Of a DNA stretch of 64,000 nucleotides, positions 1 to 64,000 are shown piece by piece. How positions within the stretch are numbered: position 1 is the first letter of the stretch; the number at the start of each line of letters is the position of its first letter. The DNA lies in assembly GCF_009649225.1 (NCBI RefSeq), contig NZ_WJPP01000002.1:186001-250000 (forward strand), read 5' to 3'. Made by a program: the position numbers and the translations under genes. Under the pieces are notes generated by a model. The model was not told the DNA's origin. It worked only from the letters and a program-made list of their open reading frames with translations, and made no database searches. This DNA comes from Spiribacter salilacus (GTDB taxonomy: Bacteria; Pseudomonadota; Gammaproteobacteria; Nitrococcales; Nitrococcaceae).

Positions 1-200
1 ATATTAAGGCGGGCATGCGCTTTCAGGCCCAGACAGAGTCTGGTCCTCAGGTGGTAACGGTGGCCGCGGTCACGGGTGATCAGGTTACCGTTGATGCCAA
101 CCATCCGCTGGCGGGTGAAACGCTGAAGTTTACGGTGCGTATTGCCGATGTTCGTGAGGCCTCCGAAGAGGAGATTAGTCACGGCCACGTGCACGACTAA
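1..200 (+). CDS. slyD: SlyD-type FKBP peptidyl-prolyl isomerase, C-terminal part (5' truncated by window edge)
   Basis: The reading frame is open from the left edge, so only the last 65 or so residues are seen. They contain GMRFQAQTESGPQ, then VTVDANHPLAGETLKF, and end in EEEISHGHVHD. The NHPLAG..L.F segment and the HGHVHD tail are typical of SlyD-like FKBPs, which combine prolyl isomerase and chaperone activity in the cytoplasm. The metal-binding His-rich tail of enterobacterial SlyD is reduced here to three His. The ATG at 15 is internal, not the true start. Identification is firm for the family, fairly firm for SlyD. Confidence 0.85.
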   Translation, partial: IKAGMRFQAQTESGPQVVTVAAVTGDQVTVDANHPLAGETLKFTVRIADVREASEEEISHGHVHD

Positions 201-218
201 CAGGCGGCCTAACTTGCT

Positions 219-980
219 GTGATTGAAGTTGATGGCATCTCAAAAGCGTTTGGCGGACTGCAAGCGGTTCGGGATGTTTCATTCACAGTAGAAAAAGGCG
301 GCATCACCGGTCTCATCGGCCCCAATGGGGCCGGTAAGACCACGGTATTTAATATGATTGCCGGGGCCTTTGCGCCAGATACCGGCACGATCCGCCTGAA
401 TGGCGAGAACATTACCGGCCTACCCACGCATCAGCTCTTTCATAAGGGGCTTGTGCGAACCTTTCAAATCCCGCACGAATTCTCGCGCATGAGCGTGCGT
501 GAAAATCTTATGTTGGTGCCAGCAAAACAATCTGGAGAGCGATTGCTGGAAAACTGGCTACGCTGGTGGCGGGTGATTCGAGAAGACCGTCAAATCCTTA
601 AAAAAGCCGATGAGGTTTTGGACTTTCTTGAAATTGGTCATTTACGTAACGAACTGGCCGGCAATCTATCGGGTGGGCAAAAAAAACTGCTTGATCTGGG
701 CCGTACAATGATGACCGATGCACGGGCTGTTTTGCTCGATGAACCGGGCGCTGGCGTCAATCGCACCCTATTGGGCAAGCTGACCGAGGCCATTCAAAGG
801 CTCAACAAAGAACACGGTTACACCTTTTGTGTGATCGAGCACGACATGGATTTAATTGCCCGCCTATGCGATCCGGTGATTGTAATGGCCAACGGCGAAA
901 TTCTTGCCTCGGGCGATATCGATAGCGTGCGCGATAACCCCGATGTTAGAGAAGCCTATTTGGGTAGTGGTGCGGCATGA
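219..980 (+). CDS. livG: Branched-chain amino acid-type ABC transporter ATP-binding protein LivG
   Basis: This 253-residue ATPase powers uptake together with LivF and the LivH/LivM channel. Walker A GPNGAGKT lies at about residues 34-41, the signature LSGGQ near residue 152 and Walker B with LLDEPGAGV shortly after; the H-loop is IEHDMD. The start is a GTG 18 nt after slyD. The gene overlaps livF by 4 nt, so translation is probably coupled. The family moves branched-chain amino acids, but relatives carry urea, amides or aromatic acids, so the substrate is not fixed by sequence alone. Confidence 0.9.
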   Translation: MIEVDGISKAFGGLQAVRDVSFTVEKGGITGLIGPNGAGKTTVFNMIAGAFAPDTGTIRLNGENITGLPTHQLFHKGLVRTFQIPHEFSRMSVRENLMLVPAKQSGERLLENWLRWWRVIREDRQILKKADEVLDFLEIGHLRNELAGNLSGGQKKLLDLGRTMMTDARAVLLDEPGAGVNRTLLGKLTEAIQRLNKEHGYTFCVIEHDMDLIARLCDPVIVMANGEILASGDIDSVRDNPDVREAYLGSGAA

Positions 981-1681
981 GCTTACTAACAGCGCAGGGT
1001 ATTTACGCCGGCTACGGCGAAGCCGACATCTTGCAGGGCATTAACCTGACCGTTGGCGCTAATGAAATTGTGGTGATTGTTGGGCCCAACGGGGCTGGCA
1101 AATCGACAGCAATGAAGGCGGTGTTTGGGCTTGTTCCCATTCGCCAAGGCCGCATTGAATATGTGGGCGAAGACATTACCAATCAACCGCCCGAGCGCAT
1201 GGTGGCTCGGGGGATTGCCTATGTGCCGCAAGAAGCCAACGTTTTTCCGTCATTATCCGTATTAGAAAACTTAGAGCTGGGCGCTTATGCCATTGCCGGC
1301 GATATCACCCCACGCCTAGAAAAAGTCTACGAAATCTTTCCACGCTTAAAAGAACGTCGCCAACAACAGGCAGGCGTGATGTCAGGCGGAGAACGGCAAA
1401 TGGTGGCCATGGGTCGAGCTTTAATGATCGAGCCCCGACTTTTAATGCTTGATGAGCCTACCGCCGGCTTATCGCCACGCCTGATTGATGAAACCTTTGA
1501 GCGCATTCGCGAAATTAACGCCTTGGGTATCGGGGTATTGATGGTTGAACAAAACGCCCGGCAAGCACTGGCCATTGCTGATCGTGGCTATGTGTTGGCA
1601 AGCGGGCGTAATCGGCATGAAGACACCGGCGCTGGGCTACTGGCCGATCCTGAAGTGGCAAAGATGTTTTTGGGCGGATGA
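977..1681 (+). CDS. livF: Branched-chain amino acid-type ABC transporter ATP-binding protein LivF
   Basis: This is the second ATPase of the importer, 234 residues, of normal LivF length. Walker A GPNGAGKS lies at about residues 36-43, the signature MSGGERQM near 133, and LMLDEPTAGLSP is the Walker B region. The ATG overlaps the livG stop. The GTG/ATG choices at the far side are tight: its TGA at 1679-1681 sits 3 nt before the livH ATG. It pairs with LivG to form the nucleotide-binding heterodimer on the cytoplasmic face. Confidence 0.9.
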   Translation: MSLLTAQGIYAGYGEADILQGINLTVGANEIVVIVGPNGAGKSTAMKAVFGLVPIRQGRIEYVGEDITNQPPERMVARGIAYVPQEANVFPSLSVLENLELGAYAIAGDITPRLEKVYEIFPRLKERRQQQAGVMSGGERQMVAMGRALMIEPRLLMLDEPTAGLSPRLIDETFERIREINALGIGVLMVEQNARQALAIADRGYVLASGRNRHEDTGAGLLADPEVAKMFLGG

Positions 1682-1684
1682 TGC

Positions 1685-2548
1685 ATGTGGATTGAAGTCA
1701 CACAGCTTTTTATTAACGGACTGCTGCTAGGCAGCATCTTGGCGCTGGGTGCTGTGGGCGCCACTATGATTTTTGGCGTGTTGCGATTTGCCCATTTTGC
1801 GCATGGCGATTTGATGACCATGGGCGCTTACTTCGCCCTGCTTGTGGTGGTTAGTTTGAATTTACCCGTCATGGTGGCGCTGCCTGTTGCCATGCTAATG
1901 ACCGCAGGCCTGGCGGTGGGTATTGATCAGGTGGTTTATCGGCGCATTCGCCGCGTACAACCGGTTATCTTGTTAATTTCCTCGTTTGCGACAGCGCTTA
2001 TCTTGCGCGCCGTGGTGCAAATGATTTGGGGCAGCAGCAATCAGGTTTATGCCACTGGTATACAGATGCCCTGGCGAATCGGCCCGTTAGCCATCAAACC
2101 TGATCATATTCTGATTTTCTGCGCCGCCGCCGTATTGGTCATTGCCGTTCATCTATTTTTAAGCCGAACCCGTATGGGCAAGGCAATGCGGGCGATGAGC
2201 GACAATATGAATCTTGCGCTCATTACCGGCATTCCGGCAGACCGAGTCATTATGTGGACCTGGGCCATCGGCGGTGCGCTTGCCGCCGCGGCTGGGGTAT
2301 TTTTAGGAATGGACACACGCTTGCACCCCGTTATGGGTTGGACATTGCTGCTGCCAGTATTTGCCGCCACCATTGTTGGCGGTATTGGTCGGCCGTATGG
2401 CGCCATTTTTGGCGGGCTGCTAATTGGCTGCGCCATGGAGTTATCCACGTTGATTATTCCTGGTGCCTACAAACCCGCCGTGGCGTTTGCCATTATGATT
2501 TTGACACTCATTTTTCGGCCTCAGGGCATCATTAAGGGTGCACTATGA
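1685..2548 (+). CDS. livH: Branched-chain amino acid-type ABC transporter permease LivH
   Basis: This 287-residue inner-membrane permease carries about eight hydrophobic segments and the family pattern FGVLRFAHFAHGDLMTMGAY near the N terminus. It ends in LIFRPQGIIKG, the common LivH C terminus. It forms the channel with LivM. Four ATG/GTG codons cluster at 1678-1690; the one at 1685 gives a normal N terminus just before the first membrane helix. It overlaps livM by 4 nt, which supports a single transcript. Confidence 0.9.
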   Translation: MWIEVTQLFINGLLLGSILALGAVGATMIFGVLRFAHFAHGDLMTMGAYFALLVVVSLNLPVMVALPVAMLMTAGLAVGIDQVVYRRIRRVQPVILLISSFATALILRAVVQMIWGSSNQVYATGIQMPWRIGPLAIKPDHILIFCAAAVLVIAVHLFLSRTRMGKAMRAMSDNMNLALITGIPADRVIMWTWAIGGALAAAAGVFLGMDTRLHPVMGWTLLLPVFAATIVGGIGRPYGAIFGGLLIGCAMELSTLIIPGAYKPAVAFAIMILTLIFRPQGIIKGAL

Positions 2549-3480
2549 TGGAATTATCGGGGTTGATCTCTTACGCGGTCTTTTTCCTCACGCTGGTGGG
2601 CATTTACGCCATTCTCACGCTTGGTCTTAACGTGCAGTGGGGCATGACCGGGCAATTCAACATTGGCATTGCCGGTTTTTTTGCTGTGGGTGCCTATAGC
2701 ACCGCTATTCTATCAACAGACCGGGCTGATAACTGGCTCGGCGGTTTTGGGCTGCCCTTTCCAGCCGGCTTGGTCGGGGCCATCTTAATCACCATTCCGA
2801 TTGCATGGGTAATCGGCCGCATCACCGCTAATCTGCGCACCGATTATCTGGCCATCGCTACCATTGGTATTGCCGAAATTATCCGCCTGTTCTTTCTAAA
2901 CGAAAGCTGGCTTAGCAATGGCGTTCGGGGCATTCCTGGCATCAGCAAACCGTTTGGCTTAGGCAATAATGGCTATCTGCTCTTAGTCATCGGCTTTGTT
3001 GCGCTGGTTTACCTGCTGGTCGAAGTAGCCCGTCGCTCACCGTGGGGGCGTGTGTTGCGCGCTATACGTGATAACGAACCAGCCACTGCCGCAGCCGGCA
3101 AAAACATTGCCCATTTCCGCTTACAGGCCTTTGTGGTGGGCTCCTGCATCATGGCGCTAGCAGGCGCGCTGTATGCGCATTTTGTAGGCTTTATCAGCCC
3201 CGAGGCATTTCGCCCGCTCTACGGCACATTTTTAGTATGGGTCATGCTCATTGCCGGGGGCAGTGGCAACAACTTAGGCGCTATTTTAGGCGCACTGGTG
3301 GTGTGGCTTGTATGGTCATCAACCGAAATGTTAGCCGGCTTAATGCCCAGTGGTTTGGTGGCCAGCGAAAGTGCTTTCCGTATTTTCTTAATTGGCGTAC
3401 TACTGCAAATCATTTTGGTTACACGGCCATCAGGCTTATTACCCGAGCGCCGCCCGCCGCTGCCTGGGCGTGATCAATAA
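2545..3480 (+). CDS. livM: Branched-chain amino acid-type ABC transporter permease LivM
   Basis: This 311-residue permease has eight or more hydrophobic segments. LNVQWGMTGQFNIGIAGFFA near residue 30 and the cytoplasmic coupling motif SPWGRVLRAIRDNEPAT near residue 165 are characteristic of LivM. It is the last gene of livGFHM and is followed within a few bases by a hairpin terminator. No binding-protein gene sits inside this operon; the best candidate is convergent, across the terminator. Confidence 0.9.
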   Translation: MMELSGLISYAVFFLTLVGIYAILTLGLNVQWGMTGQFNIGIAGFFAVGAYSTAILSTDRADNWLGGFGLPFPAGLVGAILITIPIAWVIGRITANLRTDYLAIATIGIAEIIRLFFLNESWLSNGVRGIPGISKPFGLGNNGYLLLVIGFVALVYLLVEVARRSPWGRVLRAIRDNEPATAAAGKNIAHFRLQAFVVGSCIMALAGALYAHFVGFISPEAFRPLYGTFLVWVMLIAGGSGNNLGAILGALVVWLVWSSTEMLAGLMPSGLVASESAFRIFLIGVLLQIILVTRPSGLLPERRPPLPGRDQ

Positions 3481-3483
3481 AAA

Positions 3484-3515
3484 AGGCCAGCCCATCGATT
3501 ACGAAAGGCTGGCCT
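3484..3515. terminator. Shared hairpin terminator between livM and the convergent binding-protein gene
   Basis: The arms AGGCCAGCC (3484-3492) and GGCTGGCCT (3507-3515) pair perfectly over 9 bp around a 14-nt loop. Read leftward the hairpin is followed by a T-rich run, so it is a good intrinsic terminator for the minus-strand gene. Rightward the tail GAGTTCTC is weak, so livM termination may be less efficient. Confidence 0.75.
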
Positions 3516-3534
3516 GAGTTCTCTAACCGTTTAG

Positions 3535-4749
3535 TTAGAGCGACGGTTCAAATACCCGAACGGTCACATACTCGCCGTTTTGGATTTCCCAATGGGCAAA
3601 GGTGCCGCCCACATCGCCATTTTCATCAAAATTGACGCTGCCTGAGGCGCCTTCATAGTTGATTGGCGTGCCGGCTTCTAGCAATGCCACAGCTTCAGCA
3701 AACTGCCCAGGCCCCACAACTTCGCCCGCGGGGTCGTTAATTGCCCGCAGATGATCACGAATTGCGACGGGATCGTTACTGCCAGCAGCCACGGCGGCCA
3801 GCGCAATGGAGTACACCGCATCGTAAGCCGTATCGATGTAAGGCACCGGTGGTACTTCGCCATAGGCAGCCTCGTAGGCTGTCTGGAAATGCGCCGCTGC
3901 ATCGGTGTCATCCCGTGCTTCTGCGGCGGTACCAAAGCTGCCATTGAGGAACTCAGCCCCTAGGTTTTCTACGATCTGGGGCGACTTCATGCCATCGGTA
4001 AAGAGAAAATCGGTAAAAAAACCACCCTCAAGCGCTTGGCGAATGATGGTTTGACCATTTTCTGGATAACCAATCAGCAATAACGGCGCACTGCCATCGC
4101 TTACCTGATTAAGCTCACCCCGATACGAGGCCTGCCCTGGCTCATAGCCACTGCGCCCTACCACCGAGCCACCCGCGGCATTAAAAGCATTTTCAAAGGC
4201 ATCAGCCAGGCCTTCGCCATAGTCGTTGTTGATGTACAACATGGCCACAGAATCAACACCCTTTTCGACCGCTACTGCGGCTAGCGCAACCCCCTGATAG
4301 GCATCGGAGGGCGTGGTGCGAAATAGAAAGTCATTATCGTCTAGCCCCGTCATTACCGGTGAGGTTGATGCATTAGAGATTTGCGGCACTCCCTCTACCG
4401 AGGTCACACTGCTTGCCACCGGAATGGTCACGCCACTAGATAGCGCGCCAACAATGGCCGATACGTTGTGCACAGATACTAATCGCTGCGCGGCATCTAC
4501 GCCCGACTGCGGCTCAGTCTGTGTATCGGCAAGCTGCAGCTCAACCGGAGCACCAAACACACCACCGGCGGCATTGATTTCATCAAGGGCCAGCTGGGCT
4601 CCATTACGAGAGCTCTCACCATAAGCCTGCAAGTCACCGGTCATCGGCATTAGCGCGCCCACACGCAGCGAATCTGCCTGCGCTGCACCGGCCAGCATCA
4701 TCAGTGACAGGGCACCAGCCGTACCCCAATGTTTTGCGTTATTAGTCAT
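3535..4749 (-). CDS. Periplasmic substrate-binding protein of a branched-chain amino acid-type ABC transporter (LivK/LivJ-like)
   Basis: The 404-residue precursor begins with a signal peptide: basic start, hydrophobic LSLMMLAGAAQA, cleavage probably before DSLRVG. The mature part opens with VGALMPMTGDLQAYGES and has the two-lobe type I periplasmic-binding fold of the ANF/Peripla_BP_6 group. A good Shine-Dalgarno (GGAGAGGA) precedes the ATG. It lies convergent to livGFHM and 18 nt after the ABC-F gene. Pairing it with LivGFHM is inference from proximity and family; the ligand is unknown, since acidic and hydrophobic amino acids, amides and urea are all bound by relatives. Confidence 0.88.
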   Translation of the reverse strand: MTNNAKHWGTAGALSLMMLAGAAQADSLRVGALMPMTGDLQAYGESSRNGAQLALDEINAAGGVFGAPVELQLADTQTEPQSGVDAAQRLVSVHNVSAIVGALSSGVTIPVASSVTSVEGVPQISNASTSPVMTGLDDNDFLFRTTPSDAYQGVALAAVAVEKGVDSVAMLYINNDYGEGLADAFENAFNAAGGSVVGRSGYEPGQASYRGELNQVSDGSAPLLLIGYPENGQTIIRQALEGGFFTDFLFTDGMKSPQIVENLGAEFLNGSFGTAAEARDDTDAAAHFQTAYEAAYGEVPPVPYIDTAYDAVYSIALAAVAAGSNDPVAIRDHLRAINDPAGEVVGPGQFAEAVALLEAGTPINYEGASGSVNFDENGDVGGTFAHWEIQNGEYVTVRVFEPSL

Positions 4750-4767
4750 ACTTTCCTCTCCGCTGGA

Positions 4768-6654
4768 TTAAAATTCGTCGGTTTCAAGAATACTCGGCCT
4801 GAGTGCCGCTGACAAAGCCTCCTCCGCCGCCATCCACTCGGCTTCAGCCGCTTGTCGATCAGCGCGCAAGCCTTCTGACTCTTTGAGTAACTCAGCAAGC
4901 GCTTCCTTAGCGGCTGCTTCATACAAGGCATTATCTGCTAAGCGATGATCTAGCGTCTCAATTGCCTCATCCAGCGCTTCCAACTGCGCTACAGCCGTAT
5001 CCACACGGCGTTGCAGCGGGCGCAATGTGGCCTCCGAGCTGCTCTTGGCCTTGCCAGATTGACGGGGTTTGCCTGATTTACGCTCGGCAGGCCGTGCTAA
5101 CCACTGCCGATAAGCCTGCAAATCACCATCAAACCGCTCAACCTGCCCACCGGCAACTAACCAATAATCAGCCACGGTAGTTTCTAACAAATACCGATCA
5201 TGCGATACCACCACAACCGCGCCCTCAAACCCTTGCAGCGCCAAATTAAGGGCATGACGCATTTCAAGATCTAAGTGATTGCTTGGCTCATCCAACAACA
5301 GCAAATTAGGCGCCTGCCAAACCAACATCGCCAAGACTAATCGAGCTTTCTCACCACCTGAAAAATCGGCCACTGGGCCTACAGCTTGATCACCATGAAA
5401 GCCAAAGCCCCCTAAAAAGTCCCGCAACTGCTGAGGCTCAGCCCGGCGACCTAACCGCTCTAGGTGCAACACGGGGCTGGCCTGTGCATCCAGCTGCTCA
5501 AGCTGATGCTGCGCAAAATAACCTACAGCCAGCTTGGCAGAGCGCTGAATGGTGCCGCTGATGGGCTCTAGCGTACCCGCCAACCCGCGCACTAAGGTGG
5601 ACTTTCCCGCGCCGTTTGGGCCAAGCAAACCAATGCGATCACCTGGCGCTAATGTTTGCCGAATACCACTCAAAATGGCGGTATCGCCATGGCCTAAACT
5701 CACGTTATCTAGGGCAAGTAAGGGGTTACCCGCCTTTGGCGGTGCCGGAAAAGCAAAGGAAAACGGCGAATCCACGTGCGCCGGGGCCACCTGCTCCATT
5801 CGCTCAAGCGCTTTAATGCGGCTTTGCGCCGCGCGCGCTTTAGTGGCCTTAGCGCGAAAGCGATTAATAAACGCCTCCATATGCGCGGTTTCACGTTGTT
5901 GACGCTCATACAAAGCTTGTTGCTGAGCTAGCCGCTCTGCCCGCTGCCGCTCAAACGCGCTATACGCACCGGCATAGCTGGTAAGCTTGCGATGCTCTAA
6001 ATGCACAATGCCGGTGACCACGGCATCAAGAAAATCCCGATCATGGGCAATCATAATCAAGGTGCCTTGATAGCTTTTAAGCCACTGCTCAAGCCATAGC
6101 ACCGCCTCTAAATCGAGGTGATTGGTTGGCTCATCTAGTAATAATAAATCTGAGGGGCACATGAGCGCGCGGGCCAAATTTAGCCGCACCCGCCAGCCGC
6201 CAGAAAATGCCGAAACAGGTTGAGACTGCACCTCGGCAGCAAACCCCAGCCCATGCATTAAGGCGCTGGCACGCGCTTGGGCATCATATCCGCCCGCCGC
6301 CTCAAGGTTAGCGTAGGCATAGCCAATGCGCGTGCCATCTTCGCTTTGCTCTGCCGCTGCCACTTCCGCTTCTGCTTGACGCAGCCGCGTATCGCCATCC
6401 AACACATGCTCAATGGCCGGTACCGGCAGGCCTGGCGTTTCCTGCGCTAAATGCGCCACGCGCCAATCTGCAGGCAACGAAACCTCACCCGCATCAACCG
6501 TAATTTCACCGCGCAGCAACGCAAATAAGGTGCTTTTACCCGCACCATTGGCACCAATCAGCCCAAGGCGGCTGCCCGCGTGAACCGTCAGACTGCTATG
6601 CTCGATGAGCGGCTCTAAACCGCGGCGCAGGGTAATGTCTCGCAGCTGAATCAT
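4768..6654 (-). CDS. ABC-F family ATPase (YheS/Uup-like)
   Basis: This soluble tandem-ATPase protein of about 628 residues has two nucleotide-binding domains with no membrane segments. Walker A is GANGAGKST in the first and GPNGAGKST in the second; the signatures are FSGGWRVRL and FSGGEKARL. A charged linker of about 80 residues joins the domains, and a C-terminal coiled coil follows residue 550. ABC-F proteins act on the ribosome rather than in transport. I choose the ATG at 6654 (MIQLRDITLRRG), which overlaps the upstream stop as ATGA and matches YheS N termini; an upstream ATG at 6681 would add 9 residues inside the previous gene. Confidence 0.88.
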   Translation of the reverse strand: MIQLRDITLRRGLEPLIEHSSLTVHAGSRLGLIGANGAGKSTLFALLRGEITVDAGEVSLPADWRVAHLAQETPGLPVPAIEHVLDGDTRLRQAEAEVAAAEQSEDGTRIGYAYANLEAAGGYDAQARASALMHGLGFAAEVQSQPVSAFSGGWRVRLNLARALMCPSDLLLLDEPTNHLDLEAVLWLEQWLKSYQGTLIMIAHDRDFLDAVVTGIVHLEHRKLTSYAGAYSAFERQRAERLAQQQALYERQQRETAHMEAFINRFRAKATKARAAQSRIKALERMEQVAPAHVDSPFSFAFPAPPKAGNPLLALDNVSLGHGDTAILSGIRQTLAPGDRIGLLGPNGAGKSTLVRGLAGTLEPISGTIQRSAKLAVGYFAQHQLEQLDAQASPVLHLERLGRRAEPQQLRDFLGGFGFHGDQAVGPVADFSGGEKARLVLAMLVWQAPNLLLLDEPSNHLDLEMRHALNLALQGFEGAVVVVSHDRYLLETTVADYWLVAGGQVERFDGDLQAYRQWLARPAERKSGKPRQSGKAKSSSEATLRPLQRRVDTAVAQLEALDEAIETLDHRLADNALYEAAAKEALAELLKESEGLRADRQAAEAEWMAAEEALSAALRPSILETDEF

Positions 6655-6980
6655 CCCGGCATTCCCCCGCAATTCCAACACTGCGCAAACTGCCCCTCAA
6701 TGCGCTCACCACAACGCTCGCACGTCCAGTCGTCTGGTGCGGGGGCGGTGGGTGCGAGCACCTCGTCAACCAGCTGTTTGGCAATCGTGACATCCTCGGC
6801 ATCTACCCAAATTTCAGGCCATGCCTCGAGTGGCGGAATCTCTCCGGCACCCCCCATCAAATGGCGATTGCGCACTAAGCAATGAATACCCCGTGCTTCA
6901 AGCACCGCGGCAATGTGACCAGCTATTAGAGGATCGGCAACCGTGTGAATATGCTGCAAATGGCTGCGTGTTTTTTCCAT
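6651..6980 (-). CDS. DUF2007 domain protein with C-terminal zinc ribbon
   Basis: This 109-residue cytoplasmic protein starts with a DUF2007-like region (residues 8-75: ADPLIAGHIAAVLEARGI, then AWPEIWVDAEDVTIAKQLVDE). It ends with a small zinc ribbon made of two CxxC knuckles, CERC and CWNC, about 14 residues apart. DUF2007 proteins are described as putative signal transducers without a defined role. The ATGA overlap with the ABC-F gene suggests coupled translation, so a link to that ATPase is possible but not shown. Confidence 0.8.
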   Translation of the reverse strand: MEKTRSHLQHIHTVADPLIAGHIAAVLEARGIHCLVRNRHLMGGAGEIPPLEAWPEIWVDAEDVTIAKQLVDEVLAPTAPAPDDWTCERCGERIEGQFAQCWNCGGMPG

Positions 6981-7019
6981 GGCGAGAGGCTAACATAGCC
7001 AGCCATAGACAGCGTGCTC

Positions 7020-7610
7020 TTAAACCACACGCCAACGACGCAACGCCCTAAACCCCAGTAGCAGGGCCAAAATAGCGGCGTAAATTAATGGCTCGGTCCA
7101 CCGATTGGCGCGAATCAGCATAAAAAAATGGAGCACACCCAGCACGGCCGCGGGATAGATTAACCAATGCAGTTGCTGCCAGCGCCGGCCTAAGCGGCGT
7201 ATCCAGCCTTTTGTGGACGTGATAGCCAGGGGTAATAACAGCAAAAACGCACTCGTGCCGATCAGGATGTATGGCCGATCAATAATATCCTCAACAATCG
7301 AGCTAAGCACCGCACGATGTTCAAAAACAATAAAAATTGAGAAATGCGCGCTGGCATAAGCAAACGCCCAAAGCCCAACCTGACGGCGCAAGCGCACCAA
7401 CCAGTTGGCTCCAGTTAAATGCCGTAGCGGCGTAATGGCAAGCGTTACCAACAGCAGGCGCAACCCCCAGCTGCCGGTGCCATGCAACAAGGCCTCAACC
7501 GGATTAGCGCCAAGGCCACCCGTTAACAAACGCTCGATTAAAAGCCCGGCAGGCACAGCGCATAAAATAAATAGCCCCACCCGCAGGGTAGGCAGCCAAG
7601 TCAGCATCAA
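7020..7610 (-). CDS. msrQ: MsrQ, heme-containing membrane subunit of the periplasmic methionine sulfoxide reductase
   Basis: The 196-residue protein carries about six membrane helices of the ferric-reductase-like transmembrane family, with His residues in LRHLTG, ASAHFS, QLHWLIY and VLHFFM placed to bind heme. MsrQ passes electrons from the quinone pool or flavin reductase to MsrP. It follows msrP by 3 nt, the usual order for this pair. Length is normal for the family. Confidence 0.93.
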   Translation of the reverse strand: MMLTWLPTLRVGLFILCAVPAGLLIERLLTGGLGANPVEALLHGTGSWGLRLLLVTLAITPLRHLTGANWLVRLRRQVGLWAFAYASAHFSIFIVFEHRAVLSSIVEDIIDRPYILIGTSAFLLLLPLAITSTKGWIRRLGRRWQQLHWLIYPAAVLGVLHFFMLIRANRWTEPLIYAAILALLLGFRALRRWRVV

Positions 7611-7613
7611 AGT

Positions 7614-8591
7614 TTAATACTGCGCGCGCAGATCCATACCGGCATACAGCGGCGCTACCTCATCTGCATAGCCGTTAAACATTAGCGTATCGCGTTTGAA
7701 TAACTCACCAATACGCCGCTCTTCGGCCTGGCTCCAGCGGGGGTGATTAACCTCGGGGTTTACATTGGCGTAAAACCCATACTCACTCGGCGCCAGTTGG
7801 GCCCAAGTGGTTTCTGGCTGCGTTTCCTGAAAATGAATGCGCACGATCGATTTAATACTTTTAAACCCATACTTCCACGGCACAACAAGGCGAATGGGCG
7901 CGCCATTTTGTGATGGCATCTCTTTGCCATATAACCCGGTGGCCAAAAAGCTTAATGGATGCACGGCTTCATCCATACGTAGCCCCTCGCGATACGGCCA
8001 ATCAATACTGGCAAGGAAGGAAAAACCCCGTGCCGCCTGCGCGGGCATTACCTGCGGGTCGTATAACGTATCAAAGCGCACATATTTGGCTTTTGAAGTG
8101 GGGGCGGCGCGCTTAATGACCGAGGCCAAAGACACCCCTGCCCAAGGAATCACCATTGACCAGGCCTCAACACATCGTAGCCGGTAAATACGCTCTTCCA
8201 GTGTCAAACCGCTGAGAAAATCATCAATCTCAAACTCACCCGTATTGTCTGCCTCACCACTGATGGTGATAGTCCAGGGGCGATGTTCCAGACGCTTTGG
8301 CGCCAAGCTTGAGGGGTCTTCTTTACCGGTCCCAAACTCATAAAAATTATTGTAGGTGGTGATCTCTTCGTAGCCAGTTAGCGTTTCATCGGTGCTAAAC
8401 GCGCTATCAGCCAAGCCATCAAGCGACTCCAGCGCCTCCATCGGCTTTGCGGTCACAAAATCGGGGGCTAAGATCGTGCCGGCTGCCGCTAAAGCAGAAG
8501 TTTTTAAAAATCGGCGACGATCACGATAAATCGATTCCGGCGTAATCTCAGAGGGCAGCACATCGCTAGGGCGTCGTTTTTTAATCAACAT
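7614..8591 (-). CDS. msrP: MsrP, molybdopterin methionine-sulfoxide reductase catalytic subunit
   Basis: This 325-residue enzyme repairs oxidised methionines in periplasmic proteins. The N terminus carries a twin-arginine signal, [15 protein letters not shown] at about residues 26-40, so it is exported folded. The sulfite-oxidase-fold core shows [13 protein letters not shown], whose Cys is the expected molybdenum ligand, and the C-terminal [20 protein letters not shown] typical of YedY/MsrP. It is followed by msrQ and preceded by purL in the same direction. Confidence 0.95.
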
Positions 8592-8610
8592 AGAACACCT
8601 TGCCTATGGG

Positions 8611-11600
8611 TTAGCCCAACGCACGTCGGGCATTACGAAAGAGTCGCAGCCAGGGTGCATCTTCACCCCACGCCGCAGGACACCAAGAATGCTGTACCGC
8701 CCGAAACACACGCTCAGGGTGCGGCATCATAATTGTGACTCGGCCATCCGTATTACATAGACCCGTTATTCCAGCAATCGATCCATTGGGATTTTGTGGG
8801 TAGCGATTGGCGGCTTGATTTTGGCTATCAATATAACGCAGCCCAACCAGATTATTGGCCTGTGCCTGCGCCTGCGCATTTGCATCTGCAAACACCGCAC
8901 GGCCCTCGCCATGCGCAACCACCACTGGCAAGCGAGAGCCTGCCATATCGCCAAATAAAACGGATCGTGATGGCAACACCTCAACCATGCTTAAACGCGC
9001 TTCATATTGGCGGGACTGATTAGCCTCAAACACCGGCCAGTGCGTGGTACCGGGAATAATTTCCGCCAGCGCGGAGAACATTTGGCAGCCATTGCACACG
9101 CCAAGCGCCAAGGTGTCTGTGCGAGCAAAAAACGCCGCAAAGGCATCACGTAATTTCGCGTTAAATAGAATACTACGCGCCCAGCCTTTGCCGGCACCCA
9201 GCACATCGCCGTAAGAAAACCCGCCACAGGCCACTAGCGCCTGCATGTCTGATAGGTGCTGCCGGTCTGCCAGCAAATCACTCATATGCACATCTACCGC
9301 GGCAAAACCGGCGCGCTCAAAAGCGGCGGCCATTTCGATATGGCTATTAACGCCCTGCTCACGCAGCACGGCCACTTTTGGCATTACGCTTGTTGCAATA
9401 AAGGGCGCCGCCACATTTTCTGCCGGATCAAACGACAGCTCTGCCCGCAGCCCTGGGTCTGCATAATCAAGCGCCGTATCAAAGGCTGACTGGGCGCAAT
9501 CAGGGTCATCACGCAAGGCCTGCATCCGATAGCTCGTTTGCTGCCAGGCCTGCTCCAAATCAACTAACGCCTCATCAAGTACCGATTTACCCGCATGCCG
9601 CAGAGTAACCCGCGGCGCTGGCTGCAAACGCCCTAATGGCACCAGTGTGTGTTCAATGCCGGCAGCAGAAAAAGCGGCTTGTACCGCGGCCCAATCGTCT
9701 GCTTTGATTTGCGCCACCCAGCCCAACTCTTCGGCAAACGCCGCGGCCAAGGGGTTGTCGCTCAGCGCATCAAGCTCAACGGTTATACCCTGGCGCCCGG
9801 CAAACGCCATTTCTGCCAAGGTAACTAGCAGGCCACCATCGCTGCGATCATGCAGCGCCAGTATCTGGCCAGCGGCCAGTTGTTCTTGGAGTACGTTAAA
9901 GGCGGCAGCAAAGGTTTCTGGCGAGTCACAATCAGGCGTTTCACCGCCCATCAGCTGATATACCTGATGCAGGGCCGAGCCGCCTAAGCGCATGCCTTGC
10001 CCCGGCTGAATCAGCACCAGCTGGCTATCTGGCTCTGGCTGCAGTTGCGGAGTAACACCCAAGCGCACGTCCGCCACCGGCGCAAAGGCAGAAACCACCA
10101 ATGTAACCGGCGAGGTAACCGCTTTATCAACCCCCGCCTCCGACCACACGGTTTTCATAGACAACGAGTCTTTACCCACCGGAATTGCAACGCCCAAGCG
10201 CGGGCAAAGCTCACGCCCTACCGCCTCCACCGTGTCATAAAGCTTTGCATCTTCACCAGGATGACCACAGGCAGCCATCCAATTAGCCGATAAGTTCACC
10301 GCATTTAAACGGCCAACGGGCGCACCCGCTAGATTGGATAACGCTTCTGCCACTGCCATCCGGCCAGATGCCGGCGCATCTAATAGTGCAATGGGGCTAC
10401 GCTCTCCCATGGCCATTGCCTCGCCCCGGTAGCCTTGGTAATCGCCCAACGTCATCCCATAATCGGCCACCGGCACCTGCCATGGGCCCACCAGTTGGTC
10501 GCGGGCCGTTAAGCCTGTTACCGTTCGATCAACAATCGTAATTAAAAATGTTTTAGCGGCCACGGTGGGCAGTTGCAGTACCCGATAAGCCGCGGCTTTA
10601 ACGCTAATGTTTGCCAGCGACGGCGCTTCGGGTTGATACGCAAGCCGAGTCACATCACGGCGCATTTTGGGCGGCTTACCCAACAGCAAGTCCATGGGGA
10701 TATCAACCGGCGCATCGCCCAGTTCTGCATCAGTCACTGCTAAATGCTGTGACTCGGTTGCCTGGCCAACCACGGCAAAGGGCGCGCGTTCACGCTCACA
10801 AATGGCTGTAAATTCCGCTAAACGCGAGGCATCTAGCGCAATCACATAACGCTCTTGCGCCTCATTGCACCAAATCTCCAGTGGCGACAACCCCGCCTCA
10901 TCAACCGGAATATCGCGCAACTCGATTTGCCCACCACGCCCTGAGTCATCCAGTAGCTCTGGCAGGGCATTCGACAGCCCACCAGCCCCCACATCATGAA
11001 TAGCAATGATGGGATTTGCATCACCCGCCCGCCAGCAGCAATCAATCACCTCTTGGCAGCGCCGCTCCATTTCCGGATTGCTCCGCTGCACCGAGGCAAA
11101 ATCTAGGCCTTCGTCACTTTCACCACTAGCAACGGATGAAGCCGCGCTTCCACCCAACCCAATCAACAAGGCCGGGCCACCCAGTACGATTAGCGGTGAG
11201 CCGGCGGGCGCAATGCCCTTATCCACTTGACTGGGCCGAATCGCACCCATACCACCGGCAATCATGACTGGTTTGTGATAGCCACGCACTTCAGCACCAT
11301 TTGGGCCATTAATCGTCTGCTCAAATGTTCGAAAATAACCGCAAAGCTGTGGGCGACCGAACTCATTACCATAGCGGGCCGCACCAATCGGCCCATCAAG
11401 CATAATCTCTAGGGCAGAGGCCATGCGGCCTGGCTTGCCATACTTGCGCTCCCAAGGTTGCTCTGCCCCCGGGATCCTTAGATTGGATACCGAAAAGCCA
11501 GCCAAACCCGCTTTGGTACGTGCCCCGCGCCCGGTGGCCGCTTCATCTCGAATCTCACCACCAACGCCAGTGGCCGCACCAGAAAACGGTGAAATGGCGG

Positions 11601-12498
11601 TGGGGTGATTATGCGTTTCTACCTTCATCACCAAATGCGCAGGCTCGCTGAGGCGATGATAAAAGTGATCATCGCCCGGGCCATAGCGCTGCACGGTGCC
11701 CGACTCAATGACTGCGGCATTGTCATGATAGGCCGATAGCACGCCCTCAGGCCGCATCGCGTGGGTATGCCGAATCATGGCAAAAAGCGAGGTGGGCATT
11801 GGCTGGCCATCGATTACCCAATCGGCATTAAAGATCTTATGCCGGCAATGCTCTGAGTTGGCCTGCGCAAACATCATCAACTCAACATCGGTGGGGTCGC
11901 GCGCCAGCTCAAGATAATGCGCCAGTAAATAGTCAATCTCATCAGCCGAGAGGGCTAGGCCAAGCGCATTGTCGGCATCCAGCAGGGCTTGTCGGCCTTG
12001 CTGGGCAAGTGGAATACGCGCCAGCGCAGTGGTTGGGCGATGGGCAAACAAATCCTGTGTGGCAGCCCAATCGGTGACCACCGACTCGGTCATTCGATCA
12101 TGCACGGCGGGCGTTAGTTGCTCTAACCCAGCTGCATCCAACGGGGTACCATCTGCCGTGGTGGCGGTCAGGCGAACGCCATATTCAATACGCTGCACCG
12201 CTGTTAAGCCACAGCGCATCGCAATTTCGCTAGCACGGCTTGACCAAGCAGACACGGTACCAATGCGCGGGATGATATACAGAGCGGGGGCTTCGGCCTG
12301 ACCTTCTGGCAGCGTTTGCGCTTCTAACAACGCCTGCAGCCGCTGCAGATCCGACGCTGACAGATCTGCATTAGCATTAATTAAATAAAATGGTTGCGTG
12401 TAGAGCTGGCCCAACTGAGGCAATCGCTCATGCGCGGCACGCAATTGGCGCACGTCCACAACTGGCGTAGCGGGAGCAGCAGCAATTAAAATCAACAT
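8611..12498 (-). CDS. purL: Phosphoribosylformylglycinamidine synthase PurL (large, single-chain form)
   Basis: This enzyme of about 1,295 residues catalyses step four of purine synthesis, FGAR + ATP + Gln to FGAM. The order is an N-terminal PurS-like part, a linker with NSEHCRHKIFNADW, two AIRS-type ATP-grasp-like halves (VKTHNHPTAISPFSG-type motif near residue 290), and a class I glutaminase with nucleophile Cys in GVCNGCQM and the His-Glu pair in MMPHPERVFR. The ATG at 12498 lies 11 nt after the upstream stop; an in-frame upstream start at 12597 would overlap the bamC-like gene by 30 codons and has no PurL similarity. Confidence 0.96.
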   Translation of the reverse strand: MLILIAAAPATPVVDVRQLRAAHERLPQLGQLYTQPFYLINANADLSASDLQRLQALLEAQTLPEGQAEAPALYIIPRIGTVSAWSSRASEIAMRCGLTAVQRIEYGVRLTATTADGTPLDAAGLEQLTPAVHDRMTESVVTDWAATQDLFAHRPTTALARIPLAQQGRQALLDADNALGLALSADEIDYLLAHYLELARDPTDVELMMFAQANSEHCRHKIFNADWVIDGQPMPTSLFAMIRHTHAMRPEGVLSAYHDNAAVIESGTVQRYGPGDDHFYHRLSEPAHLVMKVETHNHPTAISPFSGAATGVGGEIRDEAATGRGARTKAGLAGFSVSNLRIPGAEQPWERKYGKPGRMASALEIMLDGPIGAARYGNEFGRPQLCGYFRTFEQTINGPNGAEVRGYHKPVMIAGGMGAIRPSQVDKGIAPAGSPLIVLGGPALLIGLGGSAASSVASGESDEGLDFASVQRSNPEMERRCQEVIDCCWRAGDANPIIAIHDVGAGGLSNALPELLDDSGRGGQIELRDIPVDEAGLSPLEIWCNEAQERYVIALDASRLAEFTAICERERAPFAVVGQATESQHLAVTDAELGDAPVDIPMDLLLGKPPKMRRDVTRLAYQPEAPSLANISVKAAAYRVLQLPTVAAKTFLITIVDRTVTGLTARDQLVGPWQVPVADYGMTLGDYQGYRGEAMAMGERSPIALLDAPASGRMAVAEALSNLAGAPVGRLNAVNLSANWMAACGHPGEDAKLYDTVEAVGRELCPRLGVAIPVGKDSLSMKTVWSEAGVDKAVTSPVTLVVSAFAPVADVRLGVTPQLQPEPDSQLVLIQPGQGMRLGGSALHQVYQLMGGETPDCDSPETFAAAFNVLQEQLAAGQILALHDRSDGGLLVTLAEMAFAGRQGITVELDALSDNPLAAAFAEELGWVAQIKADDWAAVQAAFSAAGIEHTLVPLGRLQPAPRVTLRHAGKSVLDEALVDLEQAWQQTSYRMQALRDDPDCAQSAFDTALDYADPGLRAELSFDPAENVAAPFIATSVMPKVAVLREQGVNSHIEMAAAFERAGFAAVDVHMSDLLADRQHLSDMQALVACGGFSYGDVLGAGKGWARSILFNAKLRDAFAAFFARTDTLALGVCNGCQMFSALAEIIPGTTHWPVFEANQSRQYEARLSMVEVLPSRSVLFGDMAGSRLPVVVAHGEGRAVFADANAQAQAQANNLVGLRYIDSQNQAANRYPQNPNGSIAGITGLCNTDGRVTIMMPHPERVFRAVQHSWCPAAWGEDAPWLRLFRNARRALG

Positions 12499-12508
12499 CA
12501 ATCGCCCC

Positions 12509-13000
12509 TTAGGGCCGAAGTTGTTCAGCAAGCACACCGAGAATTTGGCGCGCAACCGGCGCTGGTGGCGCGGAGCCGTCTTCGTTCTCCACAACAACCT
12601 GCGATCCTACACCCCGTTCGCCAATAGGCCGATCGGTAACGCGCAAGATAAACCGCCCCACGCCGTCTTCTGATTCTGCATAGCGAATCAGGTGAGTGGA
12701 TGCATCCGCATCGGATTCGACAATCGCAAACCCGCTACGAATAAGGGCGCGACCCACAATCGCCCAGCCCGCATCCGGAGGTACGCCTAAGCTTAACCCT
12801 TGGCTAACGTCAATCTGCTCAAAGTCGATGTCAGCATCCGATGCCTGGGTACTAGAGCGAGTACGATCTTCCAGTAGGTTAGGAGGCGTTAGCAGGGCCT
12901 GCTGCGCTTGTTGCTCAGGCGATAACTCACGCCCACCACCACAAGCACTCAGTAAACCCGCCAAAATCAGTACAACAAACCCAAGGCCTACGCTTTTCAC
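12509..13000 (-). CDS. bamC: BamC/NlpB-like outer-membrane lipoprotein, short form
   Basis: This 163-residue lipoprotein has a signal peptide ending in the lipobox LLSAC (Cys about residue 20), so it is lipidated and probably goes to the outer membrane. A loop with LTPPNLLEDRTR recalls the unstructured N-terminal BamC segment that contacts BamD. One helix-grip-like domain follows (GWAIVGRALIRSGFAIVESD, then FILRVTDRP). Enterobacterial BamC is about twice as long with two such domains, so the second is missing here. It overlaps dapA by 4 nt, the conserved dapA-bamC order that supports the call. Confidence 0.8.
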   Translation of the reverse strand: MKSVGLGFVVLILAGLLSACGGGRELSPEQQAQQALLTPPNLLEDRTRSSTQASDADIDFEQIDVSQGLSLGVPPDAGWAIVGRALIRSGFAIVESDADASTHLIRYAESEDGVGRFILRVTDRPIGERGVGSQVVVENEDGSAPPAPVARQILGVLAEQLRP

Positions 13001-13872
13001 AATACCCCCGCCAACAGCAAGGCCTGACGAACCGTTTCGTGGTGCTGGGACGCCAGCGGCGTCATCGGCAGACGCATGCCAGGACCAATCAACCCCATTT
13101 CACACAACGCCCATTTGACCGGAATTGGGTTCGTTTCAACAAATAACGACTTATGCAGCGCGGCAAGACGCGCATCTAAACGCTCAGCCTCTTCTCGCTC
13201 GCCATCCAGCGCGGCCTGACACATTCGGTGCATCAAGTCAGGCGCCACATTCGCCGTTACCGAAATACAGCCCTTCGCGCCGGCCAAAAGCAACGCCAAA
13301 TTGCGCGGGTCTTCACCGCAGTAAAGATCCAAGCGATCACCACATTGAGCGATGAGCGTTTCGGCACGATCCACATTGCCCGAGGCCTCTTTAATACCAA
13401 TAATATTGGGGATATCCGCTAAACGATCAACCGTATCCGGCAATAAATCACAAGCGGTGCGCCCCGGTACATTGTATAAAATTTGGGGCAGCGGCACGGC
13501 ATCAGCCACGTGCTTAAAATGCTGATATAACCCCTCTTGGGTTGGCTTGTTGTAGTACGGGGTAACTAGCAGAGCAGCCGCGCACCCGGCCTCCATCGCG
13601 CAGCGGGTGAGCTTTTCTGCCTCCCATGTCGAGTTAGCACCGGTGCCCCCAATAATGGGAATGCGATCGGCGGCAATCTCTACGACTTGGCGCATTACAT
13701 CGCAATGCTCATCGTAATCCAGCGTTGCCGATTCACCGGTGGTGCCAACCGCCACAATGGCATCGGTCCCGTTTTCAACATGCAACTCAACCAGACGCGC
13801 TAAGCCCGCCTCGTCAATTGCCCCGTTTTCATGCATTGGTGTGGCCATTGCCACCATGCTGCCTTGGAACAT
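12997..13872 (-). CDS. dapA: 4-hydroxy-tetrahydrodipicolinate synthase DapA
   Basis: This 291-residue TIM-barrel enzyme condenses pyruvate with aspartate semialdehyde in lysine and diaminopimelate synthesis. The Schiff-base lysine lies in IIGIKEASGN (about residue 160), the catalytic Tyr in ILYNVPGRT, and GTTGESATLDYDEH carries the conserved Thr pair. It starts with MFQGSMVAMATP, a typical DapA N terminus, and is the first gene of the long leftward run. It is divergent from gcvR across about 118 bp. Confidence 0.96.
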   Translation of the reverse strand: MFQGSMVAMATPMHENGAIDEAGLARLVELHVENGTDAIVAVGTTGESATLDYDEHCDVMRQVVEIAADRIPIIGGTGANSTWEAEKLTRCAMEAGCAAALLVTPYYNKPTQEGLYQHFKHVADAVPLPQILYNVPGRTACDLLPDTVDRLADIPNIIGIKEASGNVDRAETLIAQCGDRLDLYCGEDPRNLALLLAGAKGCISVTANVAPDLMHRMCQAALDGEREEAERLDARLAALHKSLFVETNPIPVKWALCEMGLIGPGMRLPMTPLASQHHETVRQALLLAGVL

Positions 13873-13990
13873 TTCGTCTTCATCCCCACGCGCAGTTAAT
13901 GGCGCGATGTTAGCCCTGCATACTCAGAGTGACAAGCGGCAAGTCGTCTTCAACATGGTACACTTCGCCGGCACATTGTCGGGCAGAGCC

Positions 13991-14524
13991 ATGCAAAAGA
14001 ACTTTCTTGTCATTTCCGCGCTCGGCGAAGATCGCCCGGGCATTGTTAACGAGCTAGCCAAGCTGATCGCCGAAACCGGCTGCAGCATTGAGGATAGCCG
14101 CATGACCGTGCTGGGTGGTGACTTTGCCATCATCCTGCTGGTTGAGGGGCGTTGGAATGAGCTTGCCAAGCTGGAAGCCGGATTTCCCTCCGCCGCACGC
14201 CGGCTCAATCTTGCCATTCATGCTAAGCGCACAACCCCGTTGCAAAGAGAATCTAACCTCTTGCCCTATACCGTCGAAGTGGTGTCGATCGATCACCCGG
14301 GCATTGTTCATCAACTCGCCAACTTTTTCTCTTCTCGAGAGATTAATATTCGAGACCTGACAACAACCAGTTATTCGGCCACTCATACCGGCACACCCAT
14401 GTTTCAGGTGCAAATGACCATCGATATTTCCGCAGCCATTCACATCGCAAGGCTCCGAGAAGAATTTATGGATCTCTGTGATCAGCTAAACCTAGATGCC
14501 ATCATTGAACCCGCAAAAGCCTAG
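13991..14524 (+). CDS. gcvR: GcvR-like glycine cleavage system regulatory protein (two ACT domains)
   Basis: This 177-residue protein consists of two ACT domains: FLVISALGEDRPGIVNELAK near the start, and VEVVSIDHPGIVHQLANFFS from about residue 95. In enterobacteria GcvR binds GcvA and represses gcv genes when glycine is low. Divergent orientation from dapA and placement before bcp is the conserved gammaproteobacterial order. The ATG at 13991 fits the family N terminus; longer frames starting inside dapA on the other strand are not plausible. Confidence 0.88.
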   Translation: MQKNFLVISALGEDRPGIVNELAKLIAETGCSIEDSRMTVLGGDFAIILLVEGRWNELAKLEAGFPSAARRLNLAIHAKRTTPLQRESNLLPYTVEVVSIDHPGIVHQLANFFSSREINIRDLTTTSYSATHTGTPMFQVQMTIDISAAIHIARLREEFMDLCDQLNLDAIIEPAKA

Positions 14525-14538
14525 GAGTAAACCGCGTC

Positions 14539-15012
14539 ATGTCAGACATTGTCATTGATCAGCCCATTCCTGATTTTACCTGCCAAACCGCAGAAAACAC
14601 GCCTTGGCAGTTATCGGAGCAGCGCGGCCATCATGTGGTTTTGTACTTTTTTCCGCGCGCCAACACGCCCGGCTGCACCACAGAAAGTGAAGCGTTTCGA
14701 GACTTAGACCCGCGCTTTGGTGCACTGAACACGATAGTTGTGGGTATTTCACGAGACAAACCCAAAACGCTGGCAAACTTTCGCGATAAATATGGGTTTC
14801 CGTTTACCTTGCTCAGCGACCCAGAAGAAACGGTCTGCAACTTATTTGGTGTTATGCGAGATAAGAATATGTATGGCAAAAAGGTACGGGGCATTGAGCG
14901 CAGCACCTTTTTAATCGATTCAGCCGGCGTGCTTCGCCAAGAATGGCGCAAGGTTAGCGTAGATGGCCATGCAGAAGCCGTTTTAGAGGCGGTTGCCAAC
15001 CTTGGCGGCTAA
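14539..15012 (+). CDS. bcp: Thiol peroxidase Bcp/PrxQ family peroxiredoxin
   Basis: The 157-residue cytoplasmic peroxiredoxin reduces peroxides. The peroxidatic Cys is in RANTPGCTTESEAF (about residue 46), in the right place after VVLYFFPRA. The resolving Cys that follows five residues later in many Bcp proteins is absent (CTTES then Glu-Ala), so this is a one-Cys-like variant. A second Cys lies in EETVCNLFG. It sits 14 nt after gcvR, so co-transcription is likely. Confidence 0.92.
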   Translation: MSDIVIDQPIPDFTCQTAENTPWQLSEQRGHHVVLYFFPRANTPGCTTESEAFRDLDPRFGALNTIVVGISRDKPKTLANFRDKYGFPFTLLSDPEETVCNLFGVMRDKNMYGKKVRGIERSTFLIDSAGVLRQEWRKVSVDGHAEAVLEAVANLGG

Positions 15013-15021
15013 CATAGTCTG

Positions 15022-16305
15022 ATGCGCAAGGCCTATTTGCTCGACACCTCAGTCTTGGTACATGACCCCGCGGCCCTGTTTCGATTTGGTAAACAGGACA
15101 TCTACCTGCCACTGGCGGTATTAAAAGGCCTTGATGACGCCCGGCATGGCAATGCCGAGCAAGCGCGCAACGCATTGCAGGCTGCGCGATTTTTAGATGA
15201 GCGCCTCATGGGCAGCGACCCCGCCCAACTGGAACGCGGCATTCCGCTTGGAGAAGGGCTCGGGCGGCTATACTTTCTAACGGCACAGAACCCGCAAGAT
15301 GAAACTGACTCTGTGCTGCATGCAGCGCGCAGACTGGCCGGTAGTGCGTCTGACTTGCAAATCATCGTTGTAGCCCGCGATATCAATTTACGCATTCAAG
15401 CCAACGCACTCGGCCTGCATGCTGAAGATCATGAATCTGATAGCCCGGTTGATGATCCAGACCTACTGCCCCGTGGCATGCATGAGCTGGCAGAAAACGA
15501 AACACCCGAGCAAGCGCTTGCGCATTATGACTGCCAGGCCAATGAGTTTTTAATTGATTCCGCGCAGCAGCTGGGCTTTCGCGTTAGCCAATCAGACAAC
15601 GCGGGGCTGGCAGCGGTGCCGGTAACTGATTATGGCCCTCACGGTGAGGCCGTTTGGGGCATTCACGCCCGCAACTTACAACAAACCCTAGCCTTTAACC
15701 TATTAATGGACCCGCAGGTTGATCTGGTTGTGCTGCTAGGAGCTGCGGGCACGGGCAAAACACTACTGACGTTGGCCGCGGGGCTCGCCCAAACGCTGGA
15801 TAATGCCCGCTACCAAGAAATCTTAATGACCCGTGCTACCGTGGCCATTGGTGATGACATTGGATACCTACCCGGCACAGAAGAAGAAAAAATGACGCCC
15901 TGGATGGGTGCGCTGCTAGATAATTTAGAGATCTTGGGCGCACAAGACGCCGAAAAAAGCCGCTGGGGCCAGGCAGCTAGCCAAGAACTGCTCAAAAGCC
16001 GCATTCGCGTTCGTTCGTTAAGCTTTATGCGCGGACGCACCCTGCTCAATCGCTACATGGTGTTGGATGAGGCACAAAACCTAACACCGCAGCAAATGCG
16101 CACGCTAATTACTCGCGCCGGGCCTGGCACCAAAATCGTTTGCTTAGGCAACCTACGACAGATTGATACACCGTGGCTTACCCCCACCACCTCGGGGCTA
16201 ACCTATTTGCTACATCGTTTTCAGCATTGGCCGCATGCGGGGCATCTTACGCTTAGCCGTGGCGAGCGCTCACGCCTAGCAGCCTACGCCAGCGAAGTGC
16301 TTTAA
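15022..16305 (+). CDS. PIN domain-PhoH family ATPase (YlaK-like)
   Basis: The protein has 427 residues. The N terminus is a PIN-like nuclease domain (residues 4-140; AYLLDTSVLVHD at the start and conserved acidic residues VLKGLDDARHG). The C-terminal half is a PhoH P-loop ATPase with Walker A GAAGTGKTLL (about residue 240), Walker B VLDEAQN and TRAGPGTKIVCLGN. PhoH-PIN fusions are linked to RNA processing, with unwinding and cleavage activity shown for some. It starts 9 nt after bcp and its stop overlaps that of the convergent permease gene (TTTAA). Confidence 0.9.
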   Translation: MRKAYLLDTSVLVHDPAALFRFGKQDIYLPLAVLKGLDDARHGNAEQARNALQAARFLDERLMGSDPAQLERGIPLGEGLGRLYFLTAQNPQDETDSVLHAARRLAGSASDLQIIVVARDINLRIQANALGLHAEDHESDSPVDDPDLLPRGMHELAENETPEQALAHYDCQANEFLIDSAQQLGFRVSQSDNAGLAAVPVTDYGPHGEAVWGIHARNLQQTLAFNLLMDPQVDLVVLLGAAGTGKTLLTLAAGLAQTLDNARYQEILMTRATVAIGDDIGYLPGTEEEKMTPWMGALLDNLEILGAQDAEKSRWGQAASQELLKSRIRVRSLSFMRGRTLLNRYMVLDEAQNLTPQQMRTLITRAGPGTKIVCLGNLRQIDTPWLTPTTSGLTYLLHRFQHWPHAGHLTLSRGERSRLAAYASEVL

Positions 16306-17396
16306 GCGCCAGGCTCCGGCTCAGGCTCATCCTCGGCTGTTGCCCGAGGCCACGCCTTCATAATGGCCTGAATAACCGTAGCCAGCGGAATGGCAAAGAA
16401 CACACCCCAAAAACCCCAAATACCACCAAAGATCAAAATGGCAATAATGATTGCCACCGGATGCATGCTCACGGCCTCTGAAAAAATCAGCGGCACCAGC
16501 ACATTGGCATCAATGGTTTGAATAATGGCGTAGGCAATCAAAATCCACATAAACTCACTGCTTGCGCCAAATTGAAAGTACGCCACGATAGCAATCGGCA
16601 GTGTGACTACGATGGCACCGACATAGGGAATAATGACAGACAGCCCCACCAGCAACGCCAGCAGCATCGAAAATTCGAGCCCAAAAAACAACCAAACCAA
16701 ATACGTGCCAAACCACAGCACAATAATTTCAATAATCTTGCCTCGAATGTAGTTGCCGATTTGCAAGTCGACCTCACGCCATACCGACACCACAAGGCTA
16801 TGATGCCGCGGCAAAAACTGCTGAGCCCAACCGAGAATGCGCCCCTTATCCCATAAGAAAAAGAAGATCAGCACGGGCACCAGCACGGCATACACAATCA
16901 GCGTGATGACCATCACCAAAGAGGCAAACGATAAAGACGACACTAGCCCCCGCGCATAACTAATTGCTTCGCGCCGAATGGTATCGAGTAGGGCTGAGAC
17001 CTGCTCTGCCGAAAAATACTCGGGATAATTTTCAGGCAATGCCAATACGGCTTGTTGGCCCTGATCAAGCATTGCGGGCAGATTCTCAACCAACTGTATG
17101 AGCTGATTCATAATCACAGGCATAACTGCCAATACAATCATCGCCACAAAGGCCACAAACAGCAGATACACCCCGGTAACCGCCCAGCGCCGGCTGACTC
17201 CATAACGGCTCAACCCTCGCACCAGCCCCTCAAGCAGATACGCCAGCACAATGGCGGTAAAAACCGGCACCAACATACTGCCCAGCAGCGTTACGGTAGC
17301 CACACCCAGTAAAACAATTAGGGTAAGCCCCACAATTTGAGGGTCGCTTAAATGGCGGTAAAACCAGTCACGAACGGTGTACATTGGCGTGGCCAC
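16302..17396 (-). CDS. AI-2E family inner-membrane transporter (PerM-like)
   Basis: The 364-residue protein has about seven to eight membrane segments and the conserved C-terminal block VLVPLIFSEAVSMHPVAIII, then WGFWGVFFAIPLATVIQAI. The family includes exporters of autoinducer-2 and Na+/H+ antiporters, so the substrate is open. The start is GTG at 17396 with AGGAG eight bases before; the next ATG is four codons in. An acidic tail ending in EDEPEPEPGA follows the last helix. Confidence 0.88.
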   Translation of the reverse strand: MATPMYTVRDWFYRHLSDPQIVGLTLIVLLGVATVTLLGSMLVPVFTAIVLAYLLEGLVRGLSRYGVSRRWAVTGVYLLFVAFVAMIVLAVMPVIMNQLIQLVENLPAMLDQGQQAVLALPENYPEYFSAEQVSALLDTIRREAISYARGLVSSLSFASLVMVITLIVYAVLVPVLIFFFLWDKGRILGWAQQFLPRHHSLVVSVWREVDLQIGNYIRGKIIEIIVLWFGTYLVWLFFGLEFSMLLALLVGLSVIIPYVGAIVVTLPIAIVAYFQFGASSEFMWILIAYAIIQTIDANVLVPLIFSEAVSMHPVAIIIAILIFGGIWGFWGVFFAIPLATVIQAIMKAWPRATAEDEPEPEPGA

Positions 17397-17495
17397 AAAT
17401 CACTCCTATTAGGTACCGCATGGGGGGAAATTCTACACGGGGTTATACTGTCTAAAATTTACTGTTTAATAAACCATGCGTTGGTGGGCAATAGT

Positions 17496-18923
17496 ATGCG
17501 GGCAAAGCACCTGCCACAACTTATAATAATTGGAATGCTGCTCTGCGGTGTCAGCCTGCCGGCGGCTGGGCTCGATTTATCACTGCCCGATCTTGGCAAC
17601 CCCTCAACGCAAGTGCTCAGTACTGCAGAAGAGGCGCGTATTGGCCGGCAGATGATGAATGAAATTCGCACCGAGCTTGATCTTGTCGAAGATCCGGCCA
17701 TTAACGCGTATGTTAGAGCGCTAGGTGCCCGAATTGCCACCGCAAGTGATTCTGGCGGCTCACCACTGCAGTTTTTTGTTTTGGCTGATGATCGCATTAA
17801 CGCGTTTGCCATGCCCGGCGGTTATATCGGCGTTCACAGTGGCTTAATTACCGCCTCAACCACCGAAAGCGAGCTTGGCGCGGTCATTGCGCATGAAATT
17901 GCGCATATCACCCAACGGCATATCGCACGGCGCCTAGCGGCGGCTACCAGCAGTAACTTACGCTCCGCTGCCCTGGTGATTGCTGGCCTTTTAATCAGCA
18001 CACAAGACCCTCAAGCCGGTATGGCGGCCGCTACCTCGGGTATGGCCAGTGGCATCGATAGCCAACTGGCTTATTCGCGCGATCATGAACGAGAAGCAGA
18101 TCGAGTCGGCTTGCGCATCATGGCAAATGCGCGGCTAGACCCGCACGGGATGCCTGATTTTTTTCAAATCCTTATGGATGACAGCCGCTATCGCCGAGAT
18201 CCACCGGCCTTTTTGAGCACCCACCCTCTAACTGATGCGCGTATTGCCGATGCCCGCGCATTAGCCAACGATGTTAAACCCTCAGACGCATTTGAAAGCC
18301 CGGATTATGCGTATATACGGGGGCGTACGCTGGCGCTGCAAGCGCCCAGCCGCACCGCGCTTATCGATGAACTACGCAAAGAGCGCAACGAGACCACGCC
18401 TTCCCTTAACTATGCGTTGGCCATCGCGCTGATTAACGGGGGTAATCCTCAAGAAGCCACCGTCATAGTCGAGGACTTGCTCGCACAACAGGGCGAGCAT
18501 GCCTTGTTATCGCTAGCGCTTGCCGAAGCGGCGTTTGCCGACGATGATCCAAAAACGGCGGAAGCAATTGTTGACGAGGCGCTTAGTCTTTTTCCGGGCG
18601 ATCCTGCTCTGCGCGCAATGGCCGTTGAGCTCAAACTAGCCGAGGGCCAGGCAAACGCAGCGCTCCGGCTCACCCGAAACTTGGTACAGCAATCTCCTCA
18701 AGCCGTTGAGCTGTGGACTTTGCATGCACAAGTGGCCAGTGCGGCTGATAATCCGGCTGAATCAGCCTTAGCAATGGCTCAGTATCATGCGGTTCAGGGC
18801 GACTATCGCAGCGGGCTGCGTCAGCTACGCCGACTTGATAGCCTATTAGTCACACCTAGCCAGCGGGCTCGGGCTGAGGCACTCAAAACGCAATGGGAGG
18901 CGGCACTCACGCCGGCGGGATAA
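17496..18923 (+). CDS. bepA: BepA-like M48 metalloprotease/chaperone with TPR domain
   Basis: This 475-residue periplasmic protein opens with a signal peptide (MRAKHLPQLIIIGMLLCG, cleavage near PAAG). The zinc site is HEIAHITQRH (HExxH) at about residue 133, with the third ligand in DHEREADRVG. The C-terminal half from about residue 280 is TPR-like. BepA assists LptD maturation and degrades stalled outer-membrane proteins. I use the ATG at 17496, because in-frame starts further up (17352) lack a signal peptide. TAATG overlap links it to phaE. Confidence 0.9.
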   Translation: MRAKHLPQLIIIGMLLCGVSLPAAGLDLSLPDLGNPSTQVLSTAEEARIGRQMMNEIRTELDLVEDPAINAYVRALGARIATASDSGGSPLQFFVLADDRINAFAMPGGYIGVHSGLITASTTESELGAVIAHEIAHITQRHIARRLAAATSSNLRSAALVIAGLLISTQDPQAGMAAATSGMASGIDSQLAYSRDHEREADRVGLRIMANARLDPHGMPDFFQILMDDSRYRRDPPAFLSTHPLTDARIADARALANDVKPSDAFESPDYAYIRGRTLALQAPSRTALIDELRKERNETTPSLNYALAIALINGGNPQEATVIVEDLLAQQGEHALLSLALAEAAFADDDPKTAEAIVDEALSLFPGDPALRAMAVELKLAEGQANAALRLTRNLVQQSPQAVELWTLHAQVASAADNPAESALAMAQYHAVQGDYRSGLRQLRRLDSLLVTPSQRARAEALKTQWEAALTPAG

Positions 18924-19516
18924 TGGTTACAGGGCAAGGCAATGATCCACTGGGCATCATGGAGTTGCTGCACAAAAGCACACAAGCCCTTAACGAGGCT
19001 GAATCGCCCGAGGCCGCCATACAGGCGCTACGTGAGCAGTGGGCAGAAATGCCAATCCTGGGGCCCTTTCCGCAGCGCCAGCAACTGCTGCAAGACCTAG
19101 CGGGCGACAGCGCACGTTATCAGCAAGCCATTAACCAACAGCTCTCAGCAGCGCAGGCTTTTTTTAATGACTGTTTAGGTGAATTTCAAGCCAGCATCGA
19201 AGCGGATGAAACCGCTCCAGACGACTGGGCCGCGCGCTGGATTGCCATTGCCGAGCCCCGGTACGAAGCGTGGTTGGATCAGCCTGAAACCCAAGACAAC
19301 ATCGCCGAGCTGATTAACGCCTGGAGTGCCTATACCAAAACGCTTCGGGCACTGACTGATGAAATGCTGGAAGACCTTGGAATGCCCTCTAGCCGTGGAC
19401 TAGACGATATTGCCGAAGAGCTCCAGCGAATGCGCCGGCGCTATCGCCAACAGCTTAATGAATTACGGGCTGATATCGAGGCGCTCAAGGCAGCGCAGGC
19501 CGCGTCGGATGGATAA
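18923..19516 (+). CDS. phaE: Class III polyhydroxyalkanoate synthase subunit PhaE (short form)
   Basis: The 197-residue, mostly helical protein ends in a leucine-rich coiled coil (LQRMRRRYRQQLNELRADIE) preceded by LGMPSSRGLDDI, the conserved PhaE C-terminal signature. PhaE activates PhaC in class III synthases. Known PhaE proteins are about 350 residues, so this one is much shorter, mainly in the middle. It starts at the bepA stop (TAATG) and overlaps phaC by 8 nt, so bepA-phaE-phaC is probably one transcript. Confidence 0.8.
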   Translation: MVTGQGNDPLGIMELLHKSTQALNEAESPEAAIQALREQWAEMPILGPFPQRQQLLQDLAGDSARYQQAINQQLSAAQAFFNDCLGEFQASIEADETAPDDWAARWIAIAEPRYEAWLDQPETQDNIAELINAWSAYTKTLRALTDEMLEDLGMPSSRGLDDIAEELQRMRRRYRQQLNELRADIEALKAAQAASDG

Positions 19517-20519
19517 AACCTCAGCGCTAGATCTGGCTAGCTATACCACTCCCCATGAGGTGGTTAGTGACACCGATAATGCCCAGCTACTGCGCTTTGG
19601 CGACCCCGCGCTGCCACCCCTGCTGATTATCTACTCCCTAGTCAATCGCCCCGTTATTCTTGATTTAAGCCCCAAACGCTCGGTAATGACCACGCTTAGA
19701 ACCCATGAGGTCTGTCCCTATTTACTGGCATGGCGCCCACCACAGGCAGCACGCCGGCATTTAGGGTTGGCCGATTACATTCTTGGGGATATTGCTGAGG
19801 CGGTTAACTGGATAACACGAGCACACCAACAAGCCCCTGCTTTGCTAGGCGTATGTCAGGGTGGCGTGCTTGCGCTGTGCCACGCTGCGGTTCAACCCGC
19901 ATCGGTGGCGGGCGTGATCACGTTGGCAACACCGTGGAACAACAGCGGCAATGATAATCGCTTAGCGCAAATCGCAAAACGCATTGATATCTCCGCGCTG
20001 ATTGCGGCCACCGGCAATGTGCGCGGCCCGGGGCTTGCTACGTTTTTTGCTGCGCTCAAGCCATTTGCGCTGGGGCCGCAACGTTACAGCGCGCTCACCG
20101 CGCTGGCGCAAGCAAGCAGCCAAGAGATAACCGAGTTTATGCGCATGGAGCGCTGGATGTATGACGGCCCAGATTTGGCAGGCACCGCCTTTGCTGAATT
20201 TGCCGAGCAGATTTATCAAAAAAATGCGCTTGCTAATGCCACGCTGCACATTGACTCTGAGCCCGTCTCTTTACAGGCCATTCAGGCGCCCGTGCTCAAC
20301 GCCTATGCGCTAGATGATCATTTAGTACCGCCCAGCGCAGCCCAAGATCTTGCCCAAGCCGTCAGTGGGCCCGCTACCGAAATGTCACTACCCGGGGGGC
20401 ATTTGAGCCTATTTATCGGGCGTCGAGCACATGCCGAACTCTACCCAAAGATTGCCGATTGGGTATTGCAGCGCAGCAACGAAAATACTTGCCAGTTGCG
20501 AAACACGCCCGTAATTTGA
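19509..20519 (+). CDS. phaC: Class III polyhydroxyalkanoate synthase catalytic subunit PhaC
   Basis: This 336-residue alpha/beta-hydrolase polymerises 3-hydroxyacyl-CoA into storage polyester. The lipase-like box is GVCQGG with nucleophile Cys116, the Asp lies in YALDDHLVPP and the general-base His in LPGGHLSLFIG. LLIIYSLVNRPVILDL is a conserved PhaC segment. Length fits class III (about 355), slightly shorter at the N terminus. The start at 19509 overlaps phaE and is better than one at 19410 inside it. Confidence 0.93.
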   Translation: MDKTSALDLASYTTPHEVVSDTDNAQLLRFGDPALPPLLIIYSLVNRPVILDLSPKRSVMTTLRTHEVCPYLLAWRPPQAARRHLGLADYILGDIAEAVNWITRAHQQAPALLGVCQGGVLALCHAAVQPASVAGVITLATPWNNSGNDNRLAQIAKRIDISALIAATGNVRGPGLATFFAALKPFALGPQRYSALTALAQASSQEITEFMRMERWMYDGPDLAGTAFAEFAEQIYQKNALANATLHIDSEPVSLQAIQAPVLNAYALDDHLVPPSAAQDLAQAVSGPATEMSLPGGHLSLFIGRRAHAELYPKIADWVLQRSNENTCQLRNTPVI

Positions 20520-20598
20520 ATACCGTTGTTGAGAAAAAGTGCCAAGAGGAGGAGGCTGCCGCCACTTAAATAAGAATTCAGGCAGCAACAAAATAAAG

Positions 20599-20618
20599 CA
20601 CCCCGCTTCGAGGGTGCA
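20599..20618 (-). terminator. Terminator for the leftward pabB-phaA-phaR-phaB unit
   Basis: The arms GCACCC and GGGTGC pair around an 8-nt loop. Read leftward the hairpin is followed by TTTATTTTG, a fair intrinsic terminator about 36 nt after the phaB stop. Confidence 0.65.
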
Positions 20619-20625
20619 TTATTCA

Positions 20626-20651
20626 GGGAGACACCGTCTCCCTATTTTTTT
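20626..20651 (+). terminator. Terminator for phaE-phaC
   Basis: The arms GGGAGAC (20626-20632) and GTCTCCC (20636-20642) form a 7-bp stem with a 3-nt loop, followed by TATTTTTTT. This is a textbook intrinsic terminator for rightward transcription from phaC. It stands back to back with the leftward terminator. Confidence 0.85.
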
Positions 20652-20653
20652 GC

Positions 20654-21400
20654 CTAAAAACTACAGAATAAACCGCCGTTCACCGGCAAGTTAATACCGG
20701 TCACATAACCGCCTTCATCGGCCGTCAAAAAGCAGACCGCCCGGGCAACGTCTTCGGGCAAGCCCATATCGCCTGCAGGAATTTGGGCCACAATCGACTC
20801 ACGCACAGCATCTGGTATGGCGGCGGTCATTGACGTTTTAATGTAGCCAGGCGATACCGTGTTGGCCGTTACGCCTTTCGGTGCGCCCTCTTTTGCCAAG
20901 GCCATCGAAAAGCCATGCAATCCGGCTTTTGAGGCCGAGTAGTTAGTCTGGCCAAACTGCCCAGTCTGCCCGTTAACTGAAGAGATGTTCACGATACGGC
21001 CAAAGCGCTGCTCACGCATATCGTTAATAAACTGCCGCGTTACGTTAAACGCGCCATTTAAATTAATATCAATGAGGGTGTGCCATTGGTCTGCAGACAT
21101 TTTGTGCAGAAATGAATCGCGGGTAATGCCGGCCGCATTAACCAGAACCTCTACGGTGCCAAATTTCTCCTGCACCTCAGCTGCCATGGCTTCGCAAGCG
21201 TCGTAGTTGCCCACATCACAACGTACGTAATCAGCATCAATACCCTCGGCGCGTAGCGCCTCGGCCCAGGCTGCCATGTCTTGGCCGTCTGGGTCGATAC
21301 AGGTTGTCACCACTTTGCGTCCTTGCTGGCCGAGTTGACGACAGATTTCAGTACCAATGCCGCCTTCACCACCTGTGACTAATGCTAATCGCTTGGTCAT
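20654..21400 (-). CDS. phaB: Acetoacetyl-CoA reductase PhaB
   Basis: This 248-residue short-chain dehydrogenase makes (R)-3-hydroxybutyryl-CoA with NADPH. The cofactor motif is TGGEGGIGTEI near residue 10; the catalytic Ser and Tyr-x-x-x-Lys lie in NISSVNGQTGQ and NYSASKAG. The C terminus GYVTGINLPVNGGLFCSF is near-identical in style to known PhaB. The ATG at 21400 (MTKRLALVTGG) is preferred over 21430. It supplies monomer for the convergent phaE-phaC synthase. Confidence 0.95.
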   Translation of the reverse strand: MTKRLALVTGGEGGIGTEICRQLGQQGRKVVTTCIDPDGQDMAAWAEALRAEGIDADYVRCDVGNYDACEAMAAEVQEKFGTVEVLVNAAGITRDSFLHKMSADQWHTLIDINLNGAFNVTRQFINDMREQRFGRIVNISSVNGQTGQFGQTNYSASKAGLHGFSMALAKEGAPKGVTANTVSPGYIKTSMTAAIPDAVRESIVAQIPAGDMGLPEDVARAVCFLTADEGGYVTGINLPVNGGLFCSF

Positions 21401-21485
21401 GTTCAACCTCCCTAGTTGTGCGACGCACAATAAATATGTTGCGCAGCATCATAGAGAGGCGATGACAGGGTGTCAAACCATGCGA

Positions 21486-21950
21486 TTATTCGTCTTTTTT
21501 CTTGTCCTTATCTTCGGCAACCATGCTTTCCATCGCCTTTTGCCACAGGCTTAAATTGCGCTCAGTAATTTGCGAAAGCACCTGCATTGGGTTGCTGACA
21601 TCCATAAATTGACGTGCACGCTCACGCAACTCTCGCTGCTGATCTCCCCAGAGCTCCATGCTCTTTTCCAGATAACTGGTCAACATGGTTTGCATATTGC
21701 CGCCGTACGCGCGAATTACCTGGGCCAGCAGCTCGCTGGAGAAAATTGGCTCACCGCCTTCCTCCTCCTCGCTAATAATCTGCAAAAGAATAGAGCGGGT
21801 TAGATCGGCACCGGTTTTGGCGTCAGTCACCTTAAAATCGACACCATCTACCACTAGCCCTTTAACATCAGCCAGCGTGATATAGCTGCTAATAGCGGTA
21901 TCGTATAACCGCCGGTTCGGATACTTCTTAATCAGTCGCATCTCTGCCAT
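21486..21950 (-). CDS. phaR: Polyhydroxyalkanoate synthesis repressor PhaR
   Basis: The 154-residue regulator starts with the PhaR/PHB_acc_N signature KKYPNRRLYDTAISSYITL, which binds DNA and polymer, followed by the PHB_acc domain. It ends in an unusually charged tail (EDKDKKKDE). PhaR represses phasin and PHA genes until polymer granules titrate it. It lies between phaA (18 nt upstream) and phaB (85 nt downstream). Confidence 0.93.
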   Translation of the reverse strand: MAEMRLIKKYPNRRLYDTAISSYITLADVKGLVVDGVDFKVTDAKTGADLTRSILLQIISEEEEGGEPIFSSELLAQVIRAYGGNMQTMLTSYLEKSMELWGDQQRELRERARQFMDVSNPMQVLSQITERNLSLWQKAMESMVAEDKDKKKDE

Positions 21951-21968
21951 ATCTAAAATCCTCCGAAC

Positions 21969-23147
21969 CTAACGTTCAACCGCAAGCGCCACACCCTGAC
22001 CGCCGCCGATGCACAACGTGGCTAAGCCGCGTTTAACATCCCGACGCTTCATTTCATGCAGCAATGTCACCAAAATACGGGCGCCAGAGGCACCAATCGG
22101 ATGACCAATTGCAATGGCACCACCATTCACATTCACCTTGTCAGTATCCCAACCAAGGCCCTTATTGACGGCCAATGCCTGCGCGGCAAATGCCTCGTTT
22201 GACTCGATTAAATCAAGGTCATCTACCGACCAGCCGGCACGCTCTAAACAGCGCTGCGTGGCAGGAATAGGCCCTGACCCCATAATATGCGGCTCTACCC
22301 CGGCATTGGCGTAAGCTTTTACGCGCGCCAGGGGCGTTAAGCCGAGCGCTTCGGCCCGCTCTGCCGACATCATCACCACAACGGCTGCACCATCGTTAAT
22401 GCCCGAGGCGTTGCCAGCGGTAACCGTGCCTTCTTTATCAAAGGCCGGGCGCATCTTGCTTAAACTCTCAACCGTTGTGCCATGGCGTGGAAATTCATCC
22501 ACATCAAAGATAACGGGGTCGCCTTTTCTTTGCGGAATCTCGATGGGCACAATTTCTTCGTCAAATCGGCCGGCTTTTTGTGCCGCTTCGGCCAGCTGCT
22601 GTGAGCGCGCTGCAAAAGCGTCTTGCTCTTCACGGCTAATGCCATATTCTTTGGCCAAATTCTCGGCGGTTACACCCATGTGATAGTTGTTGAAAACATC
22701 CCATAACCCGTCATAGATCATGCTGTCTTCCATCTTCCAGGGCCCCATGCGCTGGCCCTTGCGTGAGTTGGGCAGCACATGCGGCGCCTGACTCATCGAC
22801 TCTTGACCACCGGCAATCACCACGCTGGCATCGCCCAAGCTAATCGCCTGCGCAGCCATGTGCGTTGCCTTTAAACCACTTCCACAAACCTTATTAATGG
22901 TCATGGCCGGGCAAGTTACCGGCAGGCCCGCCCCCAGAGACGCCTGACGCGCCGGGTTCATGCGCGCCCCCGCGGTAAGCACATGCCCCAAAATAACCTC
23001 ATCAACGGCATCTGCTGCCACACCCGCGCGGGACAAAACCGCCTTAATGACCTGGGCGCCAACATCTGATGCGGCCATGCCCGACAGTGTGCCGCCAAAT
23101 GACCCCACTGCGCTGCGTCCTGCTGCAACAATCACTACATCATTCAT
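21969..23147 (-). CDS. phaA: Acetyl-CoA C-acetyltransferase PhaA (beta-ketothiolase)
   Basis: The 392-residue thiolase condenses two acetyl-CoA to acetoacetyl-CoA, the first step of 3-hydroxybutyrate supply. The acyl-carrying Cys is in [13 protein letters not shown] (about residue 88), the His in [12 protein letters not shown] and the second Cys in [12 protein letters not shown]. Length is standard. It overlaps the end of pabB by 8 nt and precedes phaR. Confidence 0.95.
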
Positions 23148-24489
23148 TTTTCTCTCCTTGCGCTTGTTTTCTGCCTGCGGTTGATTTGATCATAACATCG
23201 ACAAATGCGGCCGCCTTGAATTCGGTTTCAGCAAACTCTGCCGAGCATTCCGAGTCATAAACCAGCCCACCCCCGGCGCGATAATCCAGCCATCCATCGC
23301 GCGCGTTAATTGTCCGAATGGCAATATTGGTATCCATTGCACCGTCATAACCAATATAACCAATGGCTCCACAATAAACGCCCCGCGGCGCATGCTCCAG
23401 TTCTGCAATAATTTCCATTGCCCGAAACTTGGGTGCGCCCGTAATTGATCCGCCCGGCAAACAATCGCGTAAAAGGTCGGTGGCATTGTGCTCAGGGGCA
23501 ATCCGCCCTGTTACCACACTCACCATGTGATGCACGGTGGCATAGCTTTCAAGCGCAAAGAGCTGCGGCACCGATACGCTCCCAATTGCACAGGCACGGC
23601 TAATGTCGTTACGCAGCAAATCCACAATCATGACGTTCTCAGCCCGATCCTTTTCACTACTGAGAAGCGCTTGTGCCAAGCGAGCATCCTCTTCAGGATC
23701 AGAAGAACGTCTCCGAGTTCCTTTAATTGGCCGGGTTTCTACCACGCCATCGCGCAGTTTTAAGAATCGTTCTGGCGACCCACTCAGCACCGGGCCGCCC
23801 GGCAGATCAAGATAGGCTGAGAATGGCCCACCCGCCAAACCACGAAATTGCGCATAAACGCCAAGCGGATCGCCCTGAAAGCGTCGCCGAAACTGGCGCG
23901 CCAAGTTCACCTGATAACAATCGCCATCCCGCAGGTAGTGCTTTATCCGGTCAAAAGCACGGGCATAGTCCGCACTATCTGGAATGGCCTCAACGCGCTG
24001 ATCAACCTGCCAGGCACCGGGTTGCGCTGTTGTTTGAGCAAGCAGGCGAGGTAAGTGGGAGGGCGCATTACCATTGAGCGTGGCGGTGCCGGCCTGATGA
24101 TCAATAACCAGCGCCCAGTCATAAAGGCCAACGGCCATCTCTGGGCTCTGGGTTAGTGGCGGCGTTTGCCCTTGCAGCCGCCGGCCAAGCTCGTAGCTAA
24201 AATACCCAATGGCACCCCCAAAAAAAGGGGCAGGCCCTTGCTGGGTGGGCCCAAGGGCCTCTGCCAGCAGCGCCAGGGGATCCTCGGCTGAGGTCCATAC
24301 CGTGCCATCATCGGCCGTACCAACGGTGCGCTGGCCATCATAAACCAGCAACAAACGCGGCGCTGCCGTTACAATGCTGTATTGGCCACCCTGCTCGCCA
24401 TCTAACCAAACGGCGTGCGGCATAGCCTCACGCAGAGCGGCAAAGGCCCGTAATGGCTCGATATAAGCAAGATTTTTTGTTTCGGCCAT
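23140..24489 (-). CDS. pabB: Aminodeoxychorismate synthase component I PabB
   Basis: The enzyme makes 4-amino-4-deoxychorismate for folate with a PabA glutaminase, which is not in this window. The chorismate-binding domain shows [32 protein letters not shown] and [15 protein letters not shown]; the N-terminal third is the anthranilate-synthase-like domain. With the ATG at 24489 it has 449 residues; an in-frame ATG at 24528 would add 13 and cannot be excluded because neither has a clear ribosome site. It is divergent from yebC and overlaps phaA. Confidence 0.88.
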
Positions 24490-24578
24490 GTGCGCTGCCA
24501 CAACCGCCTGTTGGAATCTGCAGAGCATGGTAATCTGCTCACTTTAGAAAAGATATCGTTGTCTGATCGAGGGGGATC

Positions 24579-25322
24579 ATGGCAGGACATAGCAAATGGG
24601 CAAATATACAGCACCGTAAGAAAGCGCAAGACGCTAAACGCGGCAAAGTATTCACCCGAATGATTCGTGAAATTACCGTTGCGGCTCGTCAGGGCGGCGA
24701 TGACCCGGCAAGCAACCCTCGCCTGAGGCTGGCTTTTGATCGGGCATTGGCCGTTAACATGCCCAAAGATAAAATCGAAAAAGCGGCTGCGCGCGGGGCC
24801 GGCACCGATGAGTCGATAGCCTTTGAAGAAGCACGCTACGAGGGTTACGGCCCCGGCGGCACCGCTATTTTGGTGGACTGCTTAACCGATAACCGTAACC
24901 GTACCGTCAGCGAAGTTCGGCATGCTTTTAACAAACATGGTGGCAATTTAGGTACCGACGGCTGTGTGGCTTTTTTGTTTAACCAATGCGGGGTCATGCT
25001 CTTTCCGCCCGGTACAGATGAAGATACCTTAATGGAAGCAGCGCTTGAGGCAGGGGCCGAAGATGTACTGAGCAATGATGATGGTTCATTTGAGGTCATT
25101 ACTAGCCCCGAGACCTTTACCGAGGTTAAAGATGCCATGCTGCAGGCTAATCTTGAGCCTGCCGATGCCGAGGTTGTGATGCGGCCTGAAACCTCTTTAG
25201 CCTTAAGTGCAGAAGACTCAGCCAAGGCGCTAAAATTGCTCGAGCGGCTGGAAGATCTAGACGATGTGCAAAACGTGTATACCAATGCCGACATTCAGGC
25301 TGAAGCGTTTGAGGACGCCTAA
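24579..25322 (+). CDS. YebC/PmpR-family protein (TACO1-like)
   Basis: The 247-residue protein has the family's invariant N terminus [21 protein letters not shown] and the motif [21 protein letters not shown]. YebC proteins have been described as transcription regulators and, more recently, as helping ribosomes through proline stretches. It is followed by ruvC at 6 nt, the conserved yebC-ruvCAB order. A strong GAGGGGG site precedes the ATG. Confidence 0.95.
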
Positions 25323-25328
25323 AACAGC

Positions 25329-25826
25329 ATGGGGCAACCAACGCGTCATGTTTTGGGGATTGACCCCGGCTCGGTTAAAACGGGTTATGGCGTGATTGCC
25401 GTTGGCCAAGGTGACCCTCAGCATGTGGCTAGCGGAGTCATTCAAACAGGTAATGGCAGCTTTCCTGAGCGGCTTTTAGTCATCTTTGATGAGATTGAGG
25501 CGGTTATCGGCACCCATGCAGCCACGGAAGCCGCCATCGAAGAGGTGTTTGTTAGCCGCAACGTACAATCTGCCCTTAAGCTCGGTCATGCCCGGGGGGC
25601 AGCCATTTGCGCCTGCGCACGCCATGCGCTGGCCGTGCATGAATACACGCCACGACTCATTAAACAAGCGCTGGTGGGTGGCGGCGGCGCAGACAAACAG
25701 CAAGTGGCCTATATGGTGCGGGCAATTTTAAAGCTCCAGCAACCACTCGCTGAAGATGCCAGCGATGCGCTGGCCGTGGCGCTGGCGCATGTTCAACATG
25801 ATCGCATTAGAGGCCTGCTGCAATGA
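25329..25826 (+). CDS. ruvC: Holliday junction resolvase RuvC
   Basis: This 165-residue endonuclease cleaves Holliday junctions. The catalytic acids are visible: Asp in LGIDPGSVKTGYG, Glu in AIEEVF, and Asp residues in the C-terminal DASDALAVALAH. The resolvase Lys pair region KQALVGGGGADKQQV is also present. It overlaps ruvA by 4 nt. Confidence 0.96.
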   Translation: MGQPTRHVLGIDPGSVKTGYGVIAVGQGDPQHVASGVIQTGNGSFPERLLVIFDEIEAVIGTHAATEAAIEEVFVSRNVQSALKLGHARGAAICACARHALAVHEYTPRLIKQALVGGGGADKQQVAYMVRAILKLQQPLAEDASDALAVALAHVQHDRIRGLLQ

Positions 25827-26422
25827 TTGGACGTATTGCCGGCACGCTAGTCGAAAAGCAGCCACCTCGCATCATGATCGATGTAGGCGGCATCGGCTAT
25901 GAACTTGAAGTACCCATGTCAACCATTTACGCGCTGCCGGAAATCAATCAACCCATTCGCTTGCATGTGCACCAAGGCGTAAGAGATGAGGTACCCGTCC
26001 TCTATGGCTTTGCTGAAGCCTCTGAGCGCAGCATGTTTCGCGCGCTCATTAAAGTAAACGGGGTTGGCCCGCGCTTGGCACTGACAATTCTCTCGGGTAT
26101 TAGCGCTGATGCGCTTCGCCAATGCATTGAACAGCGCGACATCACCACGCTCACCCGCCTGCCGGGCATTGGTAAGCGCACTGCCGAACGGCTTACTTTG
26201 GAGCTTGCCGATCTGGGCAAACAAATCGGTGCCACAACCGCTAGCGGTAGCGCCGATAGCGCCCCCATGACAACCGCCGCATCGCCCATGGCCGAAGCCG
26301 AGGCCGCGCTGGTGGCGCTTGGGTATCGACCGGCTGAAGCGCAAAAGCTGCTCAGTGGCTTGTCAGGCGAGCATAGCGAAGAGCTAATTCGCTCAGCGCT
26401 GCAAAAGGCGGTTCGGCAATGA
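25823..26422 (+). CDS. ruvA: Holliday junction branch migration protein RuvA
   Basis: The 199-residue RuvA has an N-terminal OB domain ([12 protein letters not shown]), tandem helix-hairpin-helix motifs ([16 protein letters not shown] and [15 protein letters not shown]), a flexible Ala/Ser/Thr linker at about 135-155, and the C-terminal domain that binds RuvB ([16 protein letters not shown]). It overlaps both neighbours by 4 nt. Confidence 0.97.
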
Positions 26423-27444
26423 TTGAGGAAACTCGCATCATCGCTTCTGAATCGGCGCCAGAAGACGAAGCGGTCGATCGTGCCATTCGCCCCCGTCAGC
26501 TCAGCGATTATGTGGGCCAAGAAGTGGTCCGCGAGCAGCTCGGTATCTTTATAGACGCGGCACGGGGGCGCAAAGAAGCCCTTGACCATGTGCTGGTATT
26601 TGGCCCGCCCGGCCTAGGCAAAACAACCCTGGCGCATATTATTGCCAATGAGCTTGGGGTCAATTTACGACAAACCTCAGGGCCAGTCATTGATCGGCCA
26701 GGCGATTTAGCCGCCCTGCTCACAAACTTAGAAGAGGGCGATGTTTTATTTGTTGATGAAATCCATCGCCTCTCACCCGTGGTCGAAGAAGTGCTCTACC
26801 CTGCCATGGAAGATTGTAAAATCGACATTCTGGTTGGCGAAGGCCCGGCGGCCCGCTCCATTAAACTCGATCTGCCCCCCTTTACGCTTGTTGGCGCAAC
26901 CACTCGCGCGGGGCTATTGACCTCTCCCCTGCGCGATCGCTTTGGCATTGTGCAGCGCTTAGAGTACTACTCGGTTAGCGAACTCACGCAAATTGTCAGC
27001 CGCTCGGCACGGCTGCTTGCCCTGGATATTGACGATACGGGATCGCTGGAAATTGCCCGCCGCGCGCGGGGCACACCACGAATTGCCAACCGTTTGCTAC
27101 GACGGGTACGCGATTATGCCGAAGTCAAAGCAGACGGGCACATCAGCCAAGAGGTGGCCGCCGCGGCCATGACCATGCTGGCCGTTGATGACAACGGATT
27201 TGACCAACAAGATCAGCGCCTGCTGCTGGCGGTTATTGATAAGTTTGACGGCGGCCCGGTTGGCATCGAAAGCCTAGCAGCTGCGATTGGTGAAGAACGC
27301 GGCACTATCGAAGATGTGATTGAGCCTTACCTGATTCAGCAGGGCTTTTTACAACGCACGCCTAGGGGCCGCATGGCAACGCGCGGTGCCTACCAGCATT
27401 TTAAGCGACCACCACCACCCCGACTTGAAGACCCACTGTTGTAG
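26419..27444 (+). CDS. ruvB: Holliday junction branch migration ATPase RuvB
   Basis: This 341-residue AAA+ motor opens with [13 protein letters not shown]. Walker A is [10 protein letters not shown], Walker B is LFVDEIHRL, sensor 1 is [18 protein letters not shown], and the winged-helix C-terminal domain ends in [12 protein letters not shown]. It is followed by tolQ after 9 nt, without the ybgC thioesterase gene that usually separates ruv and tol genes in relatives. Confidence 0.97.
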
Positions 27445-27453
27445 AGGATACCC

Positions 27454-28143
27454 ATGGCCGTTGATCTTTCCATCACGTATCTGGTGTTGCAGGCAAGCTT
27501 TGTTGTGCAGCTTGTTATGCTTGTTTTGTTGGCGGGATCGATTGCCTCTTGGGCACTCATCTTCCGTAAGTATCGGCAGTTCAAGCAAGCCGAAAACGGC
27601 GCAGAGGAATTTGAAGATCTCTTTTGGTCTGGCGGCAATCTCAGCGAGATCTACAGCCAACCCGAAAACCCCGAAAACGACCGCGGTGGTATGGAACGAG
27701 TTTTTCGTGCCGGCTTTCGCGAATTCTCACGCATGCGCAAACAAAATGCGGATGCCGAGCCCACTATTGAGGCGGCGCAGCGCGCAATGCGGGTTGCCAT
27801 GAATCGTGAAGCCGATGAGTTAGAAAGCTACGTACCTTTTCTAGCCACCGTGGGTTCCACCAGCCCCTATATCGGTCTATTTGGCACCGTCTGGGGCATC
27901 ATGAATTCGTTTAGAGCGCTAGGCGCCATGCAGCAGGCCACATTGGCCACCGTAGCACCGGGTATTGCTGAGGCCCTAATTGCCACGGCCCTTGGCTTAT
28001 TTGCCGCCATTCCCGCTGTTATTGCTTACAATCGCTATGCCAGTCAAAGCGAACGGATGACCAATCGCTACGAAATGTTCATCGAAGAATTTACCGCGAT
28101 CCTGCAGCGCAACTTACAGGGGCGGGGAGCCAGCGCGTCGTGA
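27454..28143 (+). CDS. tolQ: Tol-Pal proton channel subunit TolQ
   Basis: The 229-residue inner-membrane protein has three membrane segments. The first is near residues 15-35 (LVMLVLLAGSIASWALIF); the later pair contains YIGLFGTVWGIMNSF and AEALIATALGLFAAIPAVIAYN, the MotA/TolQ/ExbB signature. With TolR it uses proton flow to energise TolA, which keeps the outer membrane invaginating with the septum. It overlaps tolR by 4 nt. Confidence 0.96.
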   Translation: MAVDLSITYLVLQASFVVQLVMLVLLAGSIASWALIFRKYRQFKQAENGAEEFEDLFWSGGNLSEIYSQPENPENDRGGMERVFRAGFREFSRMRKQNADAEPTIEAAQRAMRVAMNREADELESYVPFLATVGSTSPYIGLFGTVWGIMNSFRALGAMQQATLATVAPGIAEALIATALGLFAAIPAVIAYNRYASQSERMTNRYEMFIEEFTAILQRNLQGRGASAS

Positions 28144-28595
28144 GCCGCACCGCACCCATGCAAGGGCGGCGCACTCGCCGTCGACCTATGTCTGAAATCA
28201 ATGTGGTGCCCTACATTGACGTTATGCTCGTGCTACTCGTGATCTTTATGGTAACCGCACCCTTGTTGTATCAAGGCGTAGAAATCGAGCTACCCGAATC
28301 AACGGCTGACCCCCTGCCGCCCGATGATCGTGAACCGGTAATTGTTGAGGTAGACAAAAACGGGCGCCTTTACCTGAGCGTTGGCGATCAGCCAGACGAT
28401 ACCCCCATTCGTATAGAAGAAATTATCCAAAACGTAGCTGCCATTATGCGCGCGCAGCCCGATACACCCGTTTATGTGCGCGGCGATGCCGAAGTACCCT
28501 ATGCGCGCGTTATGACGGTGATGACGGCTCTTCAACAAGCGGGCGTACCCCAGGTAGGTCTTATGACGCAGCCGCCTGCCGGAGGGTTTGAATGA
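28140..28595 (+). CDS. tolR: Tol-Pal channel subunit TolR
   Basis: The 151-residue protein has one membrane helix (VVPYIDVMLVLLVIFMVTAP) whose Asp is the essential proton-coupling residue, and a periplasmic ExbD/TolR domain ending in MTALQQAGVPQVGLMT. The start is GTG. It overlaps tolQ and tolA by 4 nt each. Confidence 0.95.
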   Translation: MSRTAPMQGRRTRRRPMSEINVVPYIDVMLVLLVIFMVTAPLLYQGVEIELPESTADPLPPDDREPVIVEVDKNGRLYLSVGDQPDDTPIRIEEIIQNVAAIMRAQPDTPVYVRGDAEVPYARVMTVMTALQQAGVPQVGLMTQPPAGGFE

Positions 28596-29437
28596 CACCG
28601 CGCACCCTGCGCTATGTTGCCTACTCCTTGGCCGCTCATCTCTTTTTGTTTGGCCTTTTTGCGGTCAGCATGCGTTTTGAACGGCCTGTGCATGACATGC
28701 AACCCGGCGATCCCAACGCCGTACAAGCGATCGCCATTGATGAAACACCCATGATTGAAGCCGCCGAGCGCGAGGAAGAAGAAGCGCGCGCAGCCGCCGA
28801 GGCTGAGGCTGAGGCTGAGCGTCAAAGGCAGGCTGAGGCAGAGGCTGAGGCAGAGGCAGAGGCTGAGGCAGAGGCGGAGGCTGAGGCTGAGGCTGAAGCT
28901 GAGGCTGAGGCTGAGCGCCAGCGCCAACTTGAAGCTGAACGCCAAGCTGAAGCAGAGCGCGAAGCGGAGCGTCAGCGGCAGCTTGAGGCCGAACGCCAAG
29001 CTGAAGCCGAGCGCGAAGCAGAGCGCCAGCGCCAACGCGAGGAGGCCGAGCGCGCACGGCGCGAAGCCGAGGAACAAGCCCGGCGCGAGGCCGAGGCTGA
29101 AGCGGCTGAACAAGCGGAACGCGAAGCCGCAGCAGCCGCACGTCGGGCCGCGCAAGCACGCGGTACTTTCGATGCCGCCATTCAACAAAAAATACGCCGC
29201 GCGTGGACTCGGCCGGCCGGTACACCTGAAGGCCTTAGCGCCGCTGTTTTAGTGCGACTGGGTCCAGGTGGTACAGTGCTTTCCGTAGAGATCACTCGCA
29301 GCAGTGGCAATGCGTCTTTTGATCGCTCGGCAGAAACCGCGGTTTTGCGAGCTGATCCGCTGCCCATGCCCGATGATCCATTGCTTGCGCGCCCCTACCG
29401 ACAAGGCGTAGAGCTAATTTTTAATCCCGATGGCTGA
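28592..29437 (+). CDS. tolA: TolA, periplasm-spanning protein of the Tol-Pal system
   Basis: The 281-residue protein has an N-terminal membrane anchor (LAAHLFLFGLFAVSM at about 13-27). A Glu/Ala/Arg-rich helical rod covers about residues 50-190, and a C-terminal domain (ARGTFDAAIQQKIRRAWTRP onward) contacts TolB and Pal. The rod is encoded by GAGGCT-type repeats and is much shorter than in E. coli TolA (421 residues), so the reach across the periplasm may differ. Confidence 0.93.
   Translation: MTPRTLRYVAYSLAAHLFLFGLFAVSMRFERPVHDMQPGDPNAVQAIAIDETPMIEAAEREEEEARAAAEAEAEAERQRQAEAEAEAEAEAEAEAEAEAEAEAEAEAERQRQLEAERQAEAEREAERQRQLEAERQAEAEREAERQRQREEAERARREAEEQARREAEAEAAEQAEREAAAAARRAAQARGTFDAAIQQKIRRAWTRPAGTPEGLSAAVLVRLGPGGTVLSVEITRSSGNASFDRSAETAVLRADPLPMPDDPLLARPYRQGVELIFNPDG
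28795..28930 (+). repeat. Hexanucleotide GAGGCT-type repeat in tolA
   Basis: Codons for Ala-Glu alternate almost perfectly here (GAGGCT/GAGGCA), giving the helical AEAEAE rod. Such runs expand and contract by slippage in steps of two residues without breaking the frame. Confidence 0.8.
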
Positions 29438-29448
29438 GGAATAAAACG

Positions 29449-30741
29449 TTGAGAGCAAAATCATTCATCCTGACGCTGGCCCTCAGTATGCTGTTAACGA
29501 TGCCCGCCGCTGCTCAGGTACGCATTGAAATTACCGGCGGCGCCGAAGCGGCCTTACCCATCGCTGCGGTACCCTTTAGAGGTAACGAGCAAGCGCCCGA
29601 AGCCGATATCGCGCGCATTATTCGGGCAAATCTTTACCGCAGCGGCATATTTGCCCCGCTTGATCCCAACAACCACATCGGCAACCCAGCCCGATTTGAG
29701 GATGTCCGCTTTCGTAACTGGCGCGCACTTGGCGTTGACAGCCTTGTTGTTGGCGAAATTCAGCGTGACTCCAATAGCGGCTACACGGTTCGCTATGAGC
29801 TGCTCGATGTGTATGCCGGCAGCCGTATTACCGGGCAGCGCTATCGGGTTACCGGTGCTGATTTACGCAAACTCGCCCATACCATTAGCGATCAAATTTT
29901 CGAGGCGCTCATCGGTACGCCCGGCGGCTTCAACACCTCGCTTGCCTACGTGCAGGTTACGGGAGACGCGGGTGGGCAGGAGCATAAACTCATTATTGCT
30001 GATGCCGATGGCCACCGCCCACAAACAATTTTGACATCTAACCAGCCATTGCTCTCACCGAGCTGGTCACCCAACGGTGATCGTCTTGCCTACGTGTCTT
30101 TTGAGTCGGGGCGTAGCTCACAGATTTATGTACAAAACGTGGCAACGGGAGAGCGACGCGCGGTAACACGTTTTCCCGGCATCAATAGTGCGCCCGCCTG
30201 GTCGCCTAATGGCCGGCAGCTTGCGGTTACCCTATCGCGTGATGGCAACCCCAACATCTATGTGATCGATGCTGATGGCAGCGGCGAACCACGTCAGCTG
30301 ACCAGCCATTTTGGAATTGATACGGAACCAACTTGGTCAGCGGATGGCCGGCATATTTATTTCACGTCTAACCGTGGCGGCAGCCCGCAAATTTATCGCA
30401 TGGCAGCCTCCGGCGGAGATGCCGTTAGGATGACGTTTGAAGGGCGCTATAACGCCAGCCCCAGCGTCTCAAAAGATGGGCGCTTTCTTGCCTATGCCCA
30501 TCGTACCGATCGGGGTTTTCAAATCGCCATCCAAGATCTGGATAGCGGCGTTATGCGCATCTTAACGGAAGGGCCGCTTGACGAATCGCCCAGTTTTTCT
30601 ACCAGTGGCAGTATGATCGCGTACACTCGCGCCATTGGCGATCGCTCTGAGATTGCTACCGTATCGGTGTTTGGGCGCGTACAGGGGCAATTAACCGATT
30701 TTCGTGAAACGGTTCGTGAACCCGACTGGGGTCCGTTGTAA
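29449..30741 (+). CDS. tolB: Tol-Pal system beta-propeller protein TolB
   Basis: The 430-residue periplasmic protein starts with a signal peptide (FILTLALSMLLTMPAAAQ). An N-terminal domain (residues 22-165) precedes a six-bladed propeller whose blades show repeated SPSWSPNGDRLAYVSFESG, APAWSPNGRQLAVTLS and PTWSADGRHIYFTSNRGG patterns. The start is TTG at 29449, with GAGG about nine bases ahead overlapping the tolA stop; no ATG gives an intact signal peptide. Confidence 0.95.
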   Translation: MRAKSFILTLALSMLLTMPAAAQVRIEITGGAEAALPIAAVPFRGNEQAPEADIARIIRANLYRSGIFAPLDPNNHIGNPARFEDVRFRNWRALGVDSLVVGEIQRDSNSGYTVRYELLDVYAGSRITGQRYRVTGADLRKLAHTISDQIFEALIGTPGGFNTSLAYVQVTGDAGGQEHKLIIADADGHRPQTILTSNQPLLSPSWSPNGDRLAYVSFESGRSSQIYVQNVATGERRAVTRFPGINSAPAWSPNGRQLAVTLSRDGNPNIYVIDADGSGEPRQLTSHFGIDTEPTWSADGRHIYFTSNRGGSPQIYRMAASGGDAVRMTFEGRYNASPSVSKDGRFLAYAHRTDRGFQIAIQDLDSGVMRILTEGPLDESPSFSTSGSMIAYTRAIGDRSEIATVSVFGRVQGQLTDFRETVREPDWGPL

Positions 30742-30773
30742 ACTACGTTCAATTATTACAGGAGTAGGCATCC

Positions 30774-31307
30774 ATGAAACGTCCTTTTCATTGGTTAGTA
30801 ATTGCGGCCTTGGCCGTTGTGTTAGCGGGCTGTGCATCAGGTCGTGACGATATTGATGATGCCGAAATGGCAGAAATTGACCGGGCAGCCGCTGATGGAT
30901 CTGGTGCCTCGGCATCCGGCGCCGGTGGCAGTGGCGGATTTACGGGCGAAGCGCTTGAAGACCCATCCAGCCCTTTATCTGAGCGCGTCATCTACTTCGA
31001 TTTTGACGCCAGCACGCTTAGTGACGAGGGCATGCGCCTTATTCGCGCCCATGGCGAATACCTTGCCGACAACCCACAGCGGCGCATGTTGATTGAGGGT
31101 CATACTGACGAGCGTGGATCACGTGAGTACAACCTTGCCTTGGGCGAACGCCGAGCTGACGCCGTGCGTCAAGCCCTGCTGCTCAACGGTGCTAGCGACT
31201 CGCAGCTGTCCACCGTTAGCTTTGGTGAAGAAAACCCCGCTGTCTTAGGTAGCAGCGAAGCTGCTTGGGCGCAAAATCGCCGTGCTGAGCTAATTTACGA
31301 GCGATAA
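30774..31307 (+). CDS. pal: Peptidoglycan-associated lipoprotein Pal
   Basis: The 177-residue lipoprotein has the lipobox VLAGC (Cys about residue 21), an acidic Ser/Gly-rich linker, and an OmpA-type peptidoglycan-binding domain from residue 65: VIYFDFDASTLSDEG, IEGHTDERGSREYNLALGERRA. It anchors the outer membrane to the wall and is released by TolB. AGGAG precedes the ATG. Confidence 0.96.
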   Translation: MKRPFHWLVIAALAVVLAGCASGRDDIDDAEMAEIDRAAADGSGASASGAGGSGGFTGEALEDPSSPLSERVIYFDFDASTLSDEGMRLIRAHGEYLADNPQRRMLIEGHTDERGSREYNLALGERRADAVRQALLLNGASDSQLSTVSFGEENPAVLGSSEAAWAQNRRAELIYER

Positions 31308-32066
31308 ATGATGCACGGCCGAGTACTTCCTCAATGGCGTATCGTTCTGCTGGCCAGTGCCCTTGCACTGGCAGCGGGCGATGCCGTTGGCCAAAGCGCT
31401 CGAGAGCTTGATGAGCGTATTGAACGATTAGAAGAGCGGCTGGGTGGCAGCGCACTGATGAATTTAATGAACGACTCAAGCCGACTAACCGATGAGGTTA
31501 GCGGCCTGCGTGGAGAAATTGAACTCATTCAGCGCGAACTTAGCGAAATAAAAGATCAACAACGTGCGCTTTATCTCGATTTAGATACTCGCCTGCAGGC
31601 CCTAGAATCCGGCAGCCCTAGCAGCCCCGGCACCGAAAATGCCGAGGCGCCCACGTTAAGCGAACCCGGTGCAGTGCCAGCAGAAGAACCAACGGGCAAT
31701 CCGGCTGCAGAATATGAGGCGGCCTTTAACTCGTTGCGTAGCGGTAATTTTGCACAGGCACGCCAGCAGTTTGAGCAGTTTCTTGCGGACTACCCAGAAG
31801 ATGACCTAACTGCCAACGCGCGCTATTGGTTAGGCGAGTCTTTTTATGCAGAGCGAGATTTTGCTGCGGCCATTGTGCACTTTCAAGCCGTGTTAGATGA
31901 TCATCCTGATAGCAACAAGCACCCAGATGCGCTGCTGAAGATTGGCTTTTCACATATCGAGCAAGGCCAACAAGCCGAAGCCGAGCGGGTTTTAGAGCAA
32001 TTGGTGTCTGAACACCCGCAAAGCACCGCCGCCAGCCTAGCCGCACAAAGATTGCAACAATTCTGA
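31308..32066 (+). CDS. cpoB: CpoB (YbgF), cell division coordinator
   Basis: The 252-residue periplasmic protein has a signal peptide (IVLLASALALAAGDAVGQ). A coiled coil follows at about residues 30-105 (ELDERIERLEERLGG onward), then a Pro/Glu/Gly linker, then TPR repeats from about 135 (YEAAFNSLRSGNFAQARQQF, then ARYWLGESFYAERDF). CpoB couples Tol action to PBP1B. The start follows the pal stop with no gap; two adjacent ATGs are available. Confidence 0.93.
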   Translation: MMHGRVLPQWRIVLLASALALAAGDAVGQSARELDERIERLEERLGGSALMNLMNDSSRLTDEVSGLRGEIELIQRELSEIKDQQRALYLDLDTRLQALESGSPSSPGTENAEAPTLSEPGAVPAEEPTGNPAAEYEAAFNSLRSGNFAQARQQFEQFLADYPEDDLTANARYWLGESFYAERDFAAAIVHFQAVLDDHPDSNKHPDALLKIGFSHIEQGQQAEAERVLEQLVSEHPQSTAASLAAQRLQQF

Positions 32067-32105
32067 TTGCCGCGAGCGCGTTGTAATCGTATGATTACGG
32101 GTTGG

Positions 32106-32181
32106 GGGTCGTTAGCTCAGTTGGTAGAGCATCGGACTTTTAATCCGCTGGTCGCAGGTTCGAATCCTGCACGACCCACCA
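32106..32181 (+). tRNA. tRNA-Lys (anticodon TTT)
   Basis: A full cloverleaf is visible. The acceptor GGGTCGT pairs with ACGACCC (32171-32177), the D arm is GCTC...GAGC, the anticodon TTT sits at 32139-32141 in loop CTTTTAA, and the T arm is GCAGG TTCGAAT CCTGC. The discriminator A and CCA end at 32178-32181 are encoded. The outermost anticodon-stem pair (T132-C148) is a mismatch. Confidence 0.97.
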
Positions 32182-32188
32182 CTTAATT

Positions 32189-33259
32189 ATGACTAATTCC
32201 CCAGTTACCATTATCGGAGCGGGCATTGCTGGCCTTACCGCGGCTTACACGCTGCATCAGGCCGGTTTAACGCCACAAGTGCTTGAAGCAAGTCCAAGAA
32301 TTGGGGGGCGAGTTGATAGCCTCTACTCCAAAGACGGGCAGGCTATTGCAGACTTAGGGCCAACTTGGATTTGGCCACCGTTTCAACCGATTATCGCTCG
32401 CTGGATACAAGCGCTTGAGCTTGCCACATTTGCCCAATATGACCAGGGTGATGCGGTGTTAGAAGGCTTTGCGCCCACGCTGCGACGGCAACCCCTACCC
32501 GGCCAATATGGCATGGCAAGACTGGTTGGCGGGCCACAGCAGTTAATTAAAACATTAACTGACGCCCTGCCTGCAGAGACAATCGCCGTTCAAACGCCCG
32601 TGCATGAAATTAGCCAAGACCACGATGGCTCACTACGATTGCATAGCAACAACCGAGTGATTCACACCCAGTGCGTACTTGTTGCAACGCCACCGCGAAT
32701 TGCTGCTGAGCGCATCAAGCTGCCCTCAACGCTATCCAGCTCCACCTTATCAACCCTGCAAACTATGCCAACCTGGATGGCCGCCCAAGCGCGCGCCGTG
32801 ATTCGCTACGACAAGCCGTTTTGGCGGGACCAAGGCTTATCAGGTCGTATTGCAAGTCGGCAAGGGCCGCTATTTGAGGCACATGACCACACTAGCGCCC
32901 AAGGCCATGCCAGTTTATTCGGCTTTATTGCCACGCCCGCGGCTCAGCGTGATCCGGCAAAGCTTTCTGATGCCATCTTAGCGCAACTAGAACGCTGCCT
33001 TGGCCCGCAAGCTGCACAACCCATCGAACTGAACATTCGGGATTGGGCCACAGAGCCATGGATTTGCTCGCAAATAGATAGAGCAGATACGCCCGCGCAT
33101 CCTGCAGTAGGCCCATCGCTGCTGCGCAGCGCCCATCTTAATGGTCGACTATGGTTTTGCGGCGCTGAAACGGCCGAACAAAGCCCGGGCCTCATTGAAG
33201 GGGCGCTAGCTGCCGGTGAGGCCGCTGCTAATGCGGTGCTCCGTGTCACCCTAGATTAA
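32189..33259 (+). CDS. FAD-dependent amine oxidase family protein
   Basis: The 356-residue flavoprotein starts with VTIIGAGIAGLTAAYTLHQA (FAD-binding Rossmann motif), then LEASPRIGGRVDS. It ends with LWFCGAETAEQSPGLIEGALAAGEAAANAVL, the C-terminal FAD motif of monoamine-oxidase-like enzymes. It has no signal peptide and is shorter than classic monoamine oxidases. The substrate cannot be told. It starts 7 nt after tRNA-Lys, and queC/queE-type genes often found after cpoB are absent. Confidence 0.82.
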   Translation: MTNSPVTIIGAGIAGLTAAYTLHQAGLTPQVLEASPRIGGRVDSLYSKDGQAIADLGPTWIWPPFQPIIARWIQALELATFAQYDQGDAVLEGFAPTLRRQPLPGQYGMARLVGGPQQLIKTLTDALPAETIAVQTPVHEISQDHDGSLRLHSNNRVIHTQCVLVATPPRIAAERIKLPSTLSSSTLSTLQTMPTWMAAQARAVIRYDKPFWRDQGLSGRIASRQGPLFEAHDHTSAQGHASLFGFIATPAAQRDPAKLSDAILAQLERCLGPQAAQPIELNIRDWATEPWICSQIDRADTPAHPAVGPSLLRSAHLNGRLWFCGAETAEQSPGLIEGALAAGEAAANAVLRVTLD

Positions 33260-33264
33260 AAACC

Positions 33265-33495
33265 TTAAATTAGCGTCTCGCCCCGCATTTCCGGAAGCGG
33301 CTCGTCTAAAGGTTCATTCGCAAAACGCTCAGCAATCCGTGTGCCTAGGTTTCCGCGAGCCAGCGGTCGCTCACTCAGTTCAACCCGAAGAATCTGCCGA
33401 ACTTCCTCCTCCATGCTCCAGCCATGGGCTGTTGCACGCAGCTTGAGTGCTGATTTTAGGCTTTCATCAAGCTTACGAACCACTACCTGTGCCAT
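33265..33495 (-). CDS. Orphan FitA/VapB-type ribbon-helix-helix antitoxin
   Basis: This 76-residue protein starts MAQVVVRKLDESLKSALKLR and continues with HGWSMEEEVRQILRVEL, a ribbon-helix-helix DNA-binding fold of the FitA type that normally pairs with a PIN-domain toxin. The C terminus (GTRIAERFANEPLDEPLPEM) resembles toxin-neutralising tails. No toxin gene follows: the next gene to the left is the flavoprotein on the other strand. It faces away from phnC, with 88 bp holding a long inverted repeat between them. The start at 33495 is chosen by similarity. Confidence 0.75.
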   Translation of the reverse strand: MAQVVVRKLDESLKSALKLRATAHGWSMEEEVRQILRVELSERPLARGNLGTRIAERFANEPLDEPLPEMRGETLI

Positions 33496-33547
33496 ACCGT
33501 TCTCGTCATAAAACTGACCCTTTAGTTTAACAATTTTGACGTTAACT

Positions 33548-33579
33548 CCCCCTAACCTTCGGGTAATAAGGTTAGGGGG
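33548..33579. promoter_or_regulatory. 12-bp perfect inverted repeat at the phnC start
   Basis: CCCCCTAACCTT (33548-33559) and AAGGTTAGGGGG (33568-33579) are perfectly complementary around the 8-nt loop CGGGTAAT. The right arm contains the only Shine-Dalgarno-like bases of phnC and ends 4 nt before its ATG. In RNA it would hide the ribosome site; in DNA it could be an operator for the divergent ribbon-helix-helix protein. No T-run follows in either direction, so a terminator is unlikely. Confidence 0.7.
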
Positions 33580-33583
33580 TTTC

Positions 33584-34432
33584 ATGTTACTCAGCGTAAA
33601 AAGCGTTTGTAAGAACTTTGGCCAAGTTAGCGCGGTTAAGTCGATTACGTTTGATGTCGATAACAGTGCCATGATTGGCATTATCGGCCGCTCTGGGGCG
33701 GGTAAGTCAACGTTTTTGCGGATGATTAACCGACTGGTTGATGCCAGCTCAGGCCGTATTTTATTTAAAGGGCAGAATGTCCTCTCGCTGCGCGGTGCGG
33801 AAATGCGCCGCTGGCAGGCCAACTGCGCCATGATTTTCCAGCAGTTTAACCTCGTGCCGCGCATGGATGTGGTCTCCAACGTGCTACATGGCACGCTTAA
33901 CCAGCGTTCTACGCTGAGCACGGCTTTTAATCTTTTCCCCCGAGCCGATATTCAGCGCGCCATCAGCTTGCTAGAGCGGCTTGGCATAGAGGAGCAGGCC
34001 ACCAAACGGGTTGAGGCACTGAGTGGCGGGCAGCAGCAGCGCGTCGCCATTGCCAGAGCACTGATGCAAGACCCTGAGATGGTGTTGGCTGATGAGCCTA
34101 TCGCCAGCCTTGACCCCATGAACGCTCAGCTCGTGATGGATGCCCTTCGGCGTATTCACGACGAAGATGGGCGGACCGTTATTTGCAACCTCCATACCCT
34201 CGATACCGCTCGTCGCTACTGCGATCGGGTCATTGGCATGAGCCATGGAGAGGTAGTTTTTGATGGTCCTCCCGATCAGTTAACAACGGCTGTCGCCCGT
34301 GAAATCTACGGCGCAGACGAGTCTTTCTCAGAGCACTCAACCTCAACAGAGATTCGAGAGCATGCAGAGCATGAATCTGTATCTCAAGTGCAACCCAAGA
34401 CACCGGCGCAGCCGGTCACGACTGTCAACTAG
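33584..34432 (+). CDS. phnC: Phosphonate ABC transporter ATP-binding protein PhnC
   Basis: The 282-residue ATPase has Walker [10 protein letters not shown] (about residue 36), signature [15 protein letters not shown], Walker [13 protein letters not shown] and the PhnC-specific [16 protein letters not shown]. The C-terminal 30 residues are an acidic, Pro/Glu-rich tail beyond the normal PhnC end. The ATG at 33584 is preferred over a TTG at 33536, which lies before the inverted repeat. It is the first gene of the uptake block. Confidence 0.94.
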
Positions 34433-34444
34433 GAGTAGATGACG

Positions 34445-35344
34445 ATGAAAAAGTTACTGATGACGACGGCACTCACCGCGCTCGTAGCCGGGCCAGTTGC
34501 CGCACAGGAAATTGAAGAGTTTCGTATTGGCGTGCTCGGTGGTGAGAACGCACAGGATCGGCTAAACAGCATGGCATGCTACCAGGAAAAAGCCGAAGCC
34601 CTGTTGGGTGTGCCCGTGCGCATTTTCACCCCGGCCGACTACGATGGCGTTATTCAAGGCCTGCTCGGCGGCTCTTTGGATATGGCATGGCTGGGTGCTT
34701 CAGGCTATGCCAAGCTGTATTTGAGCGATCCAGACGTAGTTGAGCCTGTGATGGTTAAAACCAATACCGATGGTTCTTACGGTTATTACTCTGTTGGCTT
34801 TGCCCGCGCGGATAGTGGCATTGAGTCAATCGAAGATCTTGAAGGCCGTCAATTTGCATTTGGTGACCCTAACTCCACCTCTGGCTACCTGATTCCTTCC
34901 ATCGAAATTCCTTCTACCTATGACGTCACGATGGAATCGGGCGACTTCTTCGGTGAAGTGGTTTTTGTAGGTGGCCATGAGCAGACCATCGTTGCCGTTG
35001 CAAATGGCAGTGTTGATGCAGGTGTTACCTGGGCAGATGGTCTTGGCGAGTGGTCTGAGGGGTATAACTCCGGCGCGCTGCGTAAAGCCTCTGATGCTGG
35101 GCTTGTTGACATGAACGAAATGGTTGAAATTTGGAAATCAAACCCGATTCCAGAGGGCCCAATCGTTCTAGCCACCAACCTGCCTGAGCGCGTGAAGCTG
35201 GATGTTACAACCCTAACGGCATCGCTGCCTTACATGGATCCTGATTGTGCTTATAGCTTCTTTGCTGGCGAAGCACTGGGCGTACAGCCAATCAACCACG
35301 ACGCTTACACCTCCATCATCGAGGCCCGTCGCTCGAAGATGTAA
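34445..35344 (+). CDS. phnD: Phosphonate-binding periplasmic protein PhnD
   Basis: The binding protein of about 299 residues has a clear signal peptide (MKKLLMTTALTALVAGPVAAQ). The mature part has FRIGVLGGENAQDRL, LGGSLDMAWLGASGYA and FAFGDPNSTSGYLIPS, the PhnD/SsuA ligand-loop pattern. Two ATGs exist, at 34439 and 34445; the second has the better distance from AGGAG and begins the basic n-region directly. A strong hairpin follows the stop. Confidence 0.94.
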   Translation: MKKLLMTTALTALVAGPVAAQEIEEFRIGVLGGENAQDRLNSMACYQEKAEALLGVPVRIFTPADYDGVIQGLLGGSLDMAWLGASGYAKLYLSDPDVVEPVMVKTNTDGSYGYYSVGFARADSGIESIEDLEGRQFAFGDPNSTSGYLIPSIEIPSTYDVTMESGDFFGEVVFVGGHEQTIVAVANGSVDAGVTWADGLGEWSEGYNSGALRKASDAGLVDMNEMVEIWKSNPIPEGPIVLATNLPERVKLDVTTLTASLPYMDPDCAYSFFAGEALGVQPINHDAYTSIIEARRSKM

Positions 35345-35362
35345 GTCTGCCCTAGGCGTCAA

Positions 35363-35395
35363 TAAGCCGGTTGTCTCATTGAGATGACCGGCTTA
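35363..35395 (+). promoter_or_regulatory. Intercistronic hairpin between phnD and phnE1
   Basis: TAAGCCGGT (35363-35371) pairs with ACCGGCTTA (35387-35395), and an inner TCTC/GAGA helix stacks above a small internal loop. No T-run follows, so it is more likely an mRNA-stabilising or partial-attenuation element that favours high phnD expression over the permease genes than a full terminator. Confidence 0.65.
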
Positions 35396-35415
35396 TCTAT
35401 ACCGAGAGAACTCAA

Positions 35416-36255
35416 ATGAGTGTGCAGCAACAACAGTATCTCGAGCTTGTTCGCCGCCGGCGCACCTACGGCGGCATCCTAATTGCCATTTTTATCATGC
35501 TAATGGTTAGTGGATTTATGCTGGCTGATAGCCGCAACGCGGGTGGCTTTTGGGCTGGCATACTCAACGTTTTTGACTTTCCCGCCGATGTGTTTAGAGA
35601 AGCCGCGCGGGATATTGCCAATCTGCCGGGTTACCTAATTGAATTTCTGCCGTCTCTGATTGAAACATTAAATATTGCGGCTGCATCAACGCTACTTGGC
35701 GCAGCGCTTGCGGTATTACTTGCATTACTTTCAACGCGCGGTTTGGCGCGTTGGCCTCAGCTAATCCCCGTTTTCCGACGGATGATGGACATCATGCGCG
35801 CCATTCCTGAAATTGTGATTGCGCTGGTCTTAATCTTTGTTCTCGGCGGCGGCCCCGTACCGGCCATGATTGCCATTACTTTTCATACCGCCGGGGCACT
35901 GGGTAAGTTGTTTTCCGAAGTCAATGAAAACGCCTCTTTAAACCCCATTGAGGGGCTGCAATCGGTGGGCGGTAACTGGTCACAACAAATGTGGCTGGGC
36001 GTTTTGCCACAGGTGGCGCCTAATTACCTAAGCTATGGATTGCTACGTTTTGAAATCAATATTCGGGCCTCCGCTATTTTGGGCTTTGTGGGCTCTGGCG
36101 GGATTGGTTATGACTTAAAAAATGCCATTAGCTGGGGACAAGGCCGCTATGACGAGGTTGCGGCCATCTTTATTTTGATTTTTGCCTCCATCGTCTTTTT
36201 CGACCAGCTCTCAAGCTATTTTCGTAACCGCCTAACGGGGGAGGCCAGCGTATGA
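35416..36255 (+). CDS. phnE: Phosphonate ABC transporter permease PhnE (first copy)
   Basis: The 279-residue permease has about six membrane helices, the first at about residues 18-38. The cytoplasmic coupling region is FHTAGALGKLFSEVNENASL, followed by SVGGNWSQQMWLGVLPQVAP, as in PhnE. It pairs with the second PhnE to form the channel. It lies 71 nt after phnD and overlaps the next gene by 4 nt. Confidence 0.93.
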   Translation: MSVQQQQYLELVRRRRTYGGILIAIFIMLMVSGFMLADSRNAGGFWAGILNVFDFPADVFREAARDIANLPGYLIEFLPSLIETLNIAAASTLLGAALAVLLALLSTRGLARWPQLIPVFRRMMDIMRAIPEIVIALVLIFVLGGGPVPAMIAITFHTAGALGKLFSEVNENASLNPIEGLQSVGGNWSQQMWLGVLPQVAPNYLSYGLLRFEINIRASAILGFVGSGGIGYDLKNAISWGQGRYDEVAAIFILIFASIVFFDQLSSYFRNRLTGEASV

Positions 36256-37568
36256 GCGCAGCAGCACTACAGCAGGCGGAGCAACTGATTGAGCGCAAGC
36301 GCTGGATGTCTTTAGGCCTGCCATCACTCATACTGGCGTATTTAATCTATGTGGCCTTTGCACTGGATGTACCCGGTGTATTTGAACGCGCTGATCCCAA
36401 CAACGCCAAAACGCTGGTTAACGATTCCTTTACCTATAAAACGCACGTTACCGCCAATTACCGCAGAGACGAGCGCGTTGTTGCCATTGAGGGTGAGCGT
36501 AAAGGGCTTTGGCCGCCCGGAGAGTATCCAGAGTGGGTTGAACCCGTGGGTGAGCTAGGCGCGATTGTGACGTTGCCCGATGGGCACATTGTTGAGATTA
36601 ATGACCAAAAGATGCGTTATGACGTGCCGGGCTATGGACTGATCGAAGCAGAATCCAGCCGGCAAGGCGTAACGCTTTCGCTACCACCCGGCCCACAGCC
36701 TGAATGGATTAGCAGCTCACCTGCACGTGTATCCATTACAACCGACAGTGGACGTGTGATTGTTACCAAGGCTTTTACCGAAGTTTTTCGGTACTCCTTT
36801 GGCTGGGAGCTGTTTTGGTTTACGCTCGATAGCCCATTTTATGGCAAATCAGCGGCAGAGCTTTTTGGCTTAGCGTTCTCTAGCGAGCGCGTTGTTCCAG
36901 AAAAACCGAATGCAATCGCGATGTTAAATGACTTTTGGTACAACGGAATGTGGCGGCATGGGGATGTGTTCTGGGCATTATTCGAGACCCTGCTGATGGC
37001 CTTTTTAGGCACCATGGGCGCGGCCATTATTGCCTTTTCTTTATGCTTTATTGCCGCAAAAAACTTTACCCCGCTGCAGCCATTACGGCTTCTGGTAAGG
37101 CGGATCTTTGACTTTCTACGTGGTGTTGATGCGCTGATTTGGACGATTGTTCTAAGCCGCGCGTTTGGCCCGGGGCCGCTAACCGGGGCGTTGGCAATTT
37201 TGCTAACCGACGCGGGCAGTTTCGGCAAAATGTTCTCAGAAGCCCTAGAGAATGTGGATAACCGACAAATTGAGGGCGTAAAATCTACAGGCGCCGATGC
37301 TATTCAGCGATCGCGCTTCGGCGTAATCCCTCAGGTGGCACCCGTGTTTATCAGCCAGATCCTCTATTATTTAGAGTCAAACACCCGTTCGGCAACCGTG
37401 ATTGGTGCTATTACCGGGGGCGGCATTGGATTGTTGCTAACGCAGGCCATCATCACACAAAAAGACTGGGAAGAAGTCAGCTACTACATCGTGCTTGTTG
37501 TGTTACTCGTGATGCTGATGGACTGGTTATCGGGTGTACTGCGTCGGCGTCTGATTCGCGGCGAATAA
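36252..37568 (+). CDS. phnE: Phosphonate ABC transporter permease PhnE (second copy, with large periplasmic insertion)
   Basis: This 438-residue permease has a first helix at about residues 18-38, then about 190 hydrophilic to amphipathic residues before the permease core begins near residue 235. The core shows LTDAGSFGKMFSEALENVDNRQIEGVKSTGA-type coupling sequence. The extra part is beta-rich (VEPVGELGAIVTLPDGHIVE, ARVSITTDSGRVIVTKAF) and should lie in the periplasm. Ordinary PhnE is about 260-290 residues. Long second permeases occur in other bacteria, but the insert has no assigned role. Confidence 0.9.
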   Translation: MSAAALQQAEQLIERKRWMSLGLPSLILAYLIYVAFALDVPGVFERADPNNAKTLVNDSFTYKTHVTANYRRDERVVAIEGERKGLWPPGEYPEWVEPVGELGAIVTLPDGHIVEINDQKMRYDVPGYGLIEAESSRQGVTLSLPPGPQPEWISSSPARVSITTDSGRVIVTKAFTEVFRYSFGWELFWFTLDSPFYGKSAAELFGLAFSSERVVPEKPNAIAMLNDFWYNGMWRHGDVFWALFETLLMAFLGTMGAAIIAFSLCFIAAKNFTPLQPLRLLVRRIFDFLRGVDALIWTIVLSRAFGPGPLTGALAILLTDAGSFGKMFSEALENVDNRQIEGVKSTGADAIQRSRFGVIPQVAPVFISQILYYLESNTRSATVIGAITGGGIGLLLTQAIITQKDWEEVSYYIVLVVLLVMLMDWLSGVLRRRLIRGE

Positions 37569-37578
37569 GGGCTAAGCA

Positions 37579-38220
37579 ATGACCACACGCTTACAACCGA
37601 ATAAACCCTACCTGCACCCGGATTGCGAAATTACCGAAAGCACGTTTGGGGGGTGGGTTGAAATTGGCCGCGGCTCACGCGTTTATAACAGCCACATCGA
37701 CGATTACAGCTACTGTGATCGATATGCGGATATCGCCAATGCCACCGTAGGGAAGTTTGCCAACATCAGCAGCTTTACCCGCATCGGTCCTACCGATCAC
37801 CCTATGGAGCGTGCATCGCTCCATCATTTTTTATATCGGTCTTACGACTACTGGGATGATGCCGAGCGCGATGAAGAATTTTTTGATGCCCGTCATGCAC
37901 GCCGCGTTGATATTGGTCATGACACTTGGATTGGGCATGGTGCCATTATTCGCCCCGAGATCACGATTGGGCATGGCGCTATCGTGGCTGCGGGCGCCGT
38001 TGTTACTCACGATGTACCACCGTACTGGATTGTAACGGGTGTTCCTGCTACGCCCCTACGCCCAAGATTTGACGATACAACGGTACAACGGTTGCTTGAC
38101 CTTAGCTGGTGGGACTGGACGCACGATCAACTGCGCAGCGCACTCATAGACTTTCGAAAGCTTTCGATTGACGCGTTCTTAGAGCGCTACGAGCAGTTCG
38201 TACCCAAAGATGAATCTTAA
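37579..38220 (+). CDS. Phosphonate-locus hexapeptide-repeat acyltransferase (DapH/LbH type)
   Basis: The 213-residue protein has left-handed beta-helix hexapeptide repeats (VEIGRGSRVYNSHIDDYSYC, then DIGHDTWIGHGAIIRPEITI) and the acetyltransferase-like end VVAAGAVVTHDVPPYWIVTGVPA. Such proteins recur in C-P lyase clusters and are described as phosphonate metabolism transferases, but the acyl acceptor is unknown. It could take the place of PhnO-type acetylation of aminophosphonates (inference). It is convergent with phnF, with a 4-nt overlap. Confidence 0.85.
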   Translation: MTTRLQPNKPYLHPDCEITESTFGGWVEIGRGSRVYNSHIDDYSYCDRYADIANATVGKFANISSFTRIGPTDHPMERASLHHFLYRSYDYWDDAERDEEFFDARHARRVDIGHDTWIGHGAIIRPEITIGHGAIVAAGAVVTHDVPPYWIVTGVPATPLRPRFDDTTVQRLLDLSWWDWTHDQLRSALIDFRKLSIDAFLERYEQFVPKDES

Positions 38221-38924
38221 CCCTCATCTTCAATAAACAAACTGACCCGTTCTCCAGAAAACCAGGTTCGACCGTATTCCACCGGCTGGCCTGCCTGATC
38301 CGCATTGACGCTGACCGACCTAAGCAAAGGCGCGCCAGCACTCAGCCGCAATAAATTAGCCTGCACCGGTGTGGCCAGATGGGCGGTCAGTTTAGTAGAC
38401 ACACGAAAATAGTCGCTAACGCCCGAGGCCTGCATAGCTTGGGTAACTGACAGACGTTCACGCAGTTGTTTAGGCAACTCAGGAAAGCGCTTGGCCGGAA
38501 ATGCGCTACGAAATAGCGCAATGGGTTGCTCGTCAGCAAACGAAAGCCCTTCCATCACATGCACCATTGCCGATGTCGGTAATTGTAATGCGCTGCGCTC
38601 CGCATCATTGGCTCGACGGCTTTCGAGCATTAACAACCGCCTTGAGGGCGTTTGACCGGCCGCCAGCACATTGCGCTCAAAGCGCACGCGCCGCCCCAGC
38701 GGATAAGCCACCGGTTGCGGCAAAACAAAAACACCCGCACCACGGCGTGAATAAACGAGCCCTTCGGTTCTTAAGTGACCGATAGCCCGACGAACCGTAT
38801 GCCGATTAACGCCAAACCGCTCCGCCAGCATGGCCTCAGTTGGCAGCCGACTGCCCGCCGGATAATGGCCCTGCTCTATTTCACTGACTAGCGTATCGGC
38901 AATCGACTTCCAAACCGTTGTCAT
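38217..38924 (-). CDS. phnF: Phosphonate regulator PhnF (GntR/HutC family)
   Basis: The 235-residue regulator has an N-terminal GntR winged helix (PTEAMLAERFGVNRHTVRRAI) and a C-terminal UTRA ligand domain (ADEQPIALFRSAFPAKRFPE onward). It is divergent from phnG and most likely controls the phn genes from the palindrome in the shared intergenic region. PhnF homologues are repressors relieved by phosphate starvation or phosphonate signals; the ligand here is not known. Confidence 0.9.
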   Translation of the reverse strand: MTTVWKSIADTLVSEIEQGHYPAGSRLPTEAMLAERFGVNRHTVRRAIGHLRTEGLVYSRRGAGVFVLPQPVAYPLGRRVRFERNVLAAGQTPSRRLLMLESRRANDAERSALQLPTSAMVHVMEGLSFADEQPIALFRSAFPAKRFPELPKQLRERLSVTQAMQASGVSDYFRVSTKLTAHLATPVQANLLRLSAGAPLLRSVSVNADQAGQPVEYGRTWFSGERVSLFIEDEG

Positions 38925-38954
38925 TGAATCGTCACATCACTACCGCCTTTGATC

Positions 38955-38968
38955 TGATAAGATTATCA
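38955..38968. promoter_or_regulatory. Palindrome in the phnF-phnG intergenic region, candidate PhnF operator
   Basis: TGATAA (38955-38960) and TTATCA (38963-38968) form a perfect inverted repeat with a 2-bp centre, 31 nt before the phnF start and 26 nt before phnG. A weaker imperfect palindrome, TCTAGTTGTAGA, lies at 38975-38986. GntR/HutC proteins bind short palindromes of this size, so one or both may be the operator. Confidence 0.55.
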
Positions 38969-38993
38969 CAGTTGTCTAGTTGTAGATTTATTA

Positions 38994-39443
38994 ATGATGC
39001 AATCACGTGCCGAATGGATGGGATTATTAGCTCGCAGCAATCCGCCAATGGTTGCGCAGGCTTGGGAATCGCTAGGCCTTTCACCTCCATTCAAATGGTT
39101 ACGCGCGCCGGAACTTGGTGCCGTAATGGTTCGCGGGCAAGCGGGCGGCAGCGGAAAGCCCTTTAATTTAGGCGAAATGACCGTCACACGCTGTGCGCTA
39201 CAACTTGTTGATGAACAGCCCACCGTGGTGGGGCACGCTTATGTGCAGGGGCGTAATAAGGCACATGCCGAGCAGGCTGCGCTGGTGGATGCGCTCATGC
39301 AAACACAACATGCCAATCAGGTTGACCGAATGGTTCTACAGCCACTTGCCAACGCACTGGCTTTACAAGTAGCCGAACAGAAAGAAAAAGCGGCCGCAAC
39401 AAAGGTCGACTTTTTTACGCTCGTAAGGGGTGAAGACGAGTGA
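38994..39443 (+). CDS. phnG: C-P lyase core subunit PhnG
   Basis: The 149-residue protein shows the PhnG pattern RAEWMGLLARSNPP, then GGSGKPFNLGEMTVTRC and VGHAYVQGRNKAHAEQAALVDAL. PhnG forms the PhnGHIJ core complex that attaches phosphonate to the ribose of ATP and cleaves the C-P bond. Two ATGs at 38994/38997 are possible; no clear Shine-Dalgarno is seen. It overlaps phnH by 4 nt. Confidence 0.94.
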   Translation: MMQSRAEWMGLLARSNPPMVAQAWESLGLSPPFKWLRAPELGAVMVRGQAGGSGKPFNLGEMTVTRCALQLVDEQPTVVGHAYVQGRNKAHAEQAALVDALMQTQHANQVDRMVLQPLANALALQVAEQKEKAAATKVDFFTLVRGEDE

Positions 39444-40012
39444 GTGACGCACTCAATCTCAGTGGCGGTTTCAAAGACCCGGCTCTAGACGCGGCCCGCG
39501 CATTCCGGGTGGCATTAAATGCAATGTCACAACCCGGTCAAATTTTTGAAATGACAGGCATAGAGCCACCCCTGCCCCTCTCTGAAGCAGCCGGCGCGCT
39601 GCTTTTAACCTTAATCGATCATGAAACTCCCGTGCATTTAGGCGGTAGATACAACTCGCCCGCCGTTAAACAATGGTTATCATTTCATACCGGCGCCCCG
39701 TTTCTGCCGGCGCCACAGGCGCTGTTTGCTATTGGACGCTGGCAAGATTTACTGCCGTTAACACAATTCGCACACGGCGAGGCAGAATACCCGGAGCGCT
39801 CAGCCACCTTAATTGTCGAATGCGATCAATTGCTGAATACGGGCAGTTGCTTAACCGGCCCCGGCATTAAGTCACAAACTTTTCTGAACTTACCAGACGA
39901 GCGTGGACTAGCCGCCAATGCGGCACTGTTCCCTCTCGGCCTCGATTTTTATCTCACCGCAGGTAGTCAAATCAGCGGGCTACCACGCTCAACCCGCATT
40001 GGGGGTGTGTAA
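39440..40012 (+). CDS. phnH: C-P lyase core subunit PhnH
   Basis: The 190-residue protein has the PhnH sequence marks FKDPALDAARAFRVALNAMS near the start and ATLIVECDQL, then LTGPGIKSQTFLNL in the second half. Start is GTG, overlapping phnG; its TAA overlaps the phnI ATG by one base. Length is normal. Confidence 0.94.
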   Translation: MSDALNLSGGFKDPALDAARAFRVALNAMSQPGQIFEMTGIEPPLPLSEAAGALLLTLIDHETPVHLGGRYNSPAVKQWLSFHTGAPFLPAPQALFAIGRWQDLLPLTQFAHGEAEYPERSATLIVECDQLLNTGSCLTGPGIKSQTFLNLPDERGLAANAALFPLGLDFYLTAGSQISGLPRSTRIGGV

Positions 40013-41079
40013 TGTACGTTGCCGTTAAAGGGGGCGAAAAAGCGATTGATCAAGCGCACGCTTGGTTAGCTGAAGTTCGCCGGGGTGATCAAAACACCGC
40101 CGTGTTAGATACGGCCCAAATTCGTGACCAGCTCACGCTGGCTTGCAATCGTGTTATGGCCGAGGGCTCTCTTTACGATCCAGACTTGGCTGCGCTAGCC
40201 ATCAAACAGGCCCGTGGCGATTTGGTTGAGGCAATCTTTCTGATTCGCGCCTATCGCACCACACTGCCCCGCTTTGGGGCATCTGCGCCCATTGATACCG
40301 GCGCAATGACCTGCATCAGAAGAATCTCCGCCACCTTCAAGGATGCTCCGGGCGGGCAATTGCTAGGGCCAACCTTTGACTACACGCATCGGCTTTTAGA
40401 CTTCACGCTGCTCGCCAATGGTGAGGCAGAGCTGGCTGAAACGGAGCGGCAGACGCTTAACGAGCCACTGGCCAGGGTCAGCGATATCCTTGGCAAAGAT
40501 GCCCTGCTCCAGCCCGAACCATCGGGTAATGAGGAGCCTGGTGATTTAACCCGGCAGCCGTTGGCCTTTCCGGCTGACCGCGCCTTGCGGCTGCAGTCTT
40601 TATCTCGCGCAGATGAGGGCTTTGCGCTCTGCCTTGCCTATTCCACGCAGCGTGGCTACGGCCGTAATCATCCGTTTATTGGTGAGCTGCGGGTGGGGCA
40701 TGTAGAAGTCTCCATGGAAATACCTGAGCTTGGCTTTTCAATTGTTATCGGTGAAATCACGGTAACCGAGTGTGAAACGGTCAACCAATTTGTCGGCTCT
40801 CGTAAACAACCCGCGCAGTTCACGCGTGGCTATGGCCTAACCTTTGGGCATACCGAGCGCAAAGCGATTGCCATGGCGTTGCTTGACCGGGCGCTGCGCT
40901 GGGAAGAGCTTGGTGAAGATGATACCGGCGCACCCGCACAAGATGCAGAGTTCGTTTTAAGTCATGCCGATAACATTCAGGCCACTGGGTTTCTTGAGCA
41001 CATCAAACTGCCACACTATGTCGATTTTCAATCAGAACTAGAACTCGTTAGACGCCTTCGCGCCGAGGCAGAGCAATGA
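40012..41079 (+). CDS. phnI: C-P lyase core subunit PhnI
   Basis: The 355-residue protein starts MYVAVKGGEKAIDQAHAWLA, the standard PhnI N terminus, and holds RISATFKDAPGGQLLGPTFDYTHRLLDF. PhnI carries the nucleosidase activity that displaces adenine from ATP with phosphonate. It overlaps phnJ by 4 nt. Confidence 0.95.
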   Translation: MYVAVKGGEKAIDQAHAWLAEVRRGDQNTAVLDTAQIRDQLTLACNRVMAEGSLYDPDLAALAIKQARGDLVEAIFLIRAYRTTLPRFGASAPIDTGAMTCIRRISATFKDAPGGQLLGPTFDYTHRLLDFTLLANGEAELAETERQTLNEPLARVSDILGKDALLQPEPSGNEEPGDLTRQPLAFPADRALRLQSLSRADEGFALCLAYSTQRGYGRNHPFIGELRVGHVEVSMEIPELGFSIVIGEITVTECETVNQFVGSRKQPAQFTRGYGLTFGHTERKAIAMALLDRALRWEELGEDDTGAPAQDAEFVLSHADNIQATGFLEHIKLPHYVDFQSELELVRRLRAEAEQ

Positions 41080-41909
41080 GTGCCTATAACTTTGCCTACC
41101 TCGACGAGCAAACCAAGCGAATGATTCGTCGGGCTTTGCTTAAGGCGGTAGCCATTCCTGGCTATCAAGTGCCCTTCGCCAGCCGCGAAATGCCCATGCC
41201 CTATGGTTGGGGCACGGGGGGTGTGCAAGTTACCGCCTCAACACTGGTGCCAGAAGACCGATTAAAAGTGATTGACCAAGGCGCGGATGACACCACCAAC
41301 GCGGTCTCCATTCGGCGATTTTTTGAAGTCACAGCCGGTGTTGAAACAACCACCGAAGCAGATAGAGCCACGGTTATTCAAACGCGCCACCGCATACCAG
41401 AGACGCCGCTGCAGGAAGGTCAGATTATTGTCTACCAAGTTCCCATCCCTGAGCCACTGCGCTTTTTAGAACCGCGCGAAACAGAAACACGCAAAATGCA
41501 TAGCCTGGGTGAATATGGGCTAATGCATGTCAAACTTTATGAGGACATTGCCCGACATGGCGAAATTGCCACCACCTACGCCTATCCTGTGCGCGTGGGC
41601 AAAAGCTATGTGATGGACCCCTCGCCGATTCCGAAATTTGACAACCCAAAGCTTAACGGCTCACCGGCCATTCAGCTCTTTGGAGCAGGCCGTGAACAAC
41701 GCATCTATGCCCTACCACCCTGGACGCCGGTAAAAAGCCTCGACTTCGAGGATTATCCCTTCGACCCAAGCCGCGCCGCTGGACAGTGCGCGCTTTGCGG
41801 CAGCACCAGCAGCTATTTGGATGAGGTAATTACCGATGATAGCGGGGGCCGCATGTTCCTTTGCTCTGATACAGATTACTGTGCCCGTCGGGTTCAGGAG
41901 GGCGCATGA
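41076..41909 (+). CDS. phnJ: C-P lyase radical-SAM subunit PhnJ
   Basis: The 277-residue enzyme breaks the carbon-phosphorus bond by glycyl/thiyl radical chemistry. The Fe-S ligands form CxxC-x21-C at residues 238, 241 and 263, and Cys269 matches the thiyl-radical Cys. The glycyl-radical Gly is in AIPGYQVPF (about residue 29). GWGTGGVQVTAS is also conserved. All residues needed for activity appear present. Confidence 0.97.
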   Translation: MSAYNFAYLDEQTKRMIRRALLKAVAIPGYQVPFASREMPMPYGWGTGGVQVTASTLVPEDRLKVIDQGADDTTNAVSIRRFFEVTAGVETTTEADRATVIQTRHRIPETPLQEGQIIVYQVPIPEPLRFLEPRETETRKMHSLGEYGLMHVKLYEDIARHGEIATTYAYPVRVGKSYVMDPSPIPKFDNPKLNGSPAIQLFGAGREQRIYALPPWTPVKSLDFEDYPFDPSRAAGQCALCGSTSSYLDEVITDDSGGRMFLCSDTDYCARRVQEGA

Positions 41910-42676
41910 ATCCCATCTTACGTGCAACGGGCATAACGCGGCGGTATGGCGAACGCATTGGCTGTGCGGATATCGGCTTTGACCTGTACCCCGGAGAGGT
42001 CATGGGCATTGTTGGCGAATCAGGCTCAGGCAAGAGCACGTTACTTAATTGCTTGGCGGGCCAGCTTACGCCCGATGCCGGGAGCATCCTATTTGACAGC
42101 GCTCAGCAGGGCGTTTGCGACCTGCTGACACTATCTGAAATGCAAAGACGCACCCTCGCGCGCACAGAACTGGCCTTTGTGCACCAAAACCCTCGCGATG
42201 GACTGCGCATGAGTGTGAGTGCCGGCGGCAATGTCGGCGAAAGACTCATGGGCGTGGGGGCACGGCACTACGCCAATATCCGCGAACAGGCGCTGAGTTG
42301 GCTGGAGCGCGTTGAAATTCCTGCTGATCGTATTGACGATCGGCCATCTCAGTTCTCCGGTGGCATGCAGCAACGCTTACAGATTGCCCGCAACCTCGTG
42401 ACCGGACCACGCTTGGTCTTTATGGACGAACCCACTGGCGGCCTCGATGTGAGCGTACAGGCCCGTCTTTTGGACCTACTCAGAGGCCTAGTCCGGCAAA
42501 TGGGACTATCAGCCATCGTTGTAACCCATGACCTTGCCGTCGTTCGACTGCTGGCTGATCGCATTCTTGTCATGAAAGACGGGCAAGTTATCGAGGCAGG
42601 CCTAACTGATCAGGTGCTTGATGATCCGCATCATGCCTATACCCAACTGTTGGTTGCCAGCGTGCTGCAAGCCTGA
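41906..42676 (+). CDS. phnK: C-P lyase ABC-type ATPase PhnK
   Basis: The 256-residue ATPase binds PhnJ of the core complex rather than acting in transport. Walker A is GESGSGKST (about residue 37), the signature FSGGMQQRLQIARNL and Walker B VFMDEPTGGLDV. The insert REQALSWLERVEIPADRI lies where PhnK contacts the core. It overlaps phnJ by 4 nt and precedes phnL by 15 nt. Confidence 0.94.
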   Translation: MNPILRATGITRRYGERIGCADIGFDLYPGEVMGIVGESGSGKSTLLNCLAGQLTPDAGSILFDSAQQGVCDLLTLSEMQRRTLARTELAFVHQNPRDGLRMSVSAGGNVGERLMGVGARHYANIREQALSWLERVEIPADRIDDRPSQFSGGMQQRLQIARNLVTGPRLVFMDEPTGGLDVSVQARLLDLLRGLVRQMGLSAIVVTHDLAVVRLLADRILVMKDGQVIEAGLTDQVLDDPHHAYTQLLVASVLQA

Positions 42677-42691
42677 ATACCGGAGTACTGA

Positions 42692-43369
42692 ATGACGGCA
42701 ATGCTTAAAATCTCTGGCGTTAGCAAATCCTTCACCCTGCACAACCAAGCGGGGGTGAAGATTCCGGTAATGTCAGAGGCGCATCTCAGTGTTTCCGCAG
42801 GCGAGTGCATCGCACTGGTCGGCCCCTCAGGTGCCGGCAAATCCACGTTAATGCGCATGGCCTACGGTAATTACCTGGTCGATGCTGGAGAGATCTGGGT
42901 GGGCGATGTCTGCCTCAGCTCAGCGTCGCCACGAGACATTTTAATGCTACGCCGACAAACGCTCGGCTACGTGAGTCAGTTCCTTCGTGTCGTGCCCCGT
43001 GTGCCAACAACCGAGGTTGTTGCAGAACCGCTGCTTGCCCTAGGTGTTGAGCGCGAGGTTGCTCATGAGCGCGCCATCACTCTGCTCAAAGCACTTAATA
43101 TTCCACAACGCCTTTGGTCTTTATCGCCAATGACCTTCTCGGGTGGCGAGCAACAACGCGTTAACATCGCGCGCGGCTTTATCCATACCTACCCGGTGCT
43201 TTTACTGGATGAGCCAACCGCCAGCTTAGACGCCGAAAACCGCGCCGTGGTGCTGTCTTTAATTGAGCAAGCGCGCGCCCGAGGCGCCGCTATTTTGGGC
43301 ATTTTCCACGATGAGGCAGCGCGTGAGCAGGTGTGTACCGGAGAAATAGACGTGAGCCAATTTTTATGA
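42692..43369 (+). CDS. phnL: C-P lyase ABC-type ATPase PhnL
   Basis: The 225-residue ATPase has SKSFTLHNQAGVKIPVM at the start (PhnL-specific), Walker A GPSGAGKST, signature FSGGEQQRVNIARGF and Walker B LLLDEPTASLDAENR. PhnK and PhnL form a dual ATPase module on the C-P lyase core. The stop overlaps the phnM ATG (ATGA). Confidence 0.95.
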   Translation: MTAMLKISGVSKSFTLHNQAGVKIPVMSEAHLSVSAGECIALVGPSGAGKSTLMRMAYGNYLVDAGEIWVGDVCLSSASPRDILMLRRQTLGYVSQFLRVVPRVPTTEVVAEPLLALGVEREVAHERAITLLKALNIPQRLWSLSPMTFSGGEQQRVNIARGFIHTYPVLLLDEPTASLDAENRAVVLSLIEQARARGAAILGIFHDEAAREQVCTGEIDVSQFL

Positions 43370-44511
43370 GCCAACCTGAAGTCATTTTTGCCAATGCCAA
43401 GTTGGTTATGCCAACGGAAATCATCACCGGCTCTTTATCAATTTCTAATGGCTTGATTGCCGATATCGATCAGGGCAAAAACATTCCGTCAGGCGCCATA
43501 GACTGTGAAGGCGATTGGATAATGCCCGGGTTGGTTGAGCTACATACCGACAATCTAGAACGCCATATTACCCCGCGCCCTGGCGTAGATTGGCCCCACT
43601 TACCCGCCATTTTGGCGCATGATGCTGAGCTTGCCAGTGTTGGGATTACCACCGTTTTTGATGCACTGCGCGTTGGCTCCATCTCACGCGCGCGGGATGC
43701 CTACGAACCGTATGCCCGCGGCCTAGCTAGCGAGTTACTCAGCCTGCGCGATCATGGTGGACTACGCATCAGCCATTACTTGCACCTGCGCGCAGAAATC
43801 TGCTCAGAAACGCTAACCCAAGAGCTGGCGCAGTTTTTTGATCATGATCGAGTGGGTATTGTTAGCCTGATGGATCACACCCCAGGGCAGCGGCAATTTC
43901 GCGATATCTCACAGTATCGTCGATACATGACCGGCAAGCATGGCATGAGTCATCATGAATTTGATGACTACGTCGAAAGAATGCGCGCACTAAGCCAACG
44001 TTTAGGCCCCACACACCGTCATCAGGCGGCGGTTGAGGCCCGGCGGCTTGGCGCCATCCTGGCCAGCCACGATGACACAACGAATGAGGATGTTGCGGCA
44101 TCAAAAGTGGAAGGGGTGAGCATTGCTGAATTTCCCACAACGCCTGAAGCGGCGCAGGCTTGCCGCCAAGCGGGTATGGCTGTTGTCATGGGGGCGCCAA
44201 ACGTCATTCGGGGTGGCTCCCACTCTGGTAATGTTGCGGCAATTGACCTGGCCAACGAAGGCCTACTCGATATTCTATCTTCTGATTACATCCCCGCCGC
44301 TTTGCTGCTTGCGGCATTCCAGTTAGGGGATAGCTGGGGCAATCTTGCACGCGCTATTGCGTTAATTAGCGAAAACCCGGCAAAGGCCGCCGGCTTAACC
44401 GATCGCGGCAGTTTAACCACAGGGAAACGGGCAGACTTGCTGCGGGTAACCTTACTCAACGGCACACCGCGCGTGCGGCACACTTGGGTCAAGGGCTTAC
44501 GCTCCGCCTAA
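43366..44511 (+). CDS. phnM: Alpha-D-ribose 1-methylphosphonate 5-triphosphate diphosphatase PhnM
   Basis: The 381-residue amidohydrolase removes pyrophosphate from the PhnGHI product before C-P cleavage. Metal-site motifs include IMPGLVELHTDNLERHITPRPG and ILASHDDTT, with SGNVAAIDLANEGLLDILSSDY further on. The ATG at 43366 overlaps the phnL stop; an upstream start inside phnL is unlikely. It is the last gene of the block; phnN and phnP do not follow. Confidence 0.94.
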   Translation: MSQPEVIFANAKLVMPTEIITGSLSISNGLIADIDQGKNIPSGAIDCEGDWIMPGLVELHTDNLERHITPRPGVDWPHLPAILAHDAELASVGITTVFDALRVGSISRARDAYEPYARGLASELLSLRDHGGLRISHYLHLRAEICSETLTQELAQFFDHDRVGIVSLMDHTPGQRQFRDISQYRRYMTGKHGMSHHEFDDYVERMRALSQRLGPTHRHQAAVEARRLGAILASHDDTTNEDVAASKVEGVSIAEFPTTPEAAQACRQAGMAVVMGAPNVIRGGSHSGNVAAIDLANEGLLDILSSDYIPAALLLAAFQLGDSWGNLARAIALISENPAKAAGLTDRGSLTTGKRADLLRVTLLNGTPRVRHTWVKGLRSA

Positions 44512-44687
44512 GCCTTACGTTCTTCTTCGTCTCTAAGTGCGCTGACGCTCTTAGCTGCTGTCTCACGCATCGGTGGTAAACGATTGCGCAACGACGCCCG
44601 TGAGATAAAGGGCACAGCAGACGTTTCCTCGAGTCGCGTGACGGAAGCAAAGTTTTCACGGGCATCTCGGACACTCACCTTTTTCAT
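44508..44687 (-). pseudogene. Internally deleted Phd/YefM-type antitoxin remnant
   Basis: The 59-residue frame starts MKKVSVRDARENFASVTRLE, the N-terminal DNA-binding part of Phd antitoxins. It then jumps straight to AVPFISRASLRNRLPPMRE and ends in VSALRDEEERKA, which is like the toxin-binding tail of the same family. The usual middle (the GEEVVITRRGKPVARL-like strand pair) is missing, so about 15-20 residues appear to have been lost in frame. No toxin gene is next to it. Its end overlaps phnM convergently. It may be a non-functional relic, or a short antitoxin still acting in trans. Confidence 0.6.
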
Positions 44688-44718
44688 TAGCAAACCTCTC
44701 AAAGTGTCATCGTTGGCC

Positions 44719-45135
44719 TTAGCGCCCAAGCTCTGCCTCGGTCAAAAAGCCCAACTGAGCAATGCCGGCCACCTGCGCATCGACCATAAGCTTGGCAATT
44801 CGATCGTAAGTGACGCTTTTATCGGCTTCTAGCAACAAGCGCGCGTCTTCTTCTGCCGCAATTTCCTCAAAACGCACGGCAAGTCGCTCTTCTGTGATGA
44901 TCTCACCATCCAACTCCGCAATTCCATTGCTGCGCAAAGTGAGCCGATAGGGGGGATTTTCTTCTGGATCAGCGGCATTATGCGCTTGGGTGTCGGGCAG
45001 ATCGACCCCTAGTGTTTGGGGCATCATGAGTGGAATAGACACCAAAAACAGCACCAACAGTACAAACATCACATCAATCATCGGCGTCACATTCATGTCT
45101 GTGATTGATTGGTGGTTTGAGTCGCCATAGTTCAT
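44719..45135 (-). CDS. exbD: ExbD/TolR-family biopolymer transport protein
   Basis: The 138-residue protein has one membrane helix (MNVTPMIDVMFVLLVLFLVS) with the essential Asp, then a periplasmic ExbD domain that ends in MVDAQVAGIAQLGFLTEAEL. With ExbB it forms the proton-driven motor for TonB. It overlaps exbB by 4 nt and is the last gene of the giant-exoprotein operon. The Tol set at 27.4-29.4 kb is a separate system. Confidence 0.92.
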   Translation of the reverse strand: MNYGDSNHQSITDMNVTPMIDVMFVLLVLFLVSIPLMMPQTLGVDLPDTQAHNAADPEENPPYRLTLRSNGIAELDGEIITEERLAVRFEEIAAEEDARLLLEADKSVTYDRIAKLMVDAQVAGIAQLGFLTEAELGR

Positions 45136-45797
45136 TGTTCAATCTCCTGCCAGCGAGGGCGATTGTGCAAGACGTAGCGCAACAGCCCCTCTGAGAAGTT
45201 CTCGAGTTGCCCAATATGTTGTCGCACGCGACGACTTGCCATATTAAAGAAAATAACCGCAGGAATGGCCGTTACGATACCGATGGCGGTGGTGATTAAT
45301 GCCCCACCAATAGGAGCGGCGACTACCGTGATGTTTGCTGCACCCGTTTCGCCAATAATTACCAGCGCCTGCATAATGCCCCAAACCGTACCAAAAAGCC
45401 CTAAGAATGGGGCGGTTGAGCTAATGGTAGCCAAGGCATTGAGCCAGCTTTCTTTATGTCGCGCCACCACACCCAGCTTGCGCTGCACCTCTGCTGCCAG
45501 CAGCGTCTGCAGCTGCTCAAACGTATAAGTCGAATGCTCTGGCCCTGAGTACTCGCGACACACTTGTTTGAGCGTTTGTGCCAGATAACTGGCATCTCCG
45601 GCCTCTGAGCCATGACCTACTTCCCGAAAAGCCGACCAATCCATCGCATTGGTAAACGTATTCTCAAGTATTGAGGCGCGGCCGCGTGCAATACGCAGCT
45701 GCAACAACTTAGCTAGCCCAATGGTCCAGGTCAGTGCAGACATTGCCAACAGCGTGACCGTTGTGAGATCAAAAACTAAATCGGATGACATTTGCAT
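45132..45797 (-). CDS. exbB: ExbB/TolQ-family proton channel protein
   Basis: The 221-residue protein has three membrane segments: about residues 12-32, then SSTAPFLGLFGTVWGIMQAL and PIGGALITTAIGIVTAIPAVI, the ExbB signature. It starts 5 nt after tonB. It is distinct from TolQ in this window (229 residues, different N terminus). Confidence 0.92.
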   Translation of the reverse strand: MQMSSDLVFDLTTVTLLAMSALTWTIGLAKLLQLRIARGRASILENTFTNAMDWSAFREVGHGSEAGDASYLAQTLKQVCREYSGPEHSTYTFEQLQTLLAAEVQRKLGVVARHKESWLNALATISSTAPFLGLFGTVWGIMQALVIIGETGAANITVVAAPIGGALITTAIGIVTAIPAVIFFNMASRRVRQHIGQLENFSEGLLRYVLHNRPRWQEIEQ

Positions 45798-45802
45798 ACC
45801 TA

Positions 45803-46546
<744 letters not shown>

Positions 46547-46549
46547 CGG

Positions 46550-47275
46550 TTAACTTTCTTCAGGGCCTTCATTCATGAGCCGAGCCAACTCAGGAAAGAG
46601 ATCCATCGAAATTAAATGGGCATAAATCCAGCCCAAATAACCGGCACGGAATAGCTCATCGGCTGCCTGCGCTGTTATTTTCATCAGCGCATCTTCGTTT
46701 ACACTTAAAAACTGGCCAAGCACAACAGAAGAATCATCATCGCGGGTTACCCGCGCATTCATCTCCTGAAAAAGCCCTAGCTCATCGAGCTTTTTGCCAA
46801 ACGCGGCCGTTCTTAAGAAACCTTGATGGTATTCCTGCATAAACCGAGTGGCATTCTGCAAATACTCGGTTTCTTCACCCTCCTTGGTAAAAATGGCCTC
46901 CCCACCGCGTTTGCGAAGAGCAGAATTTTCCACGCAGATCAAAAACTCATCCTGATCCTCGCCCCGATTGGCCAACACAAACGGATAGCGGCGAATGTAG
47001 GCGGGAATGTACCCCGCACGCCAAGTACCGTCTTGATCAACAAACAGATTCTCGTTATCGCGCATGCCGAGCACCGCCACCGGAATAACTTGGTCTGCAT
47101 TGCGGGTAAAAACAATCGGGAAATGCCGGCACGCCTTGGCAAATTCAATACCGGTTAATACCACCGAGTTAGTCTCACGGGTAAACCCGTAGTCTTTCGG
47201 GGCGTTGACCTTCATGGTTTTATGTTCTTCGCGATTTAACGCAACCGGCTCATTGTAAAACAGCAGCTCAGCCAT
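46550..47275 (-). CDS. SapC family protein
   Basis: The 241-residue protein matches the SapC family (PF07277 type): MAELLFYNEPVALNREEHKT at the start, then CRHFPIVFTRNADQVIPVAVLGMRDNENLFVD and AGYIPAYIRRYPFVL. No signal peptide or membrane helix is evident. The name comes from the S-layer gene cluster of Campylobacter fetus; the molecular role is unknown. It begins 42 nt after the stop of the giant exoprotein with AAGGA ahead, no terminator between, and 3 nt before tonB, so all belong to one transcript. Confidence 0.9.
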   Translation of the reverse strand: MAELLFYNEPVALNREEHKTMKVNAPKDYGFTRETNSVVLTGIEFAKACRHFPIVFTRNADQVIPVAVLGMRDNENLFVDQDGTWRAGYIPAYIRRYPFVLANRGEDQDEFLICVENSALRKRGGEAIFTKEGEETEYLQNATRFMQEYHQGFLRTAAFGKKLDELGLFQEMNARVTRDDDSSVVLGQFLSVNEDALMKITAQAADELFRAGYLGWIYAHLISMDLFPELARLMNEGPEES

Positions 47276-47317
47276 TCTTGCTTAATCCTTTAATCACTCT
47301 AATTTAAGGGGTAGATA

Positions 47318-50300
47318 TTACTGCTGTTCGCAGTCTTCGTCATCTTCATCAATGCACTCATCGACGCCGTCTGCCGCAAGCTCACCCACCTGCACGCTCG
47401 CAGTCAGTAGGCCGGTCGTGCCCGCACCGGCCGGATTGAGTGGGCTATCGCCCGGTTTAGCGCCGCGAATACGGGCCAGAGCCTGACGTGCTAACTCACG
47501 CTCAAAGTCTATACCGACTGGCGGCTCATCGCTGATCACGGGCACAAAGAATCCGTCTTGGCTACCCGTTACCACCGGCGCGGCAAACAGACCGATCGCA
47601 GGCGGCGTTGGCACGGTCAGCGCGCCCGGTGGTGGCGGATCACCTTCGCCACCAACATCCCGCGGGATCAGTACGCCCTCTTCGTTTAAGACTTGGCCGG
47701 TTCGGTATTCCGTTTCGCCATCGGCCAAGCGCGTGGTGCTGGTGTCAAAGACAATATCCCAACCGTAGACCACTTGATCACCCGCCGTCGCAATCTGGCC
47801 CACTTCTTCACCAAAGCGCACCTCACCGGGGAAGCGGTCTTGGTCTGCACGACGATCTCGATCTAAGAGATTGCCAACGCGTGCTTGGCCATCCTGTACA
47901 CCGGTTTCTGCGGTAAAGTGCAGTAGCGGATCAGTCTCACCAATGCTGCCTTCAAACACAATTTCAGGTCTGACAAAGCCACGGCTGCCCCGCTCTACGG
48001 CAGACAGCGCATAAGAGGCAAGGCTGTGCGTACGTCCGCCCGGTTGCGCATCATCAATCGTATCGAGGAAGCGAATAGCCGGGTCAACGGATACCAACAA
48101 ACGCATTAGGCTGCGGCCTTCTTCTGCTCCAATACGCACGGCACCTCGGTAAATCTGCTCTTCAAAGGTCGTGATATCACCGTTCAGGTTGATTTGCTCA
48201 CCAATTACCTCAAAGCGATAAGGGCTGGTGTGCTGCTGATCAAACGCACTCCAAGCGATGCGTGAGGTGCTCTCACGCAAATCAGCATCCACCGCACCGG
48301 AGGCACGCACGTCTTGGCCCACCTGACCGCCCACACTCACCGTACCTGTGCCTGCATCAATTAATACCGAGCGCTTGGTGGCCTTAGCATTAATGCCTGC
48401 TGAGATGCCGCCGTTAAACGCGATATCCGCGTCTTCTGTGGTGAACTCAACCGGCTGCAGCTTCAAATAGCCGTCGCTGTTTTCATCGTAAACATAGTGA
48501 TGAAGCGGTAATTCCTCACCCATCTCATCGGCCCGCACGGTGCGCTCTTCTTCTGCCAAGGAATTAACAACAATGTCGTTAGTTTCAGAGACTGTATAAA
48601 GCGCACCGCGAATCTCAGTTGTCGTTTCCACCGGTGCCGTATCTTCTGTGCCTTCGTCGGTACCTTCTTCGGCATCCTCATCGCCCTCTTCAGGCTCTAC
48701 CGGCACATCAGCCACAATCAAATCGTGAACAAAGATATGCTCGCCCCCAGGGCCTTCAATTTCTCGGTAAACCTTTTTATTGCCCTCATCATCTTCTTGA
48801 ATAAAGAAGGCATTTTCGACCCCATCGATGGTCTTGGTAATGCGGTTGTAAACCGTATTGCCTACCTCACCGGTTGCCGTAATTAGGCTTGCCTCGTGGG
48901 TTTGCTCTGCGGTGGTGTGCACATCGCTTGCAATGCGCAGGGTGCCGCGTGTAATGAGGCTTGCCAGCTTGGCGGCGGGTTTGCCGTTTTCGCCACTAAT
49001 GTCAAATTCCAGCGTACCGCCGCTGCCTTCAACAATTGGGGCGGTACCCAGTGCGTTGGCATGGGTAATTTTTAGGGTGCCGTTGTTGGTATCAACCGTG
49101 CCATTAAAGTTCTCGTTAACCACCGACAAGGTCAGCGTATTTTCGCTAATCTGCTCTAGCCGGCCGCCGCCGCTTAGGGCGTTATCAAAGTCCAGCTCGC
49201 TTTCCGAGAAATCTAACTGGATGGTGCCATCAATCTGCAGATCTGAGTCGGTATCGCCAAAGTTATCGCGGTCATAAACCGTTAGCGCTTCTTCAGGAAT
49301 AATCACCTTAGCAACGTTGGCCTGACCGGTATCAGGGCTGTTATCGGGCGTGGCGCCATCGGCCCAGTTCAGTGAGTTAGACCACCGGCCTTCATTATCA
49401 CCCACCCAGGTGACCGACTCGCGCTGAGTAATCTTGCCTTGGTTGTTGTTAAACTCCTGCGCGCCCAGCGTATAGTTGCCCGCATCCGCACCGCTTAGGC
49501 CCAGCGTTAGGTTAACCTGCTTGTTTTCACCCACATGACGGGTATCGAAGCTGCCCAGGCCACTCAGTGCCGCCTGATCGCCAGCCAAGATCTCAGTGGG
49601 CTGATTCTCAACCACCAGGTCGTTGATGCTGGTATTGCCATCATAGACTTTCTCAGTAATGCCAAAGTCAAAATTGCTAGGCACATTCAGCACAATTGGA
49701 TCAACCGTTAGTGCGCCCTTCACGCGGATGTCATCAAAAATCTCTAAGTCATCACGCACTGCCGTGAAATCACGCGCGGCAATGTTGTACCCACCCACTG
49801 CCAGGTTGCCAGAACTACTGAATTTAGCAGTTTCTTCCGAAGCACCCAGCGTAAAGGCAATACCCTTGCCTTCTGAAACATCCTCTAGGGTGACGGCATT
49901 GCCGTTAAGAACAAATTCGGTGTTCTCAATGGTCTGCACATTACCGTCATCATCCAGGTACTGGGCCGACTGATAGTCATAGACCGCATCATCGCCATAG
50001 TCTTGCTGGGCAGAAATTTCGGTACGCAGCAGCAATACATCGGCACCAAGAATCTCGTAGTCACCCGATTCATAAGCAATCTCGTAGTTATCTGCGGCTG
50101 CACCTGAAACTTCGAGTACGCCCTCGTAAACGCCAACGGCTTCTTCCGGATCACCCGTGCCCTCGGCGGCCACGCGCGTAATGGTTGGCAGTGAGCTTAA
50201 ATCGCCCTCACCTTCGCCGGTTACAAAGCCGTTATAGAACACCCCAGCGTAGTTTGCTGGATCGTCCTGCCCTTCGAGCTTGGCATCATCAGCCGCCCGA

Positions 50301-53300
50301 ATTGCCAGCGCACGCTTTTCAATGGTAACCGGGTTAACCGCATTGCCATTATCCGTCTGCAGCGAGCCAAAGCTCAGCGTGATGGAGTTGTCACTGTTCG
50401 TTGTTTGGGTACCGGGCAGGCTGTAGTTGCTCAGCAGACCGCCAAAGCCATCTTTTAGACGAATCTCTTCAACATAGTTAGTGCCATTATCAGAAACATT
50501 TTGGAGCGCAGATTTACCGCTCGAAGAATCAAATGTTTCGCCGTCAACAATGTTGCCAAATACCAGTTCTTCCGTCTTAAACAGCAGTGTTGAACCATCA
50601 TAAATTTTGGTCACACTAATCGACTCAATTTCTCGCTCGGTTATCGAACCCGTTGTTGTGAGCGTGTCCGTGTCGAGCTGATAGTCGGTGACCATCGAGC
50701 CGTTATTGCTGTCGATTTCAGAAAGCGCCAGGCCCTCTACCGTGAGCGTGTTGGCCTGGAGCACATTTTTGCTGTTAAAGAACGCCTGGCCGCTATCCAC
50801 GGTAAAGCCGAGCGAGGCCAGTGCATCACTGGTCAGGCTGTCACCAGTCAAAAAGCCATCGGTAATCGTGAGCGATGGTGCAAAACCGGTGGGTGCGGCG
50901 TTGCTGCCGTCATAAATCTTGGTGACATCGGTGTCATTCAGCTCTACCGTCAGCGTCTTCGGCGTAATCGTTACCGGGGCGATGTCGGCATCAAAAGCCC
51001 CATTGTCATCCGACGGCAGGCGGTAGTTATTCAGATCGGCAGCGACCTCACCGCTTGCCAAATCACTGGCATCCACCGCCTTAAGGTCGATATTCAGGAT
51101 GAAGTTACGCTGGACCTCGCCCTCGGGTGAGGTGTTGATCACATTGGCGAACGAAGCCTCGGCGTTTTCGTAGTCGATCACCTCGCCGTCAACACCGGTG
51201 CGCAGGGTCACGTAGCCATCAAGGTCGGTGTTGCCGTCATAGACCTTCTCGGCCGACACCTCGAGGGTGCGCGGGTTGATCTGGGCGTCGGCATCTACAA
51301 CGGTGTAAGCGTAATTGCCGGCATCAGCGCCTTGCAGCAGATTGTCGAAGACAACCTCGTTATTTTCTGTCACATCCTCGCTAAAGAAGGCACCGGTAAT
51401 ATCCGCCGGGGCGGTGGCGGTCACCTCATCCAGGGCCAGGATCAGGCCATCGCCGCTGTTGGCCTCGGCCAGCTCAACGGTACCCGGAATTTCAACCTTG
51501 CCGGTAAAGAGTGCCTTGGTGGTGCCGTCGTACTCACGGCTGGTTGCCACAAGCGTACTATCTAGCGTGATCGTTTTCGGATTGATGGTGAGCTGACCGC
51601 CCACCTCAGTGGCGTAACCCAACTTGTTGGCAATGGCTTCGGCCACGTCTAGATCATAGGTGCCGGCGGCTTCAAAGCCTGCGCTCGATACCGGAATCAC
51701 GCCATTGGGGTTGTCTTCGGTAACCCGCGACGGCGTGGTCCACTCAATATCATCAAAGCCCTCGATATCGGCCGTAGTATCGCCATTCTGCAGGCCGATG
51801 ACTGTCGTGCCGTAGTCGTTGCTATCCCCGGCGTCCGGCAGGGCCTCGGTGTAAGTGATGATGTTGCCGTTGGCGGTCACTTCGAGCAGCGGCTGTTCGC
51901 GGTAAACGGCGTTCAGCCCCGTCGCGTCCAGCGCCGTCCAGGTGGTCGCGTCGGTGAAATCGGCAGTTTCATCGGCGTTGTAGCGGAAGCGCCCGGTGCC
52001 CTGAGCCATCACGCCGTCAGCCGCGCCGGCCGCGGTCTCAACCAGCCCGGTGCTGCCCGCAATGCTACCGGTGTAGATCACACCGCGGCCCGCGCTGACA
52101 TCAATGCCGCCGCCATCGGCAATCACAACATTGTCATCGCTGCCCAGCGTGTTGGTGCCGTCAACAAAGGCCGTCTCATGAACATGATCGCTGCCGGCGT
52201 TGAGAATCAGCGCGCTCAAGGCAGTGCTTGTGGTATCCACCATCTGCGATAGGGTGATATCACCCGTCTGCGTCTGGATATCTAGATCTCCACTGGCCGT
52301 AATGCCATTGAAGTCACCCACGCTGCCAATCTCGATCGCCTGGCTGTTGTTGAGGGTCAACGCGCCGATGCGGTTGTCCGCGCTGCCCGCCGCGATCAGA
52401 TCGATGGCGTTGTCCGCGTGATCAAGCGTGAAGTTGCCGCTGCCCTCCAACGCCAGCACCTCCAGCGTCATCGCGCCGGTTTGGGTGACGGCGCCGCTGC
52501 TATCCAGGGTCAGCTGCTGGGTGCCGGTCTCGGCATTGCCTACCGCCCCATTCAAGGTGATGCCGCCATCCGCCGTGTCCAGCGTCACATCGCTGCCCGT
52601 GATCTTGAGATCGCCGGTGTAGGTCTGATCATCCTCGGTGGTGATATCGCCACTGAGCAATGTGGTGCCGCTGCCCACATCCACGCTCAGCGCAAAGGTC
52701 TCGCCAGCCCCCGCTGGGCCCACCGCCCCGGCGGTGATGTCTTGACTGATGGTGAGGTCGGCATCCGACAAGGTCAGGCTGATATCGCCGGTTGACAGAA
52801 TGCCGGCCTGGGTATCGACCGTACCGATGGTCAGTGAGATGTCATTGCTCAGCGTCAGCGCGCCAATGCGCTCGGCCTCGCTACCGGCGGCCAACAGGCT
52901 GATCTGATTACCGGCATTGTTCAGGGTGTAATCGGCGCTGCCCTGCAGGGCCAGCTCATCAATCTCAAGCGCACCGCTGTGGCTGACTGCGCCATCGGCC
53001 ATCAGCGTCAGGCGCTCGGTATTTTCCGCGCTGGCCGTATTGCCGGTGAGGGTGATGTCGCTATCCGCGCTGTCGGTGCCCTTGGCTTCCAGGGTCACAT
53101 TATTGGCAACCACAACATCATGGCTGCCGGCTTGATCGCCGCTGTAGGTCTGATCCCCCACACTCGTGATGTTGGCATTCAGCGTAATCACGCCAGCGCT
53201 GCCCGTCTCAGTGAGGGTCAGTGCGCTGGCGCTGGCGCTTTCGGTGTCGATCGTCTGGTTGACGATCAGATCCGCGTCAGCAGAGGTAAGGTCGACATCG

Positions 53301-56300
53301 CCCGTGGCATAAATGCCGCTCTGGCTGCCAAGCGTGCCCACCTCAAGGGCCGTTGTGGTGTTGGCTACGGTCAGCGTGCCAATCCGCTCGGCCTCGCGAC
53401 CGGCGGCCAGCAGGCTGATCTGATTACCGGCATTGTCCAGGGTGTAATCGGCCGTGCCCTGCAGGGCGAGCTCATCAATCACCATGGCGCCGGTGGCAGA
53501 AACGGTGCCGCCACTGACCAGCGTCAGGCGCTCCTTGCTTGGCAAGGTGCCGTCTGCGAGGTTGGACATGTCCCCGGCGGTGAAGCTGATATCGCCCGGC
53601 GCACTGCCCGCGCCGGTGGCATTCAGGGTGACATCGGCAATGAGCTTGCTATCACCGCTCACGCTCTGGTCACCCACCGTGGTGATATCCGCGCCCAGCT
53701 CGATCACCCCGCCGGTGCCACTGGTGGTGAGCGCCAGGGCCGAGGTCGTGTCATCGGTCGTATTGATGGTGTCGTTCACCGTCAGCGCCGCATCCGACGT
53801 ACTCAGGCTGATCGTATTCGTGGTGTCGATGGCCTCATCGATGGTGAGCGACGCCCCGGTGACCGCCATGCTGACGGCCCCGCTGGCCGTAATGCCGGAA
53901 ACGGTGTCGGGCTCACCGTCCACAATCGTTGTGACGCTACCCAATTCAAGGGCACTCACATTATTAAGCGTTAACTGGCCAATGCGCTCGGCAGGCACCG
54001 TAATGTTCTGCTCGGCATTATCCGGATCCTCAATCTCCGCCTCTGGCACACCCGCGGCCAGCTTAGTGACCTGGTTACCGGCCTGGTCAAAGATGAAATC
54101 ACCCGTGCCACGCAGGGCCAGCCCATCCACCGCCATGGTGCCCGACTGGGTGACCGTGCCATTGGTGGTCAGGCTGAGCACCTCGGTGCCATTGGCATCA
54201 TTGGTCATGTTGCCGGCAAATTCGATGTCGCCGTCACCGGCGTCCATCGCCACATCGCCGGTCAGCTCGGTATTGCCGGTATAGGTCTGCTTGGCGCCCG
54301 AGTCCAGGTCGGCGGCCAATTCGATCAACCCACTGACGCCGGTCGCGGTGACGCCGGTCGCGGTAAGGCTGAGTGTACCGGCAACGGCCGTGCCAGAATC
54401 ATCAAAGGTGTTCTGCGTCTCGATGGCCTGATTGATGGCGAGCACACCGCCAGCCACGCTCAGATCCACCGCCCCATTGGCGAGGATGCCGCTTTGCGTG
54501 CTGCTGATTGTACCCACGGTCATATCGCCGGTATTGGCGATGGTGAGCGCGCCTGTGCGCTGTTCCAGAACCTCGGGATCGGCACTGGCGTCAGCCTGGA
54601 TGCCCGCAGCCAAGAGCCAGATTTCGTTATCCGCATCGTCCAAGGTGAACGTGCCGGTGCCCTGCAGGGCGAGCTCATCCACCGCAACACCGTCGGTATC
54701 CGCCTGGGTTACGGCGTTATTGGTGATCAGCGTGAGGGTCTCGGTGCCGCTGCTGTCGTTGGTGACCGCCGCATCCATCGCGATCGTGCCGCTGGTGGCC
54801 TCAAGCGTGCCGTCACCCGTCATATTGAGCGAACCGGTGACATCAATATCGCCACTGGCCGTGGTGACGGTGCCGCCATTCAGTGCCGTGTTGCCGCCGG
54901 ACAGGATCACATCACCGCTGCTGGTCTCCACGCCGGCCTTGATCGCCGCGTCGGCCCCAGAGAAGGTGATGTCGCTGCTGGTGGTCTTGACGGTCGCGCC
55001 GCCTTTCACCGTCGCGCCCGTGCCGGTGAAGCTGATGGCGCTGCTGTCAGTCTCTACCGTAGCGGCGCCGGCCACTGCCGCATTGGCGCCGCTGAAGGTC
55101 ACCACACCGGTGTCGGACTTAAGCTCGGCGCTGTCATTCAGCGTGAACCCATTGCCCGAGACGGTGATGGCGCCGCTGGTAGTCTCTATTGCGGATGCGC
55201 TATTGGTGAGCGTGATGCTGTCGCCGGACAACGCAATGGTGCCCTCATCGGTCTCGATCCTGGCGCCAGAATCCAAGCTGCCGCCATCACCGCTGATGGT
55301 GATGTTGGCGATGTTATCGCCGGCCTCATTGGCCTGAGTGGCCACCGTTGCACCGGTGATGTGGGTGGTGCCCGTAAACTCGATATCACCCGGTGCGGTG
55401 ATGCCCGCGTTAATGTTGCTGGCGCCACCGGTATTGGCGATGGTGATGGCGTTGGCGCTGTCATTGGCCTGCGTGGTCTCGCTGGTGGTGTTAATGGCCT
55501 GACTAACCGTGAGGTCCTCACCGTTAACCGTCAGGCTGATGTCGCCGCCAGCAAAGATGCCGTTCTGAGTGCCGACCGTGCCCACTTCCATCGCCGCGCC
55601 ATTCACAATGCTCAGCGTGCCCACACTCAGGCTGTTTTCCGCGTCCGAGGGCGTCGGCGCTCCGGCCGCCAGCAGGCTAATCTGGTTGCCTGCCGCATCC
55701 AGCGTGAAGTTACCGCCATTACCCTGCAGCGCCATCTCATCGACATCGAGGCTGCCGCCGCTCTGCGTCACATCGCCACTGGTGATCACCGTCAGCCGCT
55801 CGGTGTTGCTCGCCGCGTTGGTCATCACGCCGTTGAAGTCGATGTCAGCGGTGCCCGCATCCATGACCACATCGCCGGTGAGTTCCATCGCACCGGTGTA
55901 CTGCTGGTCACGCTCACTGGTGATGTCCGCCGCCAGCTTGGCAACCCCGGTGGTACCGGTGGCAGTCAGCGAGACGCTGCCATCGATTTCCGTGCCATCG
56001 TTCTGGAACCGGCTCTCCGCATCAATCGCCTGAGTCAGCGTCAACGCCGCTCCATCAATCGTCAGATCAACAGCGCCGGCAGCAAAGATGCCGTTTTGAC
56101 TGCCGACCGTACCAATCTCGATATCGCTGCTATTCACCAGCGTCAGGGCGCTGACGCGCTGATCGCTCGCGCCGGCCGCCAGCAGACCGATGCCGTTGTT
56201 GGTCTGATTCAGCGTAAAGCTACCCGTGCCCTGCAAGGCCAGCTCGTTGACCGTCAGGCTGCCGCTTGACTGAGTCACCGCGCCATCGGTGATGAGCGTC

Positions 56301-59300
56301 AGGCGCTCGTCCGTGCCGGTGGCATTGGTCATCACACTGGCAAAGGTGATGTCCGAGCTACCCGCATCCATCACGGTATCGGCAATCATCTGGCTGGCGC
56401 CGGTGACGGTTTGGCCACCCACCGAAGTAATCGTCGCGCCGAGCTCTATGACGCCGCCTGTTGCGCTGGTCTCAAGCGAGAGTGCCGATGCCGAGCTGCT
56501 GTTGGCCTGGATGGCGTTGCTGACGGTGAGCTTGGCACCACTCGTCTCCAGATGAATATCGCCATCGGCCAGAACGCCGCCGGCACCCACTTCCATGTCG
56601 CCAGCGCTGACGATCGTCAGTGCACCCACCGGCGCATCCGGCGTCACACCCGCCACCAGCCAGCCGATGTCGTTGCCGGTGTTGGTGAGTGTGAAATCGC
56701 CGGTGCCTTCAAGCACCAGCTCATCCACCGCCATGCTGTTGGTCTGCGTGACCGTGCCGTCAGTGATCAAAGTGAGGCGCTCGGTACCACCCGATGCGTT
56801 CGTCATCGCCCCGTCAAAGACAATATCGGCATCAAGCGTGTCGGTCCCCACGGCATTCAGCGTGGTATCTGCCATCATCCGGGCGCTGCCGGTGTAGAGC
56901 TGATCACCCACGGAGGTGATATCGGCACCGAAGCGGATTTCACCGCCGCCGGTCGCCTCAAGCGTCACGGCGCGGCCGGTGCCAGCGCTGTCGTTGGCAT
57001 CGCTCTCGGTGTCTATCGCTTCGTTGATCGTGAGGTTAGCGCCGGTGCTGGTCAGATCCACAACCGATGTGCTGTAAATGCCGGTAAAGCCGCCCGCGGT
57101 GCCCACCGCCATATCACTGTTGCTCACAATGGTGAGACGGCCGGTGCGGTCAACAGCCGTGCCGGCTGCCAGCACCCCGATTTCGTTGCCGGCGTTCTCC
57201 AGGGTGAAGCCGGCCACACCCTGCAGGGCAAGCTCGGCCACCTTGATTGGCGCGTTGGTCATCTGCGTGACGCCCTGCGGCGCAATCAGGCTCAGCCGAT
57301 CATCCATGTCTTGGGAGGTCACTGCCTTTTCGAAGACAAAGCCCGTCGTGGCCGAATCCAGTGTGATATCACTGGTCAGCGTCACCGTATCCTCGAACGT
57401 CGGGATGGGCGTCGTTACGCCATCAACTTTCTCTGAGAGCCGGCCGCCCTCAGTGTAGATATCCGCGCCCAGGATGGCCGCGCCTGTCACCTTCAGCTTA
57501 TCGATGCGCTGATTGCCACCGACCGTGCCGGCCAGCGTGAGCGTGCCAGTGTTATTGAAAGTGAGCGCAGAGAGGGGCTCGGGGCCGACGGACTGCGTCT
57601 CATTGATGAAAAACTCATCGATCGTGCCATTGAAGACCAGATCACCCGCGCCGCTGTCAAAGGTCGTGTTGCGCGGCAGGGTAATATCACCATTGATGGT
57701 GGTCGTGCTGTTGCCCTGGAAGGTGACGGTCTGATCCGTTGCCGAGCGCGCAGGGACCGTGGGCTCTGGCTGCTCTATGACATTGCCTTCGTCGTCTGTT
57801 ATCGGCTCAGGCAACCCGGCGATGTCCGGCTGCCCAACCGCAAAGCCACCATCGAAGGTGATATTGCCATCGGCCTTGATCACCGAGTCCGGCTCAACAA
57901 ACACATCACCGCTCAACGTCGAGCTGCCGGTGCTGTTCAGCAGTGCGCCCGGATTTTCGGCCGTACCGTCGTCATCGCTATCCACACCCGCGCCGGCCAG
58001 TGTCAGGTCGTTTGTAATGCTTTTGCCATTCAGATCCAGCTGGGTGCCGTCATTCACGGTCACATCGCCGGTGCCGAGCGCACTATTTGCGCCGACTTTC
58101 AGCACCCCACCACTGATCGTCGTGCCATCGGTGTAGGTGCTGCCGCCGGTCAGTGTCAGCGTGCCGCTGTTGAGCTTGGTCAGGCTACCGCCAACAAGAT
58201 CTCTGTTTTCATCCGTGTCCACCGCCACAATATCCGCTGCCAGCGTGAGCGCATCGCTGCGATCAATGAGCAAGGCTGCACCCTCAGACAACTTAATCTG
58301 GCTGCTGCCAATAAAGCCGGTCGTGCCCCCATCACCCAGCTGCAGGCTACCGGCCTGAACGGCCGTCGTGGCGGTTGTGCCCGTACTGTTACCGGTGAGC
58401 ACCAGGGCGCCATTACCGGCCTTGGTCAGCCCGTTGGCCAGTGTGAGCGCGCCACTGATCGTCGAGCTGCTGCCGCCGATATCGGCGGTCATGTCGTCTG
58501 CATCGGCATCGCCGGCCATGGTGAGATCGCCACTGGCGGTGACATTCAGCGTCTGCGCGGTGACATTGCCATCAAGCTGAACATTGCCATCCTGAGCGGT
58601 GATGTTCACCACGGAACCCGTGCTATCCGCCGGGCCGGCACTAATGGCATCGGAGAAGGTGATGTTTCCGGCGGTTGCCAGGAAGTTGGCAGTGGCCGGA
58701 TTGATTGTGACGGCGCCGCCGTAGCTCTGGTTGCCCGCGGTGGTAATGTTCGCGTCAATGGTGGCGGCGTGTTTAATATCCAGCGCGCTTAGCGCGGTGT
58801 TGCCGCCGACTGCACCGTTCAGCGTCAAGCCACCGTCATTATCCAGCGTCAGCACACTGCTGCTGGCACCTGCCGCGGCATCAATGGCGCCGTTAAACGT
58901 GAGACTTCCGACGGTGTTGTTAACCGTGGTGTCGGCGTCGATGGACTGAGCGCCGTCAACGACCACATCGCCGTCACCAGTGAAGGTCAGCGCCATGGCC
59001 GTGCCCGCATCCTTGGCTTGCAGCGTGCCATTGAGCGTGAGATCGCTGGCCGCATTAATCGTGGTGGTCGCACCCAGCGCGATATTGCCATCCAGCGTGA
59101 CCGCCGAGCCGCCAACCACCAGCGCGCCGCCATCGCTCATGCCACTGCCGGTAAGGGCAAGATCATTGGCGATCGAATTGCCATCGAGATTAAGCGCGGC
59201 ACCGTCGTTGACCGTGACCGTGCTGGTACCAAACGGCCCGTCGGTGATGCTGCCCGCGCCACCGGTGGTGGCGCTGCCGGCCTTGAGCACGCCAGCGTTC

Positions 59301-62300
59301 ACCGTGGTGCCGCCGGTGTAGGTGTTGGTGCCGCTCATCGTCAGCGTGCCGGCGCCAGCTTTCACGATGTCGCCGGTGCCGGTGATGTCACCGCTGATCA
59401 CGCCGTTGTTGCCGTCTGTGACGATGTCGAGGCTCAGCGTGTTACCAATATCCAGTGTGGTGCCATTGACGGTTTGCAGGCCGCCCAGTGTGGCGTCACC
59501 TGCGATGGTCAGTGCACCATCGGTCATGTGCAGACGGCTGTCATTCAGGTCAGTGCCCGCATCGGTATCGGTGTAGGTGAGCGAGTCGATCTGTACCGTG
59601 CCGGCCTCGGCGAGTCCGGAAAGCGACGTGTCATCGAACGTGACTGTTTCGCCCTCACCAATCGTCACGCTGGCGACGTTGGCCAGATCTGGAACAACGC
59701 CATCCACCCAGTTATCCCGATCAAACCAGTTGCTGCCATCGCCATCGCCAGACCAGGTTGCAGACTCGGCCCGCGTGATATCAGCCGTGGATGCGGTGTT
59801 GAAGTAGACGTTGCCGACATCCGGTGAGCCGGCCGCGGTGTCTTCCTGATGCAGTGCATTGGTGTTATCAAACGCGATTCGGTAGTTGCCCGCGTCATCA
59901 CCCGCCAGGCCGACACTGCCGATGGTGACATCCTTCCCGGCGCCGACGTTCTTGTCGTCGAAGGTGACCGTGCGATTAATCTGCAGGTCATCGCCCTTGA
60001 CCATGCCGTAATCAGGATTGGGATTATCGAAGGAGACCTCGACGGTGCCATCAGCGTCACCGTCATAGACCTTGTCGTTGGCGGTAAACGTGATATCAAG
60101 CGGGCGCTGGTAAATAATGCCGTCAGAGCCCGAGATCGCACCGATGCTGCCCGGGATGTCGTAGTTGGAGATGTCCGTGCTGCCATCGCCGGAAATATCC
60201 AGCGGCTCATCGGCCGTACCAGCCAGGGTGTAGCTCACGTTCTCACCGGCATCTGCCGAGTCAAACGCGCCCACGCCGCCAGTCACGGTAATGCTCTCGC
60301 CACTCACCAGCCCGGACTCGGCTTTTCCGGACACCGCATCCAGGGAGACCGAAATCTCTTCCGTCATCGCCGTGGTGCCGTCGTAAACCTTGGTCACGCC
60401 ATCACCCTGCACCGACACCGGACGCGGTGTGATGCGCGCCTCCACCGAGGCCGAGGTGTTGATGCTGTAGTCGCTGATCTCAGAGCTGACCGTAGAGCTT
60501 AGCCCAATGTCACCAGTGTCGGAGAAATCCACAAGCAGCTGTGCCGCATCGCTGACATTCGCCGTTGCCGTGTCATCAGCGCCCGCATAGAACATCGTGA
60601 CATCAGCCACGTCGATGGTGAACGTATCTTCGCTCAGCGCGTTGGAGAACAGATACTGCGGCGTAAAGTCAGCATTGGCGCTGGTGCCATCACCCACCTT
60701 GGCATCGGACGTGCCATCGTAGACCTTGCTGACGTCACTATTGGTCAGGCTGATGACCAGCTCGCGCTGATTGATCTTGAGGTTGTTTTCCTCAGCGTCA
60801 TGCGTGAGTGTCTCGGCCGTGCCGGCAACGAGATCCTGACCCCGGATCTTATAGTTGCTGACCAGACCAGTGCCGTCAGAGAAGGTGATCGAACTGATGT
60901 GGTGCGCATCACCCGCGCGGGCGCTGCTGCCCGTGGCCGAATCGATCACCAGCGTCTCGCCCTCAACGAGCCCTGTCGTGTCCTCTTCACCGCTAATCGT
61001 GGTCAAATCAATGGCGGTGGCATTCACTGTGGCCGAGCCGTCGTAGGTCTTTTCGGCCTGAATGGCGAGCGCCCGGCGAGCAATATCCACCTGGTTGTCG
61101 CTAGAGCGGCCCGAGAGATCCGGCAGCTTGTAGTTGCTGGCCTTACCGCCGTTAGTGCCATCACTTAGCTGCATGGCGGTGACGTTGCGATTGCCAGCAT
61201 TGGGGCTTGAGAGCGTGACGTCGGCCTGCTCAAGCGTCTGACTGTCAACCAGATTACCGAGGGTAATCGTTGCCGTGTTCTGGCCGTCGTAGACCTTGCT
61301 GGCGGAGAGCGTGAGCTCACGCGGAGTGATGCGGGCGTTACCCACAACATTCACGGCACTGGCCACCTGATTAGTTCCGGTGCTCAGGTTAGTGGGCATC
61401 AAGTCATAGACGCCCACATCCAGATGCTCGTCCGGCGTTGATGCGGTACGTGTACCCGCATCCGGGGCTTTATCTTCCGCGATATCAAACGAGAGCGTCT
61501 GCCCACCGACGCCGAAGTCAAACGTGTTGCCGCCCGCATCCGTCAGGCTGACGGAGTCCACGCTCGCATCAGCGACGCTGTCGACCGTGACCGTAGTATT
61601 CGTCCCATTGCCATCACCGATATCCGCGGAAGCCGCGGTGAAGTCTCCGTCGCCCGTGACATTGCTCAACTTCACCGTCGTCGTACTCGCACCGGTATCC
61701 TCGGTAACGTCAACGACCAAACCAGAGAGACTGCCCTGAGTGAGGGTGTCGCCCGACTTCACCCCGGTGCCTGTACCGTCGATCACCAGCGACTGGTTCA
61801 CATACTCGGCGGTGACATCCGATGGCGTGTAATCCCGGGTGTCGCCGTAGATGAACTCCGGTGTGGTGTTGGTCGTCACCAGCAGCTCATTGGCTGGAAC
61901 GATGGTGAACGTGCCTTTCTTCTCGGTCACGTTGTAGTTTCCAAGGTCCAGCGCGCCACTGGTTTGCGTGCTGTCGGTGTTCAGGTTCAGGTCATAGACG
62001 CCGACCTGATTGCCGGTGACCGCGCCATCCTCACTGCTGCCTTCATTAGCGCGATCCAGCGTCAGCGTACCGATTTCATGATGCGTGTTCTGCTGAAGAT
62101 CAACAGACCCAGTCTCGGTACCGGGCACAAGGAAAGCCTTGCCCGCAGTAGTGCCATCAATGGTTACGGTCGCACCTCCTCCGTCGATATAGGTATCGCC
62201 GTCCTGCAGCACGACAATCGCCTCGCCTTCGGCAATGCCGGAGAGGGTGATGCCATTGAATCCATCCGGATCATCCGTCTCGATGGAGAACTTGGCGTCA

Positions 62301-64000
62301 TTGTTCGCCTTGATCAGCAGATCGCGGGCGTTGACCGTAAGGGTTTTGCCGCTGGTATCGGCATTGATCTTGTAGCCGAGCGCCGACTCGCTCACTTCGT
62401 CCGCCACCAGGTCGTAGGTGCCGACGTCGAAATAGGCCGTGCCGTTAGCATCTGGAACAACCTCTGTGCCCGAGTCTTTCACCGTGATCGCGTCGCCCAC
62501 ACCTGGAATGGCCTGGGCCAGGCTGTCGCCATTTTGGGTGTTGCCATCGCGGAGTACCGATAGCGAGGGATTTTCACCGTAGGTGATGGTCTGGCTTTCC
62601 GCCGAGATCGAGATCTCCGGGCGCTCACGGAACACCGCGTAGATACCACCGCCCAGGCCGGCGCTGAAGCGCGTCGTCGTCTCATCACTGCCGTAGCGGA
62701 ATCGGCTTGAGCCCCACTCGACCAGCCCGTCACCGGCGTCATCGCCTGACTCAACCAGGTTCTGGCTATCCCCGTCCGCGATGCTCAGCGCTCCGGTGTA
62801 GAGCGTGGCTCGGCCACCCTGGCCAATGGTGACGGCATTCGGTGCATCCGTGGCAGTAATCTGAATGTCGCCGCCGGTGTCATTATCCGGCCCCGGCACA
62901 TTGTCGTCGTCAGAGATATCCACATCACTGCCGGCATTGAGCACAACAGCCGTCGCACTATCGCTGTCGGTGGCAATGGCCTCGGCAATAATCAGATCAC
63001 CGGTCTTGGTGCTGATGTCGATTTCGCCGGTAGCGGTAATGCCTGTGGGGTTCACGTCACCGATGGTCAGCGCGCCATTATTGACAAAAGCGAGGCTGCG
63101 GAGCTTGTTCTCGGCCGAGCCGCCCGCAAGCGTGTCGACCACGTTACCGGTGTCATCCAGCGTGAAGTCACCCGTGCCGTAGAGCGCGAGCGTGGAGGCA
63201 TCAATGGCCGCCGACTGATCCGCGCTGGTGCGCGCATGCAGGTGCAGCTGGTGGGCATCCTCACCAGCGCCCGCGTCGTTAATGGTCAGCGCGCCATCAA
63301 TATCCAGCTCACCGGCGTAAACCGTGAGCGTGTTATCCAGGGTCAGCGCACTGTCAATCTCAATGGCCGCGGCCTTGCCGTCCTGGCCGAGTACCAGGCC
63401 GCCCTTGATCTCGCCGAAGGTGAACAGGCTGGTTTCAAGCGCATTGCTGCTGGTGGAGCTGCTATTGAAGTCCGCCGTCGCCGGCTGGATGCGCAGCTCG
63501 CCATCGCCAGAGAAACTGGCACTATCAGTCATGCTGTTCGGGTCATCATTGGCCAGAATCAGCGTGCCACCGGCGATTGTGGTTGCGCCAGTGTAGGTGT
63601 TATCGCCCGCGAGCGTCAGTGTGCCGCTGCCCTGCTGGGTGAACGTATTGCCCGCGCTGGCCGACTCGGTGATATTGCCGACGATCTCACTGTCGTTGCC
63701 GGTCAGATCCACAGTCAACGTGTAGTCGGTAAGGCTGATGCCCTCGGCGGTCAGATTGTCTGCCGTTAGGGTCGTATTAGCACCCAGCGTGATGTCGCCG
63801 CTGTAGGACTGATCCCCCCCGGTTGTGAGAATGTTCCCACCGTTAATGGCCACCGTGGCGCTGCCCTGGCTGCGCAGGGAGGCGGCGGTCACCGCACCGT
63901 CAAAGGTCACCGCACCCGTGCTGTCCAAGATGATGTTATTGAGCGCCTGGCTACCGCCGATAGCCTGATCAAAATTGATATCGCCACTGCCGGTCTGGAC
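47318..64000 (-). CDS. Giant repetitive surface exoprotein, FHA/two-partner-secretion type (N terminus beyond window)
   Basis: The frame is open for 16.7 kb and continues past the right edge: at least 5,560 residues. Order from the edge: autotransporter-type beta-strand repeats (GTLTLAGDNTYTGATTIAGG, about 63.6 kb); FHA-like repeats; a linker with RFRY...YREQP; MBG/YDG repeats (62.5-60.0 kb); ESATWSGDGDGSNWFDRDN (59.75 kb); more beta-strand repeats; about nine FHA-like repeats (57.3-52.3 kb); a second RFRY...YREQP linker (52.0-51.9 kb); MBG/YDG repeats (51.6-49.6 kb); a second WVGDNEGRWSNSLNW (49.4 kb); then a non-repetitive C-terminal region. There is no beta-barrel, so it is not a classical autotransporter. 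The acidic end holds CIDEDDEDC. It is rich in Thr, Asp, Gly. Two-partner secretion is inferred: the secretion domain and a TpsB partner would lie outside. Confidence 0.85.
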   Translation of the reverse strand, partial: VQTGSGDINFDQAIGGSQALNNIILDSTGAVTFDGAVTAASLRSQGSATVAINGGNILTTGGDQSYSGDITLGANTTLTADNLTAEGISLTDYTLTVDLTGNDSEIVGNITESASAGNTFTQQGSGTLTLAGDNTYTGATTIAGGTLILANDDPNSMTDSASFSGDGELRIQPATADFNSSSTSSNALETSLFTFGEIKGGLVLGQDGKAAAIEIDSALTLDNTLTVYAGELDIDGALTINDAGAGEDAHQLHLHARTSADQSAAIDASTLALYGTGDFTLDDTGNVVDTLAGGSAENKLRSLAFVNNGALTIGDVNPTGITATGEIDISTKTGDLIIAEAIATDSDSATAVVLNAGSDVDISDDDNVPGPDNDTGGDIQITATDAPNAVTIGQGGRATLYTGALSIADGDSQNLVESGDDAGDGLVEWGSSRFRYGSDETTTRFSAGLGGGIYAVFRERPEISISAESQTITYGENPSLSVLRDGNTQNGDSLAQAIPGVGDAITVKDSGTEVVPDANGTAYFDVGTYDLVADEVSESALGYKINADTSGKTLTVNARDLLIKANNDAKFSIETDDPDGFNGITLSGIAEGEAIVVLQDGDTYIDGGGATVTIDGTTAGKAFLVPGTETGSVDLQQNTHHEIGTLTLDRANEGSSEDGAVTGNQVGVYDLNLNTDSTQTSGALDLGNYNVTEKKGTFTIVPANELLVTTNTTPEFIYGDTRDYTPSDVTAEYVNQSLVIDGTGTGVKSGDTLTQGSLSGLVVDVTEDTGASTTTVKLSNVTGDGDFTAASADIGDGNGTNTTVTVDSVADASVDSVSLTDAGGNTFDFGVGGQTLSFDIAEDKAPDAGTRTASTPDEHLDVGVYDLMPTNLSTGTNQVASAVNVVGNARITPRELTLSASKVYDGQNTATITLGNLVDSQTLEQADVTLSSPNAGNRNVTAMQLSDGTNGGKASNYKLPDLSGRSSDNQVDIARRALAIQAEKTYDGSATVNATAIDLTTISGEEDTTGLVEGETLVIDSATGSSARAGDAHHISSITFSDGTGLVSNYKIRGQDLVAGTAETLTHDAEENNLKINQRELVISLTNSDVSKVYDGTSDAKVGDGTSANADFTPQYLFSNALSEDTFTIDVADVTMFYAGADDTATANVSDAAQLLVDFSDTGDIGLSSTVSSEISDYSINTSASVEARITPRPVSVQGDGVTKVYDGTTAMTEEISVSLDAVSGKAESGLVSGESITVTGGVGAFDSADAGENVSYTLAGTADEPLDISGDGSTDISNYDIPGSIGAISGSDGIIYQRPLDITFTANDKVYDGDADGTVEVSFDNPNPDYGMVKGDDLQINRTVTFDDKNVGAGKDVTIGSVGLAGDDAGNYRIAFDNTNALHQEDTAAGSPDVGNVYFNTASTADITRAESATWSGDGDGSNWFDRDNWVDGVVPDLANVASVTIGEGETVTFDDTSLSGLAEAGTVQIDSLTYTDTDAGTDLNDSRLHMTDGALTIAGDATLGGLQTVNGTTLDIGNTLSLDIVTDGNNGVISGDITGTGDIVKAGAGTLTMSGTNTYTGGTTVNAGVLKAGSATTGGAGSITDGPFGTSTVTVNDGAALNLDGNSIANDLALTGSGMSDGGALVVGGSAVTLDGNIALGATTTINAASDLTLNGTLQAKDAGTAMALTFTGDGDVVVDGAQSIDADTTVNNTVGSLTFNGAIDAAAGASSSVLTLDNDGGLTLNGAVGGNTALSALDIKHAATIDANITTAGNQSYGGAVTINPATANFLATAGNITFSDAISAGPADSTGSVVNITAQDGNVQLDGNVTAQTLNVTASGDLTMAGDADADDMTADIGGSSSTISGALTLANGLTKAGNGALVLTGNSTGTTATTAVQAGSLQLGDGGTTGFIGSSQIKLSEGAALLIDRSDALTLAADIVAVDTDENRDLVGGSLTKLNSGTLTLTGGSTYTDGTTISGGVLKVGANSALGTGDVTVNDGTQLDLNGKSITNDLTLAGAGVDSDDDGTAENPGALLNSTGSSTLSGDVFVEPDSVIKADGNITFDGGFAVGQPDIAGLPEPITDDEGNVIEQPEPTVPARSATDQTVTFQGNSTTTINGDITLPRNTTFDSGAGDLVFNGTIDEFFINETQSVGPEPLSALTFNNTGTLTLAGTVGGNQRIDKLKVTGAAILGADIYTEGGRLSEKVDGVTTPIPTFEDTVTLTSDITLDSATTGFVFEKAVTSQDMDDRLSLIAPQGVTQMTNAPIKVAELALQGVAGFTLENAGNEIGVLAAGTAVDRTGRLTIVSNSDMAVGTAGGFTGIYSTSVVDLTSTGANLTINEAIDTESDANDSAGTGRAVTLEATGGGEIRFGADITSVGDQLYTGSARMMADTTLNAVGTDTLDADIVFDGAMTNASGGTERLTLITDGTVTQTNSMAVDELVLEGTGDFTLTNTGNDIGWLVAGVTPDAPVGALTIVSAGDMEVGAGGVLADGDIHLETSGAKLTVSNAIQANSSSASALSLETSATGGVIELGATITSVGGQTVTGASQMIADTVMDAGSSDITFASVMTNATGTDERLTLITDGAVTQSSGSLTVNELALQGTGSFTLNQTNNGIGLLAAGASDQRVSALTLVNSSDIEIGTVGSQNGIFAAGAVDLTIDGAALTLTQAIDAESRFQNDGTEIDGSVSLTATGTTGVAKLAADITSERDQQYTGAMELTGDVVMDAGTADIDFNGVMTNAASNTERLTVITSGDVTQSGGSLDVDEMALQGNGGNFTLDAAGNQISLLAAGAPTPSDAENSLSVGTLSIVNGAAMEVGTVGTQNGIFAGGDISLTVNGEDLTVSQAINTTSETTQANDSANAITIANTGGASNINAGITAPGDIEFTGTTHITGATVATQANEAGDNIANITISGDGGSLDSGARIETDEGTIALSGDSITLTNSASAIETTSGAITVSGNGFTLNDSAELKSDTGVVTFSGANAAVAGAATVETDSSAISFTGTGATVKGGATVKTTSSDITFSGADAAIKAGVETSSGDVILSGGNTALNGGTVTTASGDIDVTGSLNMTGDGTLEATSGTIAMDAAVTNDSSGTETLTLITNNAVTQADTDGVAVDELALQGTGTFTLDDADNEIWLLAAGIQADASADPEVLEQRTGALTIANTGDMTVGTISSTQSGILANGAVDLSVAGGVLAINQAIETQNTFDDSGTAVAGTLSLTATGVTATGVSGLIELAADLDSGAKQTYTGNTELTGDVAMDAGDGDIEFAGNMTNDANGTEVLSLTTNGTVTQSGTMAVDGLALRGTGDFIFDQAGNQVTKLAAGVPEAEIEDPDNAEQNITVPAERIGQLTLNNVSALELGSVTTIVDGEPDTVSGITASGAVSMAVTGASLTIDEAIDTTNTISLSTSDAALTVNDTINTTDDTTSALALTTSGTGGVIELGADITTVGDQSVSGDSKLIADVTLNATGAGSAPGDISFTAGDMSNLADGTLPSKERLTLVSGGTVSATGAMVIDELALQGTADYTLDNAGNQISLLAAGREAERIGTLTVANTTTALEVGTLGSQSGIYATGDVDLTSADADLIVNQTIDTESASASALTLTETGSAGVITLNANITSVGDQTYSGDQAGSHDVVVANNVTLEAKGTDSADSDITLTGNTASAENTERLTLMADGAVSHSGALEIDELALQGSADYTLNNAGNQISLLAAGSEAERIGALTLSNDISLTIGTVDTQAGILSTGDISLTLSDADLTISQDITAGAVGPAGAGETFALSVDVGSGTTLLSGDITTEDDQTYTGDLKITGSDVTLDTADGGITLNGAVGNAETGTQQLTLDSSGAVTQTGAMTLEVLALEGSGNFTLDHADNAIDLIAAGSADNRIGALTLNNSQAIEIGSVGDFNGITASGDLDIQTQTGDITLSQMVDTTSTALSALILNAGSDHVHETAFVDGTNTLGSDDNVVIADGGGIDVSAGRGVIYTGSIAGSTGLVETAAGAADGVMAQGTGRFRYNADETADFTDATTWTALDATGLNAVYREQPLLEVTANGNIITYTEALPDAGDSNDYGTTVIGLQNGDTTADIEGFDDIEWTTPSRVTEDNPNGVIPVSSAGFEAAGTYDLDVAEAIANKLGYATEVGGQLTINPKTITLDSTLVATSREYDGTTKALFTGKVEIPGTVELAEANSGDGLILALDEVTATAPADITGAFFSEDVTENNEVVFDNLLQGADAGNYAYTVVDADAQINPRTLEVSAEKVYDGNTDLDGYVTLRTGVDGEVIDYENAEASFANVINTSPEGEVQRNFILNIDLKAVDASDLASGEVAADLNNYRLPSDDNGAFDADIAPVTITPKTLTVELNDTDVTKIYDGSNAAPTGFAPSLTITDGFLTGDSLTSDALASLGFTVDSGQAFFNSKNVLQANTLTVEGLALSEIDSNNGSMVTDYQLDTDTLTTTGSITEREIESISVTKIYDGSTLLFKTEELVFGNIVDGETFDSSSGKSALQNVSDNGTNYVEEIRLKDGFGGLLSNYSLPGTQTTNSDNSITLSFGSLQTDNGNAVNPVTIEKRALAIRAADDAKLEGQDDPANYAGVFYNGFVTGEGEGDLSSLPTITRVAAEGTGDPEEAVGVYEGVLEVSGAAADNYEIAYESGDYEILGADVLLLRTEISAQQDYGDDAVYDYQSAQYLDDDGNVQTIENTEFVLNGNAVTLEDVSEGKGIAFTLGASEETAKFSSSGNLAVGGYNIAARDFTAVRDDLEIFDDIRVKGALTVDPIVLNVPSNFDFGITEKVYDGNTSINDLVVENQPTEILAGDQAALSGLGSFDTRHVGENKQVNLTLGLSGADAGNYTLGAQEFNNNQGKITQRESVTWVGDNEGRWSNSLNWADGATPDNSPDTGQANVAKVIIPEEALTVYDRDNFGDTDSDLQIDGTIQLDFSESELDFDNALSGGGRLEQISENTLTLSVVNENFNGTVDTNNGTLKITHANALGTAPIVEGSGGTLEFDISGENGKPAAKLASLITRGTLRIASDVHTTAEQTHEASLITATGEVGNTVYNRITKTIDGVENAFFIQEDDEGNKKVYREIEGPGGEHIFVHDLIVADVPVEPEEGDEDAEEGTDEGTEDTAPVETTTEIRGALYTVSETNDIVVNSLAEEERTVRADEMGEELPLHHYVYDENSDGYLKLQPVEFTTEDADIAFNGGISAGINAKATKRSVLIDAGTGTVSVGGQVGQDVRASGAVDADLRESTSRIAWSAFDQQHTSPYRFEVIGEQINLNGDITTFEEQIYRGAVRIGAEEGRSLMRLLVSVDPAIRFLDTIDDAQPGGRTHSLASYALSAVERGSRGFVRPEIVFEGSIGETDPLLHFTAETGVQDGQARVGNLLDRDRRADQDRFPGEVRFGEEVGQIATAGDQVVYGWDIVFDTSTTRLADGETEYRTGQVLNEEGVLIPRDVGGEGDPPPPGALTVPTPPAIGLFAAPVVTGSQDGFFVPVISDEPPVGIDFERELARQALARIRGAKPGDSPLNPAGAGTTGLLTASVQVGELAADGVDECIDEDDEDCEQQ
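49630..51545 (-). repeat. Second MBG/YDG-type repeat array of the giant exoprotein
   Basis: Five (K)VYDG/EYDG/IYDG motifs lie at about 51.53, 51.24, 50.91, 50.60 and 49.64 kb. A longer MBG-like unit (ALAIRAADDAKLEGQDDPAN) sits at about 50.05-50.3 kb. Units are about 80-110 residues, Ig-like beta domains by family. They alternate with a GADAGNY-type end motif. Confidence 0.8.
52380..57180 (-). repeat. Array of about nine ~500-bp FHA-like repeats
   Basis: The block LALQGTG.FTL...N.I.LLAAG...R.GALT recurs near 57.17, 56.65, 56.17, 55.66, 54.60, 54.04, 53.40, 52.88 and 52.39 kb. Each unit carries further parts: GI.A.GD.DL, then GDQTYTG, then TERLTL...G.VTQ. The copies at 52.88 and 53.40 kb are nearly identical in DNA over about 100 bp. 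This is a right-handed beta-helix rod by family. Confidence 0.8.
54840..55280 (-). repeat. Short ~22-residue beta repeats inserted in the FHA-like array
   Basis: About six to seven units of the form TSSGDITFSG....A.VET lie in tandem (for example TTSGAITVSGNGFTLN, TDSSAISFTGTGATVK, TTSSDITFSGADAAIK). They break the 500-bp period between the copies at 54.60 and 55.66 kb and explain the wider gap there. Confidence 0.75.
60050..61310 (-). repeat. First MBG/YDG-type repeat array of the giant exoprotein
   Basis: Five (K)VYDG/TYDG motifs at about 61.29, 61.05, 60.72, 60.38 and 60.06 kb mark units of about 80-110 residues. More divergent MBG-like units precede them up to about 62.5 kb. The layout parallels the second array at 51.5-49.6 kb. 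Confidence 0.8.

Follow-up and report, generated by a model that had tools for sequence, protein, structure and literature searches.

In the window analysed here, a stretch of 64,000 nucleotides (C11:186001-250000) of the Spiribacter salilacus genome (2.24 Mb, 18 contigs, 99.99% complete), the gene for a giant exoprotein is followed by genes for a SapC-family protein, TonB, ExbB, and ExbD. We consider it rather probable that this run represents a TpsB-TpsA-SapC two-partner secretion (TPS) cassette that immediately precedes the single TonB-ExbB-ExbD set detected in this genome, whereby the motor itself would have a housekeeping function. In this best-supported reading SapC, and not the motor, is the meaningful partner of the giant.

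The Giant Gene and a TpsB Gene Precede SapC and the TonB-ExbB-ExbD Genes

The giant protein, TpsA, comprises 11,782 aa from an ATG start at C11:268666; the TTG start at position 63928 in the ORF list of the window is an effect of the window edge. The earlier note had suspected a TpsB-like partner beyond the right edge and had proposed to read past position 64000 for a TPS domain, and both were found there. The TPS domain PF05860 is located near the N-terminus of TpsA (118.4 bits at C11:267800-268552; E 6.8e-32, residues 39-289), and the gene of a 587-aa TpsB protein ends 5 nt upstream of the TpsA gene. TpsB matches PF03865 at C11:268900-269784 (E 1.5e-29) and aligns with CdiB (6wim, residues 38-548, E 5.5e-26) as well as with TpsB4 (2mhj, E 2.4e-11). 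The exoprotein thus shows the N-terminal TPS domain, and its cognate TpsB the POTRA and barrel parts, that characterize two-partner secretion. Within the three pieces of TpsA that were scanned (8,559 of 11,782 residues), PATR, glycine-rich, and YDG domains were detected. Judged from its genes, the giant is a TPS exoprotein with an adjacent TpsB partner, and its secretion is predicted.

Since TpsB ends 5 nt upstream of the giant gene, the complete run consists of six closely spaced genes in the order TpsB-TpsA-SapC-TonB-ExbB-ExbD (Table 1), which start behind metB after a gap of 132 nt. The distances are 42 nt between TpsA and SapC, 3 nt between SapC and TonB, and 5 nt between TonB and ExbB, and ExbB and ExbD overlap by 4 nt; coordinates and Pfam matches agree with the five leftward genes that had been described for the window. 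It had also been stated that the genes are not separated by a terminator, and this held. The region 44400-48000 contains five terminator-like sites, all on the minus strand and all within coding sequence, compared to a mean of 4.0 in shuffled sequence, which is chance level, and a consensus scan of the same region for sigma-70-type promoters gave no minus-strand promoter-like site. There is no convincing internal promoter or terminator in this region, including one that would isolate tonB, which the earlier note had named as a finding that would speak against its reading. As had been noted as well, the unit contains no TonB-dependent receptor. The GC content is uneven across the run (TpsA 60.2%, SapC 49.2%, motor genes 50.8 to 57.7%, joined stretch 56.4%), which is no proof of transfer.

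Table 1. Genes of the run that lie in the window, and the Tol genes as context (positions are those of the window unless a contig is named).
Gene product	Length	Position	Strand	Evidence or remark
ExbD	138 aa	44719-45135	-	PF02472, 81.7 bits, above cut-off
ExbB	221 aa	45132-45797	-	PF01618, 97.6 bits, above cut-off
TonB	247 aa	45803-46546	-	PF03544, 68.1 bits, cut-off 24.6; long Glu-Pro repeat and TonB_C domain
SapC-family protein	241 aa	46550-47275	-	PF07277, 236.8 bits, cut-off 28.9
TpsA exoprotein, 3' part of gene		47318-64000, on to C11:268666	-	One open frame, one stop
TolQ-TolR-TolA-like proteins		27454-29437	+	Context, outside the unit; the genome's other motor of this superfamily

At 33536-44511 lies a group of genes, most of them on the rightward strand, that is convergent with the motor genes. 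It looks like a group of phosphonate uptake and C-P lyase genes, whereby the Pfam scan covered the last ABC and amidohydrolase genes of the group.

The Motor Looks Like the Only TonB Motor of the Genome

The TonB_C, ExbB, and ExbD domains all lie above their Pfam cut-offs (PF03544, PF01618, and PF02472). ExbB aligns with ExbB 5sv0 (E 3.4e-22), and ExbD aligns with ExbD 6tyi and keeps the Asp of the transmembrane motif. The equivalog cut-offs of NCBIfam were missed by both proteins: ExbB reached 122 bits with the exbB model (cut-off 206.2) and 135.1 bits with tolQ (221), and ExbD reached 64.8 bits with ExbD_1 (152.95) and 81.9 bits with tolR (127.3), so that the TolQ and TolR models outscore the exbB and ExbD_1 models, all of them below cut-off. 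By these scores, the motor is a divergent set, and the names ExbB and ExbD were chosen on account of the adjoining TonB gene and the separate location of TolQRA.

PF03544, the model on which the genome-wide count of TonB proteins rests, matched twice, namely the TonB of the window and the TolA-like protein of the Tol cluster; a second, housekeeping TonB, as would be expected next to a private motor, was not found by this genome-wide search. The ExbB query matched the window ExbB and the TolQ-like gene and none other in the genome. From these matches, TonB-ExbB-ExbD looks like the only TonB motor of the genome. One Plug and one receptor barrel were found, both in one gene away from the unit, which we take by resemblance to be BtuB-like; it is followed by genes presumably for a substrate-binding protein and a permease. 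Since no other TonB set was found and the gene of the BtuB-like receptor lies elsewhere, an ordinary client is available to the sole motor, which probably serves this vitamin-uptake receptor. In nine of the 13 other genomes of the genus, one Plug match exceeds the cut-off; G017 has one weak, fragmentary match, and three have none (G011, 84% complete; G016, 87%; G019, 86%). G017 and G019, both 86% complete, are the two other genomes with the motor, and since neither has a receptor Plug over the cut-off, the pairing of motor and receptor was not seen there.

In G017, the Orthologous Motor Genes Occur Without the TPS Cassette

Of 54 genomes of the order, three carry close ExbB orthologs (E 1e-40), and at E 1e-45 these were found, among 369 genomes drawn from the class, in the own genome only. 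In G017, which belongs to the same genus, the orthologous tonB-exbB-exbD genes occupy the same chromosomal spot, flanked by metB and tol-pal, and neither TPS nor SapC genes accompany them. The order there is metB, three small LysE-like, AbrB-like, and PIN-like genes, then TonB, ExbB, and ExbD, followed by cpoB-pal-tolBARQ. G017 is the one ortholog able to show a linkage of the motor to TPS or SapC (the G019 contig begins inside TonB), and the linkage is not kept in it. In G012, metB adjoins cpoB; the region read there contains no match to the window TonB, and the genome's own TonB_C match lies elsewhere. Queries with TpsB1 and SapC gave no tblastn match (E 1e-8) in 13 genus loci around tol-pal or exbB, some of which are cut by contig ends. 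As a small control, eleven genus tol-pal loci (207,726 bases) contained no ORF of at least 2,000 aa.

The genome harbors a second TPS pair, a TpsA of 7,853 aa in which the TPS domain is matched twice and a TpsB of 602 aa, which is likewise located on C11 beyond the right edge (89166-114540 in window-based numbering). It lies between aspS and a DUF192-like gene, which are adjacent in G012 and G014. Because the matching regions of the relatives are without TPS cassettes, two such cassettes appear, from this comparison, to have been inserted in one region, whereby we infer the direction of change from G012, G014, and G017.

SapC Recurs Beside Giant Genes of Different Export Routes

The genome contains three SapC genes. 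Inspection of the window SapC by eye revealed neither a signal peptide nor a membrane segment. A PDB search gave no convincing relative (best E 0.34), and the literature matches listed included none that links SapC with TPS, giant proteins, or adhesins. The taxonomic family yielded 11 SapC matches, and 10 neighbourhoods were read (all except G008), nine of which contain TPS or SecA/HlyD genes, the exception being C1. TonB-ExbB-ExbD lies beside SapC in only one of these ten, the window copy.

The public survey covered the best 80 of 595 SapC relatives, found via one peptide pattern, with tblastn on the flanks. As a best-scoring set obtained with one pattern, these 80 loci lean towards SapC proteins like that of the window, and several flanks are short (e.g., L049 with 3,296 bases). 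A TpsB, a SecA, or an ORF of at least 2,000 aa was found near SapC in 18 of these best 80 of 595 loci, comprising seven with TpsB, seven with a SecA-like/M50/HlyD cluster, and four otherwise with an ORF of at least 2,000 aa. The remaining 62 of the 80 show none of these in the flank covered; one of them, L102, contains an open ORF of 1,597 aa with a LEPR-XLL motif. Counted singly in the same best 80 of 595, SecA, M50, and a second HlyD adaptor of the type found on C15 occur in seven loci each, and ORFs of at least 2,000 aa in 14, whereby the near end of the large ORF lies within 900 nt of SapC in 9 of these 14 and the large ORF of L079 stands tail to tail with SapC. ExbB/ExbD were found nearby at only one of the best 80 of 595 loci (L066, Caenimonas); there, ExbB/ExbD are followed by a receptor-like ORF, and SapC is separated from ExbB by ORFs on the opposite strand, so that this locus is no tight operon. 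The TonB query and the query with the outer-membrane channel of C15 matched none of the 80. A conserved SapC-TonB pair, which was considered as a candidate, was rejected on the basis of this single occurrence. Receptor matches lie in the flanks of only 3 of the best 80 of 595 loci (L066, L089, and L099), and therefore the outcome that the earlier note had named as speaking against its reading, a SapC-motor set usually linked to ordinary receptors, was not seen either. The repeatable link is that of SapC with giant exoproteins, more often than with TonB.

A SapC tree was built from 58 sequences hand-picked from those at hand and labelled by hand. TPS-linked and LEPR/SecA-linked copies cluster in it, with 13 changes versus a shuffled mean of 22.2, and none of 200 shuffles was as low as 13; close kinship alone could give such clustering. 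The nearest relatives found for the window SapC come from SecA/M50/HlyD or SecA/HlyD clusters of the same genus, and in the tree it falls into one group (100/100) with the copies of G018 and G019, both of which belong to SecA-type clusters. Since the window copy groups with these, SapC is found within one genus beside both kinds of giant, TPS and SecA-type.

One such SecA-type cluster is present in the own genome on C15 (L007, C15:8000-27000, positions 154-9589), with giants at C15:17681-49972 and C15:50333-81634. Here the gene of a 10,763-aa giant precedes SapC, and SapC is in turn followed by genes for an outer-membrane efflux-type protein, a pair of HlyD-type adaptors, an M50 peptidase that includes a biotinyl-lipoyl-like part, and a SecA-like protein. 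Beyond this cluster, another giant ORF (at least 10,433 aa) extends off the contig end. The LEPR-XLL model (NF012209) matched all three non-TPS giants tested (L102, L088, and L105), and the motif was recognized by eye in L091, L112, and the C15 giant; LEPR-XLL is named in the excerpt of PMC10868602. In another genome of the class, L187 (8218-18811) carries TpsB, TpsA (2,383 aa), a 243-aa protein, and SapC in one row, an order that closely parallels TpsB-TpsA-SapC of the window.

Proposed Function and Alternative Explanations

From this anatomy and neighbourhood we infer the following steps. TpsA would use the Sec pathway at the inner membrane and TpsB at the outer membrane, with no part played by TonB. 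SapC would be a cytosolic helper that maintains the giant substrate in an export-competent state or hands it over to its export route, and TonB-ExbB-ExbD would energise the BtuB-like receptor, whose gene lies outside the unit. The motor genes and the cassette may be co-transcribed, and the two parts need not act together. By its neighbourhoods, the small SapC seems to be a helper that recurs with giant exported proteins. A wider version, which we regard as tentative and rather less likely than not to be correct, makes SapC a route-independent cytosolic helper for TPS giants and LEPR-XLL giants alike and would even allow that the motor of the window energises the TPS step. In this version the LEPR-XLL giants carry an N-terminal motif and no obvious signal peptide, and the machine beside them, in which a SecA-like ATPase is combined with HlyD-type adaptors and a membrane M50 protease bearing a lipoyl-type arm, is little described; in two loci of the taxonomic family it is accompanied by an outer-membrane channel gene.

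Several observations speak against the housekeeping reading or the helper role of SapC. The 42-nt and 3-nt spacings around SapC suggest co-transcription, possibly favoured by selection, no receptor passed the cut-off in G017 and G019, and 62 of the best 80 of 595 SapC loci have no TpsB, SecA, or ORF of at least 2,000 aa in the flank covered. Moreover, the TpsB-ExbB2-ExbD2-TonB4 genes of P. aeruginosa show a TPS-TonB link elsewhere, according to the excerpts of PMC2729926, PMC4971064, and PMC7035377. The earlier note had called the motor private and had proposed that it may act on the exoprotein or on a TpsB-like partner in export, surface assembly, or release. Besides the tight spacing, the missing internal terminator, and the missing receptors in G017 and G019, this has precedents. 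In P. aeruginosa, pdtA and pdtB (TPS) adjoin exbB2-exbD2-tonB4, a putative TonB system called "still uncharacterised" in PMC7035377, and one promoter serves phdA, pdtB, exbB2D2, tonB4, and PA0696-PA0701 in a single transcript (excerpt of PMC4971064). TPS and ExbBD homologues are also associated with PUMA3 homologues in other bacteria of a 2009 list (excerpt of PMC2729926). Among the matches listed in our TpsB survey (80 loci from 68 genomes, own family left out, several truncated, e.g., L149 with 3,089 bases), ExbB and ExbD lie within about 9 kb of TpsB in four loci (L185, L203, L210, and L212) and directly behind TpsB in one (L210), a TonB profile match was found in one (L185), and SapC in one (L187), whereby longer TpsA genes would hide a trailing SapC. 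In L210 (8464-14828), TpsB is followed by ExbB, ExbD, and two genes named by eye, the first for a proline-rich TonB-like and the second for a porin-like protein; this row resembles the P. aeruginosa pdtB-tonB4 unit. A TPS-TonB layout is thus rare but recurring. However, a private motor was rejected as the leading reading because the set is the only one found and the BtuB-like receptor elsewhere needs one, and because the G017 ortholog lacks an adjacent TPS. In addition, the PF07715 Plug matches the receptor only and not TpsB, and gene order and companions are unlike those of the Pseudomonas unit. Energised secretion of the giant is therefore unlikely here; the PUMA3 precedent and the lack of a receptor over the cut-off in G017 and G019 leave it some small probability.

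Two further explanations can be regarded as variants compatible with the housekeeping reading. The tonB-exbB-exbD genes could be placed on the TPS transcript for regulation only, so that nutrient uptake and surface coat would increase in parallel but without any mechanical link. The shared strand and the close spacing are consistent with this, as is the adjoining group of presumed phosphonate genes. In P. aeruginosa PUMA3, TPS and TonB genes stand under one phosphate-responsive control, according to the excerpt of PMC7035377. On the other hand, no Pho-box-like match was found in the 132 nt between metB and TpsB (L005 contains five such matches versus 1.46 expected, all inside TPS genes), and we consider this regulatory coupling unlikely. 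Somewhat less doubtful, though still unlikely, is a chance junction, in which tonB would have a separate promoter within sapC and the cassette landed in front of tonB. The stretch just upstream of tonB does differ between the two genomes in which it was readable, with TPS-SapC here and AbrB/PIN-like genes in G017; the absence of a minus-strand sigma-70-type promoter-like site in 44400-48000 argues against it.

Under the housekeeping reading, close spacing by itself is not enough to make a TonB system the private motor of an adjacent gene. To our knowledge, unfolding control and export of proteins of 5,000 to 12,000 residues is an open problem, and a small, apparently soluble SapC that recurs beside giant genes whichever the exporter would offer a concrete handle on it.

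Comparison With Known Systems

SapC shares its family name, PF07277, with SapC of Campylobacter fetus, after which the family is named; the likeness drawn here is one of name. The C. fetus sapCDEF genes have a role in type I secretion, and the export route of the window giant differs from this. In the excerpt of PMC4943207, the conserved portion of the S-layer locus consists of sapCDEF. The TpsB/TpsA pair beside TonB-ExbB-ExbD resembles the P. aeruginosa PUMA3 (Vre) locus (pdtA / phdA-pdtB-exbB2-exbD2-tonB4-PA0696), in which, as far as the excerpts describe it, TpsB is immediately followed by ExbB-ExbD-TonB and a porin-like gene, with an ECF sigma factor in control. In contrast, the order of the window is TpsB-TpsA-SapC-TonB-ExbB-ExbD, with no porin gene in the unit, and thus differs from the PUMA3-type layout. 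The closest likeness in the secretion part is to two-partner systems of the FhaB/FhaC and CdiA/CdiB type, with which the window shares the N-terminal TPS domain and an adjacent TpsB that aligns with CdiB; unlike in these, the exoprotein comprises 11,782 aa, and SapC follows directly behind it, then TonB-ExbB-ExbD.
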